A DNA stretch of 64,000 nucleotides from the NCBI GenBank assembly GCA_900319005.1, contig ONMV01000008.1, forward strand, positions 25,789 to 89,788. Direction: 5' to 3'. Made by a program: the position numbers and the translations under genes. Below are positions 1 to 64,000 of the stretch, one piece after another. Numbering within the stretch: the first letter of the stretch is position 1; each line of letters begins with the position of its first letter. Below the pieces are notes generated by a model. That model ran no database searches. It was not told the DNA's origin and was given only the letters and a program-made list of their open reading frames with translations. Source of the stretch: an uncultured Bacteroidales bacterium (lineage in GTDB: Bacteria > Bacteroidota > Bacteroidia > Bacteroidales > Paludibacteraceae).

Positions 1-186
1 AAGAATAGCTTCGGGATCCTCCTTATAGCCTTTGGTCAAAAACTGAATAGCTTCTCCAACCCTATGAGGGGTCTTGAGCAGTCCTTCCCGTTTCGGGTCT
101 TCTCCTATCTGCTGCAAAGTGGACTCTACTGCTTTCTCTATAGCAGCTGTCACCTCGGGGTTACTATGAAACTCCTGTAGATTCAT
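1..186 (-). CDS. folE: GTP cyclohydrolase I (partial, runs off the window)
   Basis: The N-terminal 62 residues of FolE are present; the gene continues beyond base 1. I translated it by hand: it contains [16 protein letters not shown] followed by V..A..FLTKGY, the family's N-terminal signature. FolE converts GTP to 7,8-dihydroneopterin triphosphate, the first step of tetrahydrofolate synthesis, as a cytosolic homodecamer. The catalytic zinc ligands lie in the missing part. The ATG at 186 overlaps the TGA of the upstream SPOR gene (ATGA), so the two are translationally coupled. SPOR-folE neighbours are common in Bacteroidales, usually with tpiA upstream; tpiA is not seen here. Confidence 0.93.
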
Positions 187-629
187 TTCAACACTTTGAT
201 TTTATCCCGAACGATATAGGTATCTCCTATCATCTGAGGGAATTGTTGCACAAATTCTTTCTTATAATCTTTGGCCTCGTCATACGTACGGAAGTCTCCG
301 AGTCTTACTTTCCAGAAAGGCGGGAGATAGAGCACATAGATTGTCTGACTTATTTCCATTTTCAGATTAGTCTCCAGTTCGAGTGCTTCCATTTTAGCGG
401 TCTGCTGACGGTTAGACGAATAAATCTGAACACGGTATCCGTCCATCTCAATCCAGTTTTCTTTCCCGCTCATGGTAGCCTGTAACATAGAAGCTACCAA
501 AGGATCCTGGATAACCTCCACACGAGGCATGGACTCAAGGATATTGAGTCGTGACACCACCTCTATCGAGTCCTCAGCCCAAACAGCCAAAGACACCAGC
601 AATGCAATTATGACACTTACTCTGTTCAT
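183..629 (-). CDS. SPOR-domain exported protein
   Basis: A 148-residue protein with an N-terminal signal peptide ending near AVWA (residue 18). The C-terminal ~80 residues carry a SPOR-type fold signature: YRVQIYSS near residue 65, then [23 protein letters not shown] domains bind denuded glycan strands of septal peptidoglycan, so a periplasmic, division-associated role is likely. It overlaps folE by 4 bases. No dedicated promoter of the -33/-7 type is visible; a 49-bp repeat element lies directly upstream, between it and the nucleoside kinase. The domain call rests on pattern recognition. Confidence 0.8.
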
Positions 630-648
630 CTATCAATTCTCAATTATC

Positions 649-697
649 AAGATTTTCGCTTGTCGAAAATAATCGTTCGAGCAAAGCGAGATAAGAA
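649..697 (+). repeat. 49-bp two-hairpin element, copy A
   Basis: Begins AAGATTTTCGCTTGTCGAAA and ends AAGCGAGATAAGAA. The first half folds into ATTTTCG-cttgt-CGAAAAT; the second half has a weaker TCGTT/AGCGA pairing. It is identical over all 49 bases to copies at 3244-3292 (same strand) and 19189-19237 (opposite strand). It is flanked by CAATTATCAA-type heptamer repeats (631-648 and 698-719). It sits between the nucleoside kinase and the SPOR gene. Confidence 0.9.
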
Positions 698-719
698 TTA
701 TCAATTATCAATTATCAAA
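698..719. repeat. Period-7 tandem repeat (unit like ATTATCA)
   Basis: Three units of a CAATTAT-like heptamer directly after the 49-bp element and just beyond the stop of the nucleoside kinase. Related but shorter heptamers lie on the other side of the element at 631-648. Confidence 0.8.
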
Positions 720-729
720 TCTCGTGCCA

Positions 730-2424
730 TTAGTACCTGAACGACGAACCACCGACGAACTCACGGAGGAAGGAAGTAGGCGGAATCTCACGCTCAGGGA
801 TGGGTACGAAATACTGCAGGAACTTCAACAACCGGTGGGCCTCCGTATATTCCTGACAGAACTTAGGCACCTCGGACAGGATCGGTTCAGCATGTCGTTT
901 GAGCACTGCGAACTCGAAGATCAGCGCCGAATTGAACATCACATCCGCTTCTTCTTGGAACGGATAGACCCATTTCTGCTCACCTCTAATGACAGAGGGG
1001 CAACGAGCAATCGTCTCTCGTGCCGAGAACCCACGATACTTATAATCGCGCACGATTCGGCGGAGCAGACGGATATCCGTAGTCGGGATCCAGTTATGGT
1101 TATCGATATTGATGGTGGTGAGGGTGGAGACATAAATCTTATAGGTCAGACTCTTATCCACATCCGGCAGAATGCAAGGATTCAAAGCATGCAGTCCCTC
1201 AATAACGAGCACGCTGTCTTTCTGCAGTTTGAGTTTATTCCCCTTGAAGACCCGCTCACCTTTGGTGAAGTCATAAGTTGGCAGATTGACCTCTTTACCC
1301 TCCATCAGGTCTTTCATCTGCTCACGGAAGAAAGGCAGATCCACTGCATTCACATTCTCAAAATCATATTCGCCGTTTTCATCCTTCGGTGTATCTACAC
1401 GATTGACGAAATAATCATCCATGGAGAGCACCTCGGGTTTGATACCATCTACCAACAGTTGTATCTGAAGACGTTTGGAGAAGGTAGTCTTACCGGATGA
1501 CGAAGCTCCCGAAATAAAGACGATCTTCGGACGTTTGGCAGCGATAGAATCCGCTATCTGGGCGATCTTCTTCTCATGCAGTGCCTCGGCTAACTTGATC
1601 AACTCGAATGATTTATTGAGTTTACAAGCTACATTAAAATCGCTCACATTATTGATTCTCAACAGTTTGTTCCATCGGTTATACTCTTGGAAGATAGAAA
1701 ACATCTTATCCTGCGACACCTCATCCTCGAGCACGGTAGGGTTCGCGCGGTTAGGAATACGGAGCAATAAACCATCCTTGAAGGGAACGACGTCATAGAC
1801 GTTGATATATCCCGAACTGGGCAGGAGAACATTCGTGTAATAGTCCACGAAATCACCCATCCTAAAATAGCGACAGTAAGGGTTTCCGAGTGCTTCGAAG
1901 ATAGACGACTCGTTATTATACCTCTCGGCGAACATCTTGATCACCATCTTGGTCTGTTTCTCCTCCTCTATGATTGGTCTGTTTTCCGCAATGATGACCT
2001 CCATCCTCTCCTTGATAGCCTTCACCATCTCGGGTGTCAGTACCGGCGGTTCTTTCTCCTCTCCGGGAGTGACCTCTTTGTTTTGATGCCATTGAAGAGT
2101 GCAATAATAGCCTTTACTGATGGGGTGCTCCACACGCAGGTCCATCTCCGGGAACAACTCATTCACTGCACAGGACAACACCATACCTAAAGTACGTACA
2201 TAAACTCGCATACCGGAGGGAGAAGAGGCATCCAGAAACTCTATATCTTTTGGTTTATAGAGCAGGAAATCGAGGTTCTCCACCTTGTAATTCACGTGTG
2301 CTGCTATGATCGGGTACTTTAACTCCAGCCCCAACAGGTCTTTGAGCTGAATTAGCGATATACCACGAGGGATCTCATGGTACGAACCGGTGTTCTTGCA
2401 AAATACAGTGATCTTTTCTTCCAT
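730..2424 (-). CDS. Nucleoside (uridine-type) kinase with N-terminal TGS-like region
   Basis: 564 residues. The N-terminal ~70 residues look like a TGS domain and the next ~150 resemble threonyl-tRNA synthetase second-domain sequence. The C-terminal half is a P-loop kinase of the phosphoribulokinase/uridine kinase family, with Walker A GASSSGKT at 306-313 and MDDYFVNR near 335. The expected activity is phosphorylation of a nucleoside (uridine or a relative) by NTP in the cytosol. This multidomain form is common in Bacteroidetes and Firmicutes and distinct from short E. coli Udk; the exact substrate cannot be read from sequence. kdsA lies 22 bases upstream, same strand, so they are probably co-transcribed. 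Confidence 0.88.
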   Translation of the reverse strand: MEEKITVFCKNTGSYHEIPRGISLIQLKDLLGLELKYPIIAAHVNYKVENLDFLLYKPKDIEFLDASSPSGMRVYVRTLGMVLSCAVNELFPEMDLRVEHPISKGYYCTLQWHQNKEVTPGEEKEPPVLTPEMVKAIKERMEVIIAENRPIIEEEKQTKMVIKMFAERYNNESSIFEALGNPYCRYFRMGDFVDYYTNVLLPSSGYINVYDVVPFKDGLLLRIPNRANPTVLEDEVSQDKMFSIFQEYNRWNKLLRINNVSDFNVACKLNKSFELIKLAEALHEKKIAQIADSIAAKRPKIVFISGASSSGKTTFSKRLQIQLLVDGIKPEVLSMDDYFVNRVDTPKDENGEYDFENVNAVDLPFFREQMKDLMEGKEVNLPTYDFTKGERVFKGNKLKLQKDSVLVIEGLHALNPCILPDVDKSLTYKIYVSTLTTINIDNHNWIPTTDIRLLRRIVRDYKYRGFSARETIARCPSVIRGEQKWVYPFQEEADVMFNSALIFEFAVLKRHAEPILSEVPKFCQEYTEAHRLLKFLQYFVPIPEREIPPTSFLREFVGGSSFRY

Positions 2425-2446
2425 GATGGTGTATTGTTTTAGTACT

Positions 2447-3229
2447 CTATGGATTGACTATTTCATTTAATTTTAACGCATTTTCGAGCAGCGCTCTCAT
2501 ATTTGCCAATTTGACTTGATTGGCAGAATCCGAAATGGCACGATCGGGATCGGGGTGTGTCTCTATGAAGAGTCCGTCTATACCCACTGCGATCGCAGCG
2601 CGCGTCAAAGCGGGAACCATCTCGCGATTTCCTCCGGTGATACCGGTTTGCGAAGAGGGCTGCTGGACGGAATGGGTAGCGTCAAAGATGACAGGACATC
2701 CGAAACGTCTCATCTCCACGAGTGAGCACATATCTACCACCAATCGTCCGTATCCGAAGGAAGAGCCTCTCTCTGTGAGCCAGATCTTACCTTCTTTAGC
2801 GGCTCGCGGTTGAACGAGTTCGATCTTCTCGACTGCTCCTTTCATATCCCACGGAGCCATGAACTGACCTTTCTTCACATTCACGATACGTCCCGTCTTT
2901 GCAGCTTCTTGTAAGAGGTCCGTCTGACGACTCAGAAAAGCCGGGATTTGCAGGACATCCGCTACCTCAGAGACGGGTACACATTGTGCTCTCTCGTGTA
3001 CATCGGTCAGGATGGGCAGACCGAACCGCGCTTTCACCTCCTCGAGGATTCGCAGACCCTCTTCCATCCCCACGCCTCGTTCCGATACAGAAGTACGGTT
3101 CGCTTTATCGAAAGAGGATTTGAAATAAAGTGTTATTCCAAGGTCGTAACAGAGACGGTTGAGCGTCTCGGCTGTTTGGAGCACCATTTCACGGCTCTCT
3201 ATAGCACAGGGTCCTGCAATCAGAAACAT
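2447..3229 (-). CDS. kdsA: 3-deoxy-8-phosphooctulonate synthase
   Basis: 260 residues from the ATG at 3229. KdsA condenses arabinose 5-phosphate with phosphoenolpyruvate to Kdo-8-phosphate for the LPS inner core. Family signatures: LIAGPCAIES at the start, FKSSFDKANRTS, ILTDVHE, LSRQTDLL, NVKKGQFMAPWD, TERGSSFGYG, FDATHSVQ and FIETHPDP. Length is close to the usual 270-280. Reading could begin at a TTG nine bases upstream, but that lies in a repeat-derived CAATTGATA tract, so the ATG is preferred. The asparagine in NVKKGQ, rather than the metal-binding cysteine of other members, suggests the metal-independent class; that is inference. Confidence 0.94.
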   Translation of the reverse strand: MFLIAGPCAIESREMVLQTAETLNRLCYDLGITLYFKSSFDKANRTSVSERGVGMEEGLRILEEVKARFGLPILTDVHERAQCVPVSEVADVLQIPAFLSRQTDLLQEAAKTGRIVNVKKGQFMAPWDMKGAVEKIELVQPRAAKEGKIWLTERGSSFGYGRLVVDMCSLVEMRRFGCPVIFDATHSVQQPSSQTGITGGNREMVPALTRAAIAVGIDGLFIETHPDPDRAISDSANQVKLANMRALLENALKLNEIVNP

Positions 3230-3243
3230 AACTATCAATTGTC

Positions 3244-3292
3244 AAGATTTTCGCTTGTCGAAAATAATCGTTCGAGCAAAGCGAGATAAGAA
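3244..3292 (+). repeat. 49-bp two-hairpin element, copy B
   Basis: Perfect copy of the element at 649-697, same orientation. It fills the gap between the kdsA start and the stop codon of the next minus-strand gene (3293). A CAATTGTCAA heptamer pair precedes it. Confidence 0.9.
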
Positions 3293-4600
3293 CTATTCAA
3301 CGGAGCGATAAGCGCGAGCCCATTGGATCTTGAGTTTGCCTTCTCCCCCTTTCTCGTTCTTCGGCAACCAGCTCTGCGCAAAGAAGAACATACCCTCCTT
3401 AGGCAGATGATTCGGCATTCGAAGCACTTCCATATCGTTCACGTACCAGATCAGTTCATTTTTGTTCCAGCGGAAGGTATAGACGTAATACATAGAGCGG
3501 AGCATACCCGTCAGATCCGCCATTCTCGTCTTGTCTCCATCTACGTAACCCATCTGGTGAATGTCTCCGTTGTAATGATAGAGTGCGATCATGGGGCTAT
3601 TGGGTTTACCGGTAGAGAGACCGAAGAAATGGTGTCCGGCACCTTGGCAACGCACTTTCGCGGAGAACATACCGGACTCTTGTGCGAACGCCTCTTTGCT
3701 GTTCATCACATCAGAGGTATATTCAAACACGTGTTCCGTAAAGCCTTTTTTCTCATCCCATGCTATAGCTTTCTTGCTCTCATGACGTGTCTCGACATCC
3801 ATACGTCCCTCCGCAAAGAACGTGTTCTTACCTCCGTTATATGCCTGAAGTTCGGAGGTACGTGAGTGTCCGTCTTTCATTGCCGGATTGGCATAACCGA
3901 AACCCGGTTTCCAGTTCTTGGAGGAACTCATTTCATCGTCAAAGGAAGGACGGAAGAGTTCTGCCCAGTCTATTTTCTCCTTTCGAGACTCGAAATAGAA
4001 CTTGATATCGTCCGAATTGGCAAGTTCCAGATAGCGTTTCTCGATCTTATATTCCTCGGAGTGCTCCCAACGTTTGCTATCCTCCCAGAAAGCATTGCGT
4101 TTTTGGAAATCCTCGGTATGAATCTCTTTTTCCAATTCTTCCATTTGTTTCAAGTCGGGCGAGTTGAGCACTTTCTGGTAGTTTTTGTAAAACGCAGAAC
4201 GGAAGATCATATTGTACATACGCCGCTCAGAAGCGGAAATCGAGTTATCCTCCCTATTCTGGAATGCTTCGCTGTCACGGTACTTCAGGAACGCTTGGAA
4301 TGTATCGCTTTCTACTGCGTACTGATAGAGTTTCATGCGAAGCGAAGATTTTAACTTATTGAACGCATTCATTTTCTTGCCTTCCTCCGTATCTTTGTAC
4401 TTACGGTTAGCCAGTTCATTCTTGCGTTCTTGGAAGTCCGAACTCTCCACTTTCTTTTTGAGCTCTTGATACTCTGCCAATTCAGGCGATTTTTCAATCT
4501 CACGCCAACGTTTTACGTGAGCTTGTAATTCACTAACAGTCTTCTCGAACGCGTCCGTCGAGAGCATTTTACCTGTTAATCGGGCTGCAAATAGATTCAT
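3293..4600 (-). CDS. Repeat protein with C-terminal lectin/glycoside hydrolase 16-like domain
   Basis: 435 residues, no obvious signal peptide. The N-terminal ~220 residues consist of degenerate repeats of the form S.E...Y..L...V.S.DF..R (for example SPELAEYQELKKKVESSDF), predicted helical and charged. The C-terminal ~200 residues, from about WKPGFGYANP, look like a concanavalin-type beta sandwich: GMFSAKVRCQGAGHHFFGLS and YYVYTFRWNKNELIWYVNDM resemble GH16/LamG proteins. I do not see the classic GH16 catalytic ExDxxE motif, so enzymatic activity is doubtful. The next gene upstream shares the N-terminal repeats. Function unknown. Confidence 0.7.
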   Translation of the reverse strand: MNLFAARLTGKMLSTDAFEKTVSELQAHVKRWREIEKSPELAEYQELKKKVESSDFQERKNELANRKYKDTEEGKKMNAFNKLKSSLRMKLYQYAVESDTFQAFLKYRDSEAFQNREDNSISASERRMYNMIFRSAFYKNYQKVLNSPDLKQMEELEKEIHTEDFQKRNAFWEDSKRWEHSEEYKIEKRYLELANSDDIKFYFESRKEKIDWAELFRPSFDDEMSSSKNWKPGFGYANPAMKDGHSRTSELQAYNGGKNTFFAEGRMDVETRHESKKAIAWDEKKGFTEHVFEYTSDVMNSKEAFAQESGMFSAKVRCQGAGHHFFGLSTGKPNSPMIALYHYNGDIHQMGYVDGDKTRMADLTGMLRSMYYVYTFRWNKNELIWYVNDMEVLRMPNHLPKEGMFFFAQSWLPKNEKGGEGKLKIQWARAYRSVE

Positions 4601-4637
4601 AAAACTGATTTTTATGATTTATAATTTAGTTTGTTTA

Positions 4638-5306
4638 TTAGCTTTTTGCTTTCACTTTTTCCTCCAAGCGAGCTATTTCCTCGGGGTCCTGCTTGAGATA
4701 GAATTGTATATCAGCTCTTTTAGCCAACTGTTTATATCGTACCTCCTGCTGATATTCATCCGTTGTTTTCCAGCGATTGGGGTTACTCCAGAAAGCATAC
4801 TCCTGTTTGAACTCGGGAGTGGCCATTTTAGCCATCAGAGTTTTGAACTCATCGGGCAGACCGCTATTAACGAACATCAGGTAGAGTTGATAATCATCGG
4901 AGTGCTCGAAATCATACATTCGTTTCAGAACAGCCGATTCTTTCACGGCTTTGCTGTCCTGCAGTTTGGCATAATCGTCAGTGGCTTTAAAGCGCAGGAA
5001 GTCATTGAGACGTTTGCTGCCCTCTATCTCCAGATAGGACTGCAGATCGCTATTGTTCAGCAATTCTTTATAGCGTGCGGCGGTCTCATGAGTGGGGGTC
5101 ATACGATAATCAGTGGTCGTCCAGTTGTATTTCTTCTGCACGAACTCATCGCTCTCTACGATTTTTTTCAGTTCAAGATACTCTTTGAGAACTGCCGAAT
5201 GCTCGATTTCACGATACCGTTCGACGAGTTCGCTATCCTCCATGTGACGAAGCTCTTTTACTTTTGGGGGATGGATTAGTCCAAACAGTTTTTTTAACCA
5301 GTTCAT
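4638..5306 (-). CDS. Helical-repeat protein, paralogue of the neighbouring gene's N-terminus
   Basis: 222 residues starting at MNWLKKLFGLIHPPK (ATG at 5306). A GTG 33 bases upstream would overlap the LOG gene and is less likely. It contains the same repeat as the downstream neighbour: SAVLKEYLELKKIVESDEF, NSDLQSYLEIEGSKRL and TPEFKQEYAFWSNPNRW (compare DFQKRNAFWEDSKRW in the neighbour). The lectin-like domain is missing. The pair probably arose by duplication. Role unknown; the charged helical character suggests a scaffold or interaction protein. It lies 30 bases downstream of the LOG-family gene and is probably in its transcript. Confidence 0.7.
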   Translation of the reverse strand: MNWLKKLFGLIHPPKVKELRHMEDSELVERYREIEHSAVLKEYLELKKIVESDEFVQKKYNWTTTDYRMTPTHETAARYKELLNNSDLQSYLEIEGSKRLNDFLRFKATDDYAKLQDSKAVKESAVLKRMYDFEHSDDYQLYLMFVNSGLPDEFKTLMAKMATPEFKQEYAFWSNPNRWKTTDEYQQEVRYKQLAKRADIQFYLKQDPEEIARLEEKVKAKS

Positions 5307-5335
5307 ACAATATGTATTTAAAATATTTTCACTTT

Positions 5336-5869
5336 TCACTTTTCAATTTCCTCAAACAATTCTTCGAGTGAATTGACGAAGATAGGCTTGTATGCCTCTT
5401 GTTCGGGAATGAAATGAAGGCTTCGCATGAGTTCGATCTGCTGTTTGAGGGGTTCATAGAAACCATTGTAGTTGAGTACGAAGGTTTTCTTATGATGTTC
5501 TCCCACGATCGCGGATGATACGACATCCATCATCTCGTCGAGCGTGCCGTAACTGCCCGGCAGACAAACGATGACGTCCGCTATATCTCGCATGGCTTGT
5601 TTGCGCTCGGACATAGAACGTACCCGATACAACTCGTCGCAGTTATCGGCTTTACGTCCACAGGAGATGATCCTCGGGGGAATGACTCCGATCACATACC
5701 CACCGGCTTTCTTTGCCGAATCACTGGTCCGTGACATCAGTCCGCCTGTAGCACCGCCGTAGATAAGCGTATGACCGTGATCACCAATCCACTTACCCAG
5801 CGCATCCCCCAACGCGAGGTACTCCTCAGGTATCGCATCCTTCGCGCTACAATAAACAGCTATTCTCAT
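5336..5869 (-). CDS. LOG-family nucleotide 5'-monophosphate phosphoribohydrolase (TIGR00730 type)
   Basis: 177 residues. Motifs GGATGGLM (38-45) and PGSYGTLDE (104-112) are the nucleotide-binding and catalytic signatures of the Lonely Guy/lysine decarboxylase-like family. The family hydrolyses the N-glycosidic bond of (modified) nucleoside monophosphates to a free base and ribose 5-phosphate. The usual second glycine of PGGxGTxxE is replaced by serine, a tolerated variant. In bacteria without cytokinins the role is probably nucleotide salvage or detoxification. It is the first gene of a likely three-gene minus-strand unit. Confidence 0.85.
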   Translation of the reverse strand: MRIAVYCSAKDAIPEEYLALGDALGKWIGDHGHTLIYGGATGGLMSRTSDSAKKAGGYVIGVIPPRIISCGRKADNCDELYRVRSMSERKQAMRDIADVIVCLPGSYGTLDEMMDVVSSAIVGEHHKKTFVLNYNGFYEPLKQQIELMRSLHFIPEQEAYKPIFVNSLEELFEEIEK

Positions 5870-5988
5870 ATCTTATGCACTTAAACGATTTTGGATTTTT
5901 CGGGAGCAGATTTGGTTTTTCCGGTAAGGGAGTTATGGGGTCCATAATGACCGAACCGAAAAGCCGAAGATGCCCCGAAAAAACAAAA

Positions 5989-8025
<2,037 letters not shown>

Positions 8026-8078
8026 TTAATTAACATATATATGTACGCGCGCCAATACACTCGCACACAAATCGGCTG

Positions 8079-8109
8079 CAAAGATACAAAAAAAAATTGA
8101 CATACACAA
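8079..8109 (-). promoter_or_regulatory. Bacteroidetes -33/-7 promoter for gyrB
   Basis: Read on the minus strand: TTG (8109-8107), 20 bases, TATCTTTG (8086-8079). Spacing matches the consensus. Transcription would start near 8073, giving a ~70-base leader for gyrB. Confidence 0.75.
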
Positions 8110-8139
8110 TAGTGTATGCCATTTTTCTTCATTTTTTGC

Positions 8140-9228
8140 TTAAAAATCTACTTTTTCACCTATTCTTGCGTCCAAAAGGCGGATATGATGTTTCTCGGCT
8201 ATCCGACGCGCATTCTGCTCAGGTTCCTGCCAAGGATGCATCGCCAAAGCGAATTTATCATGGTGAACCGTAAAGTACTGCTCTGCCTGCAAGTCAAGCA
8301 TAGCCTGCTCCAGACCTTCCGGCGTGGTGTGGATATATCGCCAGTTTTCGTTATACTGACCGTTTTCGAGGAAAGCGAGGTCGATGGTACCAAACCGCTC
8401 GCGGATTGCCTTAAAACGCTTGTCATAACCTCCGTCGCCGCCGATATAGACCTTGCGGTCACCGGATTCGACCATGAACGATGCCCAAAGGGTCTGGTTC
8501 CGTGTGCCCAACAACCGATTACTAAAATGCCGACTTGGCAAACAGGTAATTTTTAATTCTTCATTTTTAATTTTTAATGCTTCACTCTCCTTCCAATCCA
8601 TCTCTATAATCTGCTCGTCCGAGTAGCCCCAGTACCGCAAATAATCGGCTATTCCGAGAGGACAGATGACTTTTTTGACCTTCTTGCGGAGATCGCGGAG
8701 CGTAGCATAATCCATGTGGTCCCAATGCTCGTGCGTAACGATCAGCACATCGATCTCCGGCAGGTCTTCCGGGCGGTATATATCCGTTCCGGCAAAAGGC
8801 TTGAGCATCAGCGAAGCAGGAAACTCAGGTTTCAGAACCGGATCGACGAGAAAGAGCTTACCGCCGAGACTGAACAGGTACGAGGAATGTCCGAACCACA
8901 CCACCCAATCGCTATCTTTCGGCAGCGCCTTCAGATCCGTTTTAACCGCTTCAATGGGTTCCTGCGGGATTCGGATTGTATCTTTGTCCAACATGAAACG
9001 CTTGAGCATTTTGAACGTACGGTGTTTGGCGTCCGGACCGTTTGTATCGCCCGTAAACTGCGGCGTCGGTTCCTCGTTTTGGAACATGCCGTTGTAGTAA
9101 TGGGGAGAGCCTTGTATCTTCTCTTTTGAGACTTGCCGGTACACGCCAAAAGCCGGATGTGCCAACACACCTGCCACCACTCCTGCGATTAAAACGATTA
9201 TTCCGACAACAATCAATACTATCTTCAT
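8140..9228 (-). CDS. Membrane-anchored metallo-beta-lactamase-fold hydrolase (NAPE-PLD/UlaG-like)
   Basis: 362 residues from the ATG at 9228, which has AAGGA six bases upstream; an ATG at 9234 abuts this site, and the ATG at 9264 overlaps the -7 element, so both are less likely. One N-terminal membrane helix (IVLIVVGIIVLIAGVVAGVL) probably anchors the enzyme facing the periplasm. The fold signature is THEHWDHMD (HxHxDH), with GGDGGY and later VHHDKF supplying metal ligands. NAPE-PLD-type relatives cleave phospholipid-like phosphodiesters; the substrate here is unknown. Within the coding region, 8547-8580 is a period-7 repeat encoding ALKIKNEELKIT, probably a surface insertion. Confidence 0.82.
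   Translation of the reverse strand: MKIVLIVVGIIVLIAGVVAGVLAHPAFGVYRQVSKEKIQGSPHYYNGMFQNEEPTPQFTGDTNGPDAKHRTFKMLKRFMLDKDTIRIPQEPIEAVKTDLKALPKDSDWVVWFGHSSYLFSLGGKLFLVDPVLKPEFPASLMLKPFAGTDIYRPEDLPEIDVLIVTHEHWDHMDYATLRDLRKKVKKVICPLGIADYLRYWGYSDEQIIEMDWKESEALKIKNEELKITCLPSRHFSNRLLGTRNQTLWASFMVESGDRKVYIGGDGGYDKRFKAIRERFGTIDLAFLENGQYNENWRYIHTTPEGLEQAMLDLQAEQYFTVHHDKFALAMHPWQEPEQNARRIAEKHHIRLLDARIGEKVDF
8547..8580. repeat. Period-7 tandem repeat inside a coding region
   Basis: On the minus strand the units are AAAAATT/AAAAATG/AAGAATT-like. The tract keeps the frame of the hydrolase and encodes a lysine-rich stretch (ALKIKNEELKIT). Confidence 0.75.
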
Positions 9229-9261
9229 TTTCATTCCTTTTGTTGTATTCAAAATGTGCTG

Positions 9262-9292
9262 CAAAGGTACAATATTTTTCTCACATATGCAA
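9262..9292 (-). promoter_or_regulatory. Promoter for the metallo-beta-lactamase-fold gene
   Basis: Minus strand: TTGCATATGTG beginning at 9292, 20-base spacer, TACCTTTG at 9269-9262. Start of transcription would be near 9256, leaving a leader of about 28 bases. Confidence 0.78.
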
Positions 9293-9376
9293 GTAAAAAG
9301 TGCAAAAAATGCCGTAGTTATAATTTGTTCACCTCACAAAAGTAGAGAACTGGCTCAAAAACACAGGATTCTAAGT

Positions 9377-9463
9377 ATGGAAACAATCAAACTATCCAAC
9401 GGCGTCGAGATGCCTTTATTAGGTTACGGCGTTTTTCAAGTTCCGCCACAGGAAGCGAGATGA
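9377..9463 (+). pseudogene. Aldo/keto reductase remnant (N-terminal 28 residues only)
   Basis: METIKLSNGVEMPLLGYGVF followed by QVPPQEAR is the N-terminal strand-helix of the aldo/keto reductase (2,5-diketogluconate reductase) family. The frame hits TGA at 9461-9463 and no further reductase sequence follows. The sequence passes directly into the SnoaL-like remnant in another frame, so a deletion has removed about 90% of the reductase and the first part of the next gene. There is no promoter of clear quality upstream on this strand. Confidence 0.8.
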
Positions 9464-9645
9464 CACCCACGCCACCGGCACGTGCTATGCCTTGGCAACG
9501 CTTGTCAACGAAGAGGAAGGCAAGGACAAACTGACCATGCACGCCGTACGCTATCTGGACAAATACGTGAAGATCGACGGGGCGCTGGTGGATTGCCGAG
9601 CGCGAGCAGTATTTCGAGTGGTCTGCTTTTCCGCCGTTGGCGTAA
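9460..9645 (+). pseudogene. SnoaL/NTF2-like protein remnant, frameshifted
   Basis: One frame reads DDTHATGTCYALATLVNEEE and then VRYLDKYVKIDG, the pattern of the SnoaL-like fold (atG..Y....L......Y.D.YVk.dG.W.IaeRe). Near 9583-9590 the frame must change to continue as IAEREQYFEWSAFPPLA and end at TAA (9643-9645). A one-base indel has replaced the expected tryptophan region. The 5' end is missing through fusion to the aldo/keto reductase scar. The gene is dead; it marks an old accessory operon. Confidence 0.75.
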
Positions 9646-9662
9646 AAACACATTCTCAATCA

Positions 9663-9693
9663 GCGGCTCACATCGCTGTGAGTCGCTTTTTTT
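9663..9693 (+). terminator. Intrinsic terminator after the reductase/SnoaL scar
   Basis: Stem GCGGCTCACA / TGTGAGTCGC (10 pairs, one G-U), loop TCGC, then seven T. It points rightward and would have ended the plus-strand operon whose genes are now decayed. Confidence 0.85.
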
Positions 9694-9728
9694 CTACTTT
9701 CGGGGGAAAAGCAAAAAGAAAGAAATTC

Positions 9729-10175
9729 CTATTTGGAAAACCTTTCGCCGACGAAGCCGTTGCTGACCTCACCGCTTATCAGGTCGAAATGTTTGAATAC
9801 AGGAGGAGTCGGATTCAAGTCATAATAATCCATTTCTGCTATCGGAAGCACGAAATATACGATTTGGTCGTAACGCTCATACAGGCGCGGCAACACCGGG
9901 TTATTCTCAAAAATCCAGCGTTTCACATCCTCCTCAACCTCAAAACTGACTGCCCCTTTGCAGCGGACAGAGATACGTCCGGCACTCGCCAACAGTTCTA
10001 TATTCGGGTTGTCTTGCAGTTGCTGCCAGACGGCTTTCTTGGGCGAAGTGGCGAAATACAGCCGCACGCCCTCTTGTTTCATTATTTGGAACACACGGAG
10101 CTCGGGTTTGTTGTTACAAACAGTAGCCAAAGCCACCTCATTATGTTCTTGCAGAAAATCCAATGCTCTTTGCAT
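9729..10175 (-). CDS. Pyridoxamine 5'-phosphate oxidase-like flavin-binding protein
   Basis: 148 residues. The sequence has the split-barrel pattern of the PNPOx-like family: EVALATVCNNKPELRVF, RLYFATSPKKAVWQQL and NPNIELLASAGRISVRCKG. Small members bind FMN or F420 and act as oxidoreductases on small molecules; this is not PdxH, which is longer and has other motifs. It starts two bases after the stop of the broken sirtuin on the same strand, so it was probably the third gene of a macrodomain-sirtuin-oxidase operon. Substrate unknown. Confidence 0.82.
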   Translation of the reverse strand: MQRALDFLQEHNEVALATVCNNKPELRVFQIMKQEGVRLYFATSPKKAVWQQLQDNPNIELLASAGRISVRCKGAVSFEVEEDVKRWIFENNPVLPRLYERYDQIVYFVLPIAEMDYYDLNPTPPVFKHFDLISGEVSNGFVGERFSK

Positions 10176-10177
10176 GA

Positions 10178-11000
10178 TTAGTGGTGATTTAGTTGTGAAA
10201 TGATACGATTGATGTCTTCGGTGAAGGGGATAAAATGCTCAATACCTGCTTGGTACGGCTGCGGGTAGTCGCGGTTGAAACGGACGAGCGTGGTGTCGGG
10301 GAGCTGCGCTGCCATCCTCTCAAACGGCATTCGGATGATCACCGGCGTATTGAACCCCACGCCGAACTCCAACAGCAGCAGCCGTTTGTCAGCAGCCTGT
10401 TGCACAAACGCGCTATACCGCTGCCACCGGCTCGCCGTCCGGCGTGTGCGGAACCATTTCCGACGAAATACGGCAATCGCGTATCTCAGGCAGCACGCGC
10501 TCAACCCATTCGCGGTTATTATAAAGCTCTTTCGGCTCACCCGAAGCCGGCTGGAAAAAGGCGTAGTCTCCTTGCGTGGCGAAGATCCGCTCCGCCGCAA
10601 AACCCGCCATCTCAAACTGCGCGTCCACATTGGTCGTCAGCACGAAATAATCCTTCTCCCGCACGACCTCCAACAGCTCTTTGTACAGCGGCAGCGCACC
10701 TGTTCGATACCGTGCGAACCATATATGTTTTGCCCAGTATGCCCACCTCTCTTCCTCCGTCTCAAACGGGTAGAACCCGGCGGTATAGAGGTCGGTGAAC
10801 CGGTAGCGGGCAATCCACTCGCTGAACTCGCGCCGGAAATCCTCTCCCGCGTAGTCCAATCCGGCAGCGGTAGTCAGTCCTGCTCCGGCTCCGATAAGCA
10901 CGTAGTCCGCCTCCCGGACGAGCCGCCGCAACTGCTCCACGCGCTCAGAGAAGGGCGCGATAGATGGCGTAATCTTTGTCGAGAAATACATTGAATACAA
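10178..11000 (-). pseudogene. Class M (SirTM-like) sirtuin, broken by deletion plus frameshift
   Basis: The first frame (11000 to 10413) has the SirTM signatures GAGAGLTTAAGLDYAG and TTNVDAQFEMAGF and proceeds to SSEMVPHTPDGEPVAA before a stop. The rest is in another frame (10178-10450): RYSAFVQQAADKRLLLLEFG then VGFNTPVIIRMPFERM, the family's C-terminal part. The CxxC zinc-ribbon segment normally between these (CPxCG...NLR.D..FVED..W) is absent, so the lesion is a deletion as well as a frame change near 10420-10440. SirTM enzymes are protein ADP-ribosyltransferases found beside zinc-type macrodomain hydrolases, as here. A GTG at 10940 is an alternative start that avoids the 56-base overlap. 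Confidence 0.8.
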
Positions 11001-11706
11001 TCGTTTTGAGGTTCTTTCTCGGAAACTGTTTCACCGTGCTGACGGCTATCTCTGCCGCCCGTTGGTTGGGAAAACGGAACACACCCGTGGAGATGCAGCA
11101 GAAAGCGATGCTCTCCAAGCCGTTCTCCTCCGCCAGTTCCATACACCGGCGGTAACACGACGCCAACTGCTCCTCTTGCTGCTTGGTCGGCCGGTCGTCC
11201 GTCACAATCGGTCCGACGGTGTGCAGCACGTACTTGGCAGGCAGGTTGTAGCCGTGTGTGATGAACGCATCGCCTGTCGCCAACAGCCGTCCTTGCATGT
11301 GGTCGTAGCACGCCTTACGCAGTTGCAGACCTGCCGCCGAATGGATGCAGTTGTCAATGCAGTTGTGCAGCGGCGACCAGCAACCTAAGGCCTGCGCGTT
11401 GGCTGCATTCACGATAGCGTCCGCCTGCAAACGGGTGATGTCGCCCTGCCAGAGCAGAAAAGGATTGCTCTCGGCGTCGGACTTCAGACTTTCTATTGTC
11501 ACCACTCCTTTGTCCGCCGCCTGCGCTTGCAGTTCCGCGTCCTGCATGGCGAGGAACTCCTCAGGCAGTTCTTTCGGCTCCCACACATTCATCAACGCCC
11601 GCAGCAGCCGTTGACGCTCGCCCGGCGAAGACGGTATCCGGCAACGGACTTGCTCGTCCGCCGCCAGATACGCAATGCTCTTTTCTATGTTCGCCTGTCT
11701 GTCCAT
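10945..11706 (-). CDS. Zinc-type macrodomain protein-ADP-ribose hydrolase
   Basis: 253 residues from MDRQANIEK (ATG at 11706). An N-terminal helical extension of ~80 residues precedes the macrodomain: GDIT at 88-91, NAAN at 100-103, GCWSPLHNCID at 108-118, and the phosphate loop ISTGVFRFP near the C-terminus. The Cys/His/Cys pattern in GCWSPLHNCID matches the zinc-binding loop of macrodomains encoded with class M sirtuins (SauMacro/SpyMacro type). These remove mono-ADP-ribose from proteins. In Firmicutes the partners include a lipoylated GcvH-like protein and LplA2; neither is seen nearby. A promoter lies 66 bases upstream. With the sirtuin broken, the hydrolase may act alone. Confidence 0.88.
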   Translation of the reverse strand: MDRQANIEKSIAYLAADEQVRCRIPSSPGERQRLLRALMNVWEPKELPEEFLAMQDAELQAQAADKGVVTIESLKSDAESNPFLLWQGDITRLQADAIVNAANAQALGCWSPLHNCIDNCIHSAAGLQLRKACYDHMQGRLLATGDAFITHGYNLPAKYVLHTVGPIVTDDRPTKQQEEQLASCYRRCMELAEENGLESIAFCCISTGVFRFPNQRAAEIAVSTVKQFPRKNLKTIVFNVFLDKDYAIYRALL

Positions 11707-11772
11707 TATTTCTCGCTGCGTATTTTCTTCATAATGTTTATAATTTAGTTGGTTGTTTTTCAAAATCCGCTG

Positions 11773-11803
11773 CAAAATTACTACATTTTTTTCATTCCCA
11801 CAA
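11773..11803 (-). promoter_or_regulatory. Promoter for the macrodomain operon
   Basis: Minus strand: TTG (11803-11801), 20-base spacer, TAATTTTG (11780-11773), followed by GCAGC. Confidence 0.72.
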
Positions 11804-11968
11804 GAAGGCACAAGAAAGTGGCTTACTTACCAAAAAGTAGGAATTGCGTAAATACACGCCAAACTGCCATGCAAAAAAATGCAAATATTTTTATTTTTAT
11901 TTTTTACTCAAAGAAATTTGGTTAATCTCAGAAAAACATCACTTTTGGTCAAAAAGACCTTCGAAAAC

Positions 11969-11999
11969 TTGCATATATCAGAAAAAAGAAGTACTTTTG
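11969..11999 (+). promoter_or_regulatory. Promoter for the esterase gene
   Basis: TTGCATATATC at 11969, 20-base spacer, TACTTTTG at 11992-11999. The start codon at 12046 follows a leader of about 40 bases. Confidence 0.75.
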
Positions 12000-12045
12000 T
12001 AAGTTAATTCGTGCAAGTTAGAAAAAGCGAAATACGGTAAATGTT

Positions 12046-12738
12046 ATGAAACAGCAGACTACCATAGGCGGGCGGGAATGCCTGCTTTATACCGACGGGC
12101 AGCCGCAGGTGTTGCTCATTCAGACGCTCGGAGAACACGAGCATAATTCGATTGACACAGAGGTGGAACTCATCCGCAAGGCGGTGCCGGTGCCCTTTGT
12201 CATGGCGGCTTTTGCCATTCGCGACTGGGAAGCGGAACTCACACCATGGCACGACCCCGAGGTGTCGAAACGCACGATTGTCGGCGAACTGGCAGGCGAG
12301 ACCTTGCTCTACTTGACGGACGAACTGATTCCGTATTTGCGCAAGCAGTATGGTACATTGCCTATTGTGCTTGGCGGTTATTCTTTAGGAGGATTATTCT
12401 CGCTCTGGGCAGCCTCGCAGACGGATGTACTGACCGCCGTAGCCGCTATGTCACCATCACTATGGATTGCCAATTGGGCGGAGTATTCCGCCGCGCACCC
12501 TGTCCGCACGCAGTACGTGTACCTCAGTCTCGGCGACCGCGAAGAGTTCACACGCAACAGGGCGGTAGCGCAGGTTGGCAACAATGTCCGTGCGGAATAT
12601 GCACATCTGGCGGAGCAACTCGGTACCGGCAGATGCACACTCGAATGGAACCCCGGCAATCATTTTGCCAACGGAGCCATCCGCACAGCCAAAGGCTTCG
12701 CGTGGTGCCTTTCGAAGCTAAAAAAACAATCCTGTTAG
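12046..12738 (+). CDS. Alpha/beta hydrolase (esterase D-like)
   Basis: 230 residues, no signal peptide. The nucleophile elbow is GYSLGG (111-116, serine 113); the catalytic histidine is probably H206 in NPGNHF, and LSLGDREEF near 167 is a candidate acid region. The form resembles the esterase/siderophore hydrolase family that includes Fes-like and S-formylglutathione-hydrolase-like enzymes. The substrate cannot be read. Its own promoter makes it monocistronic; a truncated gene remnant follows. Confidence 0.82.
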   Translation: MKQQTTIGGRECLLYTDGQPQVLLIQTLGEHEHNSIDTEVELIRKAVPVPFVMAAFAIRDWEAELTPWHDPEVSKRTIVGELAGETLLYLTDELIPYLRKQYGTLPIVLGGYSLGGLFSLWAASQTDVLTAVAAMSPSLWIANWAEYSAAHPVRTQYVYLSLGDREEFTRNRAVAQVGNNVRAEYAHLAEQLGTGRCTLEWNPGNHFANGAIRTAKGFAWCLSKLKKQSC

Positions 12739-12763
12739 CAACGAAATATAAAAGAATATATTG

Positions 12764-12944
12764 ACCAGTTTATGATAAAGATACAAGGGACGGACAACTG
12801 CGCTCGTACTGCGAGGCGAACGGCTTCCGTTATGTGCGTAATGACGATTCTCTCCGCGCCAAGCACGGCGAACTGCCGGTGGTGGTCAATTATTTCTACC
12901 ACGAGACCATCACCAAATCCGCACAAAAGCAACAAATAGGCTAA
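12764..12944 (+). pseudogene. 5'-truncated gene remnant, family not recognised
   Basis: An open frame without a usable start, beginning directly after TGA at 12761. It reads DGQLRSYCEANGFRYVRNDD and later LPVVVNYFYHETITKSAQ, ending at TAA 12942-12944. Codon use and composition look like real Bacteroidales coding sequence. I do not recognise the family. The opposite strand is also open but reads less like protein. Confidence 0.4.
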
Positions 12945-12987
12945 ATAGGCTAACCGACCGACGAGCAAAAATAAAATGGCGAAAAAC

Positions 12988-13018
12988 TTGCATAAGTCGT
13001 AAAAATGTAGTATCTTTG
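12988..13018 (+). promoter_or_regulatory. Promoter for the 160-residue unknown protein
   Basis: TTGCATAAGTC at 12988, 20-base spacer, TATCTTTG at 13011-13018. The leader to the ATG at 13131 is about 105 bases, longer than most in the window. Confidence 0.75.
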
Positions 13019-13130
13019 CACTCAGTTTTAGCATAGTATATTAGGCTTTTATTAGGTTATTATTAGGATATTACTTTATTTTTAATATGATACTAAGCCG
13101 AGAAGAGCCTGACGATAGCGAGAAAAAGAC

Positions 13131-13613
13131 ATGGCAGAAGTTATTTATCAAGACCCCGTCCAAGAGATTCGCGGCACACTGACCAAGGACGGAACCATCC
13201 ATCGCCGCAAGTATTACCGTGACGCAAACGGCAAAATCATCGGAGCCTCCAAACCCGAAGCGTACCAGATTCTCTATCCGCGCAACTGGAAGAAGAATCC
13301 CGCAAAAGGCAAGGAACTGGAGCATCAGCTTCGGTTCAAAGCCGCGTGTGCCGAGACCAAGCGTATTCTCATGGCTGCCAAATACCTCAAAGCGCAAGCC
13401 ACCCAATCGACCAGCCCTGCGCTTCCATCGGACTACACGCCTACGTCCGAAGACCTTGCCACGCTCCAATACTGGCAGGACCGCTTCAAAGCCCAACTCC
13501 AAAAGCCCGAACCCGATGCACCCATCGATCCCAAAACCGGCAAACGCAAGCAGTACTTCCGCCTCGATGCCTTCATCCGCACATGCCTCCTCCGTGAAAT
13601 GGAAGCGAAATAA
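13131..13613 (+). CDS. Bacteroidales-type cytosolic protein of unknown function
   Basis: 160 residues, basic, no signal or membrane segment. The N-terminus MAEVIYQDPVQEIRGTLTKD matches a pattern I associate with small Bacteroidetes proteins (Ifd..PV..I.GklgK...fR...gk.i...kP); the middle has NPAKGKELEHQLRFKAACAE and the end is rich in proline and lysine. A second, truncated relative lies at 17210-17444 (VVFEDPVHHISGKISKK). Function unknown; the basic, compact form would fit nucleic-acid binding, but that is a guess. Confidence 0.7.
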   Translation: MAEVIYQDPVQEIRGTLTKDGTIHRRKYYRDANGKIIGASKPEAYQILYPRNWKKNPAKGKELEHQLRFKAACAETKRILMAAKYLKAQATQSTSPALPSDYTPTSEDLATLQYWQDRFKAQLQKPEPDAPIDPKTGKRKQYFRLDAFIRTCLLREMEAK

Positions 13614-13685
13614 CGCTTTAACGTCGCATTGCGAGCATTTTAAGATAAAAAACGCGTTTCCCAAATGCTTTTTTTGTCCATTTCC

Positions 13686-13716
13686 TTGCAAATGTCAAAA
13701 AAAAGCAGTAACTTTG
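13686..13716 (+). promoter_or_regulatory. Promoter for the DUF3791-type gene
   Basis: TTGCAAATGTC at 13686, 20-base spacer, TAACTTTG at 13709-13716. The leader to the ATG at 13745 is only about 22 bases. Confidence 0.78.
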
Positions 13717-13744
13717 CAGCCGAAAGTTGCAAAGAGTTAGTTAT

Positions 13745-14134
13745 ATGGACTTTAAGATCTTGAATTTTACGATTTTTTGCGTCAATAACGTGGCTTCTTA
13801 TCTGAACAAAAGCGCAAAGGACGTGTATCATGCCATGCAGAACGCAGGTTTGATAGATGGTTATATTGTGCCATGTTACGATGTTTTGCACTCATTCTCA
13901 AAGGAATACATAGTGGATGATTTAGTGTCGCTTATGCGGCAGAAAGGAGCTCGCATTGTGAAACTCTTTGCTGAGCAAGCGGGACTTTCGTACGAAGAGG
14001 CCTTGGGAAAGTTCTATGATTCCACAACATACGACCTTATCAGCAACGGCATAGCCGACATGCATTGTTTCAGCGATGAATACCTCGCTGATGAACTTTT
14101 GATAGAATTAGGTTATAAGCAAAAAATGACATAA
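13745..14134 (+). CDS. DUF3791-like protein fused to a second small domain
   Basis: 129 residues. Residues 1-68 match the DUF3791 pattern: FKILNFTIFCVNNVASYLN, AKDVYHAMQNAGLIDGYI and CYDVLHSFSKEYIVDDL. Residues 69-129 match another small Bacteroidetes domain: KLFAEQAGLSYEEALGKFYD and IADMHCFSDEYLADELL. Elsewhere these two domains are usually separate short genes that often neighbour DUF3990 proteins, which have been compared with ADP-ribosyltransferases. No DUF3990 gene is visible here. A toxin-antitoxin or immunity-type role is possible but unproven. The ATG at 13745 sits ~22 bases after the predicted start of transcription. Confidence 0.7.
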   Translation: MDFKILNFTIFCVNNVASYLNKSAKDVYHAMQNAGLIDGYIVPCYDVLHSFSKEYIVDDLVSLMRQKGARIVKLFAEQAGLSYEEALGKFYDSTTYDLISNGIADMHCFSDEYLADELLIELGYKQKMT

Positions 14135-14456
14135 ATCGTCCCTCTCTGAGATGTTAACCTATATAAAATAAATAATCTATCGGCCAATCTTGACCGATAT
14201 AAAACAAATTAACAACCACCGCCTATGGCATAAAACAACAGACAAACAACATACATAAATAAGCATTTGCTTTATTAAGGAGCCGTTCAATCTTCCACAA
14301 ATTGAAAACTTCATTCCGAAATATAGCGAATGTTCACACCGTGAGTGTGGACTTTCTGCATGTATTGGATGAAGTGGGAGTGGAAGCCCGAACGACCCAA
14401 TATAATTTAAAGCGAAAGTTCGCACTTTTTTATTTAACCATAAAAACAAATTTATT
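14135..14456. other. Spacer with two hairpins before the exported-protein cluster
   Basis: An inverted repeat ATCGG..CCGAT occurs near 14178-14197. A clear hairpin GTTCACAC-cgtga-GTGTGGAC is at 14332-14352 (eight pairs, one G-U). A smaller GCGA-aagt-TCGC followed by ACTTTTTTA is at 14412-14431, 26 bases before the first ATG of the cluster, and could act as an attenuator. No -33/-7 promoter of good quality is seen, and no coding frame. Confidence 0.5.
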
Positions 14457-14852
14457 ATGAAACGATTCTTATTAACTTTAGCGGTTCCATTTGTTTTAAC
14501 CGCTGTACATGCACAACACATGTCATTTGGCAACTATGTGTATCAAGACAACACATCTCAATCGCGACAGGCAACAATCAATGCAATTGTAGAAGCGGCT
14601 CAACGTGTCGAAGAAAATCAATATCGTACGTATGAAGATTTCTATACGATACAAAACCCAGAATCTTGTACCTTTGATAGCTATGAAGAAACTACATCAT
14701 ATGGAAAAGAGACACACTATTTTGTTACAATTCCAGAATTAAATGTTACAGTAGAATGTAAACCTTCTTCATATGCCAGAAAAAAAGTTTATGGAGTATC
14801 GCTTGTGCGAAATGGAAACGGAAAGATTGTAAGGTATGGAATGGCTCAATAA
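14457..14852 (+). CDS. Small exported protein of unknown function
   Basis: 131 residues with a signal peptide (MKRFLLTLAVPFVLTAVHAQ). The mature part has no recognised domain; it contains two cysteines (ESCTF, VECKP) and ends with LVRNGNGKIVRYGMAQ. The ending resembles that of the 236-residue protein three genes on (NKEGEVVRYLYAY), suggesting a shared fold. It is the first of five co-directional A+T-rich genes spaced by 10-30 bases or overlapping. Confidence 0.7.
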   Translation: MKRFLLTLAVPFVLTAVHAQHMSFGNYVYQDNTSQSRQATINAIVEAAQRVEENQYRTYEDFYTIQNPESCTFDSYEETTSYGKETHYFVTIPELNVTVECKPSSYARKKVYGVSLVRNGNGKIVRYGMAQ

Positions 14853-14862
14853 AAGTAATATT

Positions 14863-15309
14863 ATGAAGCGTGCATATATTTTGCTTATTGCAGTTATTAC
14901 TTGTTTGTTTCTTGGAGCACAAGAATACACTCAGAAATGGAATGATTTCTACAAGCGGACAGAGTTTTATGATTCTTATGGGCGCATGATAGGCTATGCG
15001 AAGTATAACGATTTTTATAATCGTATGGAATATTATGACGCTACAGGTAATCTACTAAAGACAGAGCAATATAATGACTTTTATAATCGTACCGATGTTA
15101 AGGACTCGAAAGGGAACTTACAATCTACCAGATCATATAATAGTTTTTATGATAGAGAGGAAATAAAAGATGATTATGGAAATGTTATTGGTTACAAGAA
15201 ATGGAATGATTTCTATGGAAGATACGATATTTATAACTCAAAAGGAACATGTATAGGATATTACAAATATAATGACTTTTATAAGCGATGGGAATATCAC
15301 GAAAATTAA
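14863..15309 (+). CDS. Exported protein made of six 22-residue YNDFY repeats
   Basis: 148 residues from MKRAYILLIAVITCLFLGAQ. After the signal peptide the whole protein is a tandem repeat with consensus K-Y-N-D-F-Y-x-R-x-E-x-Y-D-x-x-G-N-x-I-G-Y, five full units and a sixth partial unit. Each unit looks like a beta hairpin, similar in style to MORN or YwqK/YD-type repeats. Such repeats form elongated beta solenoids that bind glycans, lipids or proteins. ATG at 14863 is chosen because an upstream in-frame ATG would overlap the previous gene. Function unknown. Confidence 0.75.
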   Translation: MKRAYILLIAVITCLFLGAQEYTQKWNDFYKRTEFYDSYGRMIGYAKYNDFYNRMEYYDATGNLLKTEQYNDFYNRTDVKDSKGNLQSTRSYNSFYDREEIKDDYGNVIGYKKWNDFYGRYDIYNSKGTCIGYYKYNDFYKRWEYHEN

Positions 15310-15602
15310 AAGTAATATTTAGCGGATTGCTATTGAATATATCATCTGCATCTTACTCTCAGGCATATTACATGCATGAAGCAGCAGAGGATGCTGGTTA
15401 TAGGCCTCATGATTCACCTCTATTGGGTATTCTCACAATAATCTCATTGGTGGGGATGTTACTTGCTATAGTTTTGGTGTTCTTTGCATCTAACAAAGAC
15501 GATAAGAAAAATATACTTGGAGGTTGTTTGTTAGAAATTTTCTTAAATCCGATCACTTGGATATTTGTAATAATTGTGATAATCACAAAATGTTGTAGTT
15601 AA
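15288..15602 (+). CDS. Small membrane protein with signal-like N-terminus
   Basis: 104 residues. A hydrophobic N-terminus (VIFSGLLLNISSASYSQ) precedes a short hydrophilic stretch. Then come two membrane helices, LLGILTIISLVGMLLAIVLV and LNPITWIFVIIVIITKCC, joined by SNKDDKKNILGG. It overlaps the repeat protein by 22 bases in another frame, which suggests translational coupling. No family recognised. Confidence 0.6.
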   Translation: MGISRKLKVIFSGLLLNISSASYSQAYYMHEAAEDAGYRPHDSPLLGILTIISLVGMLLAIVLVFFASNKDDKKNILGGCLLEIFLNPITWIFVIIVIITKCCS

Positions 15603-15632
15603 TATGTTATACCAATTAAAATTATAGAATGT

Positions 15633-16343
15633 ATGAAAACATTGTTACTCTTATTCTGTTCCATAATCCTGTGTGTTAATGTGAATGCTCAAAAAACAAT
15701 TCCATTCTACACAGTTGATAGGGATGATTATAACTTGACAGATATTAAAACGTCACAAAGAAGAATTGACACTATGAATATAGATCAAGATTATAAATGT
15801 GTAGTTGAAGTATACGATCGCTATCGAAAGGAAATAATTGATGCTCAGGGATTGTATAATACATCTATGCCAACGCATCAGCAAATTAAAAATATCATTA
15901 ACACTGGCGTGCAAAACCTCTATAGGAATACACAATTCTCTATGTTGAACAGAAGAAAACCATCACAAGCTAGCAATGAAGATGTTGCTGAATTTATGAG
16001 TGAATTACTTGCCCCTGTTTTATATACAGCTGATATGTATTATTGGTTCGAGAATACGAGTGATTCTCCTACTCAGAATCATCATAAGATATTTGAATAT
16101 AAATCACTTGAGATATATTATCCATTTGATGCCACACAAACGAGAATTGTTAAGCCACAAAGTGGAATAGAGACTCATCTTGTTCGTATCGCTTATGAAA
16201 TAGATTATGGAAATGGAATTAAAGAAGCACATAATGATATAGTTGTTGCATCGACAGAGGTATATAAAAGAGGTTACATTACAAATATAGTTGCTGCGGT
16301 AAATAAGGAAGGGGAAGTTGTTCGATATTTATATGCTTATTGA
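15633..16343 (+). CDS. Exported protein of unknown function
   Basis: 236 residues with signal peptide MKTLLLLFCSIILCVNVNAQ. The mature protein is A+T-rich in coding, rich in tyrosine and asparagine, with no family I recognise. A central region ADMYYWFENTSDSPTQNHHK is followed by strands suggesting a beta-rich domain. Its ending GEVVRYLYAY resembles GKIVRYGMAQ of the first cluster gene. It lies 30 bases after the membrane-protein gene. Confidence 0.65.
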   Translation: MKTLLLLFCSIILCVNVNAQKTIPFYTVDRDDYNLTDIKTSQRRIDTMNIDQDYKCVVEVYDRYRKEIIDAQGLYNTSMPTHQQIKNIINTGVQNLYRNTQFSMLNRRKPSQASNEDVAEFMSELLAPVLYTADMYYWFENTSDSPTQNHHKIFEYKSLEIYYPFDATQTRIVKPQSGIETHLVRIAYEIDYGNGIKEAHNDIVVASTEVYKRGYITNIVAAVNKEGEVVRYLYAY

Positions 16344-16368
16344 AAGAATCTATTAAAATAGTCATATT

Positions 16369-16899
16369 ATGTATAGAAAAATAACATACATTTTTATGGT
16401 TTTGTTATTAGTAACCTCTTGTATTCCGACGAAACGTATCTGTCAGCAGTTCTCACAACAAGCTATTTATCAAGTAGATTGGTCCGAATGGCAAGCCTAT
16501 CTTAAGGATTCGACACTTAGTCCATGCATGGAATGTGAAAGTGCTTTATGGAGAGATTCTCGTCTTCACAATCTCCAATTTTTGATATACTCTGATGGTA
16601 AGAATGCTGTATTATCACCTTTCTACACAAAAGCATATTTGGATAAAAATAGTAAAAATCCAATAGTTCTAGATGTTATTAAAAACTTTGAAGAAGATAA
16701 GTTCTTACCAGTGCAATACAAAATAAAAGATTCAGTTATATATGCCAGGGATAGTGGTATTGGATACGAAAAAGCTGCATATATACAGAAATCTACAAAT
16801 GATACAATTCAATTGTTAATAATAAGTGATGTGATATGTGAGTTAGCCAATAAGCCTATTAGACTCATTAAACTAAACCCACAACAGCTTTGTCAATAA
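16369..16899 (+). CDS. Lipoprotein of unknown function
   Basis: 176 residues. The lipobox is LLLVTSC (cysteine 17), so the mature protein is lipid-anchored. It contains DSTLSPCMECESALWRDSRL and an alternating hydrophobic pattern later. No family recognised. It is the last gene of the A+T-rich cluster; a strong terminator lies 137 bases downstream. Confidence 0.65.
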   Translation: MYRKITYIFMVLLLVTSCIPTKRICQQFSQQAIYQVDWSEWQAYLKDSTLSPCMECESALWRDSRLHNLQFLIYSDGKNAVLSPFYTKAYLDKNSKNPIVLDVIKNFEEDKFLPVQYKIKDSVIYARDSGIGYEKAAYIQKSTNDTIQLLIISDVICELANKPIRLIKLNPQQLCQ

Positions 16900-17206
16900 C
16901 TATGTGTGATTTCCCGACGATCCTCCGGAATAGCGAAGCGGTCCAGAGTCTCCGGATTTTCCGTTCCCCATTTCGCTCTCTAGATAACCCTATTTATCGG
17001 TTCTGCTCTCGCGGTTAGCCCCGCGAGCCCAAACACCAGCCTGCTTCCCTTCCAAGCAGGCTGGTTCTTTCTTCTTGGTAGTTGCAGGCGTTTGCTAAAC
17101 GCCGCTCTATATCTTTCCCTCTTAGGCATGGAAAAGCCAAGTGACTTTTGGCTTTGAACGGTAGGAATAGCGGAGAGTGTCATTCCTACCATAGAACGAG
17201 CGTTCT
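16900..17206. other. Array of six or more hairpins without a gene
   Basis: Successive perfect stems: CTCGCGG/CCGCGAG (17008-17027), CCAGCCTGCTT/AAGCAGGCTGG (17036-17064), GGCGTTT/AAACGCC (17087-17103), AAAGCCAA/TTGGCTTT (17133-17155), GGTAGGAAT/ATTCCTACC (17160-17190) and AGAAC/GTTCT (17193-17206). Two TCCGGA palindromes lie at 16924 and 16951. G+C content is clearly higher than in the cluster to its left. It could be a structured RNA, a chain of decayed terminators or an integration remnant; I recognise no known RNA family. Confidence 0.5.
17036..17075 (+). terminator. Intrinsic terminator after the exported-protein cluster
   Basis: An 11-bp perfect stem CCAGCCTGCTT/AAGCAGGCTGG with loop CCCTTCC, then TTCTTTCTTCTT. 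It points rightward. Confidence 0.75.
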
Positions 17207-17209
17207 TCC

Positions 17210-17444
17210 ATTCCGTTGGGAGAACACTCCGGGACAAGTTGTTTTTGAAGACCCGGTGCATCATATATCGGGCAAAATCAGTAAAAAATACCGCACGTGC
17301 TACAATCACAAGCGTATCAACGGGCTGAATTTCACCAGCGTACACGGTGAGCGAAGTACTCCGGCGAGTGTGGCAGAGTTGGATCAGCGTGCGAAATTCA
17401 AGACCGTGCGTCAAGCTGCGATTGAGCGCTCGATGGACCTTTAA
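17210..17444 (+). pseudogene. Truncated relative of the 13131-13613 protein
   Basis: The frame reads VVFEDPVHHISGKISKKYRT, later STPASVAELDQRAKFKTVRQ, and ends at TAA 17442-17444. Compare VIYQDPVQEIRGTLTK and the LRFK segment of the gene at 13131. No good start codon is next to the conserved part; the nearest in-frame ATG (17148) adds unrelated residues over the hairpin array. It may be 5'-truncated or use an unusual start. Confidence 0.55.
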
Positions 17445-17488
17445 GACGCAATAAATCGCTCCTTTTCTCAAAAAAAATCCCCGAGTGC

Positions 17489-17519
17489 TTGCATATATGC
17501 AAAATTTGTAGTAATTTTG
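17489..17519 (+). promoter_or_regulatory. Promoter for the OmpA-family gene
   Basis: TTGCATATATGCAA at 17489 (a 14-base palindrome covering the -33), 20-base spacer after TTG, TAATTTTG at 17512-17519. The ATG at 17542 follows after about 15-20 bases of leader. Confidence 0.8.
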
Positions 17520-17541
17520 TACCCGCAAAATTGATCAGTCT

Positions 17542-19185
17542 ATGAGACGAATAATCGGATTACTATTTTTGGCGGTAACAAGCGCCTGTCTGATGGCGCA
17601 GGTCAAGTTACCGCAAGTGAGGGTATTAGAGGCCAAGGGATGGCAGATACAGCACTCGGTGATGTCATGGGACTCGCTGAGTGTCTATTTCTCGGCGCAG
17701 GCACCGGGAGCGAGCAGTTATGATCTGTATGTAGTACATGCAGAGGGTTGGCGTTGGAGCGAACCGGAGCGGTTGGAAGAGATCAGCACGGAGAGTGACG
17801 AATGGTGGCCATCCATCAGCAGCGACGGACAAATGCTCTTTTATGTTCACCGCACCGCGCCTAACCCGAACGAGAAGAACAGCCATGAGAAGCAACAGAT
17901 CTTTGCCGGTAGATGGTCGATGAGTGAGGGTCGTTGGAAAGAAGCGTCCGCGTTGATTATCAGCAGCGAGGACGATACGGAGCCGCAGATCATGGAAGAC
18001 AACTGCACGCTGCTCTTTGTCCGCCGCACGGAAGGGAAGCGTCATGAGATGAGTTCGACTCCGATGTACGCAATGATGATGGACAGCCATAACTGGACCC
18101 TTCCGTCCACCTACACAGAGGTGCCCCAACCGCAGCCGATCTTAGCCGTGAGCGGCAATGTGATCATGGCGAAAGGCAAACGTCCGCTGACCAGCGGCAG
18201 AGTGATGGTGTATGACGCCACAACCGAACAATTAGAACAGGAAGCGCGTGTCCATCCCGTGAGCGGTCATTGGCGCGTGGCGCTACGTAAGGGCAGACAT
18301 TACCGTCTGGCTATCACCGCTCCCGGCTACTCGTACCAATACATCGATATATGCACGGACTCGCTGTCGGCACGCGAAGAGCGACACGTAGAAACAACCG
18401 TTCTGGACAACCAATTGGCTTTGACGCTGAACGGGTACGACGACGAGACCCAACAGACCGTTTACAACACCAAACAGGTATTAGCGTTGGGACAACTGCA
18501 CTCCGTCCCGATCCGGCAGAAAGGGTACGAAGACACGACCTTGGTGATCAATACCAAGCGCCCGACCGTCTTCACCGAGACCGAACTGGACATCCCCTTA
18601 CACCCGCTCAAGAGCCGGCATCTATTCATCGTAACGAACGCAGAGACGGAAGAGTTAGTGGAGGACGCAAGACTGAGACTGAACGGTCAACCCACATCGG
18701 CAGACACGGCCTTGCGGATCGGACAGGAGGTAGCGCTACAGGTGTCCGCACCCGGATATCTATTCTACGACACCGTCCTCAATACAGGAACCTCCACCCA
18801 ACAAGCCACTATCCGTATCCGACTGCAGCCTATCAAAAAAGGAATGGTGCTCCAACTGCGCAATATACAGTTCGAATACGACTCGTATGAGTTGACCGAG
18901 AGTTCGAACGAGGCACTCGAAGCGCTGGCACAACTGATGTTCATCAACCCGACCCTGCGTATCGAGTTATCGGCACACACCGATGATCAGGGTTCGGACC
19001 GCTATAACGACCGGCTCTCCACCCTTCGCGGACAAGCCGTTCAGTCATGGCTGAAGAAAAGAGGAATAGACGGGGAGCGAATCGAATCGGTAGGCTACGG
19101 CAAACGCAAGCCATTAGTGGCTAACGACAGCGAGGAGAACCGCGCCATCAACCGAAGAGTGGAAATGAGGGTGATTGACAATTGA
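17542..19185 (+). CDS. OmpA-family protein with PD40-like propeller (PorE-like)
   Basis: 547 residues with a signal peptide ending near SACLMAQ. Residues ~25-210 look like PD40/WD40-like propeller blades (WWPSISSDGQMLFYV, EPQIMEDNCTLLFV). Residues ~215-290 look like a carboxypeptidase regulatory-like beta sandwich. The C-terminal ~120 residues are an OmpA peptidoglycan-binding domain: LSAHTDDQG, NDRLSTLRGQAVQ, VGYGKRKPLVAN and NRRVEMRVI. The order resembles PorE of type IX secretion but without the N-terminal TPR; it is periplasmic and anchors an outer-membrane assembly to the cell wall. A 49-bp repeat element follows the stop codon. Confidence 0.8.
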   Translation: MRRIIGLLFLAVTSACLMAQVKLPQVRVLEAKGWQIQHSVMSWDSLSVYFSAQAPGASSYDLYVVHAEGWRWSEPERLEEISTESDEWWPSISSDGQMLFYVHRTAPNPNEKNSHEKQQIFAGRWSMSEGRWKEASALIISSEDDTEPQIMEDNCTLLFVRRTEGKRHEMSSTPMYAMMMDSHNWTLPSTYTEVPQPQPILAVSGNVIMAKGKRPLTSGRVMVYDATTEQLEQEARVHPVSGHWRVALRKGRHYRLAITAPGYSYQYIDICTDSLSAREERHVETTVLDNQLALTLNGYDDETQQTVYNTKQVLALGQLHSVPIRQKGYEDTTLVINTKRPTVFTETELDIPLHPLKSRHLFIVTNAETEELVEDARLRLNGQPTSADTALRIGQEVALQVSAPGYLFYDTVLNTGTSTQQATIRIRLQPIKKGMVLQLRNIQFEYDSYELTESSNEALEALAQLMFINPTLRIELSAHTDDQGSDRYNDRLSTLRGQAVQSWLKKRGIDGERIESVGYGKRKPLVANDSEENRAINRRVEMRVIDN

Positions 19186-19188
19186 TAA

Positions 19189-19237
19189 TTCTTATCTCGC
19201 TTTGCTCGAACGATTATTTTCGACAAGCGAAAATCTT
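19189..19237 (-). repeat. 49-bp two-hairpin element, copy C
   Basis: Perfect reverse-complement copy of the elements at 649 and 3244. It lies between the OmpA-family gene and the next exported protein, 4 bases after the stop codon, and is flanked by GACAATTGATAATT and GAAAATTGACAATTGAGAATT heptamer repeats. The start codon of the next gene is 22 bases beyond it. Confidence 0.9.
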
Positions 19238-19258
19238 GAAAATTGACAATTGAGAATT

Positions 19259-20668
19259 ATGCGAAAGATATTCATATTATTGATTGCATGCGTGAGCGTA
19301 TGCGCGCAGGCACAGGAGAAATACAGCGTGGTACTCGAACGTACCAAAACACTCAGTCCCTACGAAGCTATCTATGTACTGATGGACTATCAGTACTGGA
19401 AACCCGAGTTACCGGCAGTCTATTATGAGTTAGGCAACCGGTGTTACAGCCTGCTGCCTACCCGCGATCCGCTGCACCATTACGTCGAACTGAAAACACT
19501 GCTGTATCAGTCCCGACTGTTCTACGGTAACTGCCTGCATTTTGCGAAAGACCAGAAACTGCCGGGATGGCAGTACAGCGAGATAGCAGACGGTCAGAAG
19601 AAAATCGATTATGCCACGCTGGAAACCTACGTGCGTCCGAGACTCAAAGAGGTGGAACGCCAACAGATAGCATGCGACTCCATCTACCATACTTTCTGCC
19701 GCATGTCCGACCGCTATAACCGCTGTCTGAACCTCTTCAGTACTTTTCTGGGTGCTTATACCCGTGAGAAAACAGCCCATCTGCAACTCCAACCCTCTGA
19801 ACGCGAGATGCTGATCACCCTGCAACAGCAAGCGGACAGTCTGGAGAACGATATCCTCGCATTCAAACAAGCCCTGCAACTACAACCCATCCCCGGTTAT
19901 GACCCCGTCTTCCGAAAGGAGGAGATTGCGCTCTACCGGTTGGACGGACTGACACACACGGATTTCTTGCAGAACAACATCGCCCTTTGGGACTACAGCC
20001 AATGGGTGAGCCGTTTTCTGAACGAACAGACCGAAGTCTATGAGCGTTTATACGCCGATATAGACCGCGAGTACACGCGGTTAAGCGACCAGATGAGACG
20101 TTACACGCAAGGAGAGACGATCTCGGGGCATTTCGATGCATCCCTGATCGGTCGATGTGAGCGTCTGGAGATCCATTCGTCGCGCATCGATTCCATCCGT
20201 ATAATGCAGCAGACCATCCGTCATGGCGCCGCAGAACAGTTAGTGGCACAGAGTACGGCACCGCAGTCCATCCGCGAACTGCAACCCCTGCTGCAGATAG
20301 CGGTATCCGTCTATGGCGAGACTCCGGATAGCGCTTTGACGCTGCTCAAAGACCACCTCATCCGCTTAGCTCAACCGCTACGCACGATGCAGTCTCCCCA
20401 ATACATCCATCCTATTAGCGGCGAGACAATCCGTTACAAAGCCTATACCGGCGAACAAGTGCATTGTTTGCTGCCCGACGAGAACGGTTTCCGCTGCGTG
20501 GTGAGCGATGAGGACGGCACGCGCGTACTGCTGCTCGACCGCGAACTGGAAGCCATCCGTGTACAGACACGCGCAACGAACGAGAAACCGATGGTCTATA
20601 CCCGTATTCCGGGCAACCGATGGGTGCTCATAACCGACCAAAATATCTATATCGATGATTTGCAATGA
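19259..20668 (+). CDS. Exported protein of unknown function
   Basis: 469 residues from MRKIFILLIACVSVCAQAQ. The mature protein is mostly helical, rich in glutamine, leucine and tyrosine, and may form a coiled bundle (LQPSEREMLITLQQQADSLE). The C-terminal ~100 residues are beta-like (SGETIRYKAYTGEQVHCLLP, VLLLDRELEAIRVQ). No family recognised. A TTG nine bases upstream is inside the flanking repeat, so ATG 19259 is taken. It overlaps aroB by 14 bases and follows the OmpA-family gene, so a shared cell-envelope role is plausible. Confidence 0.72.
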   Translation: MRKIFILLIACVSVCAQAQEKYSVVLERTKTLSPYEAIYVLMDYQYWKPELPAVYYELGNRCYSLLPTRDPLHHYVELKTLLYQSRLFYGNCLHFAKDQKLPGWQYSEIADGQKKIDYATLETYVRPRLKEVERQQIACDSIYHTFCRMSDRYNRCLNLFSTFLGAYTREKTAHLQLQPSEREMLITLQQQADSLENDILAFKQALQLQPIPGYDPVFRKEEIALYRLDGLTHTDFLQNNIALWDYSQWVSRFLNEQTEVYERLYADIDREYTRLSDQMRRYTQGETISGHFDASLIGRCERLEIHSSRIDSIRIMQQTIRHGAAEQLVAQSTAPQSIRELQPLLQIAVSVYGETPDSALTLLKDHLIRLAQPLRTMQSPQYIHPISGETIRYKAYTGEQVHCLLPDENGFRCVVSDEDGTRVLLLDRELEAIRVQTRATNEKPMVYTRIPGNRWVLITDQNIYIDDLQ

Positions 20669-21686
20669 TCTACATAGCGCTTTGACACCCTTTCTCAATG
20701 ACTACCAACAGGTCTGCATCGTACGGGATGAAGGAGTGAAAGAGTTAAGGAGTGAGGGAGTGAAAGAGTTAGTACTCCGTACCTCCGAGCAGACTAAATC
20801 CTTGGAGACGGTACAGGTCATCTGGGATTTTCTCTTTGCACAGGAGATGACACGCAAAGGGCTGCTGATAGCGGTTGGAGGAGGTGTCCTCACCGACCTC
20901 GCAGGATTCGCTGCTGCTACCTATAAAAGAGGTATCGATTATATCAATATCCCCACCACGCTTCTTTCCATGGTAGACGCCTCGTCGGGTGGAAAAACGG
21001 GCGTTAACTACCACGGACTGAAGAACAGTATCGGGGCTTTCTATCCGCCCGTAGAGACCCTTATCTGGCCGGGATGGCTCAAGACCCTTCCGGCAGAACA
21101 GTTCCTTTCCGGCTTTGCAGAAATGCTCAAAACAGGACTGGTAAAGAAGAGGGAGGGAGAAAAGGAAGCCTTGTGGGAGGCATTGTTGGCTTATGATTTA
21201 GAGCGTATGCCTCTGGATTCGTTAGCTCCGCTGATAGAGGAGTGTGTGGGGGGCAAAGAGCGTATCGTTGCCGCAGATCCGAAAGAATCCGGTTTGCGCA
21301 AAGTGCTCAATTTCGGACACACCTTCGGGCACGCGTTGGAACAAATCCAAATGGTAAATGGTCAATGGTCAAATGGTAAATGGCTTCACGGCTATGCCGT
21401 GCTGTACGGGATGATTGCGGAGTTATATCTGAGCGTAGTGAAACTTGGTTGCCCGAAAGAACCGCTGCAACAACTGACGCAGCTCATGCTCCATTATTAC
21501 GGTCGTCCGCAATGTAAGTGTTCCGAGCGCGAGGCGCTTATTTCGCTTATGCAGCAAGATAAAAAGAACGAGCGTGCCGCTGAGATCAACTGCACGCTCC
21601 TTCGTTCTATCGGTCAACCTGTCATCAATCAGATCATCTCTCCCGAAGACGCCTCAGAGGCATTAGATTACCTTTTCTCCCTGTAA
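20655..21686 (+). CDS. aroB: 3-dehydroquinate synthase
   Basis: 343 residues. AroB converts DAHP to 3-dehydroquinate, the second shikimate-pathway step, using NAD and a divalent metal. Signatures: VGGGVLTDLAGFAAATYKRG, NIPTTLLSMVDASSGGKTG, GFAEMLKTGL, NFGHTFGHALE and HGYAV. Two tracts are period-7 DNA repeats that keep frame: 20726-20771 (encoding DEGVKELRSEGVKELV) and 21350-21383 (QMVNGQWSNGKW, directly before the zinc-ligand histidine region HGY). Both probably lie in surface loops. The start overlaps the upstream gene by 14 bases; the 3' end overlaps a convergent gene by 24 bases. Confidence 0.94.
   Translation: MICNDLHSALTPFLNDYQQVCIVRDEGVKELRSEGVKELVLRTSEQTKSLETVQVIWDFLFAQEMTRKGLLIAVGGGVLTDLAGFAAATYKRGIDYINIPTTLLSMVDASSGGKTGVNYHGLKNSIGAFYPPVETLIWPGWLKTLPAEQFLSGFAEMLKTGLVKKREGEKEALWEALLAYDLERMPLDSLAPLIEECVGGKERIVAADPKESGLRKVLNFGHTFGHALEQIQMVNGQWSNGKWLHGYAVLYGMIAELYLSVVKLGCPKEPLQQLTQLMLHYYGRPQCKCSEREALISLMQQDKKNERAAEINCTLLRSIGQPVINQIISPEDASEALDYLFSL
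20726..20771. repeat. Period-7 tandem repeat inside aroB
   Basis: Units GGAGTGA/AAGAGTT alternate; GTGAAAGAGTTA occurs twice. The tract encodes EGVKEL twice in aroB. Confidence 0.8.
21350..21383. repeat. Second period-7 repeat inside aroB
   Basis: Units ATGGTAA and ATGGTCA are repeated about five times. The unit differs from that of the first aroB tract 600 bases earlier. Confidence 0.8.
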
Positions 21687-23687
21687 GGTATAGAGACCTT
21701 GCCCGGTCTCCACATAGAGAATACCATTCCGTTCAATAATACGATTTTTGAACGCGGACGGTTGATTACCGATTGTATCTAAGCCTTGCGCCGAATAGGT
21801 GTCTTGTTTGACGATATACAGCGTCACGACGTCATAATCATAACTGACAATAACATACGTACGCGTCGGGACATCTTGAACGAAAGACGATAACCGGAAC
21901 TTATTCTCTACGGCGTACTTCTTTCCTTTATAACTCAATTCGGTCCATCCGTTCACTACTGCGCTATCCAACACCATATAGCGACACACATCGATGGAAT
22001 CGATACTTTCCGGTGCTTTTTCCGGCAAAACCTCCTTATTAATTCCTATCCGGAAAGGCTCTGTCGGCGAGATCTCCGGCACACCGAAATAATTGATAAA
22101 ACGTCCGACTACTCCGGACAAAGGATCACCGGCTTTCAAGTTCGCTCCATAGCGTTTGCCTGTCACACCATCACCTCGGTCGAAAAGCAACATACTGCCG
22201 GTAGTATCACGGACATAGATATAATTATCATATTTCTTGGTAACCACTACATCGTTCAGATAAACGACCGCATGATCAACCGACTCAACTGCCTCGCGCA
22301 CAGTCTTCCAATTTTCCACATGCAGCAGAACCAAAACCGACGTTTGTACATCGCCGGACGTAAACAACAAAGTATCCGTATAATGACCCGCTTGAGTGAC
22401 ATTATACGTAATCGTCAATACATCTCCGTCACGATCTAAAAGTTCCGATGAAAGCGAGAAGAATTGCGTATTGGTATGAGTCACTTGAATATCCTCAGAC
22501 AAAAGATTTGCATTGATCTCAATAGTCTTCGCTCCGGAAGTCTCAGTCGTTATTCCGAAGTTTACCATCGGCGCTATTATAGCTGCAACATCTCCCATCG
22601 CCTCTACTCGTCGATAGAGACAAACCGGAGTCTGCGAACGCTCTGCATAACAAGCAAAAAGCGTAGGATTATTCTGGGCATTATACTGAATGATCTTGGA
22701 ACGACTCGTACCAAGGTTTGTGATTACCGCCTCACCGCCGTTCTCGATCTGAATATTCCAATAGCCGTAATTGCCGTAACTCTTCTCACTCACCACATCC
22801 GTCCATAGAGCCAAACGGTTTTTGGTCTGACCACCGGAAGCTACCAAATACGCTTCTTCGTACCGCAACTCATCTTGGAATATATACGCGATTTCTCCGT
22901 TCAAATCGGCGATTCTTAAGGTATAAACGGCTCTATCATCTGCATCTACCTGCATCCTGTCAGCGGTATAACGTCCTTTGATTGCATGGATATTATTCAC
23001 GCTTTCGAACTCATCATAATAGCCCATGATATAGTTCACGCCCTCTTGATAAACACCAAAGATGACTTGATCCGAATCCTGCAACTGCGTTACGTCCGTT
23101 ACCAACTGATACGTATCCATCGTAAAGACCGAACTACCGCCCGAAGCCGAACGGATAGAGATACTATTGATATAGATTCCATTCTCTGTACAATCGACCC
23201 AAAACTTAATAGCACCATCTTGCGGAGCTTCAAAAAGTACGATGGAATCGCGATTATATACCCCTTCTCCACTTACAGCCGGTCGGTTCACAATAATAGA
23301 TTGCGGATCGTTTTCGCCCACTTGTATATAGATGGTTCCTTTGCCTTTACTGCTGTTCTGGCAAAAGTTAATGGTAACCTGCCGAACGCCCTGAAAAGTC
23401 TGTACAGACGTAGCTCCGGCTCCGGAAGTACTGGTTTTAACACCAACTCCGCATGAATAAAGACGACCGTCAGCAGCCGTACGACCCGCGCTATACTCAT
23501 ACGCCTCTTGGTCGCATTTCCAACCGTCCGTAACTCTGTCACAAACCGTCGCACCCACCTTGCTTGCCCATGTCTTGGAAGTGAAGGTATAAGTCGTCAC
23601 TCCTGCTGCTACAGACAGCGGAAAAAGAAACAAAAGGAATGTACAAAGACTCAAAGTTCCCAGTACCAATTGATTGTGTGATTTCAT
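21663..23687 (-). CDS. Exported multidomain protein, probable type IX secretion cargo
   Basis: 674 residues with signal peptide MKSHNQLVLGTLSLCTFLLF. Residues ~35-180 form a beta domain with several cysteines. Around 480-580, YIYVRDTTGSMLLFDRGDGV resembles the OB-fold segments (DUF5689-like) of Bacteroidetes surface proteins. The last ~25 residues, RIIERNGILYVETGQGLYTL then QGEKVI, match the tail of the giant protein at 50004 (KIIYNDKLYIIRGGRLYDAT then GKVVK) and look like a short type IX C-terminal signal. Its 3' end overlaps aroB by 24 bases, convergent. Ligand unknown. Confidence 0.72.
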   Translation of the reverse strand: MKSHNQLVLGTLSLCTFLLFLFPLSVAAGVTTYTFTSKTWASKVGATVCDRVTDGWKCDQEAYEYSAGRTAADGRLYSCGVGVKTSTSGAGATSVQTFQGVRQVTINFCQNSSKGKGTIYIQVGENDPQSIIVNRPAVSGEGVYNRDSIVLFEAPQDGAIKFWVDCTENGIYINSISIRSASGGSSVFTMDTYQLVTDVTQLQDSDQVIFGVYQEGVNYIMGYYDEFESVNNIHAIKGRYTADRMQVDADDRAVYTLRIADLNGEIAYIFQDELRYEEAYLVASGGQTKNRLALWTDVVSEKSYGNYGYWNIQIENGGEAVITNLGTSRSKIIQYNAQNNPTLFACYAERSQTPVCLYRRVEAMGDVAAIIAPMVNFGITTETSGAKTIEINANLLSEDIQVTHTNTQFFSLSSELLDRDGDVLTITYNVTQAGHYTDTLLFTSGDVQTSVLVLLHVENWKTVREAVESVDHAVVYLNDVVVTKKYDNYIYVRDTTGSMLLFDRGDGVTGKRYGANLKAGDPLSGVVGRFINYFGVPEISPTEPFRIGINKEVLPEKAPESIDSIDVCRYMVLDSAVVNGWTELSYKGKKYAVENKFRLSSFVQDVPTRTYVIVSYDYDVVTLYIVKQDTYSAQGLDTIGNQPSAFKNRIIERNGILYVETGQGLYTLQGEKVI

Positions 23688-23690
23688 GTC

Positions 23691-23712
23691 TATTCAATTA
23701 TCAATTATCAAC
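23691..23712. repeat. Period-7 tandem repeat (TCAATTA units)
   Basis: Three TCAATTA-like units fill the whole 20-base gap between the exported-protein gene and phoH and run into the last codons of phoH. Confidence 0.75.
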
Positions 23713-24634
23713 TCTTATACGCTGCCACGATCTTCTTGACCAGCGGGTGACGGACGATATCTTTCTCGTTGAATTCGATGATTTTGATACCTTTGATATT
23801 CTGAAAACGCTCCATAGCATCCCGTAATCCGGACTTCTGGGTAGTAGGCAGGTCAATCTGGGTCAAGTCACCGGTGACAATCATTTTTCCTCCCAAACCG
23901 AGTCGGGTGAGGAACATCTTCAGCTGCAAGGCAGTCGTGTTCTGTGCCTCATCGAGAATGACTACAGCGTCCGAGAGGGTACGACCGCGCATGAAAGCAA
24001 GGGGGGCTATTTGGATGATACCTTTCTCCATATACTCCGTCAGTTTGGCACCGGGAATCATGTCCTGCAGCGCGTCGTAGAGTGGCTGGAGATACGGGTC
24101 TATTTTCTCCTTCATATCTCCGGGGAGGAAACCAAGTTTCTCCCCTGCCTCTACAGCCGGACGGGAGAGGATGATCCGACGTACCTCTTTGTTTTTGAGT
24201 GCTCTTACAGCAAGAGCGATCGCTGTATAGGTCTTACCGCTACCGGCAGGACCGACCGCAAAGAGCAGGTCATTCTCTTCGTATGCCCGAACGAGTGCCT
24301 GTTGGTTCTCAGAACGGGCATAGATAGACTTACCGTTCACACCATGCAGGATGAGGTTATCGGTAGCTTGCTCTTGGGGCTTATCGCCATGTAAGAGCAT
24401 AAGGATTTCTTGTTCGGCAAGTCGGTTATTACGTATGCAAAACTGCTCGCAGAGCCGCAATGAGCGCTCGAACTGCTCAACTGCTTTCTCAGAACCCGTC
24501 ACCTTGACCTGATACCCTCTTGCAACAACACGCACGTCGGGATGCTGGTTCTTGAGACAAAGGATATTATAGTTATTTACACCGTAGAAGGTCGGTGTAT
24601 CGAGGGAATCCTGAAGAGTAATTATTGTTTCCAT
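23708..24634 (-). CDS. phoH: PhoH-family ATPase
   Basis: 308 residues. Walker A GPAGSGKT is at 128-135 and Walker B VVILDEAQN at 224-232, with SRPAVEAGEKLGFLPGD between them; this is the PhoH/YbeZ signature. The N-terminal ~110 residues include a KH-like segment. PhoH-type ATPases are thought to act on RNA together with YbeY; ybeY is not in the window. The gene starts inside the 3' end of the upstream nuclease-like gene (62-base overlap), so the two are probably co-translated. Confidence 0.92.
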   Translation of the reverse strand: METIITLQDSLDTPTFYGVNNYNILCLKNQHPDVRVVARGYQVKVTGSEKAVEQFERSLRLCEQFCIRNNRLAEQEILMLLHGDKPQEQATDNLILHGVNGKSIYARSENQQALVRAYEENDLLFAVGPAGSGKTYTAIALAVRALKNKEVRRIILSRPAVEAGEKLGFLPGDMKEKIDPYLQPLYDALQDMIPGAKLTEYMEKGIIQIAPLAFMRGRTLSDAVVILDEAQNTTALQLKMFLTRLGLGGKMIVTGDLTQIDLPTTQKSGLRDAMERFQNIKGIKIIEFNEKDIVRHPLVKKIVAAYKS

Positions 24635-25082
24635 CTATACAAATCGTCTGTGCCCCGTTAGAGAGCAACAAATATGGTACATTGAGTTTTCGGTTATACG
24701 TGATAGCCTGATCTAAGGTTTTTTGTGTCAAGGGGACTGTCTCCGCCTTACATTCGATGAGCATAAGAGGGGAAAGTCTATCCTGAGAAGTTCTATGACC
24801 GTCCACTGGACGCTCAATCGAGCAAAGCTCTTCACCCTGAAGGGAAGGGAGGTTGGCATAGACTACCGCGTCGCACCGCTGGTTAATTGAGAATTGAGAA
24901 TTGACAATTGACAATTTTTCCAGAGGCACCTCTACCGCGATGAGCGAAGCGGGATAACCCCCTTCACTCACCATGCGGTGTAATAACTGCTGGCGAATCC
25001 ATTCTTCGGGTGTCAAACGGACCCAACGGTGTCGCCATTCGCAGAAGATCTGCTCTTTGTTGTTTTGAACACGCGTCCTCAT
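24573..25082 (-). CDS. HSDR_N-type PD-(D/E)XK nuclease-fold protein
   Basis: 169 residues. The pattern RCDAVVY followed by PLMLIECKAETVPL is the D...ExK core of the type I restriction enzyme N-terminal domain (HSDR_N_2, PF13588). Standalone short forms of this domain are common in Bacteroidetes and sit next to housekeeping genes, as here with phoH and glnS, so it is probably not part of a restriction system. The segment VPLEKLSIVNSQFSINQRCD is encoded by a period-7 repeat (24884-24916) just before the catalytic aspartate. It overlaps phoH by 62 bases. Confidence 0.8.
   Translation of the reverse strand: MRTRVQNNKEQIFCEWRHRWVRLTPEEWIRQQLLHRMVSEGGYPASLIAVEVPLEKLSIVNSQFSINQRCDAVVYANLPSLQGEELCSIERPVDGHRTSQDRLSPLMLIECKAETVPLTQKTLDQAITYNRKLNVPYLLLSNGAQTICIDGNNNYSSGFPRYTDLLRCK
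24884..24916. repeat. Period-7 tandem repeat inside the HSDR_N-type gene
   Basis: TTGAGAA/TTGACAA units, four to five copies. The tract lies in frame and encodes LSIVNSQFSIN. Confidence 0.8.
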
Positions 25083-25109
25083 GACAGACCGCTTCGCTGT
25101 TAGACTTAT

Positions 25110-26822
25110 TTACTTCAAGTAGTTATCCTTGAGGGAGCAGGTACGGTTGAGGATGAGGTGCTCGGGTTGGGAGTCATCATCCACAACAAAGTAACCTTGT
25201 TTGAGTAACTGGAAATGGTCTTGCGGTTTGGCTTTCGCAAGCGATGCTTCGACCTTAGCGCTCACCACTTTGAGACTGTCGGGGTTGAGCAGGTCTCGGA
25301 AATCACCTTCCTCAGCGCTCGGGTTCTCTACCGCAAAGAGTCGGTCATAGAGACGAACTTCAGCTTCTACGGCACTGTTGCACTCTACCCAGTTGATAGT
25401 CGCTTTAGTCTTGCGGTTACCACCTTCGGTACCCGATTTGGAGTTCGGGTCATAGGTTGCATAGACCGTCGTGATGTTTCCATTCTCATCTTTCTCACAG
25501 CCGGTAGCTTGTATGATATACGACGCTTTGAGACGTACTTCGCGACCACCCGGGGAGAGACGGTAGAACTTATTGTCCGCCTCTTCGAGGAAATCGCCGC
25601 GTTCGATCCAAAGTTCCTTGCCGAACTTCATCTCACGCGTACCAAGCTCGGGGTGGCCATCAATGTTTTCCGCTACGATGGTTTCGCCTTCGCCCTCATA
25701 ATTGGTAATGACGAGTTTGACGGGATCAAAGATGGCACATACACGCGGTGCGGTCTCCTTGAGGTCCTCGCGGATAACGTGTTCAAGCAATCCCTGATCG
25801 ATCATACCTTCCACTTTGGTATAACCGATCTTATCCATGAACGTGCGGATCGCTTGGGGTGTGTAACCGCGACGACGCAGACCGCAGACGGTCGGCATAC
25901 GCGGGTCGTCCCAACCGGCTACCAGACCTTCTTTGACCAGTTGCAGCATCTTACGCTTCGACATGACCGTATAGGTGATATTGAGGCGGTTAAACTCACG
26001 CTGCTTCGGACGATAGTCCGGGCCGTACGGCGAGAGACCTGCAAAGTTCTCACCCGTTATCTGGTCGAGGAAATAATCATACAGCGGACGATGCACCTCG
26101 AACTCCAGCGTACAGATCGAGTGCGTCACGCCCTCGAAATAGTCGGACTGACCGTGCGCAAAGTCGTACATGGGGTACACTTTCCATTTGGTACCCGTAC
26201 GATGGTGGGGGTGACTGGTGATGATACGATACATGATCGGATCACGGAAGTGCATGTTGGGGTTGGCCATATCGATCTTGGCACGCAGCACCATCTTGCC
26301 TTCCTCTATTTCACCGCGTTGCATCGCTTCAAAAAGACGTAAGTTCTCTTCGATCGGACGGTCGCGATACGGCGAAGCCACACCGGGCTCGGTCGGCGTA
26401 CCTTTCTGCTCGGCGATCTGCTCTGCCGTCTGCTCGTCCACATAAGCCTTGCCCTCTTTGATGAAACGGATAGCAAGGTCGTAGAGCTGCTGGAAATAAT
26501 CAGAGGCATAGAAAATCTTGCCCCATTTGAATCCCAACCAAGCGATATCGCGTTCGATGGTCTCTACGTATTCGGTGTCCTCCTTAACGGGATTGGTGTC
26601 ATCGAAACGGAGGTTGCAGACACCGTTGTATTTCTCAGCGATGCCGAAATCCATACATATCGCCTTGACGTGACCGATATGCAGGTATCCGTTCGGCTCA
26701 GGCGGGAAACGGGTCTGGATACGTCCGTTATTCACACCCTCTGCGAGGTCTTTTTCTACAATCTGCTCAATAAAATTGAGACTACGAGCCTCGGGCTCAT
26801 TTACCATTTTATCACTTACCAT
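25110..26822 (-). CDS. glnS: Glutamine--tRNA ligase
   Basis: 570 residues. Class I synthetase motifs: FPPEPNGYLHIGH (HIGH at 48-51) and VMSKRK (KMSKS-like). DDTNPVKEDTEYVETI and WGKIFYASDYF are GlnRS-specific, and the C-terminal anticodon-binding beta barrels are complete to VDDDSQPEHLILNRT. It charges tRNA-Gln directly, so this organism does not depend on the amidotransferase route for glutamine. The start region (26798-26839) consists of ATGGTAA-type heptamers that supply two in-frame ATGs (26822 and 26807); either could be used. Confidence 0.95.
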   Translation of the reverse strand: MVSDKMVNEPEARSLNFIEQIVEKDLAEGVNNGRIQTRFPPEPNGYLHIGHVKAICMDFGIAEKYNGVCNLRFDDTNPVKEDTEYVETIERDIAWLGFKWGKIFYASDYFQQLYDLAIRFIKEGKAYVDEQTAEQIAEQKGTPTEPGVASPYRDRPIEENLRLFEAMQRGEIEEGKMVLRAKIDMANPNMHFRDPIMYRIITSHPHHRTGTKWKVYPMYDFAHGQSDYFEGVTHSICTLEFEVHRPLYDYFLDQITGENFAGLSPYGPDYRPKQREFNRLNITYTVMSKRKMLQLVKEGLVAGWDDPRMPTVCGLRRRGYTPQAIRTFMDKIGYTKVEGMIDQGLLEHVIREDLKETAPRVCAIFDPVKLVITNYEGEGETIVAENIDGHPELGTREMKFGKELWIERGDFLEEADNKFYRLSPGGREVRLKASYIIQATGCEKDENGNITTVYATYDPNSKSGTEGGNRKTKATINWVECNSAVEAEVRLYDRLFAVENPSAEEGDFRDLLNPDSLKVVSAKVEASLAKAKPQDHFQLLKQGYFVVDDDSQPEHLILNRTCSLKDNYLK

Positions 26823-26839
26823 TTTATCATTTATTTTAC
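26798..26839. repeat. Period-7 repeat carrying the glnS start codons
   Basis: On the minus strand it reads GATAAAATGGTAAGTGATAA and continues AATGGTAAATGAG. Heptamer units ATGGTAA and GTGATAA supply both candidate ATGs of glnS. Confidence 0.78.
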
Positions 26840-26855
26840 ATTTGCTATTTTTGTA

Positions 26856-27572
26856 TTATGCCCGTACGATGCCTCGCGTAGAGGAACGCACGAAATCGAT
26901 AATCATATTTCTCTCCGGGGAGGAAGGCATCGTTGCCTCTATATGATCAAGTGCTTGCGTAGTATTCATACCTCCCTGATAAAGAAGCCGATAGACTTCC
27001 TGAATGGTATGAATTTGTTCGGGTGTGAACCCACGTCGGTTGAGTCCCACGGAGTTGATTCCGCAGAAAGCGATTGGATCGCGTGCAACGATAGCAAAAG
27101 GCGGAATATCCTTGTTGATCTTCGAGCCCCCCTGTATCATCACATGTCCTCCTATATGCGTGAACTGGTGTACCAAAGTACCCCCACCGATCACGGCATA
27201 GTCGTCAATCTCCACTTCTCCCGCTAACTGGGTAACGTTGGACATAATGATGTTATCATGCAGGATACAATCATGCGCTACGTGACAGTACGCCATGATG
27301 AGGTTGTTATTCCCGACCACCGTTTTGCCTTTACTAGCCGTACCACGATGGATTGTGACAAACTCACGGAGCACACAATTGTCACCGATGATGGTCCAAG
27401 TCTCCTCACCCTTGTATTTCAGGTCCTGCGGTACAGCACCTATCACTGCTGAGGGAAAAATATGACAGTTATCCCCGATGATCACATTATCATCGATATA
27501 CGCGAATGCATCGATGGTCACGTTCTTGCCAATCTGCGCTTTTGGGCTCACATATGCTAATGATGATATCAT
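26856..27572 (-). CDS. lpxA: Acyl-ACP--UDP-N-acetylglucosamine O-acyltransferase
   Basis: 238 residues, slightly shorter than usual (~255-262). The left-handed beta-helix hexapeptide repeats begin SSLAYVSPKAQIGKNVTIDA; IGDNCVLREFVTIHRG and YCHVAHDCILHDN include the catalytic histidine. The C-terminal helices end at RGIVRA. LpxA adds the first 3-hydroxyacyl chain to UDP-GlcNAc for lipid A. It is the last gene of the HD protein-lpxD-lpxC-lpxA run; a 57-base A+T-rich repeat separates it from lpxC, where most relatives have continuous FabZ coding. Confidence 0.93.
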   Translation of the reverse strand: MISSLAYVSPKAQIGKNVTIDAFAYIDDNVIIGDNCHIFPSAVIGAVPQDLKYKGEETWTIIGDNCVLREFVTIHRGTASKGKTVVGNNNLIMAYCHVAHDCILHDNIIMSNVTQLAGEVEIDDYAVIGGGTLVHQFTHIGGHVMIQGGSKINKDIPPFAIVARDPIAFCGINSVGLNRRGFTPEQIHTIQEVYRLLYQGGMNTTQALDHIEATMPSSPERNMIIDFVRSSTRGIVRA

Positions 27573-27629
27573 TAGAATTAAAAATTAAAAATTAAAAATT
27601 ACGAATTAAAAATTACGAATTAAAAAATT
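27573..27629. repeat. AATTAAAA-type tandem repeat between lpxC and lpxA
   Basis: Six to seven units of AATTAAAA/ATTACGA (period 7-8) fill the spacer that replaces the usual FabZ domain. Confidence 0.8.
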
Positions 27630-28532
27630 TTATTCACTCAATATTTGGTTCCTAAGACGACGGATACACTGCGTATTGAATGTATGTCCCGGTTTATAGG
27701 CCACCACTTTACCCTGCAAACGCAGACCTAACAACGACACATCGCCGATAACATCCAGCAATTTATGCCGTGCCGGCTCATTGGGATAGTTCAGCGGAGA
27801 GAGATAACCGAGTTTGGTAGCATCCAGATGAGGTTGACCTAATTTATCGCAGAAATAATCCATACCGGACTGGGACAGTTCCTGCTCATAGATTACAAGC
27901 GCGTTCTTGAGGTCACCACCCTTAATCAGTCCTACGCGCAGCAGAGGTTCTATCTCACGCACGAAACAGAACGTACGCGCCGAAGAGATAGCTTGCGGAT
28001 AATCCTTCAGATCCGTAAGCGAAGCATGTTGCTCTCGGAGTATATTAGACTGAAAAGAGATCGTCACATCCACCTCATAATGGTCGCATGGTTCGATACG
28101 CATGCTATGTCCGTGTTCGGAGATATACTCAATAGGCTCTTTGACCACATAGACCTCTTGTTCCGCATCCTGTTCCACTAATCCGACACGCTGGATCTCC
28201 TGCACAAACAGGCGGGCACTGCCATCCAAGATAGGCATCTCAGGTGCATTCACATCGATGATACAGTTATCTACGCCCAAGGCATATAACGCGCTGAGCG
28301 CATGTTCGACCGTACTGATCTTCCATTTTCCGCGCTCAAGAACCGTACCTCGCTCGGTACCGGACACATAATCCGCCAACGCTTGATAGCAGGGCTGACC
28401 GGGCAGGTCCACGCGACGCAGACAGATACCCGTATTCTCCTTTGCCGGATGGAACGTAGCGGTCACATACAAACCTGTATGCAATCCTACCGAACTGAGG
28501 GTAAAACTTTCTTTTATTGTATGTTGCTTCAT
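27630..28532 (-). CDS. lpxC: UDP-3-O-acyl-N-acetylglucosamine deacetylase, without the usual FabZ domain
   Basis: 300 residues. Motifs: SSVGLHTG, STVEHALSAL (first zinc histidine), EMPILDGSA, GLIKGGDLKNALV, NEPARHKLLDVIGD (second zinc histidine and catalytic region) and GHTFNTQ. LpxC commits UDP-GlcNAc to lipid A by removing the N-acetyl group. In most Bacteroidetes it is fused to FabZ (total ~460 residues); here the protein stops right after the LpxC C-terminus and a short repeat tract follows. ATGA overlap with lpxD at 28529-28532 shows translational coupling. FabZ must be encoded elsewhere if present. Confidence 0.94.
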   Translation of the reverse strand: MKQHTIKESFTLSSVGLHTGLYVTATFHPAKENTGICLRRVDLPGQPCYQALADYVSGTERGTVLERGKWKISTVEHALSALYALGVDNCIIDVNAPEMPILDGSARLFVQEIQRVGLVEQDAEQEVYVVKEPIEYISEHGHSMRIEPCDHYEVDVTISFQSNILREQHASLTDLKDYPQAISSARTFCFVREIEPLLRVGLIKGGDLKNALVIYEQELSQSGMDYFCDKLGQPHLDATKLGYLSPLNYPNEPARHKLLDVIGDVSLLGLRLQGKVVAYKPGHTFNTQCIRRLRNQILSE

Positions 28533-29545
28533 TTCTCTTTAGCTGCTTGTTTAAATTTAACGACAGCGCGACGCCATAAACCGGCATCGATCGCCGGATA
28601 TCCCATATACGTTCCGGGTTTGCGGATACTGTTGGGTACACCCGTCTGTGCCCCGAAGACACAATGGTCGGCTATCTCAATATGTCCTGCTACGCCCACC
28701 TGACCGGCTAAGATACAATGGGCGCCTACTTTCGTGCTACCGGCTATACCTACTTGCGCGCAGAGGAAAGTGGACTCTCCCACCTCCACATTATGGGCTA
28801 TCTGCACGAGGTTATCTATCTTTGCGTTCTTGCGTACGATAGTCGAACCCATCATTGCACGGTCAATAGTGGTATTGGCTCCTACCTCCACATCATCCTC
28901 AATGATAACATTGCCAATCTGCGGGATCTTTTGGTTCACGCCCTGTGCATCGGGTTCAAAACCAAAACCGTCCGAGCCTACTACTACCCCGGCATGGAGG
29001 ATACAATACGCTCCTATTTGGCTATGGGCGTACACCTTCGCACCCGCGTACAATATAGTATAGTCACCTATCGTCACATCATCTCCTATATAGACATTCG
29101 GATAGATCTGAACCCCTTTACCCAAACGGACATTCTTACCAATATAAGCAAAAGCCCCCACATAGGCATCCTGAGGCACAATCACCCCCTCGCTGACGAA
29201 AGAGGGATGCTCTATACCCTGCCGGGGCGGGTTCATCGCCTTGGAAACGATGCCCAACAACTGCCCCATAGCGCCACGGGCATTTTCCACCAGGATCACA
29301 GCACCGCCTGCTTTTCCTTCTCCATCCGGAAAAGTCATTTTGCCCTCCACCACACTGCGCGTGATAAGCACCACTCCTGCTTTGGTCTGCTGCAAATAAG
29401 GCAGGTATTTATCCTCCGTAATGAAGGCTAAGTGTTGTGGCTGAGCATGTTCTATCGGCGCCACGTCACTGACTTTAGCGTTCGAATTGCCATACAAGGC
29501 TCCGCCTAATAAAATTGCTATCTGTTGTGCACTAAATTCCATCAA
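28529..29545 (-). CDS. lpxD: UDP-3-O-(3-hydroxyacyl)glucosamine N-acyltransferase
   Basis: 338 residues. The N-terminal uridine-binding domain is followed by hexapeptide repeats (YIGKNVRLGKGVQIYPNVYI, VVVGSDGFGFEPD) and the catalytic stretch IAHNVEVGESTFLCAQVGIA; the C-terminal helix ends AAKEK. LpxD adds the second acyl chain of lipid A. ATGA overlap with lpxC and 20-base spacing to the HD gene upstream place it in one operon with conserved Bacteroidales order. Confidence 0.95.
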   Translation of the reverse strand: MMEFSAQQIAILLGGALYGNSNAKVSDVAPIEHAQPQHLAFITEDKYLPYLQQTKAGVVLITRSVVEGKMTFPDGEGKAGGAVILVENARGAMGQLLGIVSKAMNPPRQGIEHPSFVSEGVIVPQDAYVGAFAYIGKNVRLGKGVQIYPNVYIGDDVTIGDYTILYAGAKVYAHSQIGAYCILHAGVVVGSDGFGFEPDAQGVNQKIPQIGNVIIEDDVEVGANTTIDRAMMGSTIVRKNAKIDNLVQIAHNVEVGESTFLCAQVGIAGSTKVGAHCILAGQVGVAGHIEIADHCVFGAQTGVPNSIRKPGTYMGYPAIDAGLWRRAVVKFKQAAKEK

Positions 29546-29546
29546 G

Positions 29547-29582
29547 CCATTTACTATTTAGTCATTTACAATGTACCATTTA
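29547..29582. repeat. Period-7 repeat at the HD gene/lpxD junction
   Basis: CATTTAC/TATTTAG/TCATTTAC/ATGTACC-like heptamers cover the spacer and the last codons of the HD gene (ending NGTL). Confidence 0.7.
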
Positions 29583-30870
29583 TCGGGTCCAAGCGATACT
29601 TAAACAAATATCGCTTAATCGGTTTTCGGGTGAGCGCCTTGAGATCTAAGATCTCACTTGCATCAGATATATCACGGATAGTACCATCCGAATACAAGAT
29701 ATCTATCGAATCGGCTTTCTCCGAATACGTATTACTGGTGGATACGTGCTCGCTCCACAAATATTCCGATTCCTTCTCCGTAATCCCCAGTTTAGCAGCA
29801 TAGTCTTTGTTCAAAGCTTCTTTCTGCTCCTCCGTCAGAGGTTCGGTCAGCAGTTCTCCGCGGAAGAGCTGACGATTGATGAACGATTGGCTGAGAAGAC
29901 TGAGCACCTTGTCGCTGCCCGAAATCCACGCCTTGATAGCGCAAAGCACATCAGTATCGTCCAGCAGAGCATATTGCTCCAAGGCTTCGCTGGTAGGCGA
30001 AAACATATCAAAAGAAACCGGTTGGTATAGGAAATAACGCAATGCCGGAGAGCAAAAGAGTTCCTGACTCTCGATTCCTTGCTCTTGGCTCTTTCTCGCC
30101 AACTCTTTGGCTCGGCTGAGAATCTTAATCAGATGTTGCTCCGCTGCTACAGAAGTCTTATGCAGATAGACCTGCCAATACATCAACCTACGCGCCACCA
30201 GAAATTTCTCCACCGAATAGATGCCTTTCACCTGCACCACCAATTTATCATTGCGCACATCGAGCATCTTTAGCAATCGTTCACTGGCTACACGCCCTTC
30301 CTGCACGCCCGTAAAGAACGAGTCGCGGCAAAGATAATCCATCCGGTCCACGTCCAACTGACTGCTGATCAGTTGATGTAGGAAATGCTTCGGGTATTCG
30401 TTCTTAAAGATAGAGATAGCTGTGTCTAACGGTTTCCCCTCCATTGTACTTTGTACATCGTCCCTTTGTACCTTCGAGAGGTCCTCATTGATACGCTCCA
30501 TCATCAGCAGCGATATATCTTCGTGCGTCACACCATCCACCAGTGTATGCTCCAATACATGGGAAAATGGTCCGTGTCCCACATCGTGCAGGAGGATAGC
30601 GATCATTGCCGAAGTAGCTTCATGCTCCGTTATATCCACTCCCTTCATGCGCAGCGAACTGATCGCCTCCTGCATAAGATGCATCGCGCCCAACGAATGA
30701 CCGAAACGGCTATGCATAGCACCCGGGTACACCAAATAGGATAATCCTAACTGACGGATACGGTTCAAGCGCTGCACATAAGGGTGCTGCAACACGTCAT
30801 AAACCAACTCATTGGGAAGGGAAAGAAACCCGAAGACCGGATCATTTATTATCTTACGTTTATTAGCCAT
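29566..30870 (-). CDS. HD-domain phosphohydrolase (dGTPase-like)
   Basis: 434 residues from MANKRKIINDPVFG. The HD metal site is spread as AMHSRFGHS (H53), LLHDVGHGPFSH (HD at 95-96) and later DVDRMDYLCRD. Members of this family hydrolyse dNTPs or other nucleotides; the substrate is not known for the Bacteroidales type that precedes lpxD. Two coding segments are period-7 DNA repeats: 30065-30114 (AKELARKSQEQGIESQEL) and 30444-30482 (EDLSKVQRDDVQST). A TATCTTTG -7 box (30887-30894) lies just upstream; the -33 is weak. Confidence 0.85.
   Translation of the reverse strand: MANKRKIINDPVFGFLSLPNELVYDVLQHPYVQRLNRIRQLGLSYLVYPGAMHSRFGHSLGAMHLMQEAISSLRMKGVDITEHEATSAMIAILLHDVGHGPFSHVLEHTLVDGVTHEDISLLMMERINEDLSKVQRDDVQSTMEGKPLDTAISIFKNEYPKHFLHQLISSQLDVDRMDYLCRDSFFTGVQEGRVASERLLKMLDVRNDKLVVQVKGIYSVEKFLVARRLMYWQVYLHKTSVAAEQHLIKILSRAKELARKSQEQGIESQELFCSPALRYFLYQPVSFDMFSPTSEALEQYALLDDTDVLCAIKAWISGSDKVLSLLSQSFINRQLFRGELLTEPLTEEQKEALNKDYAAKLGITEKESEYLWSEHVSTSNTYSEKADSIDILYSDGTIRDISDASEILDLKALTRKPIKRYLFKYRLDPINGTL
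30065..30114. repeat. Period-7 repeat inside the HD gene
   Basis: GACTCTC/TGCTCTT/GGCTCTT/AACTCTT-type heptamers, about seven units, encode a charged helical stretch on the minus strand. Confidence 0.7.
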
Positions 30871-30886
30871 AAATACAAAATGCGTG

Positions 30887-30894
30887 CAAAGATA
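30887..30894 (-). promoter_or_regulatory. Possible -7 box for the HD/lpx operon
   Basis: TATCTTTG on the minus strand, 17 bases from the ATG at 30870. At the expected distance there is no TTG; TTTACACATAAC lies nearby. It is weaker than the other promoters listed. Confidence 0.45.
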
Positions 30895-30976
30895 CAACTT
30901 TTTTTATAGAGTTATGTGTAAAAATTGACACTTTTAACTATTTATGTGCAAAATTTAACGTTTCTATCATTTTTTC

Positions 30977-31007
30977 TTGCATACATGGGAAAAATGTTGT
31001 ACCTTTG
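30977..31007 (+). promoter_or_regulatory. Promoter for tRNA-Leu and rsmF
   Basis: TTGCATACATG at 30977, 20-base spacer, TACCTTTG at 31000-31007. The tRNA begins 15 bases later. Confidence 0.8.
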
Positions 31008-31022
31008 TACTCGATTTTGATA

Positions 31023-31108
31023 GCCGCGGTGGTGGAATCGGTAGACACGAAGGACTTAAAATCCTTTGGCCAGTGATGGCTGTGCGGGTTCAAGTCCCGC
31101 CCGCGGTA
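31023..31108 (+). tRNA. tRNA-Leu (anticodon TAA)
   Basis: 86 nucleotides. Acceptor GCCGCGG pairs with CCGCGGT (G1-U72), discriminator A at 31108. The anticodon loop CTTAAAA gives anticodon TAA. A long variable arm (TGGCCAGTGATGGCTGTG region) and T-arm GCGGGTTCAAGTCCCGC are typical of tRNA-Leu. CCA is not encoded. The next gene's ATG begins two bases after the discriminator. Confidence 0.96.
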
Positions 31109-31109
31109 C

Positions 31110-32453
31110 ATGTTACCTGTTGATTTCATAGAGAGTATGCGTCAGCAGATGGGAAATGAAGCTGAGCTACTATTACGGGCGCTGGAAACGGAGCCCGTAA
31201 CTTCTATTCGGCTCAATACTAAATTAGATGTTCTCACGTTCGCGTGCGATACCGAGGAGGTACCTTGGCATATTGACGGTTATTACCTGAGCGAACGTCC
31301 CCAATTCACTTTAGACCCGCTTTTCCATGCCGGTTGTTATTATGTGCAGGAAGCGAGTTCGATGTTTCTCCAGCAGGCTCTCGAACAATATCTCAACCCC
31401 TCTTCTATCGTTTTGGATCTTTGTGCTGCACCAGGAGGTAAAAGCACGCTCATCAGCGAATACTTGGGCTCGGATGGTTTATTGCTGAGCAATGAAGTGG
31501 TGCGCCAACGAGTGTTTATCCTGAGCGAGAACATCCAGAAATGGGGGAACGGCAACACGATCGTGACGCATAACAGCGCAGCCGAATATGGCGAGCGGTG
31601 CAAACATCTGTTCGATTGTATTCTGGTGGATGCACCCTGCTCTGGTGAAGGCATGTTCCGTAAGGACGAGCAGGCACGCAATGAATGGAGTCTGCGCGCA
31701 GTCAAACAATGTGCGGAGCGTCAACGAAGCATTCTGATGGATGTATGGGACGCCCTCAAACCCGGCGGATTACTGATATACTCCACCTGCACCTTCAACG
31801 AAGAGGAGAATGAGAAGAATGTAGAATGGATGGCAGAGACTTTAGGAGCGGACGTGCTTCCGATTGATTACGACCCTTCTTGGGGTATAACAGAAGGCAC
31901 AGTGGGCTATCATTTCTATCCGCATAAAGCCAAAGGCGAAGGATTCTATCTATGCACATTGCGCAAAAACGAGGACGAGCCGTTGGACATGGTCAAGATC
32001 AAAACCCCGAAGAACGCTGCCAACATGCCCCATCCGGAATATATGCCGGTGATGCGGAGTTGGTTACAGCACCCCGACGACTGGGCTATCCGCTATTCGG
32101 ATCGTTTTGCTACCGCTTATCCTATGAAGTATAAAGAGATCATCGACTGGATGAGTACCCAGTTGACCTGTATCTCCACGGGATTCGGTCTGGGCGAAGA
32201 ACGCGGACGGGGTATCGCCCCGCAACATAGTTTGAGTATGCAAAAAGACCTCCGTAAGGAAGCCTTTCCGAATATACCATTGACGCGCGAACAAGCGCTG
32301 TCGTATCTTAGGACTGAGGCGCTGACTTTGAGCGATGTGCCCCTCGGTCTCTGCCTTTTGACTTATGAGGGTGTCCCCCTCGGTTTCGCGAAGAACGTCG
32401 GGAACCGCCTGAATAACCTTTACCCGAACGAGTGGAGGATTCGTAAGCTTTAG
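31110..32453 (+). CDS. rsmF: 16S rRNA m5C methyltransferase (RsmF/NSUN family)
   Basis: 447 residues. MLPVDFIESM is the normal family N-terminus, so ATG 31110 is right although it is only two bases from the tRNA. The SAM-binding and catalytic motifs are DLCAAPGGKSTL, VDAPCSGEGMFRKD and YSTCTFNEEENE (both catalytic cysteines present). The C-terminal PUA-like/RsmF tail is LGLCLLTYEGVPLGFAKNVG. It methylates a cytosine of 16S rRNA. It shares the tRNA's promoter, so maturation of the tRNA 3' end would leave an essentially leaderless mRNA. The 3' 146 bases overlap the convergent helicase gene. Confidence 0.92.
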   Translation: MLPVDFIESMRQQMGNEAELLLRALETEPVTSIRLNTKLDVLTFACDTEEVPWHIDGYYLSERPQFTLDPLFHAGCYYVQEASSMFLQQALEQYLNPSSIVLDLCAAPGGKSTLISEYLGSDGLLLSNEVVRQRVFILSENIQKWGNGNTIVTHNSAAEYGERCKHLFDCILVDAPCSGEGMFRKDEQARNEWSLRAVKQCAERQRSILMDVWDALKPGGLLIYSTCTFNEEENEKNVEWMAETLGADVLPIDYDPSWGITEGTVGYHFYPHKAKGEGFYLCTLRKNEDEPLDMVKIKTPKNAANMPHPEYMPVMRSWLQHPDDWAIRYSDRFATAYPMKYKEIIDWMSTQLTCISTGFGLGEERGRGIAPQHSLSMQKDLRKEAFPNIPLTREQALSYLRTEALTLSDVPLGLCLLTYEGVPLGFAKNVGNRLNNLYPNEWRIRKL

Positions 32454-33552
32454 AAGGATCTAAAAAACGCTCTATCCTTTTCCAATAATGTAAATCATCC
32501 GGTGAGACCAGCGTCATGGCTTCGCCGCTATTTTCTGCCCGCGCCGTACGTCCGATACGATGGACATAATCCTCGGGATCGTGCGGTACGTCATAATTGA
32601 TGACCAGCGGCACATCGGTCACGTCAATACCGCGGGAAACGACATCTGTAGCCACCAATACCTCCACCTTACCATTCCGAAAATCAAGCATCACCTGATC
32701 CCGTTCGTTCTGCTCCAAATCACTATGCATCGCACGCGCGTCTATTTTTAAGGAGCGTAACGTGCGCGTGAGATCCTTGACGCGCTGTTTCTTTCCGGCA
32801 AAAATGATGACCTTTTTAAGACCGGCTTTGCCCGACAGACAAGCAAGTACTGCCTCCACTTTCTTATTCTCATCCACGAACTCATGCATCTGTTTGATTG
32901 TCTCGGGTGGACGGGAAACGGCTATCTGTACCTCCGCCGGATCATGCATGATGGTCTTCGCCAACTGACGGATCTTCGGCGGCATCGTAGCAGAGAACAT
33001 AATCGTTTGTCGCTCTTTCGGCAACTTACGCACGATGGTCATGATATCGTCATAGAAGCCCATATCGAGCATTCGGTCCGCTTCGTCCAGAATAAAATAC
33101 TTGACACCGGAGAAGTCAATATCATAGATATTCATTTGGCTGAGCAGTCGTCCGGGAGTTGCGATGACGATGTCCGCTCCGCGTTGTAATCCGGTTACCT
33201 GCGTACCCCACGCCCCATTATCTTTACCTCCGTAAATAGCAACAGACGAGAATGGTACGTAATAGCCAAAGCCCTCCATTTGCTGATCTATCTGCTGCGC
33301 CAACTCTCTTGTCGGCGCCATGATGATGGCATTCAGTTTATCCGGGTCATGGTCATCAAAAGCAAGATTGGTCAGGAGTGGCAGGATATACGCTGCCGTC
33401 TTGCCTGTTCCTGTCTGGGCACAAGCAATCACATCCCGGCGATCCAGAATCACCGGAATCGCCTTCTCTTGCACCGGGGTACACTCATCGAAATGCATGT
33501 CCCACAGTGCATCTAATACTTCGTCTGATAGTGCTAATTCGTCAAAAAACAT
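32308..33552 (-). CDS. DEAD-box RNA helicase
   Basis: 414 residues. Motifs: AQTGTGKT (45-52), PTRELAQQ, TPGRLL, LDEADRMLD, FSATMP, DVVSRGID and HRIGRTAR. The C-terminal ~45 residues are a basic Ser/Arg/Gly tail (GYSGGSRRSSRNRGG) typical of RNA-binding extensions of RhlE-like helicases. That tail is coded entirely within the overlap with the antisense end of rsmF. Likely role: ribosome assembly or RNA turnover. TAATG links it by one base to the upstream epimerase gene on the same strand. Confidence 0.93.
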   Translation of the reverse strand: MFFDELALSDEVLDALWDMHFDECTPVQEKAIPVILDRRDVIACAQTGTGKTAAYILPLLTNLAFDDHDPDKLNAIIMAPTRELAQQIDQQMEGFGYYVPFSSVAIYGGKDNGAWGTQVTGLQRGADIVIATPGRLLSQMNIYDIDFSGVKYFILDEADRMLDMGFYDDIMTIVRKLPKERQTIMFSATMPPKIRQLAKTIMHDPAEVQIAVSRPPETIKQMHEFVDENKKVEAVLACLSGKAGLKKVIIFAGKKQRVKDLTRTLRSLKIDARAMHSDLEQNERDQVMLDFRNGKVEVLVATDVVSRGIDVTDVPLVINYDVPHDPEDYVHRIGRTARAENSGEAMTLVSPDDLHYWKRIERFLDPSKAYESSTRSGKGYSGGSRRSSRNRGGHPHKSKGRDRGAHRSKSAPQS

Positions 33553-35063
33553 TATTCCCAGCCTTCAAATACCTCCGGTCCATAGATGTTATCCTCCTTG
33601 GCATCGTGAAGCGGTGCCCATAACTGCGCAAAGAAGGGGTTTTGCTTGGCCACCTTATCCCAATGCCACGGCACCTGTTTCTCTTTCGGTTCACTCGCGT
33701 ACGGATACGGCATGTCGTACGGAGACCAGTGTCCGCCGAGCAGAACCAGACGGCGTCCAGCCTTGAACGTATTACCATTCGCGTCCTGCCACATGTCGTT
33801 ACCGAGGTATTTACCTCCTCGGAAAGCAGCTGCTTTATTCAACTCTTCATCCGTCAGCGTCTCCACATCCTTGCTCTCGTCATAGCCATGATCCAGCAGA
33901 ACAGGCGTCTCGCTGTTATGGCTCACATCGAAATGTGCCCAATCCGGGATAGCTTGGTAAGCCTCCATCGAACCGTAATAGGCGTTGATACGCTTGGTGA
34001 CATTGTTCTTAATCCACCACTGTGTACCATGCTCTTTGCTGTTTGCCATGAACCACATTGCCGCTTTGACGCAATGCGGGAAGAGTTTGGCAATGCGGGT
34101 CTTGGCAGCGAACTTGATTCCCGCCGGAAGAGACTTTGCTTTCGCCATCTGCGCGAAATACTCCTTCACCGGCACATTCGCACGGAAATGCAAATACTCC
34201 TCTAATTTATCGCCGTCTATATACCACATTCCGTGGAAATTACGGGTAGTGAACCAATTGGCATTGAAGATCTGTTCGGGTTTGGGGCAACCGATACAAT
34301 CGAGCAGCAAGCACTCAAACTCATAGTTAGAGAGGCGGTACTCCTTTCCCGATCCTATATTATAATAGTTTTTCCAGAAAGCGGCAGGTACTTCCGGTCG
34401 GCACACACGTTCAAGCAAACGTCCGCTGTCCTCCACTGTAGCCCACTCCAACACGCCGCGGATCGGCACATGGAACATAATCGGGTCGTAGTTCTTGAGA
34501 ATCGCCGGATAGAGTATTCCCGACTGACGAAGCGAAACCCAGGTCTTGATACCCGAATCGGTAATGATCCTTTCAGCAAGGGCTTTGGTGAGGCCATAAT
34601 GGTCGTACGCCGAGACGCAGATTGGATCTCCTGTACGTCCCCAATGAAGCGGCTCGCGTCGGTCACCCATCTGGGCTACCGAACCGATATACACCACTTT
34701 GGGTTGCTGTTCTTCGGGTTGCGCAAGAACGGCCTTGGTGATGTTCTCAGCTGCGGTGATATTCGTCCGCAAAGTTGCTTTCGGGCGATAATCCGCCTGA
34801 GGAGAAACCATACCTCCTACATGCAATACGATATCTGCGCCCGAAACACCTTTCAGAACATCATCGTACTTGGTCAAGTCTCCCCAGATAACATGGAGGG
34901 CGGAATGTTTCGCCAAGATTGGCGAAAGTAACTCTTTGTTCTTCTTGCTCGGACGAGCTAAAATACGCAGTTTATAGCGATCAGGGTATTTAAGAATTTC
35001 TGTCATTCCTGCAAACCCCATGGTGCCTGTTGCACCCGTTAAGAAAACGGTGGTCTTCTTCAT
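33552..35063 (-). CDS. NAD-dependent epimerase/dehydratase-family protein
   Basis: 503 residues from MKKTTVFLTGATGTMG; the ATG six bases upstream (MNM) is also possible. The Rossmann motif is GATGTMG (10-16) and the short-chain dehydrogenase active site is YDHYGLTKALAE (YxxxK). The C-terminal ~200 residues are an extension not seen in sugar epimerases, with conserved tryptophans (WAHFDVSHNSETPVLL, GGHWSPYDMPYPYASE). Long NAD(P)-dependent members of this kind occur in Bacteroidales; the substrate is unknown. It may be co-transcribed with the antiporter upstream and the helicase downstream. Confidence 0.8.
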   Translation of the reverse strand: MKKTTVFLTGATGTMGFAGMTEILKYPDRYKLRILARPSKKNKELLSPILAKHSALHVIWGDLTKYDDVLKGVSGADIVLHVGGMVSPQADYRPKATLRTNITAAENITKAVLAQPEEQQPKVVYIGSVAQMGDRREPLHWGRTGDPICVSAYDHYGLTKALAERIITDSGIKTWVSLRQSGILYPAILKNYDPIMFHVPIRGVLEWATVEDSGRLLERVCRPEVPAAFWKNYYNIGSGKEYRLSNYEFECLLLDCIGCPKPEQIFNANWFTTRNFHGMWYIDGDKLEEYLHFRANVPVKEYFAQMAKAKSLPAGIKFAAKTRIAKLFPHCVKAAMWFMANSKEHGTQWWIKNNVTKRINAYYGSMEAYQAIPDWAHFDVSHNSETPVLLDHGYDESKDVETLTDEELNKAAAFRGGKYLGNDMWQDANGNTFKAGRRLVLLGGHWSPYDMPYPYASEPKEKQVPWHWDKVAKQNPFFAQLWAPLHDAKEDNIYGPEVFEGWE

Positions 35064-35083
35064 ATTCATTGAGTCGTTTGTCG

Positions 35084-36694
35084 TTATTTCCTTTGCATCC
35101 AAGCGGTGATTTTCATCCATCGCTCCTTAATTTTCGCGCGCATTTGTGCCCTCCAGAGTGCCTCCTCTTCCGCCTCGTCTGTCATCTGTTTATAGGTTGC
35201 CTCTGCGTCCGTGTCGCTGATAACCAGCAGTCTGTCACCCACCTGTAACTCGCTTGCACCCGTCGGCACAAAGAAATCCTCGGCTCTGCGCACCATGATA
35301 ATCAGGGTGTGAGGCGGTATATCGATATCGCGGGGCGTGTTTCCTTTTGCCAAGATCCGTTCGGTCACCTCCACCTCACGGGCGGATGATTGGATCTCGT
35401 CGGGCAGGTCCAGATCGAAATACTCCAACGAACGTGCCTCCCTTCCCGGGGTGTCCAATGCTAATTTCTTCGCTACCACCGTCAAGGTTGTTCCTTGTAC
35501 TAGCAGCGAAACGATCGTGCAGAGGAACACTACATTGAAGATCAGGTCCGCAAAGGGAATACCGCCTGCCTTACACATGATCGCGAAGATGATCGGCACA
35601 GCCCCTTTGAGTCCCACCCAACTCAGCAGCAGTTTGTCACGCTGGTGGTATTGACGGAAAGGCAGCATACACAGCCAAACAGCAAGCGGACGGGAGATAA
35701 AAATCATCACAATGCTGATAATCAGGCAAGGAAGCCAGACGCGGTAATGAAGTAATTCCGCAGGTTCTACCATCAGACCCAACATCAGGAACATCACCAA
35801 CTGGCTAAGCCAAGTCAAACCATTAAAGAACGATTTCGTCTGTCTTTTGCGGGTGAACTTATTATTTCCGATAATCAGTCCTCCCACATAGACGGCGAGG
35901 TATGTATTACCTTTAAGGTAATAAGTGATAGCAAAAATAAAGATACAGGCGGTCAGGATCATAATCGGGTATAGCGCCTCGTTCCCTAATTTGACGCGTC
36001 TCATGAGCAGGACCAACCCTTCTCCGAAAGCCAGACCGAGCACCGTGCCCATGACGAGCTGGATGACGATCGTCTGAATAATCGGCAGCGTCTCTACGGG
36101 ACGTACCATACCGACAAACGTGTCGGTGCTCAACACCACGCTGATCAGCGTAGTCGTCAGCACATATGCCATCGGGTCGTTCGCACCGGATTCCAGTTCT
36201 AACAAGGGACGTAAGTTATGTTTCAAGCCTATTCCGTTCGTACGAAGGACAGAGAAGACACTCGCGCTGTCGGTACTCGACATCGTAGCTGCCATCAACA
36301 ATGCCAACCAGATAGACACCGTCGTTACCGCATTGAGCCAACCGAAAAGAAAATAAATCATCACGCCGGTAATAGCACAAGTAATCATTACCCCCAAGGT
36401 TGCAAGTGTGATACCGGGCAAGAGAACGGACTTGATATCGCTGAGTTTGGTCTCCAGACCACCCGTGAACAGGATGATACACATCGCTACGGTACTCAGC
36501 GCTTGCGCTGTATCGGTCTTGATCTCGATACTGCTGGTTCCCATCAGCGCAGCAATCCCATGAGAACCAAAAAACATACCGACCGTCAAAAAGAGCAATA
36601 GAGCCGGTACGCCGTATTTATACCCTATCTTGTCCGCAAAAATGCTAACGAAGAATAGTAGCGATAATATCAACAGAATGAACTCAACGTGCAT
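35084..36694 (-). CDS. Potassium/proton antiporter (CvrA/NhaP2 type, CPA1 family)
   Basis: 536 residues with 11-13 predicted membrane helices through residue ~400. GGLETKLSDIK, the MSSTDSASVFSVLR and LELESGANDPMAYVLT pair, and GLKGAVPIIFA are characteristic of cation/proton antiporters of this type (the ND pair is the transport site). A cytosolic RCK_C (TrkA_C) domain occupies ~430-510 (HTLIIMVRRAEDFFVPTGAS, LQVGDRLLVISDTD), a likely nucleotide or K+ sensor. Inner membrane. Function: K+/H+ exchange in pH and turgor control. Confidence 0.88.
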   Translation of the reverse strand: MHVEFILLILSLLFFVSIFADKIGYKYGVPALLLFLTVGMFFGSHGIAALMGTSSIEIKTDTAQALSTVAMCIILFTGGLETKLSDIKSVLLPGITLATLGVMITCAITGVMIYFLFGWLNAVTTVSIWLALLMAATMSSTDSASVFSVLRTNGIGLKHNLRPLLELESGANDPMAYVLTTTLISVVLSTDTFVGMVRPVETLPIIQTIVIQLVMGTVLGLAFGEGLVLLMRRVKLGNEALYPIMILTACIFIFAITYYLKGNTYLAVYVGGLIIGNNKFTRKRQTKSFFNGLTWLSQLVMFLMLGLMVEPAELLHYRVWLPCLIISIVMIFISRPLAVWLCMLPFRQYHQRDKLLLSWVGLKGAVPIIFAIMCKAGGIPFADLIFNVVFLCTIVSLLVQGTTLTVVAKKLALDTPGREARSLEYFDLDLPDEIQSSAREVEVTERILAKGNTPRDIDIPPHTLIIMVRRAEDFFVPTGASELQVGDRLLVISDTDAEATYKQMTDEAEEEALWRAQMRAKIKERWMKITAWMQRK

Positions 36695-36721
36695 ATTTAA
36701 TGTTCCTACAGCGAGGCTATC

Positions 36722-37147
36722 TCACTTCTTTTTCTCCAGCAAGAACTCGTCAATAATCTTAACGATTTCCTCTTTCGGATACAAGCCCTTGAGTAACATC
36801 GGTTTACCATCCACAGGGACATAGAGTACTTGCGGAATCGAATTGATGCCGAAGACGTACGCCAACTCACGTTCACGCTCCGTATCGGCTTTGTAAAACA
36901 CCACTTTGTCGCAGTATTTCTGGCTCAACTCCTCCATGATAGGCGCCAAGCGCTTGCAGGGTCCACACCAGGTCGTATAGAAATCAATCACACAAGGTTT
37001 CTTACCCTTGAACTTCCAGTCTTTCTCGTTTTTGTAATCAAAAATCCGCTCGCGGAATTGCTCAGTTGTGATATACACCACATCTTCCGCCATCAACGGC
37101 ATCATCATCGTCGCCAACAAAAATGCTGTCAAAATCCATTTACGCAT
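36722..37147 (-). CDS. Exported thioredoxin-fold protein
   Basis: 141 residues from MRKWILTAFLLATMMMPLMA, a signal peptide, so it is periplasmic. The active site is FYTTWCGPCKRLAP (WCGPC at 60-64); the cis-proline loop is INSIPQVLYV. The short form with a WCGPC site fits a disulfide oxidoreductase. It has its own promoter (37172-37202), back to back with that of the polyprenyl synthase. The last gene before it on the strand is the antiporter, 27 bases downstream. Confidence 0.88.
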   Translation of the reverse strand: MRKWILTAFLLATMMMPLMAEDVVYITTEQFRERIFDYKNEKDWKFKGKKPCVIDFYTTWCGPCKRLAPIMEELSQKYCDKVVFYKADTERERELAYVFGINSIPQVLYVPVDGKPMLLKGLYPKEEIVKIIDEFLLEKKK

Positions 37148-37171
37148 AATAATCCATTTTAAAATCGGCTG

Positions 37172-37202
37172 CAAAGGTACAACAAATTTTGCATATATGC
37201 AA
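37172..37202 (-). promoter_or_regulatory. Promoter for the thioredoxin-fold gene
   Basis: Minus strand: TTGCATATATGCAA beginning at 37202, TACCTTTG at 37179-37172, spacer 20. The -33 box is part of a 16-base palindrome TTTGCATATATGCAAA. Confidence 0.82.
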
Positions 37203-37220
37203 ATTTTGGGGCGATTTTAT

Positions 37221-37251
37221 TTGCGTATGTGCAAAAAAAGTAGTACCTTTG
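37221..37251 (+). promoter_or_regulatory. Promoter for the polyprenyl synthase
   Basis: TTGCGTATGTGCAA at 37221, spacer 20, TACCTTTG at 37244-37251. It is separated from the divergent thioredoxin promoter by 18 bases. The ATG at 37269 follows ~10-15 bases after the transcription start. Confidence 0.82.
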
Positions 37252-37268
37252 CAGCGTTTTTTGGAATA

Positions 37269-38261
37269 ATGACAAGTTTGACAGACATACGGAGGCCGAT
37301 AGAATCGGAATGGAAGCAGTATGAGCGGATTATGGAGAGCTCATTGCGTGCGGACAATAAGTTGCAGCAGGAAGTGCTTCGCTATATCGGTTCGCGTCGC
37401 GGGAAAGAGCTGCGTCCGTTGTTGACGTTACTGGCTGCGCAGATATGCAATCCCGTGACGGACAAGACCCATCGTTCGGCAGTAGCGTTGGAGTTGCTTC
37501 ACACGGCGAGTTTGGTTCATGACGACGTAGTCGATAGTTCGGACACTCGTCGCGGAAAGGCATCGGTGCATGCCAAATGGACCAACAAAGTGGCGGTTCT
37601 GGTAGGCGATTACATGTTGGCGAAAGTAATCGGTCTGATAGCTGAAGTGCGAAACATCCGTATATTAGAGATTGTGTCGAACTTAGGCAAAAGCCTCAGC
37701 AGCGGGGAGATGGTACAACTGCATGTGGGCCAATCGATGTGGATTGACGAGGAGCGTTATTATCAGGTGATTGAACAGAAAACCGCGCAACTCTTTCAAG
37801 CCTGCGCCGAAGCGGGAGTCGAGAGTGCGGGTTGTACCCAAAGGCAACGTACAGCTCTTCGTGAATACGGACGTTTGTTGGGTTTATGCTTCCAGATTAA
37901 AGATGATATTTTCGATTACAGCGATCTCGAAGAGATAGGCAAGCCGACGATGAGTGATCTTCGCGACGGAAAAGTGACGTTGCCGTTAATTGAAGCCCTT
38001 CGCAGGGCTCCTCAAGCCGAGGCGGCACATATCCGGGAGTTAGGCGAGTTATTGGCGGCACACAGCGAGAGCATAGAAACAGAGAAGGCCCTGCAAGAAG
38101 TCAAAGCTTTTGTTCTGCGTTTCAAAGGAGACGAGTATGCCGTACAACAAATGCTCGTCTATAAAAAACAAGCCACGGAAGCGCTGGGCGTCTTCCGTGA
38201 CAGTACAGAAAAAACGAGTCTGTTAGGCCTCCTCGATTACGCTATCAATCGCGTTCAGTAA
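37269..38261 (+). CDS. Trans-polyprenyl diphosphate synthase
   Basis: 330 residues. First aspartate-rich motif LVHDDVVDSSDTRRG (DDVVD, 85-89), second FQIKDDIFDYSD (DDIFD, 212-216), plus GKELRPLLTLLAAQ. It elongates allylic diphosphates with isopentenyl diphosphate. The length and the DDxxD environment suggest a long-chain (octaprenyl-type) product for menaquinone, but chain length cannot be read with certainty. Translation from ATG 37269 fits the promoter at 37221-37251. The 3' 39 bases overlap the end of the convergent sufD. Confidence 0.9.
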   Translation: MTSLTDIRRPIESEWKQYERIMESSLRADNKLQQEVLRYIGSRRGKELRPLLTLLAAQICNPVTDKTHRSAVALELLHTASLVHDDVVDSSDTRRGKASVHAKWTNKVAVLVGDYMLAKVIGLIAEVRNIRILEIVSNLGKSLSSGEMVQLHVGQSMWIDEERYYQVIEQKTAQLFQACAEAGVESAGCTQRQRTALREYGRLLGLCFQIKDDIFDYSDLEEIGKPTMSDLRDGKVTLPLIEALRRAPQAEAAHIRELGELLAAHSESIETEKALQEVKAFVLRFKGDEYAVQQMLVYKKQATEALGVFRDSTEKTSLLGLLDYAINRVQ

Positions 38262-38873
38262 GTTCTCTTTGATGGTTTCATCAGAGATTTTATTGAGTAC
38301 TTCTTTCATAAACGCGTTAACGAGCAGTTGGCGCGCTTTTTTTGGATCAATACCGCGCTGCTGCATGTAGAAAAGAGCCGATTCGTCGAGTTGTCCGGTG
38401 GAAGCGCCATGCGTAGCTTTCACGTCATCGGCGTAGATTTCCAACTGCGGCTGTGTACGCATCTCGGCGGTGTCGGAGAGCAGCAGATTGCGGTTGGTCT
38501 GATGTGCTTCTGTCTGCTGGGCATCCTGTGCAATCTTAAGGTCTCCGATGAATCGTCCGCGGGCATTGTCATCCAGGACGAACTTGACGAGCTGGTTCGA
38601 TCGTCCGCCTCCGACGGCATGGAGCACATGCGTCTCGGTGGTTACTTTCTCCTCGCCATGCAGAAAAGCGAGGGCATAAACCTCCGTTTGGCAACCTTCT
38701 CCGAGTTGCTCAATGAAGATTTGATTCGAGATTTCGAGATCCGGAGATGTCGGGTTCTCGAGATTAATCACCACTATTTTCACCTGCGAACCGGCTTCCT
38801 GTTCAATATGCAGGTTCAGTCCGGGTTCGTTGATAAAAACGCGGTCGAATATGTCGCCTTTAGAGATTTTCAT
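38223..38873 (-). CDS. sufD: Half-length SufD: SufBD core domain only
   Basis: 216 residues from [13 protein letters not shown] (ATG 38873; ATG 38879 also possible). Only the beta-helical core and C-terminal helices of SufB/SufD are present. Matching segments are [31 protein letters not shown] and [16 protein letters not shown], which is SufD-like and keeps the functional histidine; then [19 protein letters not shown]. Usual SufD is ~430-450 residues; the N-terminal half is absent, and no sequence for it lies upstream because sufC directly abuts. The cysteine often found in DDVKCTHGA is alanine. With SufC it should support Fe-S cluster assembly; no sufB or sufS is in the neighbourhood. Confidence 0.8.
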
Positions 38874-39606
38874 ATCCATGCTCTTCGAGTTCGAGTGCCA
38901 GCGATTTATCGCCCGTTTTGACGATCCTGCCATCCGCCAACACATGTACAAAATCCGGGACGATGTAGTCCAAGAGACGCTGATAATGGGTAATCACTAT
39001 CGAAGCGTTTTGCGGCGTTTTGAGACGGTTGACCCCTTCCGCCACGATACGGAGGGCATCTATATCCAGCCCCGAATCGGTCTCGTCCAAGATAGAGAGA
39101 CAAGGCTCGAGCATCGCCATTTGGAAGATTTCGTTCTTTTTCTTTTCACCTCCGGAGAAGCCTTCGTTCACGGAGCGGTTATTGAGTTTATCGGGCAGCT
39201 CAAGGAGCTTTTTCTTTTCCCTCATCAAAGCCAGAAACTCCTTGGCAGAAAGGGGTTCTTTGCCTTCATACGCCCGCTTCTCGTTGATGGCAGTACGCAT
39301 GAACGTGGTCATACTCACTCCGGGAATCTCGACGGGATACTGAAAACTGAGGAACACTCCCGCCCGAGCACGCACTTCAGGCGCCATTTCCAGAAGGTTT
39401 TCTCCCTTCAGATAGACTTCTCCCGAAGTCACTTCATACGCCGGATTTCCCGTTAACACCGCACTGAGGGTGGACTTACCCGCTCCGTTGGGTCCCATGA
39501 TAGCATGCACCTCGCCTTCATTAATAACGAGGTTCACACCCTTCAATATTTCCTTGCCGCCGATAGAAGCGTGAAGATCTTTTATGATTAAAAGATGATT
39601 TGCCAT
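38860..39606 (-). CDS. sufC: Fe-S cluster assembly ATPase SufC
   Basis: 248 residues from [17 protein letters not shown]. Walker A is GPNGAGKST, the ABC signature [10 protein letters not shown], and Walker B region [16 protein letters not shown], the specific SufC form. SufC is the soluble ATPase of the SUF complex. An ATG at 39621 (MVNDKM) is possible; both lie in ATGGTAA/ATGACAA heptamers (39604-39632). The promoter is at 39645-39675. It overlaps the sufD start by ~14 bases, so the two are coupled. sufB is not next to it. Confidence 0.93.
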
Positions 39607-39632
39607 TTTGTCATTTACCATGTACCAATTGT
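39604..39632. repeat. Period-7 repeat carrying the sufC start codons
   Basis: On the minus strand: TGGTACATGGTAAATGACAA then AATGGCA. It is the same arrangement as at the glnS start. Confidence 0.75.
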
Positions 39633-39644
39633 AATTTTCGGCTG

Positions 39645-39675
39645 CAAAGGTACTACTTTTTTTGCAAATATGCAA
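39645..39675 (-). promoter_or_regulatory. Promoter for sufCD
   Basis: Minus strand: TTGCATATTTGCAA from 39675, spacer 20, TACCTTTG at 39652-39645. Confidence 0.82.
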
Positions 39676-39701
39676 GAAAAAGAAGATTTTAATGCAAATA
39701 T

Positions 39702-39732
39702 TTGCATATATAAAAAAAAAGTTGTAATTTTG
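39702..39732 (+). promoter_or_regulatory. Promoter for the potABCD operon
   Basis: TTGCATATAT at 39702, spacer 20, TAATTTTG at 39725-39732. A perfect 16-base palindrome ATGCAAATATTTGCAT (39692-39707) overlaps the -33 and could be an operator shared with the divergent sufC promoter, 27 bases away. Confidence 0.8.
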
Positions 39733-39775
39733 CGGCGTATTTTGCGCGAGTACGCGCGTGTTTTTATGAAAAGAA

Positions 39776-41242
39776 ATGGCAAAATCGGATTTTATTATTG
39801 AGGTGAACCATGTTTCGAAGCAGTTCGAAGATGGTAAGTATGCATTGGATGATGTTAACCTCCAAGTGAAAAAAGGTGAGTTCGTCACCATCTTAGGCCC
39901 TTCGGGCTGCGGCAAAACAACGTTGCTTCGTTGTATAGCCGGTTTTCAAGTCGCCAGTTCAGGCGAGATACTACTCAAAGGCGAGGATGTAACCAAGACT
40001 CCTCCGTACAAGCGTCCCGTGAACACCGTGTTCCAGAAGTACGCTCTGTTTCCCCATTTGAATGTATTCAACAACGTTGCTTTTGGTCTGAAGTTGAAGA
40101 AAGAGGACCCGGCGACGATTAAGAAGAAAGTGCGTCAGGCGCTCAAAATGGCGAACCTGACGGGCTACGAGGAGCGTAAAGTAGATACGCTCTCCGGTGG
40201 TCAGCAGCAACGTGTAGCGATAGCTCGCGCTATCGTGAACAAGCCGGAAGTGCTGTTATTAGATGAACCCTTGAGCGCTCTGGATTTGAAGATGCGGCAC
40301 GATATGCAGATCGAGTTGAAGGAGCTGCACGAACAATTGGGCATCACCTTTATTTACGTCACCCACGACCAAGAAGAGGCGTTGACGCTGAGCGACCGTG
40401 TGGTAGTAATGAGCGAAGGAAAGATTCAACAAATCGGTACTCCGACAGATATTTACAACGAGCCGCAGAACTGCTTTGTAGCCGATTTTATCGGTGAGAG
40501 CAATATCCTCTCCGGCACGATGATCAAAGATAAGAAAGTGCAGTTCTGCGGACAGGTGTTCGATTGTATCGACACCGGTTTCGGAGAGAACAACCCCGTG
40601 GACGTAGTCATTCGTCCGGAAGATATTTATGTTTGGCGCAAGGAAGATGAGAAACGCGGCAAAGTCGTTGCTAACGAAGAGGACGATGCCGAAGACCGCG
40701 TGCCCAAAGGCAAGTTCACGAAATGGTATGGCGTAGTGCAGAGTTGTATCTTCAAAGGCGTGCATTACGAGATGCGTGTCCTGACACCCGATAACTATGA
40801 GTTTCTCATTCAGGATTATCATGAGTACCTGCCGGGAACAGAGATCGGTATGCTCGTCAAACCCGAGGATATCCAGATTATGAAGAAAGAGCACTACCTC
40901 TACAATTATCTGGATGGCGAAGTTCTCAAGAACGGCAAAGTGCGTTTCTTAGGAGCCGAATGGGAGGTGAACGAAGAGCAAGTAGCCCGTTTCGCAGCCG
41001 GCGACAAAGTAGTTGTGCGCGTACCTTTCCGTTCTATCGATTTGCAGGACTACGAGGAAGAAGGAACACTGTCGGGCGAGGTGCATTTTATCCTCTTCAA
41101 GGGCAACCATTTCCACCTCACTATTCGTACCGACACGGGGTATGACTTCTTTGTGAACACGAATGATGTGTGGGACGACGGTGACCGCGTGGGTATCGTC
41201 ATACCGAAGAATGATATTTTGCTTTCAGCAGTTGAAAGTTGA
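39776..41242 (+). CDS. potA: Spermidine/putrescine ABC transporter, ATP-binding protein
   Basis: 488 residues, ~110 longer than E. coli PotA. Walker [10 protein letters not shown] (41-49), signature LSGGQQQR (~139-146), Walker [13 protein letters not shown], and H-loop VTHDQEEAL. Residues after ~240 hold TOBE-type regulatory folds ([16 protein letters not shown], then a second copy with [13 protein letters not shown]). A charged insert, [10 protein letters not shown], lies between. It energises polyamine import with the two permeases and the binding lipoprotein that follow. The ATG is close to its promoter (leader ~40 bases). Confidence 0.93.
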
Positions 41243-41258
41243 CAATTGAAAATTGAAA
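41229..41258. repeat. Period-7 repeat between potA and potB
   Basis: GTTGAAA/GTTGACA/ATTGAAA/ATTGAAA units; the first encode the last residues of PotA (AVES). Confidence 0.75.
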
Positions 41259-41261
41259 GCA

Positions 41262-42059
41262 ATGAATAAGATTATTCAAATAGCCTCTTCGCGCCGCACA
41301 TGGGCTTGGCCTTATGTCGCTTTCATGGCGATGTTCGTCGTGCTGCCGCTGATCCTGGTGGGCGTCTATGCCTTCACGGATATACAAGGGCATTTCACGC
41401 TGCATAACTTCGCAAAGTTCTTTACACATAGCGAAGCTATCCAGACTTTTCTCTATTCGCTCATGATCGCGGTTTTCAATACCGTCATCTGTCTGCTGAT
41501 CGGATATCCGGCAGCATATATCATGGCGCAGGAAGATTTCAAGACGCCTAAAGTGATGGCGATGCTGTTCATCCTGCCGATGTGGATCAATTTTCTGCTG
41601 CGTACGGTAGCGACGGTGGAACTATTCAATATGTGCGGTTTGCCTTTGGGCGAAGGAGCACTGCTGTTCGGTTTGTGTTACGACTACCTGCCGTTCATGA
41701 TCTACCCCATCTATAACACCCTGCAGAAAATGGATAACTCGCTCGTCGAAGCAGCGCAGGACTTAGGTGCCAGCAGATGGCAGAGTTTCTGGAAAGTGAT
41801 TGTACCGCTCAGTATGCCAGGCGTGTATAGCGGCGTGGTGATGGTGTTTATGCCGACCGTCTCCACCTTTGCAATCGCGGAGCTGCTGACGCATAATAAT
41901 ATCAAGCTGTTCGGTAGCCTCATTCAGGATTATATCACCACCACGGATTTGTTGAACTATGGCGCGGTGTTGAGTCTGGTACTTTTGATTATCATCGGTC
42001 TGACGTCGTTCTTCGGCGAAAATGACAGTGAAGGCGAGAAAGGAGGGGGACTGGTATGA
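41262..42059 (+). CDS. potB: Polyamine ABC transporter permease PotB
   Basis: 265 residues, six predicted membrane helices. The EAA loop is VEAAQDLGASRWQSFWKVIV. The ATG at 41262 is chosen over an upstream TTG inside the TTGAAAA-type heptamer tract (41229-41258), which forms the whole 19-base gap to potA. The stop overlaps the potC start (ATGA, 42056-42059). Confidence 0.92.
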   Translation: MNKIIQIASSRRTWAWPYVAFMAMFVVLPLILVGVYAFTDIQGHFTLHNFAKFFTHSEAIQTFLYSLMIAVFNTVICLLIGYPAAYIMAQEDFKTPKVMAMLFILPMWINFLLRTVATVELFNMCGLPLGEGALLFGLCYDYLPFMIYPIYNTLQKMDNSLVEAAQDLGASRWQSFWKVIVPLSMPGVYSGVVMVFMPTVSTFAIAELLTHNNIKLFGSLIQDYITTTDLLNYGAVLSLVLLIIIGLTSFFGENDSEGEKGGGLV

Positions 42060-43411
42060 TAAGTGAAAGGTTAAAGGTGAAAGGACTAATCCTTCTACTC
42101 TTTTCAATTTTCAGTTTTCAATTTTCAATTTGCCAAGCGCAGTCGAATCTGACCTACGAACTGAAAGTAGGCACAGCAGAAGAGAACAAACTGCTAACGG
42201 ACTTCCCGGAGAGCTACGCAGGACAGAAAGTGAACATCACAATCCAGACCGTTCCGCTGACAGAGACGGACTTGGATTTCGTCTTCGCGGATGGGTATCA
42301 GCCAAGATTGGCTGATAGATACGATAGTATCTATAGTTATACAGACGCGGGGAATGTGAGATGGACCGTTTGGCGTAATAATAAACCCATTAAGAACCGC
42401 GCGCAGCGGGTGATGGTTGGCAATGCGTATAGTACGTTTGAGGCGTACCTGCATGAGCAAGTGGACGCACGCCGCAGCCAAGGATGGATTTGGTGGTTGT
42501 TGGCAGGGCTGGTGATCGCTGGAACCGCCATGTACGGCGGCTACGTGGTGTATTGCCGCCGAAAAGAGAAGAGCCTGTCGAGCGTGGAGCAGGAGATGCT
42601 GCGCCGCAAACGGATGGGTCTGCGCAGACATTATGTGTCGCAAGCGTACCTCTGGATCTTGCTCTTGGTGCTCTATGCCCCGATTGCCCTCATCGCCGTT
42701 TTCTCCTTCACGAAAAGCAAAGTGCTGGGTAACTGGACGGGCTTCTCGATGGACCTCTATGCAAACCTTTTCACAGGCAAAGCGGACGCGGGTTTGAACA
42801 GCGCGATGCTGTACACCCTCATCATCGCCCTCATCGCTGCCGTTTGTTCAACCATATTAGGTACCTTGGCAGCTATCGGTATTTACAACATGCGTGCAAG
42901 AAGCCGTAAGATGGTCAGTTTCCTGAACTCTGTGCCGATGATCAACCCCGATATCATTACAGGTATATCGCTCTTCCTGCTGTTTGTGGCGTTGGGAATG
43001 AGTCAGGGACTTACTACTGTCTGCATCGCCCATGTGGTGTTCTGTACGCCATATGTCGTGCTGAGCGTACTGCCGCGTTTGAGCCGGATGAACCCCAACA
43101 CCTACGAAGCAGCGCTGGACCTCGGCGCCACACCCGCACAAGCGCTCCGTATGGTGATGCTGCCCGAACTATGGCCGGGCATGCTCTCCGGATTCATCTT
43201 GGCGCTCACCCTCTCCGTCGATGATTTCGGCGTCACTTTCTTCACCAAAGGAAGCGGAGGATTAGAGACGCTCTCTACCTTTATTTATTCGGACGCGCGT
43301 AAGGGCGGTTTGACGCCGGAACTGCGACCCCTCTTCACGATCATCTTGCTGGTCATGTTGACCGTACTAATTTATATCAATATACGTAATTCAAAACAAG
43401 AAGAAAAATGA
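42056..43411 (+). CDS. potC: PotC permease with an added N-terminal periplasmic domain
   Basis: 451 residues; normal PotC is ~260. Residues 1-29 form a signal peptide (GLILLLFSIFSFQFSICQAQ) coded largely by heptamer repeats (42061-42132). Residues ~30-145 are a periplasmic beta-type domain (TETDLDFVFADGYQPRLADR, TVWRNNKPIKNRAQRV). A membrane helix follows (WIWWLLAGLVIAGTAMYGGY), then a basic linker, then the six-helix permease from ~200 with EAA loop YEAALDLGATPAQALRMVML. The extra domain could help dock the substrate-binding lipoprotein. ATGA couplings bind it to potB and potD. Confidence 0.9.
   Translation: MISERLKVKGLILLLFSIFSFQFSICQAQSNLTYELKVGTAEENKLLTDFPESYAGQKVNITIQTVPLTETDLDFVFADGYQPRLADRYDSIYSYTDAGNVRWTVWRNNKPIKNRAQRVMVGNAYSTFEAYLHEQVDARRSQGWIWWLLAGLVIAGTAMYGGYVVYCRRKEKSLSSVEQEMLRRKRMGLRRHYVSQAYLWILLLVLYAPIALIAVFSFTKSKVLGNWTGFSMDLYANLFTGKADAGLNSAMLYTLIIALIAAVCSTILGTLAAIGIYNMRARSRKMVSFLNSVPMINPDIITGISLFLLFVALGMSQGLTTVCIAHVVFCTPYVVLSVLPRLSRMNPNTYEAALDLGATPAQALRMVMLPELWPGMLSGFILALTLSVDDFGVTFFTKGSGGLETLSTFIYSDARKGGLTPELRPLFTIILLVMLTVLIYINIRNSKQEEK
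42061..42132. repeat. Period-7 repeats coding the PotC signal peptide
   Basis: Two tracts: GAAAGGT/TAAAGGT/GAAAGGA, then TTTTCAA/TTTTCAG/TTTTCAA/TTTTCAA. The second encodes FSIFSFQFSI of the signal peptide core. Confidence 0.85.
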
Positions 43412-44658
43412 AAAAGAACATTTCTTTGTACTTTGTACTTTGTACCTTTGTACTTTCCTTGGTTTCCTGCGGCGGTTCGGACCGTGCGCATCAACTCAAA
43501 GTGCTCAACTGGGCGGACTACATCAACGAGGACGTCAAAGAGAATTTCGAGCAGTGGTATTTTGAGCAGACAGGGGAGAAAGTGGAACTCGTTTATGAGA
43601 CGTTCGACATCAACGAGACCGCGTTGACCAAGATTGAAGTGGGACACGAGGACTACGACGTGTTCTGCCCGTCGGAGTATATCATCGAGCGTATGCTCAA
43701 GAAAGGTCTGATTCTGCCGATTCAGAAAGATCTGATTGCAGACTCAATCTATTATTTCGATAATATATCGCCGTTCGTAACCGCTAAGTTCCAACAGATG
43801 GCGCCTTCAGCCGACGTGACGGTAAGCGATTATACCGCAGGATACATGTGGGGCACAACCGGATTTATCTATAACCCGCAGTTCGTCAACCGCGAGGACC
43901 TGCAGAGCTGGGCTGCTGTTCTGGACCCGAAATTTGAAAACCGAATCCTCATGAAAGATGCGTTCCGCGATGTGTATTCGGTATTGGTTCTCTACGCCTA
44001 TGCAGATGCTATCGAGCGCGGCGAAGTGACGCGCGATGAACTCGTTCGCGACATCACTCCCGAGCGCGTAGCGGCTGTCAAAGAGGTGCTCCTCAATGCT
44101 AAAAAACAAATCTGCGGTTGGGAAGTGGACTTCGGAAAAGAGGAGATGACCAAAGGCAAAGCATGGCTCAACCTCTCCTGGTCCGGAGACGCTCAGTTCG
44201 CTATCGAAGAGGCAGCCGAAATGGGTGTCATGCTCGATTATATCGTACCGCAAGAAGGTTCGAATGTTTGGTTCGACGGATGGGTAATCCCGAAATATGC
44301 GAAGAACGTCAAAGCCGCTACCTATTTCATCGATTATATGTGCAAGGCGGAGAACGCTCTCGCTAACATGGACGAGATCGGTTATGTATCCTGCTGCGGC
44401 GGCGAGTTGGCAGCAGCTGAGATCCTCGAAGAGATGAATGACGACGAGGAATGGCCCGAGACCGTGGACGCTTCTTATTTCTTCGGCGACGCTCCCATTG
44501 AGGTAGAAGGAGAGATGCTGGACCCGCACGCCCTTCACCTCAATCCGGTTTATTATGCCGACAAGAGTATCATCGACCGCTGCGCCCTCATGCACGATGC
44601 AGGTGACAGCCAGGAGATGCTGCTGGAGATGTGGAATGAAATCAAATTAGCACGCTAA
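43408..44658 (+). CDS. potD: Polyamine-binding lipoprotein PotD
   Basis: 416 residues. The signal peptide has lipobox VLSLVSC (cysteine 21) and is coded by TTTGTAC heptamers (43421-43457). The solute-binding fold starts VLNWADYINEDVKENFEQ, with VYETFDINETALTKIE and WFDGWVIPKYAKN, typical of PotD/PotF. It delivers spermidine/putrescine-type ligands to PotBC. The ATGA overlap with potC (43408-43411) gives coupling. It is ~65 residues longer than E. coli PotD, mostly in an acidic stretch (ILEEMNDDEEWPETVD). Confidence 0.92.
   Translation: MKKNISLYFVLCTFVLSLVSCGGSDRAHQLKVLNWADYINEDVKENFEQWYFEQTGEKVELVYETFDINETALTKIEVGHEDYDVFCPSEYIIERMLKKGLILPIQKDLIADSIYYFDNISPFVTAKFQQMAPSADVTVSDYTAGYMWGTTGFIYNPQFVNREDLQSWAAVLDPKFENRILMKDAFRDVYSVLVLYAYADAIERGEVTRDELVRDITPERVAAVKEVLLNAKKQICGWEVDFGKEEMTKGKAWLNLSWSGDAQFAIEEAAEMGVMLDYIVPQEGSNVWFDGWVIPKYAKNVKAATYFIDYMCKAENALANMDEIGYVSCCGGELAAAEILEEMNDDEEWPETVDASYFFGDAPIEVEGEMLDPHALHLNPVYYADKSIIDRCALMHDAGDSQEMLLEMWNEIKLAR
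43421..43457. repeat. Period-7 repeat coding the PotD signal peptide
   Basis: TTTGTAC repeated four to five times, encoding LYFVLCTFVLS. Confidence 0.85.
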
Positions 44659-44669
44659 TGGACCGCTTC

Positions 44670-44767
44670 GCTAAAAGACAAAAGACCGTTTCACTAAAAG
44701 ACAAAAGACTTGTTACTATGGGCAGGTTCATTTTAGTCCTTTGTCTTTTGTCCTTTGTCCTTAGTCC
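44670..44767. repeat. Period-7 repeats at the start of the giant TPR gene
   Basis: AAAAGAC-type units at 44670-44712 and CTTTGTC/TTTTGTC/CTTTGTC units at 44734-44767. The second encodes LVLCLLSFVLS of the signal peptide. The first is nearly the complement of the second. Confidence 0.82.
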
Positions 44768-47657
44768 CGCCTTCGCTCAAACGAGCGAAATGGAGCAGCA
44801 ATACAATGCTCTCTCCGCGCGTTTCGACGGGCGGGATAAGTTGCTGCAGCGGGATCTGAAGGCGTACTTGGTCGCCTTCCCTTACACCACGTTTGCGGAC
44901 GAGGTGAATTTCATGCAGGGCGTTTTGCAGGTGGAGAAAGGTCATTACAAGCAGGGTCTGAAGATCCTCGAGCAAGTGGAAGCGAAGGCACTGACGAGAC
45001 CCCACCAGACGGACTATTCGTTCTATCGCGGATATGCCTATCTGATGCAACAGGAGTATCAGCGGGCATCGATCTATTTCGCCCAACTCGGTAAGTCCGA
45101 CAACCGCTATGCTACGCGCGGAACATATTACTACGCGTACTGCATGTACAAGATGGAGAAGTACGACAAAGCGCTGCCGGCTTTGCTCCAACTGGAGAAC
45201 GAACCCGCCTATGCCAAGACCGTTCCCTATTACCTCGTGCAGATTTATTATGCACAGGGTAACTACGAAGGGGTGGGTGAGCGTGCCGAAAAGCTGCTTC
45301 GCGACTATCCGGACAGCCCTAACAACGGAGAACTGCATCGTATCTTAGGTGAGATATATTTCCACAGAGGCGAGTACGCTTCGGCAGTGGAGCACCTGCG
45401 TACCTATCGTACTACCGCGAACGGGTTGAAAGAAGAGCTCCTACGCGGGGATATATACATGTTAGGAGCCGCGGAGTATCAGTTAGGCGAATACGCTGCC
45501 GCCGTACAATCACTCAAGCAGGTCAAGCAAGAGAAAGATACCATCTCCGAGGCAGCCTGCCTGACGATGGCGAACGCGTATGTGCAACTCGCTCAACCCG
45601 AGCAAGCCAAGCTGTTCTATCAAGCCGCAGCCAACTACGCCCTCACACCGGCCATCACCGAAGAGGCGGCATATAACTATGCCCTCTGTACTTATCAGAG
45701 TTCGAGCGCGTTAGGCGAATCGGTTACCGCCTTCAATGATTTTCTCAAGCAGTTTCCGGACTCCAAGCACGAGAGCCGCATCTATCAGTTGCTCTCCGAT
45801 GCGTTGATGCGCAGTAAGAACTACGCAGCGGCGATCGGGGTATTGGATTCGATTGACCATCCTACGCCTCAGATGCTGGAGACCAAGCAGTACTTGCGCT
45901 ATCAGTTAGGCGCAGACCATTTCCTGCAAGGCAAGATGCAGCAGGCGGTCAAATGGACGACGGAGGTGGTGAGCCATGCCACCGAGTCGGACCGCTATAC
46001 GACCGAAGCGTATTACCTACGCGCGGAGGCGAACTATCGTCTGCGTAACTACGAAAACTGCGAAGCGGACCTGAATACTTTCTTCGCACGCCCAGACGCC
46101 AAGCGTTCGGCGAACTACAGCATCGCCCGCTATCTGGACGGTTACTGCGCTTTCTCGCAATCCAAATACGACAAAGCGCGTGAGGCTTTCTCGCTCTATA
46201 TAGATGCGGCATTAGTCTCTGAACCGACGTATGCCGATGCGCTCAACCGTATCGGCGACTGCTATTTCAACAGCCGTCAGTTCTCCCAAGCGATTACTTA
46301 TTACTCGCAGGTGAGCAAGCTCCAGTCCGCCGGAACCGACTATGCACTCTTCCAACGCGGTCTCGCGTTGGGTCTGCAGCATAAGTACGGAGAGAAAATC
46401 AACGTGCTCAGCGAACTGGCTAAGCGATATCCTAAATCCGATTATGCGGATGATGGTGTGTATGAGACCGCACGGGCACAACTGCAACTGGACGACGAGA
46501 GAGGAGCTATTGCCACTTATGAGCAACTGCTCAACGCCTATCCCCATTCGCCGCTGGCGCGCAAGGCTTCGCTCGAACGCGCAATGATCTTCCGTAACCT
46601 GCATATGAACGACGATGCGATAGTCGCTTACCGCCGTACGATTGAGAAATATCCGGCTACGGAAGAGGCTTACACCGCCCTCGACGCACTGCAGGCACTC
46701 TATGTGGAGGCAGGACGCGTGGATGAATACATGGCGTACACAAAGAACCTTGCGAAGATCAATATGACCGTCACTACGCAGGAGGATTCGCTACTCTATG
46801 CCTCGGCAGAGATGCAGTATATGCAGGCGGATTATCAGAAAGCGACTGTCAGCCTCAGCAATTACCTCACGCAGTACTGCGCCGGAGGACGGTATTGCAC
46901 CTCGGCGCGTTATTACCTCGCGGACTCCTATTATCGCCTCGGCAAGAGCAGCGAAGCGCTGAATCACTATATCGTACTGGCGGAGATGAACGCTAACCCT
47001 TATCAGGAAGAGGCGGCTACGCGCGTAGCGGAGATCTGTTATGACAAGGCGGATTATAACTGCGCGTTGGAGGCTTTCTATCGAATGCACGCCTTGGCTT
47101 CCGGTAGCGAGAAGACTGCTGTCGCACGACTCGGTATCCTGCGCTGTTCGCAAGCCTTGGGGCGTCATCAGGCGGCTATTGACATAGCTAACCAGATCCT
47201 CAGCGACCAGCCTCTGAGCGAGGACATCAGGAGCGAAGCGCTCTACTGCCGCGCGAAAGCGTACATCGGTCTTGGTCAATGGAACCAGGCACAGCCGGAT
47301 CTCAAGACCCTTTCCAACGAGGTACGCACAGCGCAAGGCGCAGAGGCGAAATACCTGTTGGCGCTCAGTTATTACCAAGCGCAGCAGTTAGACGAAGCCG
47401 AAGCACAAATCATGCAGTTCACCCAGATGAATACGCAGCAGCAGTACTGGCTCGCGCGCGCACTCATTCTCCTGAGCGACATCTACCGCGACCGCGGAGA
47501 ACTGTTCCAGGCACGGCAGTACCTCTTAGTGCTCCAGCAGAACTACACCCGTACGAATGATGATATACAGACGCTCATCGTGGAGCGCATCGTCGTGCTC
47601 AACCAACTCGAACAACCTGTAGAAGAAAAGGAGGAGAGTTATGAAAATGAAGACTAA
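44718..47657 (+). CDS. Exported giant TPR protein
   Basis: 979 residues from MGRFILVLCLLSFVLSPAFA, a signal peptide. An ATG at 44658 would add 20 charged residues coded by heptamer repeats and is less likely. The mature protein is a continuous array of 20 or more tetratricopeptide repeats, e.g. YYYAYCMYKMEKYDKALPAL, EIYFHRGEYASAVEHL and YYLADSYYRLGKSSEALNHY. The C-terminal residues are acidic. Large TPR proteins followed by an outer-membrane barrel occur as a pair in Bacteroidales; the TPR protein probably acts in the periplasm on the barrel or its cargo. It follows potD at TAATG and overlaps the barrel gene by 17 bases. Confidence 0.88.
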   Translation: MGRFILVLCLLSFVLSPAFAQTSEMEQQYNALSARFDGRDKLLQRDLKAYLVAFPYTTFADEVNFMQGVLQVEKGHYKQGLKILEQVEAKALTRPHQTDYSFYRGYAYLMQQEYQRASIYFAQLGKSDNRYATRGTYYYAYCMYKMEKYDKALPALLQLENEPAYAKTVPYYLVQIYYAQGNYEGVGERAEKLLRDYPDSPNNGELHRILGEIYFHRGEYASAVEHLRTYRTTANGLKEELLRGDIYMLGAAEYQLGEYAAAVQSLKQVKQEKDTISEAACLTMANAYVQLAQPEQAKLFYQAAANYALTPAITEEAAYNYALCTYQSSSALGESVTAFNDFLKQFPDSKHESRIYQLLSDALMRSKNYAAAIGVLDSIDHPTPQMLETKQYLRYQLGADHFLQGKMQQAVKWTTEVVSHATESDRYTTEAYYLRAEANYRLRNYENCEADLNTFFARPDAKRSANYSIARYLDGYCAFSQSKYDKAREAFSLYIDAALVSEPTYADALNRIGDCYFNSRQFSQAITYYSQVSKLQSAGTDYALFQRGLALGLQHKYGEKINVLSELAKRYPKSDYADDGVYETARAQLQLDDERGAIATYEQLLNAYPHSPLARKASLERAMIFRNLHMNDDAIVAYRRTIEKYPATEEAYTALDALQALYVEAGRVDEYMAYTKNLAKINMTVTTQEDSLLYASAEMQYMQADYQKATVSLSNYLTQYCAGGRYCTSARYYLADSYYRLGKSSEALNHYIVLAEMNANPYQEEAATRVAEICYDKADYNCALEAFYRMHALASGSEKTAVARLGILRCSQALGRHQAAIDIANQILSDQPLSEDIRSEALYCRAKAYIGLGQWNQAQPDLKTLSNEVRTAQGAEAKYLLALSYYQAQQLDEAEAQIMQFTQMNTQQQYWLARALILLSDIYRDRGELFQARQYLLVLQQNYTRTNDDIQTLIVERIVVLNQLEQPVEEKEESYENED

Positions 47658-49392
47658 TTTCGATATAATGGTATATCGGTATATCGGTATATCGATGATG
47701 ATGCTCACTGCACTGTGCGTTAATGCACAGCAGGACTCCGCCCTCAACCGCTCCGTGACCGTAGAGCGCGATTTTCAGCCTGTCATTCAGGCGGCAGGCA
47801 AAGTGGCAACCAAACCTGCCGTCGTGGAAACGACTATCGAACCGGCGCCCGTGGAGTACTCCACTTATACGGTGCAGGTATCCCCGGAGGCAGCGATTAA
47901 TCCGATGCTCTCGCAGCCTACGCGGTTTGAACCCTCGAAGCCTTATAACGGATTTATCCGCGGGGCGCTCGGTCATCCGCTCACACGCCTCGATTTCGGG
48001 TACCATTTGGATGACGGCAAGAAATCGATCCTCGATGTGTTTGCCCATCATGACGGCGAGTGGTGCAGAGAGATGATGCTGAGCAAGACCAAGGTTGGGC
48101 TCAATTTCACGCATCCTTTCTCTACCTGCGATCTCTATTTCGGCGTCAACGGCGGAAATATCTATTACCACCGTTACGGCGACCTGTACGATCCGGCAAG
48201 ACCGAAAAACAACACAAGTCTATGGATGGCAGAGGTTTTCTTCGGTGTCAAGGCGAATGCCAAACAGGATGTGCAGTACATGGCGCAAACGGGCTATCAG
48301 ATCTTCGCAAAAGCGAATGCCGTCAGCGAGCATCAGCTCCGCACGAAAGCTTCCTTCGATTGGCATTCCGACGCGCATCATGTGGGAGCCAAGTTCTATA
48401 TGCAGAATAACTTCATGCAACTCAGCGGCGACCTCGCTAAGAATATCGACCCTTCGCTCTATAACAGCCGTCATAACTTCCGCATCGAGCCTTATTACGC
48501 GTATATAGGAAAGCGCGTGCAGGTACACGCGGGCGTGAACTTGGATATGAATATCGGCTGCGGGCGAAATAGTCTCTCCGGCACGGAGAACATCACTTTT
48601 GCTCCTTCGCCGCACGTCTATTTCGAGGCACAAGTGGCGAAACAATGGCTCACTATCTATGCGGACGTCACAGGGCGTCACGGATATGGTAACCTGCAGG
48701 AGTTCATGGAGAACAACCGCTATCGCAGGATCACGGATGGTATCATGGAGCATCATCCGGCGACCTACGTGCCGGTTGATGGCGAACTCGGTCTGCGCAT
48801 CCGGCCCTATCGGGATCTGTTTGTCGAGATTCACGGAGGCTACGCACGCATGAACGATGAAGAGGTATGGGTTTATAACAACGGCGAGTTTGATTTCTTC
48901 TACACCAATTATAACCGCGGCAAGATCGGCGCGCAACTGAATTACCATTACCGCGATTATGTACGCGTGAATATCGATGCCGATTATTTCCTCTGGAGCG
49001 GAGATACTACGGTGTACGATCGTCCGGATTGGCGTCTGGGCTTCCGTGTGGACGGCAGGATTGACAAACACTGGTCGCTCTATTCGGAGAACCGTTTTGA
49101 GGGTAGTCGCCGCGCACTGGCGTTTGATACAACAAACAACACCTATTCCCAATATACCCTCAAACCGCGCATCAACCTCAACCTTGGTGTGCAGTATGAG
49201 ATGTGGGTGGGTAGTAAAAGCGAGAGATTAAAGGTGAAAAGCGACGGAGGGCAAGTTTTGCGCCCGGAACCCAAACCGAACCTGACGCTCTTCTTGCAGC
49301 TGGAGAACTTCATCCATCGCAAGAACGAGATCTACTACGGTTTCCATAGCCATGGCATCAGTGCTCTTATCGGTGCATCCTATCGCTTCTAA
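47641..49392 (+). CDS. Outer-membrane beta-barrel protein (TonB-receptor-like)
   Basis: 583 residues. The signal peptide (GISMMMLTALCVNAQ) is coded in part by TATATCGG repeats (47670-47697); an ATG at 47668 is an alternative start. After a periplasmic segment (SVTVERDFQPVIQAAGKV) come strands alternating in aromatic residues up to the terminal ...SALIGASYRF, with a final phenylalanine as in outer-membrane barrels. There is no plug domain. The insert GSKSERLKVKSDGG near the C-terminus is another repeat-coded tract (49217-49245). Partner of the TPR protein. A terminator follows. Confidence 0.85.
   Translation: MKMKTNFDIMVYRYIGISMMMLTALCVNAQQDSALNRSVTVERDFQPVIQAAGKVATKPAVVETTIEPAPVEYSTYTVQVSPEAAINPMLSQPTRFEPSKPYNGFIRGALGHPLTRLDFGYHLDDGKKSILDVFAHHDGEWCREMMLSKTKVGLNFTHPFSTCDLYFGVNGGNIYYHRYGDLYDPARPKNNTSLWMAEVFFGVKANAKQDVQYMAQTGYQIFAKANAVSEHQLRTKASFDWHSDAHHVGAKFYMQNNFMQLSGDLAKNIDPSLYNSRHNFRIEPYYAYIGKRVQVHAGVNLDMNIGCGRNSLSGTENITFAPSPHVYFEAQVAKQWLTIYADVTGRHGYGNLQEFMENNRYRRITDGIMEHHPATYVPVDGELGLRIRPYRDLFVEIHGGYARMNDEEVWVYNNGEFDFFYTNYNRGKIGAQLNYHYRDYVRVNIDADYFLWSGDTTVYDRPDWRLGFRVDGRIDKHWSLYSENRFEGSRRALAFDTTNNTYSQYTLKPRINLNLGVQYEMWVGSKSERLKVKSDGGQVLRPEPKPNLTLFLQLENFIHRKNEIYYGFHSHGISALIGASYRF
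47670..47697. repeat. Period-8 repeat in the barrel signal peptide
   Basis: GTATATCG repeated three times and then degraded; it encodes VYRYIGIS. Confidence 0.8.
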
Positions 49393-49410
49393 AAGACACC
49401 ACCGAATGAT

Positions 49411-49449
49411 AATAGCCTGCAAGTTCATCACCTGCAGGCTATTGTTTTA
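49411..49449 (+). terminator. Terminator of the pot-TPR-barrel run
   Basis: Stem AATAGCCTGCA/TGCAGGCTATT (11 pairs) followed by GTTTTAT, 18 bases after the stop codon of the barrel gene. Confidence 0.85.
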
Positions 49450-49469
49450 TCCACTAATCCTCTAATCCA

Positions 49470-49958
49470 TTAAGCCTCAGAGCGTTTGCGGCGGAGATAG
49501 AGGTAGCCGCAGAACGCGAGGGACATCATCAGCAACGGCAGTACCGCATCGCCGAGGGGAGTGTTACCATCATCTTTCTCATCATCCGGATCATCCGAAT
49601 CATCCGGATCATCCGGGTTATTGATATTCGACCCTGCTCTTCGGATACTTCCCGGATGTCTTGAACCTATCCCGTATGCTGCGCTATTCACGGTTCCATC
49701 GCTATTGAGCGTAAATTGCTCTCCGGTACTAAACTGGCCGGAATAAGCACTCGTGGATTGGAAACCCGCCATCGGAGCAGTAGCCGTCGTGGCTACTTTA
49801 TACTCCACGTGCTGACACGGTTGCTCGTATCTCACTCCTTTGTACGTGCTCTTATAATCCACGGCTTGCGCCTGCACGGCGCTAAGCAGCGCCGGCAGGA
49901 AAGCCAGGATCATCACTAATTTTGTATTACGCATGATAGTTTTCATAATGCTTTTCAT
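49470..49958 (-). CDS. Small exported protein with C-terminal membrane/RRKR tail
   Basis: 162 residues. Translation probably starts at MKSIMKTIMRNTKLV (ATG 49958, AAAGG upstream); a 12-base repeat AAAAGCATTATG supplies several ATGs. The signal peptide ends near LLSAVQAQA. The middle has an acidic Asp-Pro linker (NNPDDPDDSDDPDDEKDD), then NTPLGDAVLPLL followed by a membrane helix and LRRKRSEA. The tripartite motif-helix-basic tail resembles sortase- or rhombosortase-type sorting tails and the PxDGG tails of Bacteroidetes. It lies 4 bases downstream of the giant surface gene on the same strand. Function unknown. Confidence 0.7.
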   Translation of the reverse strand: MKSIMKTIMRNTKLVMILAFLPALLSAVQAQAVDYKSTYKGVRYEQPCQHVEYKVATTATAPMAGFQSTSAYSGQFSTGEQFTLNSDGTVNSAAYGIGSRHPGSIRRAGSNINNPDDPDDSDDPDDEKDDGNTPLGDAVLPLLMMSLAFCGYLYLRRKRSEA

Positions 49959-49972
49959 AATGCTTTTCCTTT

Positions 49973-50003
49973 CTCTAAACTCTAAACATTCAACACTCAA
50001 TCA
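49973..50003. repeat. Period-7 repeat between the giant and small surface genes
   Basis: CTCTAAA/CTCTAAA/CATTCAA/CACTCAA units. A second repeat of 12 bases (CATAATGCTTTT) lies directly beside it and includes the start codons of the small gene. Confidence 0.75.
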
Positions 50004-53000
50004 TTACTTAACTACCTTTCCTGTTGCGTCATACAATCTTCCTCCTCGGATGATATACAACTTGTCGTTATAAATGATTTTCTGTACTCTCGGAGCAGCA
50101 GCATCCAGATTCTCCATACCAGTAGGCACTTCCGGTGCATTGATGGCCGTACGGCTGATGTAGAAGCGGTTAGCGGCATCGCCTTCCTCGTAAGTGAAGG
50201 TATAGGTCTCGCCTTCGCTGATGCGGACGGAGTTCTTTAGCTTGATATCGTTGAGATAATAGCCGTTATCCTCGCCCATAAAGCTGAACGTATATTCCGT
50301 TTCTTGGCCCGGCGCGAAACCAACTACCGTACCTTCGTAATCGTACATAGCTGCTACTGCCATCTGTCCGGCTTCGGTCTCGGCATACAACTTCGCCGAG
50401 CGGCCATCACCATTCATGTACTCTGCTTCCCATCCGTTATCGAACGCCTCGCTGAAGCGGTCGCCCTCGAACAAGCTGAGGTCCGTATGCGTCTTGCTGT
50501 CCGCTACGCGGATATTGGTCATCGTCACCTCATTGGCGGCTATGCGACGACCCGGAGCACGCAGTTTGGCATTCAGGTCATTTGTACTTCCGCGAACCAC
50601 TTTGTCGTAGTCCAAGGTCAGTGTAGCCTCAGCGTCAACCTTGATTTGGAATGCCTGCATTGCCGGAATGACACTCAGTTTGCCTGCGGCTTTCCATGTC
50701 TCGAAGGAAGCAGCTTCGAACGGCACGGCCAGCCATTGACCGGCGGTCTCTGTGTCACCGGAAGTAGCTTCACCTTTGACTGCATCACGGCCTGCGCAAT
50801 AGATATATACCGTCTGGTTATCCAAACCCGCGTTATCTTCCGCCAGTGCTCCAATCTGAATCGGTGCCATCCAGCTGTTGCCTATCAGGTTCAGACCTGC
50901 GCCGTCATGCGTCAGCGTGATTTCTTTCGTAGCCGTCGAAGCGAGGTTTCCGGTCATCGTGTAGTTCATTGGATCTGTGGACTTCGTCGTGATACCCAAG
51001 CCCTCGAAAGCAAACAGATCATCGTAGTATCTGCGGCGTTCCCAACCGGATGTAGCCTCATTATATACGTAGGTATAGATACCCGTACCGCCGTGTGTCT
51101 CGTTGGCGAAGGTCGGATTAACCGGCACTACCTCCATCGGAACTGCGAAGTATTGGTATTGGTAACTGCTCTGCTTGCGTCCAAGGCTGTACAGGTTCAC
51201 CGTTGCCTTCGTATCTGCATCGTCGTTATCGAAGATCAATGCCGCTTGTGCCGTGCTGCCGGTATTGATGATCAGTTTCGACGGATCATCCATCGGCATC
51301 AGATCATCAGCACCGAAATGCGGAGCTTCTGCCTTACGGATTTTGCCGCCTACTATCAGCGAACCGCCTGCACTGATGGTCAATGCACCGTCACAATCCG
51401 CAGAACCTTTTCCTGTATTACGAATACTGCTCTTTCCGCTGCTTACGATCTCTACTTGCGCTACGCGGGCGGTAGTTCCTACACCTATCACGCACGGTGT
51501 GAGGATTCGTACTTTCGCCTCGCTGGACGGCAGCTCGGTCTTTGACCAGTTGTCTGCCTTGCTCCAGTCATCATCGATCTTTCCGGTGAAGTAGTTTGAA
51601 CAGTCGTCCACCTCCTCCATGTTGGTCTTGAGCAGGTACGTCAGGATGTTCTTTATCACGATCTTTCCTTCCTCCGTCAGCGCATTCGGCAGAGCCTTCG
51701 CTTGGATGGAGAATACCAACAGACGTGCCGCCGGTTCTTCCTGACGTTCGATAGCCGCTTGCAGTGAGCCATTCGATATACGTCCGAGACCTAACAGGCT
51801 ACCCGAAGCAGTACCGTCGAATCCTTGCAATGCCGGAGACTTATTACCAGCCGTCTCCTCATTATCCGCCAAGCCTGTGTACGGGCTCTTGTTATGATCC
51901 ACCAGTACCACATTGCGATAGGTCTCGCCGCCTATCACTTCATCCCATACGTGCGTTCCTGGTGCCGGATTAGGCAGACCTGTTTTGTATATTTCATGGT
52001 CTTTGCACTCCAACCGCAATGCGTACTGACGCGGATTTGGCGATGTAGGCTCACCGGCAATACCTTTGGTCTTCCAGTTTGCCAGCGCACTCACATACGC
52101 CTCCATCGTCAGTATAGGACGTACATCCACCATCGTACCGAACGCATTCACATAACCCTTGGTCTTATAGTCGCCGCTCGGCGTCTCTTTGGTACCCGGG
52201 TCATCGGTGATGAGGATAGCATCGAACTGCGAATAATGCTCGCGGATAGCCTTCTCGTCCGTGGTAGCGTAGATATTCTGTGCCGTCAGGTCAAATGCAC
52301 CCGTTCCGCCGCTTACCGTGTTATCCAGATACTTATACAATGCGGTATTCACAGAGTGACTCTCGTTATCCGCATCAAACGCACCGTCCTTCGTTCCGTC
52401 AACCACGAAGGCTATACTCTTACGGGTAGTTGATGCTTGACAATGGATAGTAATATCCTTCGATTCATTACCACCACAACCAATTGCTGTGATTGTCAGC
52501 GTCACGTCTGCATCACCAGTCAGTCCGCTTGGAGCGTTGCCGCTACCGTCTTCTGCTGTTGTTCCGTTCAGGTAGATAATACCATTCTCGTCCATATGGA
52601 AACCGCAACCGCCAAAGCCCGTCTTGGTGCTTCCGGCACTCTCCCATATAGTTGTTGAACCGCTCTTCACAGTAAAGCTCTCTGCGTTTTCGCTCTGAAC
52701 CAGAGCCACATCCGGTGTACGGCGACCGTTCTTCACGTACCAACTGTCAACAATCTTAGTAGCCGTAGCCGCAGCCTTGGCTGTTACCGTAACCGTATTC
52801 GTCGAAGCCATCGGGCAGTGGCCTGTTCCGCTATTCGTTACTATCACGTAGTACTCACCGGCTGCCGTAGCGGTATAGGTGGCACTTGTTGCACCGGATA
52901 TCGCTTCATCCGGGCTTCCTACTTTATACCATTGATACCTTACTCCAGTTAGTTCCGTATGTCCGCTAACGGTCATCTCTGTTCCTTCACAGCCGAGGTC

Positions 53001-55484
53001 GCGTGAAGTGATTGTACCCGGTTCGTCGATACAGTTATCTACTACGTTGATGGTATAAGTAGCCGTAGCCTCTTCGAAACAGCCGCTTGCTGCCAGTGTC
53101 GCCGTAATCGTTGCCTCGCCTGCTGCACCTACGATATGTACCTTACCCGTCGTCGCATTGACAGTCGCTACAGCGGTATTATTACTGCTATACGTGATCG
53201 CGCCGAGGCTGTTCTTATCCTGCGTTGCAGTAAACGTAAAGTCTGCATCTCCGGTCTCTTTGTCAAGACGGCTCTCTGTGCTGTTCCAGTCTCCGTCACT
53301 CGCCAATGCCGGTGTCCAACTCAAAGTAGGAGTTTCGCCACCGCTGCCGCCTGCGGAAGTTACTGTAAATGTCTTAAATGTTTTATTGTCGCTATTATAA
53401 CGACCTATCTTAAAACTATTGGTACCCGCTATTCCAGCATCCGCAACAACAGTATAGTATGTAGACACATTATCTGCAACTTCGGTTCCATCAGCCGTAT
53501 ATACCTTGTATTTTTGATTATTTGTAGTAACTGCTATCTTGTCTCCTATAGCGATAGTATTGGTAGTATTAATCAAAAAGTATGCTTTTGAAATGCCATT
53601 ATCACTTAATGTATAGAATCCATTAGCTGAACCCAATGTACCTGTATTGTTGTACGCTGTGAAGGTTCCGCCTGTAGCTTTAGCATCTGTAACCGCAGAT
53701 GTGCTACTGATTGTATAGGAGTAATATACCTCGCCATCTGTAGCCGCACAACTTGTCAACCCCTCATTATGAGGCAGCTCTGCCGAAGAATAAGTGCCTG
53801 CGGCAGGAACGAAGAGGGTGAAGGTGATCGATGTTGCATCAGCATCCACGCCGGTAGTGATATCGAAGTCTGCTGTCACTTGTGCCTTGTCGGAGCCGTT
53901 GATGCTCTTGACGATATTCTTCAGCGTCACGCCTTCGGTAGCCGTCAGTTCCAAGGCTTCCTCGTCGCCGCTTACATCCCAGTCCGCTTGGTCCAGATAA
54001 ACGGTCACGCTGTAACCGCCACCGCCGCGATAGAGTTTGCTATCTACCTTTGTCACGCTCCACGTAGCCGTAAGCTCTGTACCCCACTGCGCATACAGCG
54101 TAGTGTTGGCGCTTAACTCTATGGCGTCGCCCGGCTGATAACTGTCGCCGCTGCCATTAGCTGCAGTATTCCATCCGAAGAACGTTTTGCCGTCCGGAGC
54201 GGTAAACTCATTCTCTGCAACTACAGCGTAGTGTACACCTGTTTCATTGGCATTCATGGTTCCCACACCGCCGCCGTTTTTGTTGTACGTCAGGTTATAC
54301 GCACCGATGACGGTGAAGTTATCCGAGTTCACAGAAACCATCGTGTTTCCGCACGCATCCGTACCGCTCGCAATTAAATAGGTGCTACCTACTCCCACAT
54401 AACTTACCGTCGATCCTGCTACAGTAGCTACAGAACCGTTATTGCTGGTAATCGTCACAGCCGAACCGTCCGAGCTGACAGCCGTCACCGTCTCGTTCGT
54501 ACCGGACAGACCGCCCGCCGGTTGTTTCGTCCATGTGATTGTCGCCGCCGGTGTGGCTTGGTTAGCAATTGTACCTACAATCTTCACAAGGTTGCCGAAA
54601 CGGAATGCAGTCGCTTTATTACTGCTCTTTGTATTCCATGCCCATACTTTCAGTGTGACATCGCCTTGGAAGTACACCTCGTCTTCATTGTCTATTTGTA
54701 GTTTAAATAATTTGCCGTCTTCTGTAGGACACAAAGCTGCAGATATACCATGTCCGTAATTATCAGACAATACAGCTTTGTACGTTTCGTTATTTCCTGA
54801 GCTACTACCAACATTGGCAACTTTCATTACAACGCTGTCCGGCGTCAGTTTTTTATTGCAGGCTACATTAAATGTAAAGGTAATGTAATTAGTCGGATTA
54901 TTTAACAAGTCTGCTACATCCGAGTCAATATTTATCTTTGCCGTTCTGTCTCCGGTTCCGTTTCCAGTATCAATTGTACCGCTTGGAGCACTATGAGAAA
55001 CGCTGGTAATATTCGTCTCGTCTTCTGTATGAGGAGTACATGCCCATGTAGTTGATCCGACGGCTAATGTCCATGTGATGATTGGCGTAGCAGGATCGAT
55101 AACCGTGATAGTAGCATCCATCACTTTCTCGCAGTAGCCACCATCAGCGGCTTGAGTTGCTGTTACAGTAGCCGTTCCTGCTATGGTAGCCGTGAACGAT
55201 GTACCACCGGCAATGGAAGCACCAGTACCATTAGCATCAGTTACCGCATAAGTGATAGTACCATCGCCTTGTTTACTGCTGATTAATGTACTCAAATCCA
55301 ATGCGCTACCACCGATAGTATAACTACCATTTGCAAATGCCGTTGTAGGCGCGGTACAACTGCTCCAAACAGCATAGAGGTCAACATCACCATCTATATC
55401 TGTAATACTTGCAGTACCCGCTGCAATAGAAGCTACCGTATAATCCACAGTACCTGCGGCGCGTGATCTGAACCTTCTGCCCAA
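50004..55484 (-). pseudogene. Giant surface protein, C-terminal part (downstream of a frameshift)
   Basis: About 1,826 residues open, continuous with the upstream open frame except for a one-base frame change near 55455-55463. It continues an InlB-type repeat (TVDYTVASIAAGTASITDID then VDLYAVWSS). Then come Ig-like and InlB repeats (YNLTYNKNGGGVGTMNANET, FFGWNTAANGSG), an Ig-like module (VRYQWYKVG), and a region FDAILITDDPGTKE/VRPILTMEAYV with a Rossmann-like look. The C-terminal beta region ends in KIIYNDKLYIIRGGRLYDAT then GKVVK, a short type IX-like sorting tail. The apparent TTG/ATG start is not a real one. It is marked pseudogene because the frame is broken; a sequencing indel is equally possible. 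Confidence 0.75.
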
Positions 55485-58400
55485 CCTTGGAAGGTCTGCC
55501 CTGCTTTCACAAAAGGCACTCCGTTTGCCTCAACATTACCCAATACGGTTGGACCATCGCCATCGTCATAAACAGCCGGGTCATAGATATATCCGCTCGT
55601 CGCCCCATTACCATGATACAGTACCTTATGGCATGCACTGCTGCTTCCGCCAGAGCCATTTAACCATATTTTAACACCATATACCCATATTGTATTTGAA
55701 CCACCTAAGGCTGTTGAAGACCCAGTATATGCAGGATCCGCCGAACTTATGTTCTTTGAATTTTTATAGATATGGATACATTTCACATTAGACTCACTAA
55801 AATCATAAGTAAACCACTCTGCATTAGTATAGCCTTTATTAGAAACAGTCTCCGCTTCTAATATTCTATATGTGGCAGCCGAAGCAGAGGAAGCGGAGGT
55901 TGCCCATCCAAATACTACTGGTTGTAATGATTTGTCAGTGCCATTTCCTGTTAAGAGAAAACTAACTTTTGAGATAGCAGCCTCAGAAGATAAAACCTCT
56001 AAATAATTTGTATTGTAAGTACCGGAACTTTCAAGAACAACAGCTCCATCAATATTTTTGTCACTGACCCAACTCTGATCCGAAGATATAGTTATTCCCT
56101 CTGTCACATAGGTTGTTAAAAATGATGATGTAGTTACCTCAGATACCCCTATTCCCAAAACAGGATCACTTCCTCCTCCGCCTCCGCCGGAGCAAGTCTC
56201 TGACCACCGTGCATACAAAGTAATATCCCCTGTCGGGCTAAACGGAGCCGTTACTTTCGTTCCGTCGGTCTTATACCATCCGTCGAAAGTCAGGCTTGCA
56301 TGTGTCGGTGTCGGCAAAGTAGCTGTGCTCACCGTCTCGCTGCTTGGCGTCACACTACCGCCCTGCGCATTATACGTCACCGTATAAGTCGCCGCCGCAA
56401 TACCGCTTACGGAAATTGCTATCGCGCCCGTCACTTTCGCTGCCGGAATGGTCAGTGTACCTGTACCATCAGAAACAGTCCATGTGTAACCTGTGCCTTC
56501 GGTCTGTGCAACATCGCCGATAGTTACCGTCACATCGCTCGGCAAAGTATAACCCGTATTGGCAGTAAAGATCGCCGTATAGGCCTTGCCGTTCACCGCT
56601 GCAGTTGAACCTGTTTCTCCTGATGTTTTAGTTGTGTTGTTCGTTGTAATAGAAACCGAATAGGTAGAACAGAGTTTCAGTCCATAGAAGCAATATGGTG
56701 CACTCGTTCCTGTGCCGTATAGATAGTACGTGCCGGCTGTTACATCTACTGCTCCATAGCCGTTCGGACAAGAAGGTTTAGAACCCGCTTCGCCTGACTT
56801 CGCTAATTTGATATTGGTACTTGTGCCACTAAAATAGAGATACAATTTACCTCCGCCTTCCGGAACAATGAACGAGAGACCGAATGTCGTCGGGATATTG
56901 CTGGTTAGACTTGCAGTTCCCTTAAACCACATGGATCCATCATCAAATGTGATACCATCAATAGTTTTGTCATTGGATGAACTGTTATTTACTTTCGGAG
57001 TTGTCTCATCGGAGCCGGAACCAATCAGTTCAAACTTGGTATTAGTAGACAATCCGTCGAAGAATTGGTCACTACTTGTCAGACTTGCACCCGAAGGAAT
57101 CATATCCGGCACTTTATACAACGTATTGCACTCCAATGCAGTCAAACTTGCAGCAGCTGTCCATTTAGCATAGAGAGTAATATCGGCTGTTATGGATGTT
57201 GCTCCGATAGAAGTCATCGGGGCACCCGTGCAGGCCGAATTACCATACCAGCCGTCGAAAGTGTAACCTGTCTTGCTGGCGGTCTTCAGCGTTGTGGCTG
57301 TTGCATAGGTATGCGTCGTCGGATAACCATCTGCGTGACTTCCAGAGAATGCAGAACCACCTTTATCCAGATAAGTAATGCTATATACATGCGGCGTGAA
57401 GGAAGCAGCGATGGTTGTATTGGCTGTTACTACATAATTCGTCTCATACGCGTCATCGTTAATAGTGATCGCGCCCGCGTCATAACCTGTGTTCGGCACG
57501 GCGGTGATAGAGGTGAGCTTAACCGTATGCGCCAGGTCGGCATAGCCGCTGGTGAAACTTGCCTCCTCCTCTTCGGTATCCACGTAATTGACGGTAATCG
57601 TTCCGTTCGAGTAATCGCTAATCGTTACGCGGTCGGTCTTCATGCCGGACACTTTATCTACATTCCAATACGTACAACCATATTCGGTATTATTCTCTGA
57701 TGTTGGGATAATACTGATTGTCTCGTCAACTACATAACGTTGATAGTTGGTCTGTTTGGTAATGGCATATTCATTGTCTGGCTTGTTCACACCACCATCA
57801 TTCCACGGCTGATAAATCGTATTAGAACCTGTCCAACCAGTATTATCGGCAATCGACCATGCGTGGAAATCATTAAAGCTCGTTGTTGTTCCTACGTACA
57901 AGTTCGCAGTACCCGGCACAAGCGTAAACGCGCTGCTTGCTTTGCTGTTGGCATCATGACCGATACGGATATACATATTTTCCATTTCGGTCAATCTATT
58001 ATCGAAATAAACCTTCACATCTTCCGCTTGGTTATGCACAGGATAAGTCACGACAACATTATTCGAGTTATAATAATAATCTATCTTATAATCATCCGCG
58101 AACGAAGATGTCAAACCTACATTATCACCCGTAGAATTAAGACCATCCCAATACGCATGAGAGCCCGTGATGGTAGCATCATTGCAACCATACCATGTAC
58201 CCAAACCATCCGATACCTTGAATTGGTATGTGTAGTTGATGTTCGAGAGTGGAATAGTTACAGATATCTTGTTGTTTACACGGTCAATCGTGGAGAATGT
58301 GTAATCACCAATCTCACTGGGGGTATTATCATACAAGAAGAAGGTATAGATCTTGATATCATACGAAGTCGAGGTCTCATAACCTGTACCATTGCTTATT

Positions 58401-61354
58401 TCCACCCAGTATTTATATGCGTCAGCCGCCTTGCACGAAGCAATCGTGTAAGTCGTACCGCCAGCCGCAGCCGTCCTTGCTGCTTGGATGACACCTGCTG
58501 CCTTGGCTGCCTCAATAGTAGCTCCTCTATACCATGTATAGGTGGTTGAAGCATTGGTCGTTTCTGCCGAAGCAGTCAAGGTAATCGTCTCACCCGGCAC
58601 ATAGATCCATCCGTTCGACGGAGAAATAGATGCACTGGTCGGAGCTGCGTTAGAAGTAGTAAAGGTGCTACCAGACAATGCCACCCAGTCGCTCTTGTTA
58701 GAACCGCAGACAGCACGCACCCAAGCATAATATGTTGTATTGAATGTTAAACCGGTTACCGCCTTTGACTTGCTCGTTGATGTAATAGTAACATCTGATG
58801 TCGGAGCTGTAGAAGACGTGCTATAATAGATATCATAGGAAGAGGCGTTGCCGGCGTCGGCAATGGTGAACGTCGCACCCGTTGCCGATATACTTCCTGC
58901 TGTAAAATTCGTCGGAGCTGCAGGAGTCAAATCCGAAGCCGACACCGTTACCGAACGAGCGTCACTCCAGCAACCGCTACCGGTAGTACAATACGAACGA
59001 ATGTAATATGTTCCGGTAGAAGTTACATCTTTGGTAGCGCCGCTTTCGGACTTATCTATTCCGTCTTCTGACGACTGCCAGTACCATGTGTTATTCGATG
59101 CAGGCGAACCTGCTGCTGTCAATCGTAATGTACATCCGCTCAACGTACCTTTGCCGATTGTACCCGGCTGCGTCGCCGAACATGATTCTTCTACGAATTT
59201 CAAACCATATAGAGAACGGCTACTAGCTGTAGCAAACAGATAATAGGTGCCAGCTGTTACGTCTGTTGTAACATAAGCATTAGCATCTCCACTACCGATA
59301 ACCGCAGCGGTACCACCGGATTTTATCAAACTAATTGATCCAGGACCTTTGACATAGAGATGCAATGTACCTTTTGATGGAACGCGGAATTTAATAGAGC
59401 GCGAAGTCGGAATCGTCGTTCCTGTTGCAGAAGGACTTCCAGAACCTGTTCCTTTAAAATACAACACTGAAGTAAATGACGCATCACCCACCGTCGTAGA
59501 GGAGATGGTATTATACTCCATCGGACCAGCAGTTGCGTTTGCGATTCCGGTACCAAGTATTTCGGATACTCCGTTTGAGGAAATACCTGCTCTGTAACGA
59601 TCCGATTCTGCAGATGTACTGGTCAAAGCCGCAGATTTCAAATTTGCCGCCTGATAGAGTGTTCCTGAAACTAAACTTGCTTCTGCAACCCACTGCGCAT
59701 AGAGATTTACGTTTGCAGATCCCATAGCAAAGGTTTCACCCGGTACATACCATGTGCCGGATGATGTAGCTGTACGCCATCCGGCAAATCCGTTATCAGT
59801 TTTTGCTAAAGTGTTTTTACCAAGCACTGTTACGGTTGCTCCAGTAGAATAAGGACTTGAAGCATCTGTCGGCACACTTCCCGTAGCTCCATTTGCATTA
59901 TACGTCACCGAGTAAGTTACTTCTTCTTCCCACTGAGCCGTAAGAGTGATATTACTTGAAATGTCTTGGATAGTTACACCGTCATCTAACAATGTACCCG
60001 CTGTCTTTGTAGAACCGCCGACTTTCACACCCACATTTGCCTTCCATCCTGTAAAGTTATAGCCACTCGGAGCCGTAAATGTATTCGACGTGGTTGCTTT
60101 GTCCGTTCCGCAAGCAATACCTGTTTGGCTACTCATCGTTCCCGAACCAGTACCGGCAGCATATGAGATAGTATAGGTCGGAGCTGAATAGGTACCGCCG
60201 GAGAATGAAGATTTTGGATGACCATCTCCTGTACCCCAAGAACTAAAAGTAAACTTATCATTTGAACCAATGATTATATCCTCCGATTGATTCCATAATT
60301 TACCACTATTATCTGAATAAGTCCAATCAAGGCCTGTAGAACTTGGATCTTGGCGAGTAAAGAGTAAACCAGTGTGAGTTGATGGTATATCCGCATAATA
60401 CACATCCGTCTCACAATCTGCTAATGCCATTTCTTCTGTATTATTATCCGAATCAAGCCATGAATGCACATAGAATTTAGGACTACTACCATTCCATGCC
60501 CCTGCTTTCATGTATATACGCTTGGTTGAAGCTGCAGCTTCATATGTTATGGTCACGGAAACAATATTTCCTGTATTCCCACTTCCGTAATCGTATCCAC
60601 TCGATGATACTAATTCGGTAGGAGTAGTAGTATTGTCTACTTTTACCCGGCGATAGAGAGCTATTGTCTTCGTTCCTGCCGGAATTGAAGATGCAACAAT
60701 ACTAGGCAAAGAGGAGGTTTGTCTATCAGGTAAAGTAATTTGAGCTATGAGAGCAGGGGTTCTACTAACATCTCCAGTCCAACAAGCCATAACAATTGGA
60801 GCCGTGGTCGATGCATCTTTATTGCTGGCACCACTGACTGTAAATCCAGTGATTTTATATCCATCATCTACTGTAAAAAATACAGATTTTGTTTTTAATG
60901 CTCCAAGGACTTCACTTGTCCCACTAGCGCTACTCAACTGCAAACAGTTATATTTCTTTTTTGTTGAGCCATCGAGCCATACTTGCTGCTCACTAACAAC
61001 AGCTTCTGCTCCTGCATCGGGAGTAATATGTGATTTTGTATCACCTGCCACCATTTCATCTGCAGATATTGTGACATTATCCGCCCACGCCTGTCCGACG
61101 CTCATCACTAAAACGCAGAAAATCACCGCCGCATAACGAAGATAACGAGAGCGGAACGAGAGCGGAACGGAGGCGGAACGGAGGCAAGTGCTACTCAATG
61201 CCCCATTTTCACTCCTCTTACCATGGCGTAACATTAGCCTTGACTGTCGGTTCACCGTCGGTTCACCGTCGTTCTTAGACGGTAATTGATTTAAGTTTAA
61301 GTAAAAGTTATTCTCCGCCGCAAGGGCTCGATTAACTTGTAAAAAGTTTTTCAT
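55433..61354 (-). CDS. Giant cell-surface protein, N-terminal part (InlB/Fn3/Ig repeats)
   Basis: 1,973 residues before the stop at 55433. An unusually long N-terminus (~67 residues, with repeat-coded segments) precedes the signal helix YLRYAAVIFCVLVMSVGQAW. Modules include Listeria-Bacteroides InlB-type repeats (YSVTYNANGATGSVPTDASS ... GFAGW; YSITYLDKGGSAFSGS; YTVTYNAQGGSVTPSSE ... LTFDGWY ... ITLYARW). There is also a fibronectin III-like module (APTNFTAGSISATGATFTI, TYYAWVRAVCGSNKSDW) and an Ig-like module. The frame ends in AEGSDHAPQVLWIIR, where the InlB repeat should continue; the next frame does continue it. Joined, the protein would be ~3,780 residues, an adhesin-like type IX cargo. 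Confidence 0.78.
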   Translation of the reverse strand: MKNFLQVNRALAAENNFYLNLNQLPSKNDGEPTVNRQSRLMLRHGKRSENGALSSTCLRSASVPLSFRSRYLRYAAVIFCVLVMSVGQAWADNVTISADEMVAGDTKSHITPDAGAEAVVSEQQVWLDGSTKKKYNCLQLSSASGTSEVLGALKTKSVFFTVDDGYKITGFTVSGASNKDASTTAPIVMACWTGDVSRTPALIAQITLPDRQTSSLPSIVASSIPAGTKTIALYRRVKVDNTTTPTELVSSSGYDYGSGNTGNIVSVTITYEAAASTKRIYMKAGAWNGSSPKFYVHSWLDSDNNTEEMALADCETDVYYADIPSTHTGLLFTRQDPSSTGLDWTYSDNSGKLWNQSEDIIIGSNDKFTFSSWGTGDGHPKSSFSGGTYSAPTYTISYAAGTGSGTMSSQTGIACGTDKATTSNTFTAPSGYNFTGWKANVGVKVGGSTKTAGTLLDDGVTIQDISSNITLTAQWEEEVTYSVTYNANGATGSVPTDASSPYSTGATVTVLGKNTLAKTDNGFAGWRTATSSGTWYVPGETFAMGSANVNLYAQWVAEASLVSGTLYQAANLKSAALTSTSAESDRYRAGISSNGVSEILGTGIANATAGPMEYNTISSTTVGDASFTSVLYFKGTGSGSPSATGTTIPTSRSIKFRVPSKGTLHLYVKGPGSISLIKSGGTAAVIGSGDANAYVTTDVTAGTYYLFATASSRSLYGLKFVEESCSATQPGTIGKGTLSGCTLRLTAAGSPASNNTWYWQSSEDGIDKSESGATKDVTSTGTYYIRSYCTTGSGCWSDARSVTVSASDLTPAAPTNFTAGSISATGATFTIADAGNASSYDIYYSTSSTAPTSDVTITSTSKSKAVTGLTFNTTYYAWVRAVCGSNKSDWVALSGSTFTTSNAAPTSASISPSNGWIYVPGETITLTASAETTNASTTYTWYRGATIEAAKAAGVIQAARTAAAGGTTYTIASCKAADAYKYWVEISNGTGYETSTSYDIKIYTFFLYDNTPSEIGDYTFSTIDRVNNKISVTIPLSNINYTYQFKVSDGLGTWYGCNDATITGSHAYWDGLNSTGDNVGLTSSFADDYKIDYYYNSNNVVVTYPVHNQAEDVKVYFDNRLTEMENMYIRIGHDANSKASSAFTLVPGTANLYVGTTTSFNDFHAWSIADNTGWTGSNTIYQPWNDGGVNKPDNEYAITKQTNYQRYVVDETISIIPTSENNTEYGCTYWNVDKVSGMKTDRVTISDYSNGTITVNYVDTEEEEASFTSGYADLAHTVKLTSITAVPNTGYDAGAITINDDAYETNYVVTANTTIAASFTPHVYSITYLDKGGSAFSGSHADGYPTTHTYATATTLKTASKTGYTFDGWYGNSACTGAPMTSIGATSITADITLYAKWTAAASLTALECNTLYKVPDMIPSGASLTSSDQFFDGLSTNTKFELIGSGSDETTPKVNNSSSNDKTIDGITFDDGSMWFKGTASLTSNIPTTFGLSFIVPEGGGKLYLYFSGTSTNIKLAKSGEAGSKPSCPNGYGAVDVTAGTYYLYGTGTSAPYCFYGLKLCSTYSVSITTNNTTKTSGETGSTAAVNGKAYTAIFTANTGYTLPSDVTVTIGDVAQTEGTGYTWTVSDGTGTLTIPAAKVTGAIAISVSGIAAATYTVTYNAQGGSVTPSSETVSTATLPTPTHASLTFDGWYKTDGTKVTAPFSPTGDITLYARWSETCSGGGGGGSDPVLGIGVSEVTTSSFLTTYVTEGITISSDQSWVSDKNIDGAVVLESSGTYNTNYLEVLSSEAAISKVSFLLTGNGTDKSLQPVVFGWATSASSASAATYRILEAETVSNKGYTNAEWFTYDFSESNVKCIHIYKNSKNISSADPAYTGSSTALGGSNTIWVYGVKIWLNGSGGSSSACHKVLYHGNGATSGYIYDPAVYDDGDGPTVLGNVEANGVPFVKAGQTFQGWAEGSDHAPQVLWIIR
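61141..61275. repeat. Tandem repeats in the N-terminal coding region of the giant gene
   Basis: GAGCGGAACG/GAGGCGGAACG units at 61149-61190 and GGTTCACCGTC units at 61248-61272 (period 10-11). They code the extra residues before the signal helix. Confidence 0.75.
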
Positions 61355-61400
61355 AGTATTGTGTTTTTTATGTATTATTCAATGTTATGCATAGTGTATA

Positions 61401-61751
61401 CTAATCATCCTCTTCTTCTCCACTTAAAAGAATACGGGCGCTCGGATCTAAACCCGGCTCAATCATTAGACTTAGAAACTCAATCCCGCGCTGCTCTTTG
61501 AGATGTTGGGATTTGCTTCTATTTCCGTATTCATTATACCAAGCGACATAAACTTGTTTCGGAATCTCACCTCCCTGGAGCCAGTCCTTTGGAAATGGAA
61601 CTTTTACTCCATGAGAATAGGCATTGCGAATTAATTTCAAAACCAATGCCGAAGATACACTTTCTGATGTGTCTCCGGTAAACTTATTCAGTTTTTTGAC
61701 TTTATTAAATTGCTCTAATTCTGCCCAAGATGGTATAAAACGTGTTTCCAT
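61401..61751 (-). CDS. Small acidic protein of unknown function
   Basis: 116 residues, no signal or membrane segment. It contains PSWAELEQFNKVKKLNKFTG, KVPFPKDWLQGGEIPKQVYV and an acidic end GEEEDD. No family recognised. It follows the membrane protein upstream by 17 bases and is probably its operon partner. Confidence 0.6.
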   Translation of the reverse strand: METRFIPSWAELEQFNKVKKLNKFTGDTSESVSSALVLKLIRNAYSHGVKVPFPKDWLQGGEIPKQVYVAWYNEYGNRSKSQHLKEQRGIEFLSLMIEPGLDPSARILLSGEEEDD

Positions 61752-61768
61752 ATATATAGTCTTTTGGT

Positions 61769-62779
61769 TTATTCATGTATTTCTTTCTCCATCTGTTTTG
61801 CGAGATAGATGGCATTCTCCTTAATCACATTTATAATTATGCTACGTTCCTTTATATTTGAAGGACTCGGCTGCTTCTTATTTTCATAATACAACGATAG
61901 ATTTTGCATTTGTTCCTTTAACAAAGCTACAGTATCAAGATTATCTTGTAAGGACGGATATAACTCTTTCATGTCTCCTGACTCTAGGAGTTTAATTTGA
62001 TCTAACGCCGCATTCGAAAGCCTCTGCATTTCTGCGCAGTTATAGTCTTTTGAATCTTCGGTTGCAGTGAATATACTTTCGAATATAGCATGAAAAACTC
62101 TAATCTGACTTGTTTGCGGCTGCGCCTCAGAATTCTCGTTATCAAACCCTCCATACTGCATATCATTCTCTTGGAACATCCACTCCTTGATGCGCTCTAT
62201 TCCTGTTATTCCATTCGTAGCCGCGACTCTGCATCGGATATACTGGTATTTATGATTCCAGACAAAGCCTCCTTCCGTATGGACAGTATAATAGCACTTA
62301 TCCACTCCTTTCAAACGACCATAAACAATAGACAGACTATTTTTATTGATAGGTATTCTTTTGGTTCTTGCACTTTGTCCGTCGTGGATATACCGCACAA
62401 AGTCCAATTCTACATTGATATTCGTAAGGGATGTACATAAATAATCATTACATATCTGTACTTTTAGTTGATTGGTATTTGACAAAGCCAAACGAGGCGT
62501 TACATGGAATTGCGGACGCAGACATAAAAAGGCCGCTACTATACCAATAAAAGAACTTACTATTCCTATTACCGGTGCATTATCCAATATAAAATACCAA
62601 AGATACTGCCATATCGTATCCACTTGAGAATAGGACGGTTCACCACTGCAATAATGCGCGAATAACAACAATGCGCCAATTAATGCAAAAAGACAACACC
62701 ATAACAACAACTTCCAGATAAGACCAAGTACGGCCCTGTAGTTAAATTTAAGATATTTGATAAAATTGTTTTGATGCAT
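61769..62779 (-). CDS. Two-helix membrane protein with cytosolic domain, unknown function
   Basis: 336 residues. Two membrane helices near residues 17-41 and 67-87 (LLLWCCLFALIGALLLFAHY; APVIGIVSSFIGIVAAFLCL) are followed by ~245 residues on one face: a beta-rich part (FHVTPRLALSNTNQLKVQIC, NINVELDFVRYI) and then a helical C-terminus (ALDQIKLLESGDMKELYPSL). Architecture of two helices plus a soluble domain is seen in several sensor or defence families, but I recognise none. A perfect hairpin GTCGGAT-ggc-ATCCGAC (62816-62832) lies 37 bases upstream. Confidence 0.65.
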   Translation of the reverse strand: MHQNNFIKYLKFNYRAVLGLIWKLLLWCCLFALIGALLLFAHYCSGEPSYSQVDTIWQYLWYFILDNAPVIGIVSSFIGIVAAFLCLRPQFHVTPRLALSNTNQLKVQICNDYLCTSLTNINVELDFVRYIHDGQSARTKRIPINKNSLSIVYGRLKGVDKCYYTVHTEGGFVWNHKYQYIRCRVAATNGITGIERIKEWMFQENDMQYGGFDNENSEAQPQTSQIRVFHAIFESIFTATEDSKDYNCAEMQRLSNAALDQIKLLESGDMKELYPSLQDNLDTVALLKEQMQNLSLYYENKKQPSPSNIKERSIIINVIKENAIYLAKQMEKEIHE

Positions 62780-62815
62780 TCTATCTTTGTGTTTTTATGT
62801 TATTCTATTTCTATT

Positions 62816-62832
62816 GTCGGATGGCATCCGAC
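62816..62832. repeat. Short perfect hairpin between divergent genes
   Basis: GTCGGAT-ggc-ATCCGAC; symmetrical, so it could act on either transcript or bind a protein. It sits in the 74-base space between the membrane-protein gene and the small plus-strand gene. Confidence 0.6.
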
Positions 62833-62853
62833 GATAATTAATCTTACTAAAAA

Positions 62854-63099
62854 ATGAGAAAATGTACACACAACGCAAAACTTCCAAGTAAAACACCACA
62901 ACAATTCTTCGCCAAACGCCTTAAAAAATTTACGCCAAATTACTCAAAATATGTAAAATTAAATGCGCTTATGCGCAAAATCGACACAGACAAAGTTGGC
63001 GAACCTGCTTTCCGGATGGTGCTTACCGCTTTCGGCAGCTATGCCGTTACATTGCAAGATGGCACGTTGTTTGTTCCTATTGGATGTCTAAAAGATTAG
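62854..63099 (+). CDS. Small basic protein of unknown function
   Basis: 81 residues, strongly basic at the N-terminus (MRKCTHNAKLPSKTPQQFFA). The C-terminal half reads FRMVLTAFGSYAVTLQDGTL then FVPIGCLKD, which looks like a small beta domain. A TATCTTTG box at 62782-62789 with TTG 22 bases before could be its promoter, although it lies inside the start of the divergent membrane-protein gene. Composition and codon use are plausible, but short; moderate confidence only. Confidence 0.45.
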   Translation: MRKCTHNAKLPSKTPQQFFAKRLKKFTPNYSKYVKLNALMRKIDTDKVGEPAFRMVLTAFGSYAVTLQDGTLFVPIGCLKD

Positions 63100-63360
63100 T
63101 TTCATCTCTCATTTCTCAGTATGTCAAAGATCTTTTTGCCTCGCTTTTGAGCCATGAGGCATGGCATATTGCATTTTTCAAAAAAAGATACTCACGCGTA
63201 CGCACGTGTTCTTCAAATATACGACAAAGAAACACACCTTTCGGCGCGAGTTGACACATGGTACTATGTCATCCTACTGTTTTCGTGATTATTGCGTTTT
63301 TCAAGGTCAACCGGTACGTCTGAAGAGCAACATACCGTGTTGTGTTTTTCAATTCCGATG

Positions 63361-63391
63361 CAAAGTTATGAAAAATATTTCATATGTGCAA
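63361..63391 (-). promoter_or_regulatory. Orphan consensus promoter pointing leftward
   Basis: Minus strand: TTGCACATATG from 63391, spacer exactly 20, TAACTTTG at 63368-63361. It would start a transcript near 63354 running toward 62779, antisense to the small gene at 62854-63099. There is no coding frame of normal size behind it for 570 bases. Confidence 0.7.
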
Positions 63392-63733
63392 ACTAAACTT
63401 TACAAAATAGACCATTTACGTCAATTTGTCCTATATTTCCGTCAATTTAGTACCTGTAGAAGGGCTTGCAAGAGAGGACTATAGACCGTAAAATAAGTGT
63501 AAATTTATTTAGAGTCGATTAGAATCCAAGGAAGAAACCGGTCTGTCATACGGACACCAGCACATTAAACAGAAACAAAAGACACAGGTACTCATTCTTT
63601 AACCGCTATTACAACACCAACACCACCCGAAATAATCTTCCTTCCAACTGTTTTTTTCAAGAAAAATAGTACTAAATTTGGTTATGTGTAAAAATTATGT
63701 CAATTTTTCCACCATACATTGCAAAAAAAGCAG

Positions 63734-63741
63734 TATCTTTG
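63734..63741 (+). promoter_or_regulatory. -7 box for uxaC
   Basis: TATCTTTG followed by GCGCTCG, 70 bases before the ATG. At the usual -33 position there is no TTG, so the gene may depend on an activator. Confidence 0.5.
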
Positions 63742-63811
63742 CGCTCGATAAAATATTGATACTTTTAAACCGCGAAAAACAAATCATTTAACACAATAAA
63801 ATCTAACAATT

Positions 63812-64000
63812 ATGATCAAGCCTTTCATGGACAAAGATTTCCTGCTGCAGACAGAGACCGCACAGGAGTTGTATCACAATCATGCGGCTAAAATGCCGAT
63901 CATCGATTATCACTGCCACCTTATTCCGCAGATGGTTGCCGAGAACAAACGTTTCGAATCCATCGCACAGATCTGGCTCATGGGCGACCACTACAAATGG
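63812..64000 (+). CDS. uxaC: Glucuronate (uronate) isomerase, partial
   Basis: 63 residues before the window ends. The N-terminus [20 protein letters not shown], then [11 protein letters not shown] (metal-binding HxH) and [10 protein letters not shown], is characteristic of UxaC. The enzyme interconverts glucuronate/fructuronate and galacturonate/tagaturonate in hexuronate breakdown. Nothing else of the pathway is visible. Confidence 0.95.

Follow-up and report, generated by a model that had tools for sequence, protein, structure and literature searches.

Period-7 tandem repeats in a rumen Paludibacteraceae bacterium: a lineage-limited excess with turnover at single sites

The genome of an uncultured Paludibacteraceae bacterium (GenBank assembly GCA_900319005.1) carries an excess of short tandem repeats with a period of 7 bases that is limited by lineage, is clustered directly upstream of genes and changes in length between relatives in 7-base steps; at a single site, related species are either occupied or bare, and occupied sites carry different units. 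We read these tracts as the result of a lineage-limited repeat turnover, in which words are probably copied between tracts, 7-nucleotide units are gained and lost, and the arrays are kept where they are harmless. We give this reading a probability of about one half. The tracts were noticed in a stretch of 64,000 nucleotides, referred to here as the window.

At lag 7 the window contains 8 exact self-match runs of at least 10 bases, whereas 20 dinucleotide shuffles averaged 0.0 (maximum 0); there was one run at each of lags 6, 8 and 9 and three at lag 11. When mismatches were tolerated, 14 lag-7 tracts scored at least 11 and 16 scored at least 8, and five lag-8 tracts scored at least 8, including those at 20729-20769 and 47664-47694 and one that overlaps the lag-7 tract at 43424. 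With 7-mers and 8-mers pooled, the count of about twenty tracts in the earlier note was fair. That note had also staked its case on a genome-wide excess of period 7 over 6, 8 and 9, and this excess was found: a scan of 726,758 of 2,183,908 bases (33% of the genome) gave 81 exact lag-7 runs, compared with 0.0 in shuffles and with 10, 22 and 12 runs at lags 6, 8 and 9. Lags 11 (35 runs) and 15 (32 runs) were likewise raised. The period-7 excess is real and, as in long simple sequence repeats (the class with units of 5-11 nt), tandem runs at lag 7 exceed chance length and the heptanucleotide is the commonest unit length in this genome (lag 11 is next). Approximate matching gave 119 tracts in about 727 kb. 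An Rfam search of the window returned only a tRNA. Ordinary coding repetition was rejected because a 30-base string of the tract at 43424-43456 also occurs at another locus (L048:9456), where it was read, by eye, in another frame. An assembly artefact is unlikely because separate assemblies, such as that of the close relative L107 and that of the window, agree on the tracts.

The tracts of the window lie in spacers, at gene starts and inside genes (for example, at 27576, 42057 and 21349), as had been claimed. Between genes, a tract at 23694-23711(-) separates phoH from the next gene, a site at which L107 has other repeats and hairpins; 27576-27622(-; AATTAAA/AATTACG) lies between the lpxC stop and the lpxA start, and 49973-50000(-; GTTTAGA) lies upstream of the ORF at 49470-49958(-). 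Two tracts cross the 3' ends of genes: 5326-5349(-; GTGAAAA) that of a TIGR00730-family member, and 41230-41258(+) that of a potA-like gene, where it spans the stop codon and lies 3 nt before a potB-like ATG. Inside genes, 8547-8578(-; AATTTTT/TTCATTT) is part of a beta-lactamase-fold coding sequence, and a 33-base string of it recurs in another called coding sequence (L007:12201); aroB holds a lag-8 tract at 20729-20769(+; GGAGTGA-like) and a lag-7 tract at 21349-21383(+; AAATGGT), the latter in the loop GHTFGHALE-X-LHGYAV; and 24885-24916(-; AATTGAG/AATTGAC), within an HSDR_N-like ORF, is the same or nearly the same in L107, L116 and L120. At N-termini, a permease gene has 42057-42084(+; GTGAAAG) among its first codons and 42101-42131(+; TTTTCAA) a little further on, where the tract encodes a hydrophobic stretch near the N-terminus, 43424-43456(+; CTTTGTA) and 44733-44767(+; CTTTGTC) fall in the likely signal peptides of a solute-binding lipoprotein and a TPR protein, respectively, and the lag-8 tract at 47664-47694(+; GGTATATC) lies in the N-terminus of the ORF at 47641-49392. 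A 23-base repeat with ACAAAAG words occurs twice at 44661-44709(+). Three sites of the earlier note came out differently. The array across the glnS start exists (26797-26843(-)), but it is a degenerate 15/12-base array with no clean 7-mer; near sufC, the only tract found is a degenerate lag-8 one inside the sufD ORF (38725-38748); and the tract proposed at 30065 fell below every threshold used, yet an 18-base indel relative to L107 falls there.

The period-7 excess is concentrated in the rumen Paludibacteraceae group of this bacterium, with 125 lag-7 runs in 57 near loci versus 6 in 23 farther loci. Of the 49 genomes of the genus, our own included, 36 contain the pattern AATTGNNAATTGNNAATTG, as do 9 of 32 other genera. 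Species rich in the AATTGNN pattern include, besides our own, G018, G021, G050 and G057. Identical tracts conserved across genera, which would have pointed to ordinary sequence, were absent, and tracts were rare in the other genera sampled. Congeners differ as well: in ten lacking the AATTGNN pattern, taken together, lag 11 (20 runs) exceeded lag 7 (16 runs), and five of the ten (G005, G011, G013, G044 and G049) yielded no lag-7 run over stretches of 14-40 kb. Such differences between congeners go beyond what slippage by itself can account for, and they count against the turnover reading.

Relatives compared with the window are different species, not strains, each represented by one assembly. 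At the site of the tract at 27576-27622, relatives are bare or carry other words. Among 46 species, the lpxC/lpxA junction is bare in 24 and has an insert in 22, a distribution that requires at least 12 changes on the tree, 10 of them forced by starred branches. Seven outgroup junctions, found among 19 loci (L201-L219), showed no heptamer tract by eye and no TAATG overlap, and the outgroups are compatible with gain as well as loss at this junction. Of 81 aroB sequences, 27 allowed the loop to be read; at least 8 different heptamers were distinguished there by eye, and they differ among species. Tract sites nevertheless recur, at 15.2% of 991 orthologous positions versus 0.3% of 5981 shifted ones; where the homologous site also had a tract, at 75-85% flank identity, no unit was common to the two in 141 of 202 comparisons. 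When homologous tracts had the same main unit but unequal lengths, the difference was a multiple of 7 in 14 of 20 cases, in agreement with the 7-base steps assumed in the earlier note and with the whole-unit length variation of long simple sequence repeats. Site by site, gain and loss are indistinguishable. For example, L117 has an 11-base seed where L116, at 97% flank identity, has a 53-base tract, and this 42-base difference could as easily be a deletion as a gain because L120 and L152 also carry a tract in what appears to be the same gene.

The units were less varied than their sites would predict. The 81 exact tracts fell into 31 unit classes and the 119 approximate tracts into 48 main classes, compared with 112 classes expected from heptamers of the tracts' own flanks (minimum 106 in 200 draws) and 95 from heptamers of GC-matched spacers (minimum 85). 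Tracts shared units in 13.4% of comparisons within species and 5.4% between species, and none of 2000 permutations reached so high a value. The unit vocabulary is thus restricted and species-weighted. The earlier statement that only the period is shared does not hold, since units and long strings recur, and these counts give no support to the idea that a tract is made from whatever sequence is at hand. The units are diverse, with an average G+C of 34%, and a search for a motif common to them was given up: TGA/TCA was only mildly enriched (0.48 vs 0.29) and GCA/TGC was depleted (0.03 vs 0.13). Longer strings recur at unrelated sites, such as one of 34 bases common to the tract at 27576 and L010:3396, and 47 of 7021 tract pairs have in common an irregular identical string of at least 24 bases. 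When Markov chains were trained on the tracts themselves, the order-7 chain gave a mean of 25.9 pairs at this length (maximum 36 in 10 runs) against 38 seen, 64.6 against 51 for strings of at least 20 bases, and 10.3 against 13 for at least 28; the order-8 chain gave 35.6 pairs at 24 bases or more. A good part of the string sharing may reflect the common unit vocabulary alone.

These results bear on two other explanations. If the replicative polymerase merely duplicated 7 bases locally, in line with the footprint idea of Mrazek (2007), tracts would arise from native sequence and then undergo drift and selection. The dominance of period 7 (81 runs at lag 7), the length steps of 7 and, if it was a gain, the L117/L116 pair would all fit, but such tracts would not be expected to have units foreign to their flanks (48 classes rather than 112), vocabularies that go with the species, or different words at one site, as in the aroB loop. 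Nor would it account for the lpxA insert of L117 (AATCACC..): inspection by eye found nothing corresponding to it at the bare junction of the sister L116, yet its exact word occurs elsewhere in L117's own genome. We consider purely local slippage rather unlikely. Recombination between species could instead import gene starts with other tracts, so that the variety at a site would be one of foreign alleles; some words are indeed common to species at sites not obviously orthologous. Tracts change, however, while their flanks stay at least 85% identical, and units are shared more within species than between them, which makes this exchange highly improbable.

The positions of the tracts raise the possibility of function. 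For 43 of the 119 tracts a called start follows within 40 nt, where 3.7 such tracts are expected, and this strong clustering, together with the species-weighted units, would suit elements that bind a protein acting on translation or transcription, with a vocabulary that drifts with the protein. Against this, no strand preference was seen upstream of starts: of the 42 tracts no more than 60 nt from a start, 19 were purine-rich, 20 pyrimidine-rich and 3 ties (strand was judged by purine content, since units differ). Distances to the start range over 1-53 nt, 44 of the 119 tracts lie inside coding sequence according to a crude gene caller, and lpxA does without an insert in 24 of the 46 species. 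We consider a regulatory role quite unlikely; tolerance, rather than function, probably explains why the tracts persist.

Some tracts are associated with a hairpin element. In the window, the spacer at 633-718(-), just upstream of the ORF at 183-629(-), consists of a tract (696-718, TTGATAA three times), a copy of the element (TTCTTATCTCG..CGATTATTTTCGACAAGCGAAAATC, 650-697(-)) and a second tract (633-650). Another copy, at 19189-19235(+), is followed by the tract at 19236-19258(+; AATTGAN), which ends at the ATG at 19259 and is one unit (7 bp) shorter in L107, and a third (3245-3292(-)) lies upstream of the 3-deoxy-8-phosphooctulonate synthase ORF at 2447-3238(-). The genome has 8 near-full copies, the query included. 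The earlier view that no dispersed element family is involved holds for most tracts, which share no core such as a REP/RAYT element would have, but not for the tracts at 633-718 and 19236-19258, which flank the hairpin family; only the hairpin subset has a core. Rickettsia palindromic elements, longer palindromes that share with the heptamer tracts an in-frame insertion into protein genes, resemble this hairpin element rather than those tracts. The heptamers could be edges of the hairpin element, spread by it and perhaps moved by REP-associated Y1 transposases: several copies have heptamer borders, a 39-base piece with the hairpin lies within a tract of L147 and is absent from L129 at 97% identity, and two ORFs of the genome gave weak Y1_Tnp matches. 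Searching 861 kb for the hairpin motif gave just 14 copies, with overlapping loci counted, however, compared with 119 tracts in 727 kb, and across 16 draft genomes the presence of Y1_Tnp showed no correlation with AATTGNN density (rho 0.29, p 0.28), with three drafts (G002, G004, G015) having the pattern and no Y1 match. No RVT_1 (reverse transcriptase) match was found in our genome, which is 85% complete. We consider spread by a mobile element quite unlikely. As a general partner of spacer tracts, hairpins were rejected, the enrichment being too weak (a stem of at least 6 within 50 bases in 21 of 75 tracts, 28%, vs 302 of 1500 controls, 20%). Stems of at least 7 were seen in 6 of 44 coding tracts and 26 of 880 controls, which we regard as a lead only. 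A second apparent dispersed family, at 17404-17525, was dropped; it resembles a promoter motif that we take to be Bacteroidales-type.

The cyanobacterial STRR sequences are dispersed heptanucleotide tandem repeats built from a few fixed units. The earlier note named them as the nearest parallel, which is apt for dispersed heptanucleotide tandems but not for the few fixed units, given 48 main classes in 119 tracts.

Other systems are compared here as far as the consulted sections of the cited papers describe them. For long simple sequence repeats, slippage was proposed, with 7 nt as the polymerase contact length (Mrazek et al. 2007; PMC4679880, PMC4692102); in our case, a comparison of single sites among related species is possible and shows different words at one site, the vocabulary is species-weighted, and the arrays are degenerate and lie at starts and inside enzymes. 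TAACTGA repeats occur in marine Beggiatoaceae, cyanobacteria and a few Bacteroidetes (MacGregor 2015, PMC4679880), in one genome mostly several bases upstream of start codons; in two Bacteroidetes that have them, the closest relatives' spacers are shorter and without obvious repeats, and MacGregor proposed that they are binding sites for a nucleic-acid-binding protein. Our tracts resemble them as heptamer direct repeats close upstream of starts (43 of 119). They differ in lacking the forward orientation to the start, in lying often within coding sequence and in their 48 main classes, whereas the TAACTGA system is dominated by one heptamer whose near variants seldom form repeats; none of our 119 tracts or of 161 from near relatives has the TAACTGA class as its main unit. 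The GGGNATC repeats of Xanthomonas and Nostoc (Rehm et al. 2015, PMC4692102) likewise vary in length and sequence among close relatives, but their one unit type is G-rich, has G4 potential and occurs preferentially in fours, unlike the diverse units of 34% G+C here. Borg repeats (PMC9879509) share with ours a different unit per site, fast turnover among close relatives and occurrence in spacers and ORFs; the examples given there are A-enriched, have units of 18-36 nt and form perfect amino-acid repeats in ORFs, whereas ours are of 7-8 nt, degenerate and on a bacterial chromosome. Heptamer-derived arrays are among the abundant bacterial satellites, for example, a single heptamer in Chloroflexus (PMC6749651), and the one heptamer per species of that example is unlike the varied units here. 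Calothrix heptanucleotides are also mentioned (PMC4692102). The reason for the dominance of heptamers among long bacterial repeats has been debated since 2007, and in 2015 the same paper still termed the detailed literature missing.

According to the turnover reading, the tracts would be short heptamer arrays with high turnover, in which whole 7-base units are gained and lost through slipped-strand replication or repair; slippage is the probable cause of the 7-base steps. New arrays would be seeded mainly by copying words of existing tracts in the genome, perhaps by template switching or by ectopic repair synthesis at short shared words, and each species would thereby acquire its own vocabulary. 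Whole words might be copied in this way; the sharing of units within species hints at it. Arrays would persist where 20-70 extra bases do no harm, namely in stop-start gaps, 5' leaders, signal peptides, N-termini and protein loops, and could there provide a gene with a new start codon, signal peptide or loop. A bolder reading, which we consider unlikely, is that a trans-acting process, whose template or favoured word depends on the species, inserts heptamer arrays at the stop/start junctions and in the protein loops of this genus; if so, start codons, signal peptides and enzyme loops would be repeatedly overwritten by species-specific repeat DNA. Because the lineage has dozens of species with sequenced genomes, with sites both occupied and bare and with varying tract density, it allows turnover to be compared with unit choice and gene content. 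In these bacteria, conserved enzymes apparently obtain loops from repeat DNA, which apparently also supplies start codons and signal peptides, a concrete route to new protein N-termini.

We scanned the window (G000:C14:25789-89788), which lies within a 2.18-Mb draft genome that is 85% complete, for exact self-matches at fixed offsets (lag-n runs). Most of the genome's glnS relatives come from Paludibacteraceae/Bacteroidales assemblies of the rumen and gut. Eight lag-7 runs of at least 10 bases were found, compared with 0.0 in 20 dinucleotide shuffles, and lags 6, 8 and 9 gave one run each; Tandem Repeats Finder returned 51 rows at a score of at least 30, with 7 as the commonest period. When 41 stretches of this genome were scanned, including the window (726,758 bases, 33% of the genome), we obtained 81 runs at lag 7, where 0.0 were expected (5 shuffles per stretch), and 10, 22, 12, 35 and 32 at lags 6, 8, 9, 11 and 15. 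A mismatch-tolerant scan of the same stretches yielded 119 lag-7 tracts, short arrays of about 7-base units, and 11, 45 and 12 tracts at lags 6, 8 and 9. The tracts at lags 14 (80) and 15 (36) are probably restated 7+7 and 7+8 repeats, and lag 11 (33 tracts) is a distinct, smaller excess beside lag 7, seen in the window at 61144-61185 and 61246-61271.

The positions of the 119 tracts were compared with gene calls from our own crude caller (593 genes, 83% coding). For 43 tracts, a called start followed no more than 40 nt downstream, compared with 3.7 under random placement, although start calls close to tracts are uncertain. Another 27 were farther upstream (12.2 expected), 5 were downstream only (2.2 expected), and 44 were in coding sequence, where 101 were expected. 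Some "upstream" tracts (43424 and 44733 among them) more likely encode signal peptides instead. Translated, the tract at 43408 gives a likely signal peptide (ATGAAAAAGAACATTTCTTTGTACTTTGTAC..), and a 30-base string from it recurs at L048:9456, where manual reading places it in another frame. A regulatory role of the tracts was weakened by their patchiness and by the absence of a strand preference: of the 42 tracts that had a start no more than 60 nt away, those overlapping a called start being excluded, the mRNA strand was richer in purines in 19 and in pyrimidines in 20, with 3 ties.

The 119 tracts fell into 48 main unit classes, whereas heptamers from their own flanks would yield 112 and GC-matched spacer heptamers 95 (minimum 85 in 200 draws). 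We divided 80 loci of the glnS relatives into 57 near (glnS identity at least 85%) and 23 far (at most 77%). The 161 near tracts fell into 82 classes, a count lowered by orthologous tracts, vs. about 149 from flanks; all tracts together use 105 of 1172 possible classes. With pairs having homologous flanks excluded, a common unit was found in 13.4% of 261 same-species tract pairs vs. 5.4% of 12,357 different-species pairs, a difference reached in 0 of 2000 permutations; the values without locus L159 were 10.6% and 5.4%. At L159:18670-18970, a 300-base tract has a higher-order structure, in which blocks made up of several kinds of heptamer are present about three times. Pairs with homologous flanks across species had a common unit in 21% of 246 cases. 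Identical strings of at least 24 bases occurred in 53 of 7021 tract pairs of the window's genome (47 irregular) and in 2 of 7021 pairs of control sequence near tracts, suggesting that whole words are copied between tracts. A large part of this sharing also arises in sequence generated by an order-7 Markov chain that had been trained on the tracts, so copying is suggested rather than demonstrated.

We analyzed turnover between species for 168 tracts, of which 111 entered one or more of the 1583 tract-by-species comparisons, reciprocals counted. When flanks were at least 85% identical (n = 100), the main unit was kept in 44 cases, a minor unit was common in 5, a tract without a common unit was present in 4, period 7 was absent at similar length in 14 (a class that here includes some short tracts below threshold), and the site was shorter or empty in 33. 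The corresponding numbers were 49, 12, 141, 291 and 502 at 75-85% flank identity (n = 995), and 17, 11, 78, 179 and 203 below 75% (n = 488). Tracts were present at 15.2% of 991 orthologous positions vs. 0.3% of 5981 positions shifted by 400-600 bases; part of this gap reflects spacer preference, because the shifted controls were unmatched for spacer content. When homologous tracts agreed in their main unit, 14 of 20 non-zero length differences between them were multiples of 7, and 17 more pairs were equal in length.

The closest relative, L107 (83-90% DNA identity over two shared blocks), kept the aroB tracts and the 24885 tract with few changes. Its 19236 tract was one unit shorter, other repeats and hairpins occupied site 23694, and a different insert, 30 bases shorter, replaced tract 27576. 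Of 81 sequences, 27 yielded the aroB loop that follows GHTFGHALE, many other loci stopping short of aroB. Depending on species, the loop DNA was AAATGGT-, GGGTTAC-, TCAGTAT-, CAATTCT/A-, CAATTCA-, TCAGAAG-, TCGTACA- or TCGTCAA-like (L119 and L128 being only partly captured by the regex), or non-repetitive (L121, L131, L135, L155, L163). In L116, a C-run/G-run palindrome (CCCCCCCTGGAGGGGGG) stood in place of heptamers.

The lpxC|lpxA junction was readable in 47 of 58 sequences (10 without match, 1 too short), and all of these except L163, which is bare, were placed on the tree. Twenty-four of the 46 were bare, several with the stop/start overlap TAATG and others 1-5 bases longer, and 22 had an insert of at least 12 bases between stop and start, not clearly heptameric in L121 and L155 and only loosely so in L107, L123 and L158. 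These states required at least 12 changes, 10 of them forced by starred branches; shuffled labels gave 15.7 on average and were as low as observed in 19-21 of 500. Sister species were unlike (L116 bare vs. L117 insert; also L112/L113 and L141/L154), and insert lengths differed by exactly 7 bases in L108/L109 and L132/L176. By manual reading, the in-frame ATG of lpxA sits in the tract in L117, L113, L146 and L137. The word inserted at L117 lpxA has an exact copy at another site of that genome and 15 matches in total at up to one mismatch, 2 of them the lpxA site, while its reversed control had zero matches. In the same genome, the likely start codon of a gene named tsaD-like by eye (L200, G081:C22:18240-18470) lies inside an AATGACC heptamer tract, as at lpxA.

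The earlier note had suggested local 7-bp duplication. The length steps, mostly multiples of 7, agree with this, but purely local slippage fails, being contradicted by the unit vocabulary. The best supported reading is that tracts would turn over by 7-base slippage, that new tracts would be seeded from existing words, and that tracts may be tolerated at gene borders and in loops.

A dispersed hairpin element, consisting of TTCTTW, a short hairpin with a variable stem and then ACGATTAT, the two flanks being conserved, was found inside or next to some tracts. The window has three copies, at 19189-19235 (+), 650-697 (-) and 3245-3292 (-), and others are in L119, L121, L138 (glnS N-terminus), L141 (aroB loop) and L147:2440-2500. 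In a motif search, the own loci (861 kb, partly overlapping) contained 14 copies. Near loci contained 16, of which two or three resemble chance matches, and the single match in far loci resembles one as well. Closing pairs varied among G-C, A-T and T-A in the sequences listed. The hairpin element also occurs in coding sequence, by manual reading in different frames. It is possibly a mobile palindromic element; as a source of tracts, it is far too rare. Two ORFs on own contigs C30 and C34 (L195:575-1591 and L196:656-1717) have a weak Y1-transposase match and, by eye, an HUH-like motif; they may be REP-associated transposases, which might then be what mobilizes the hairpin element. Spreading of the tracts themselves by a mobile element is opposed by their lack of a common core and of a matching enzyme.

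Heptamer excess in bacteria (Mrazek 2007, via PMC4679880 and PMC4692102), TAACTGA heptamers immediately upstream of starts (PMC4679880), and fast-changing, site-specific repeats in Borg spacers as well as Borg ORFs (PMC9879509) were already known; none of the open-access matches listed concerned this genus's repeats or unit replacement at fixed sites.

Near loci contained 125 lag-7 runs in 1,050,904 bases and far loci 6 in 403,948. Lags 6, 8, 9 and 11 gave 3, 11, 15 and 50 runs in near loci, lag 11 being the second strongest period there as in own stretches (35 runs of at least 10 bases); far loci had 9 at lag 11. The pattern AATTGNNAATTGNNAATTG, with 122 matches in the window's genome, was present in 45 of 81 genomes, comprising 36 of the 49 that belong to the genus and 9 of the 32 from other genera; its reversed control also matched in some genomes, probably because the control is itself heptamer-like. 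Ten congeners without the pattern had 16 lag-7 runs in 321,050 bases, fewer than at lag 11 (20) and very unevenly distributed: G001 had 6, G024 5, G009 3, and G020 and G064 1 each, and G005, G011, G013, G044 and G049 had zero in the 14-40 kb scanned of each. Other families of the order had 4 runs in 237,928 bases (20 stretches), confined to 2 stretches. Outside the genus, tracts thus turn up sporadically within the order, and these uneven counts indicate that tract density varies between species of one genus.
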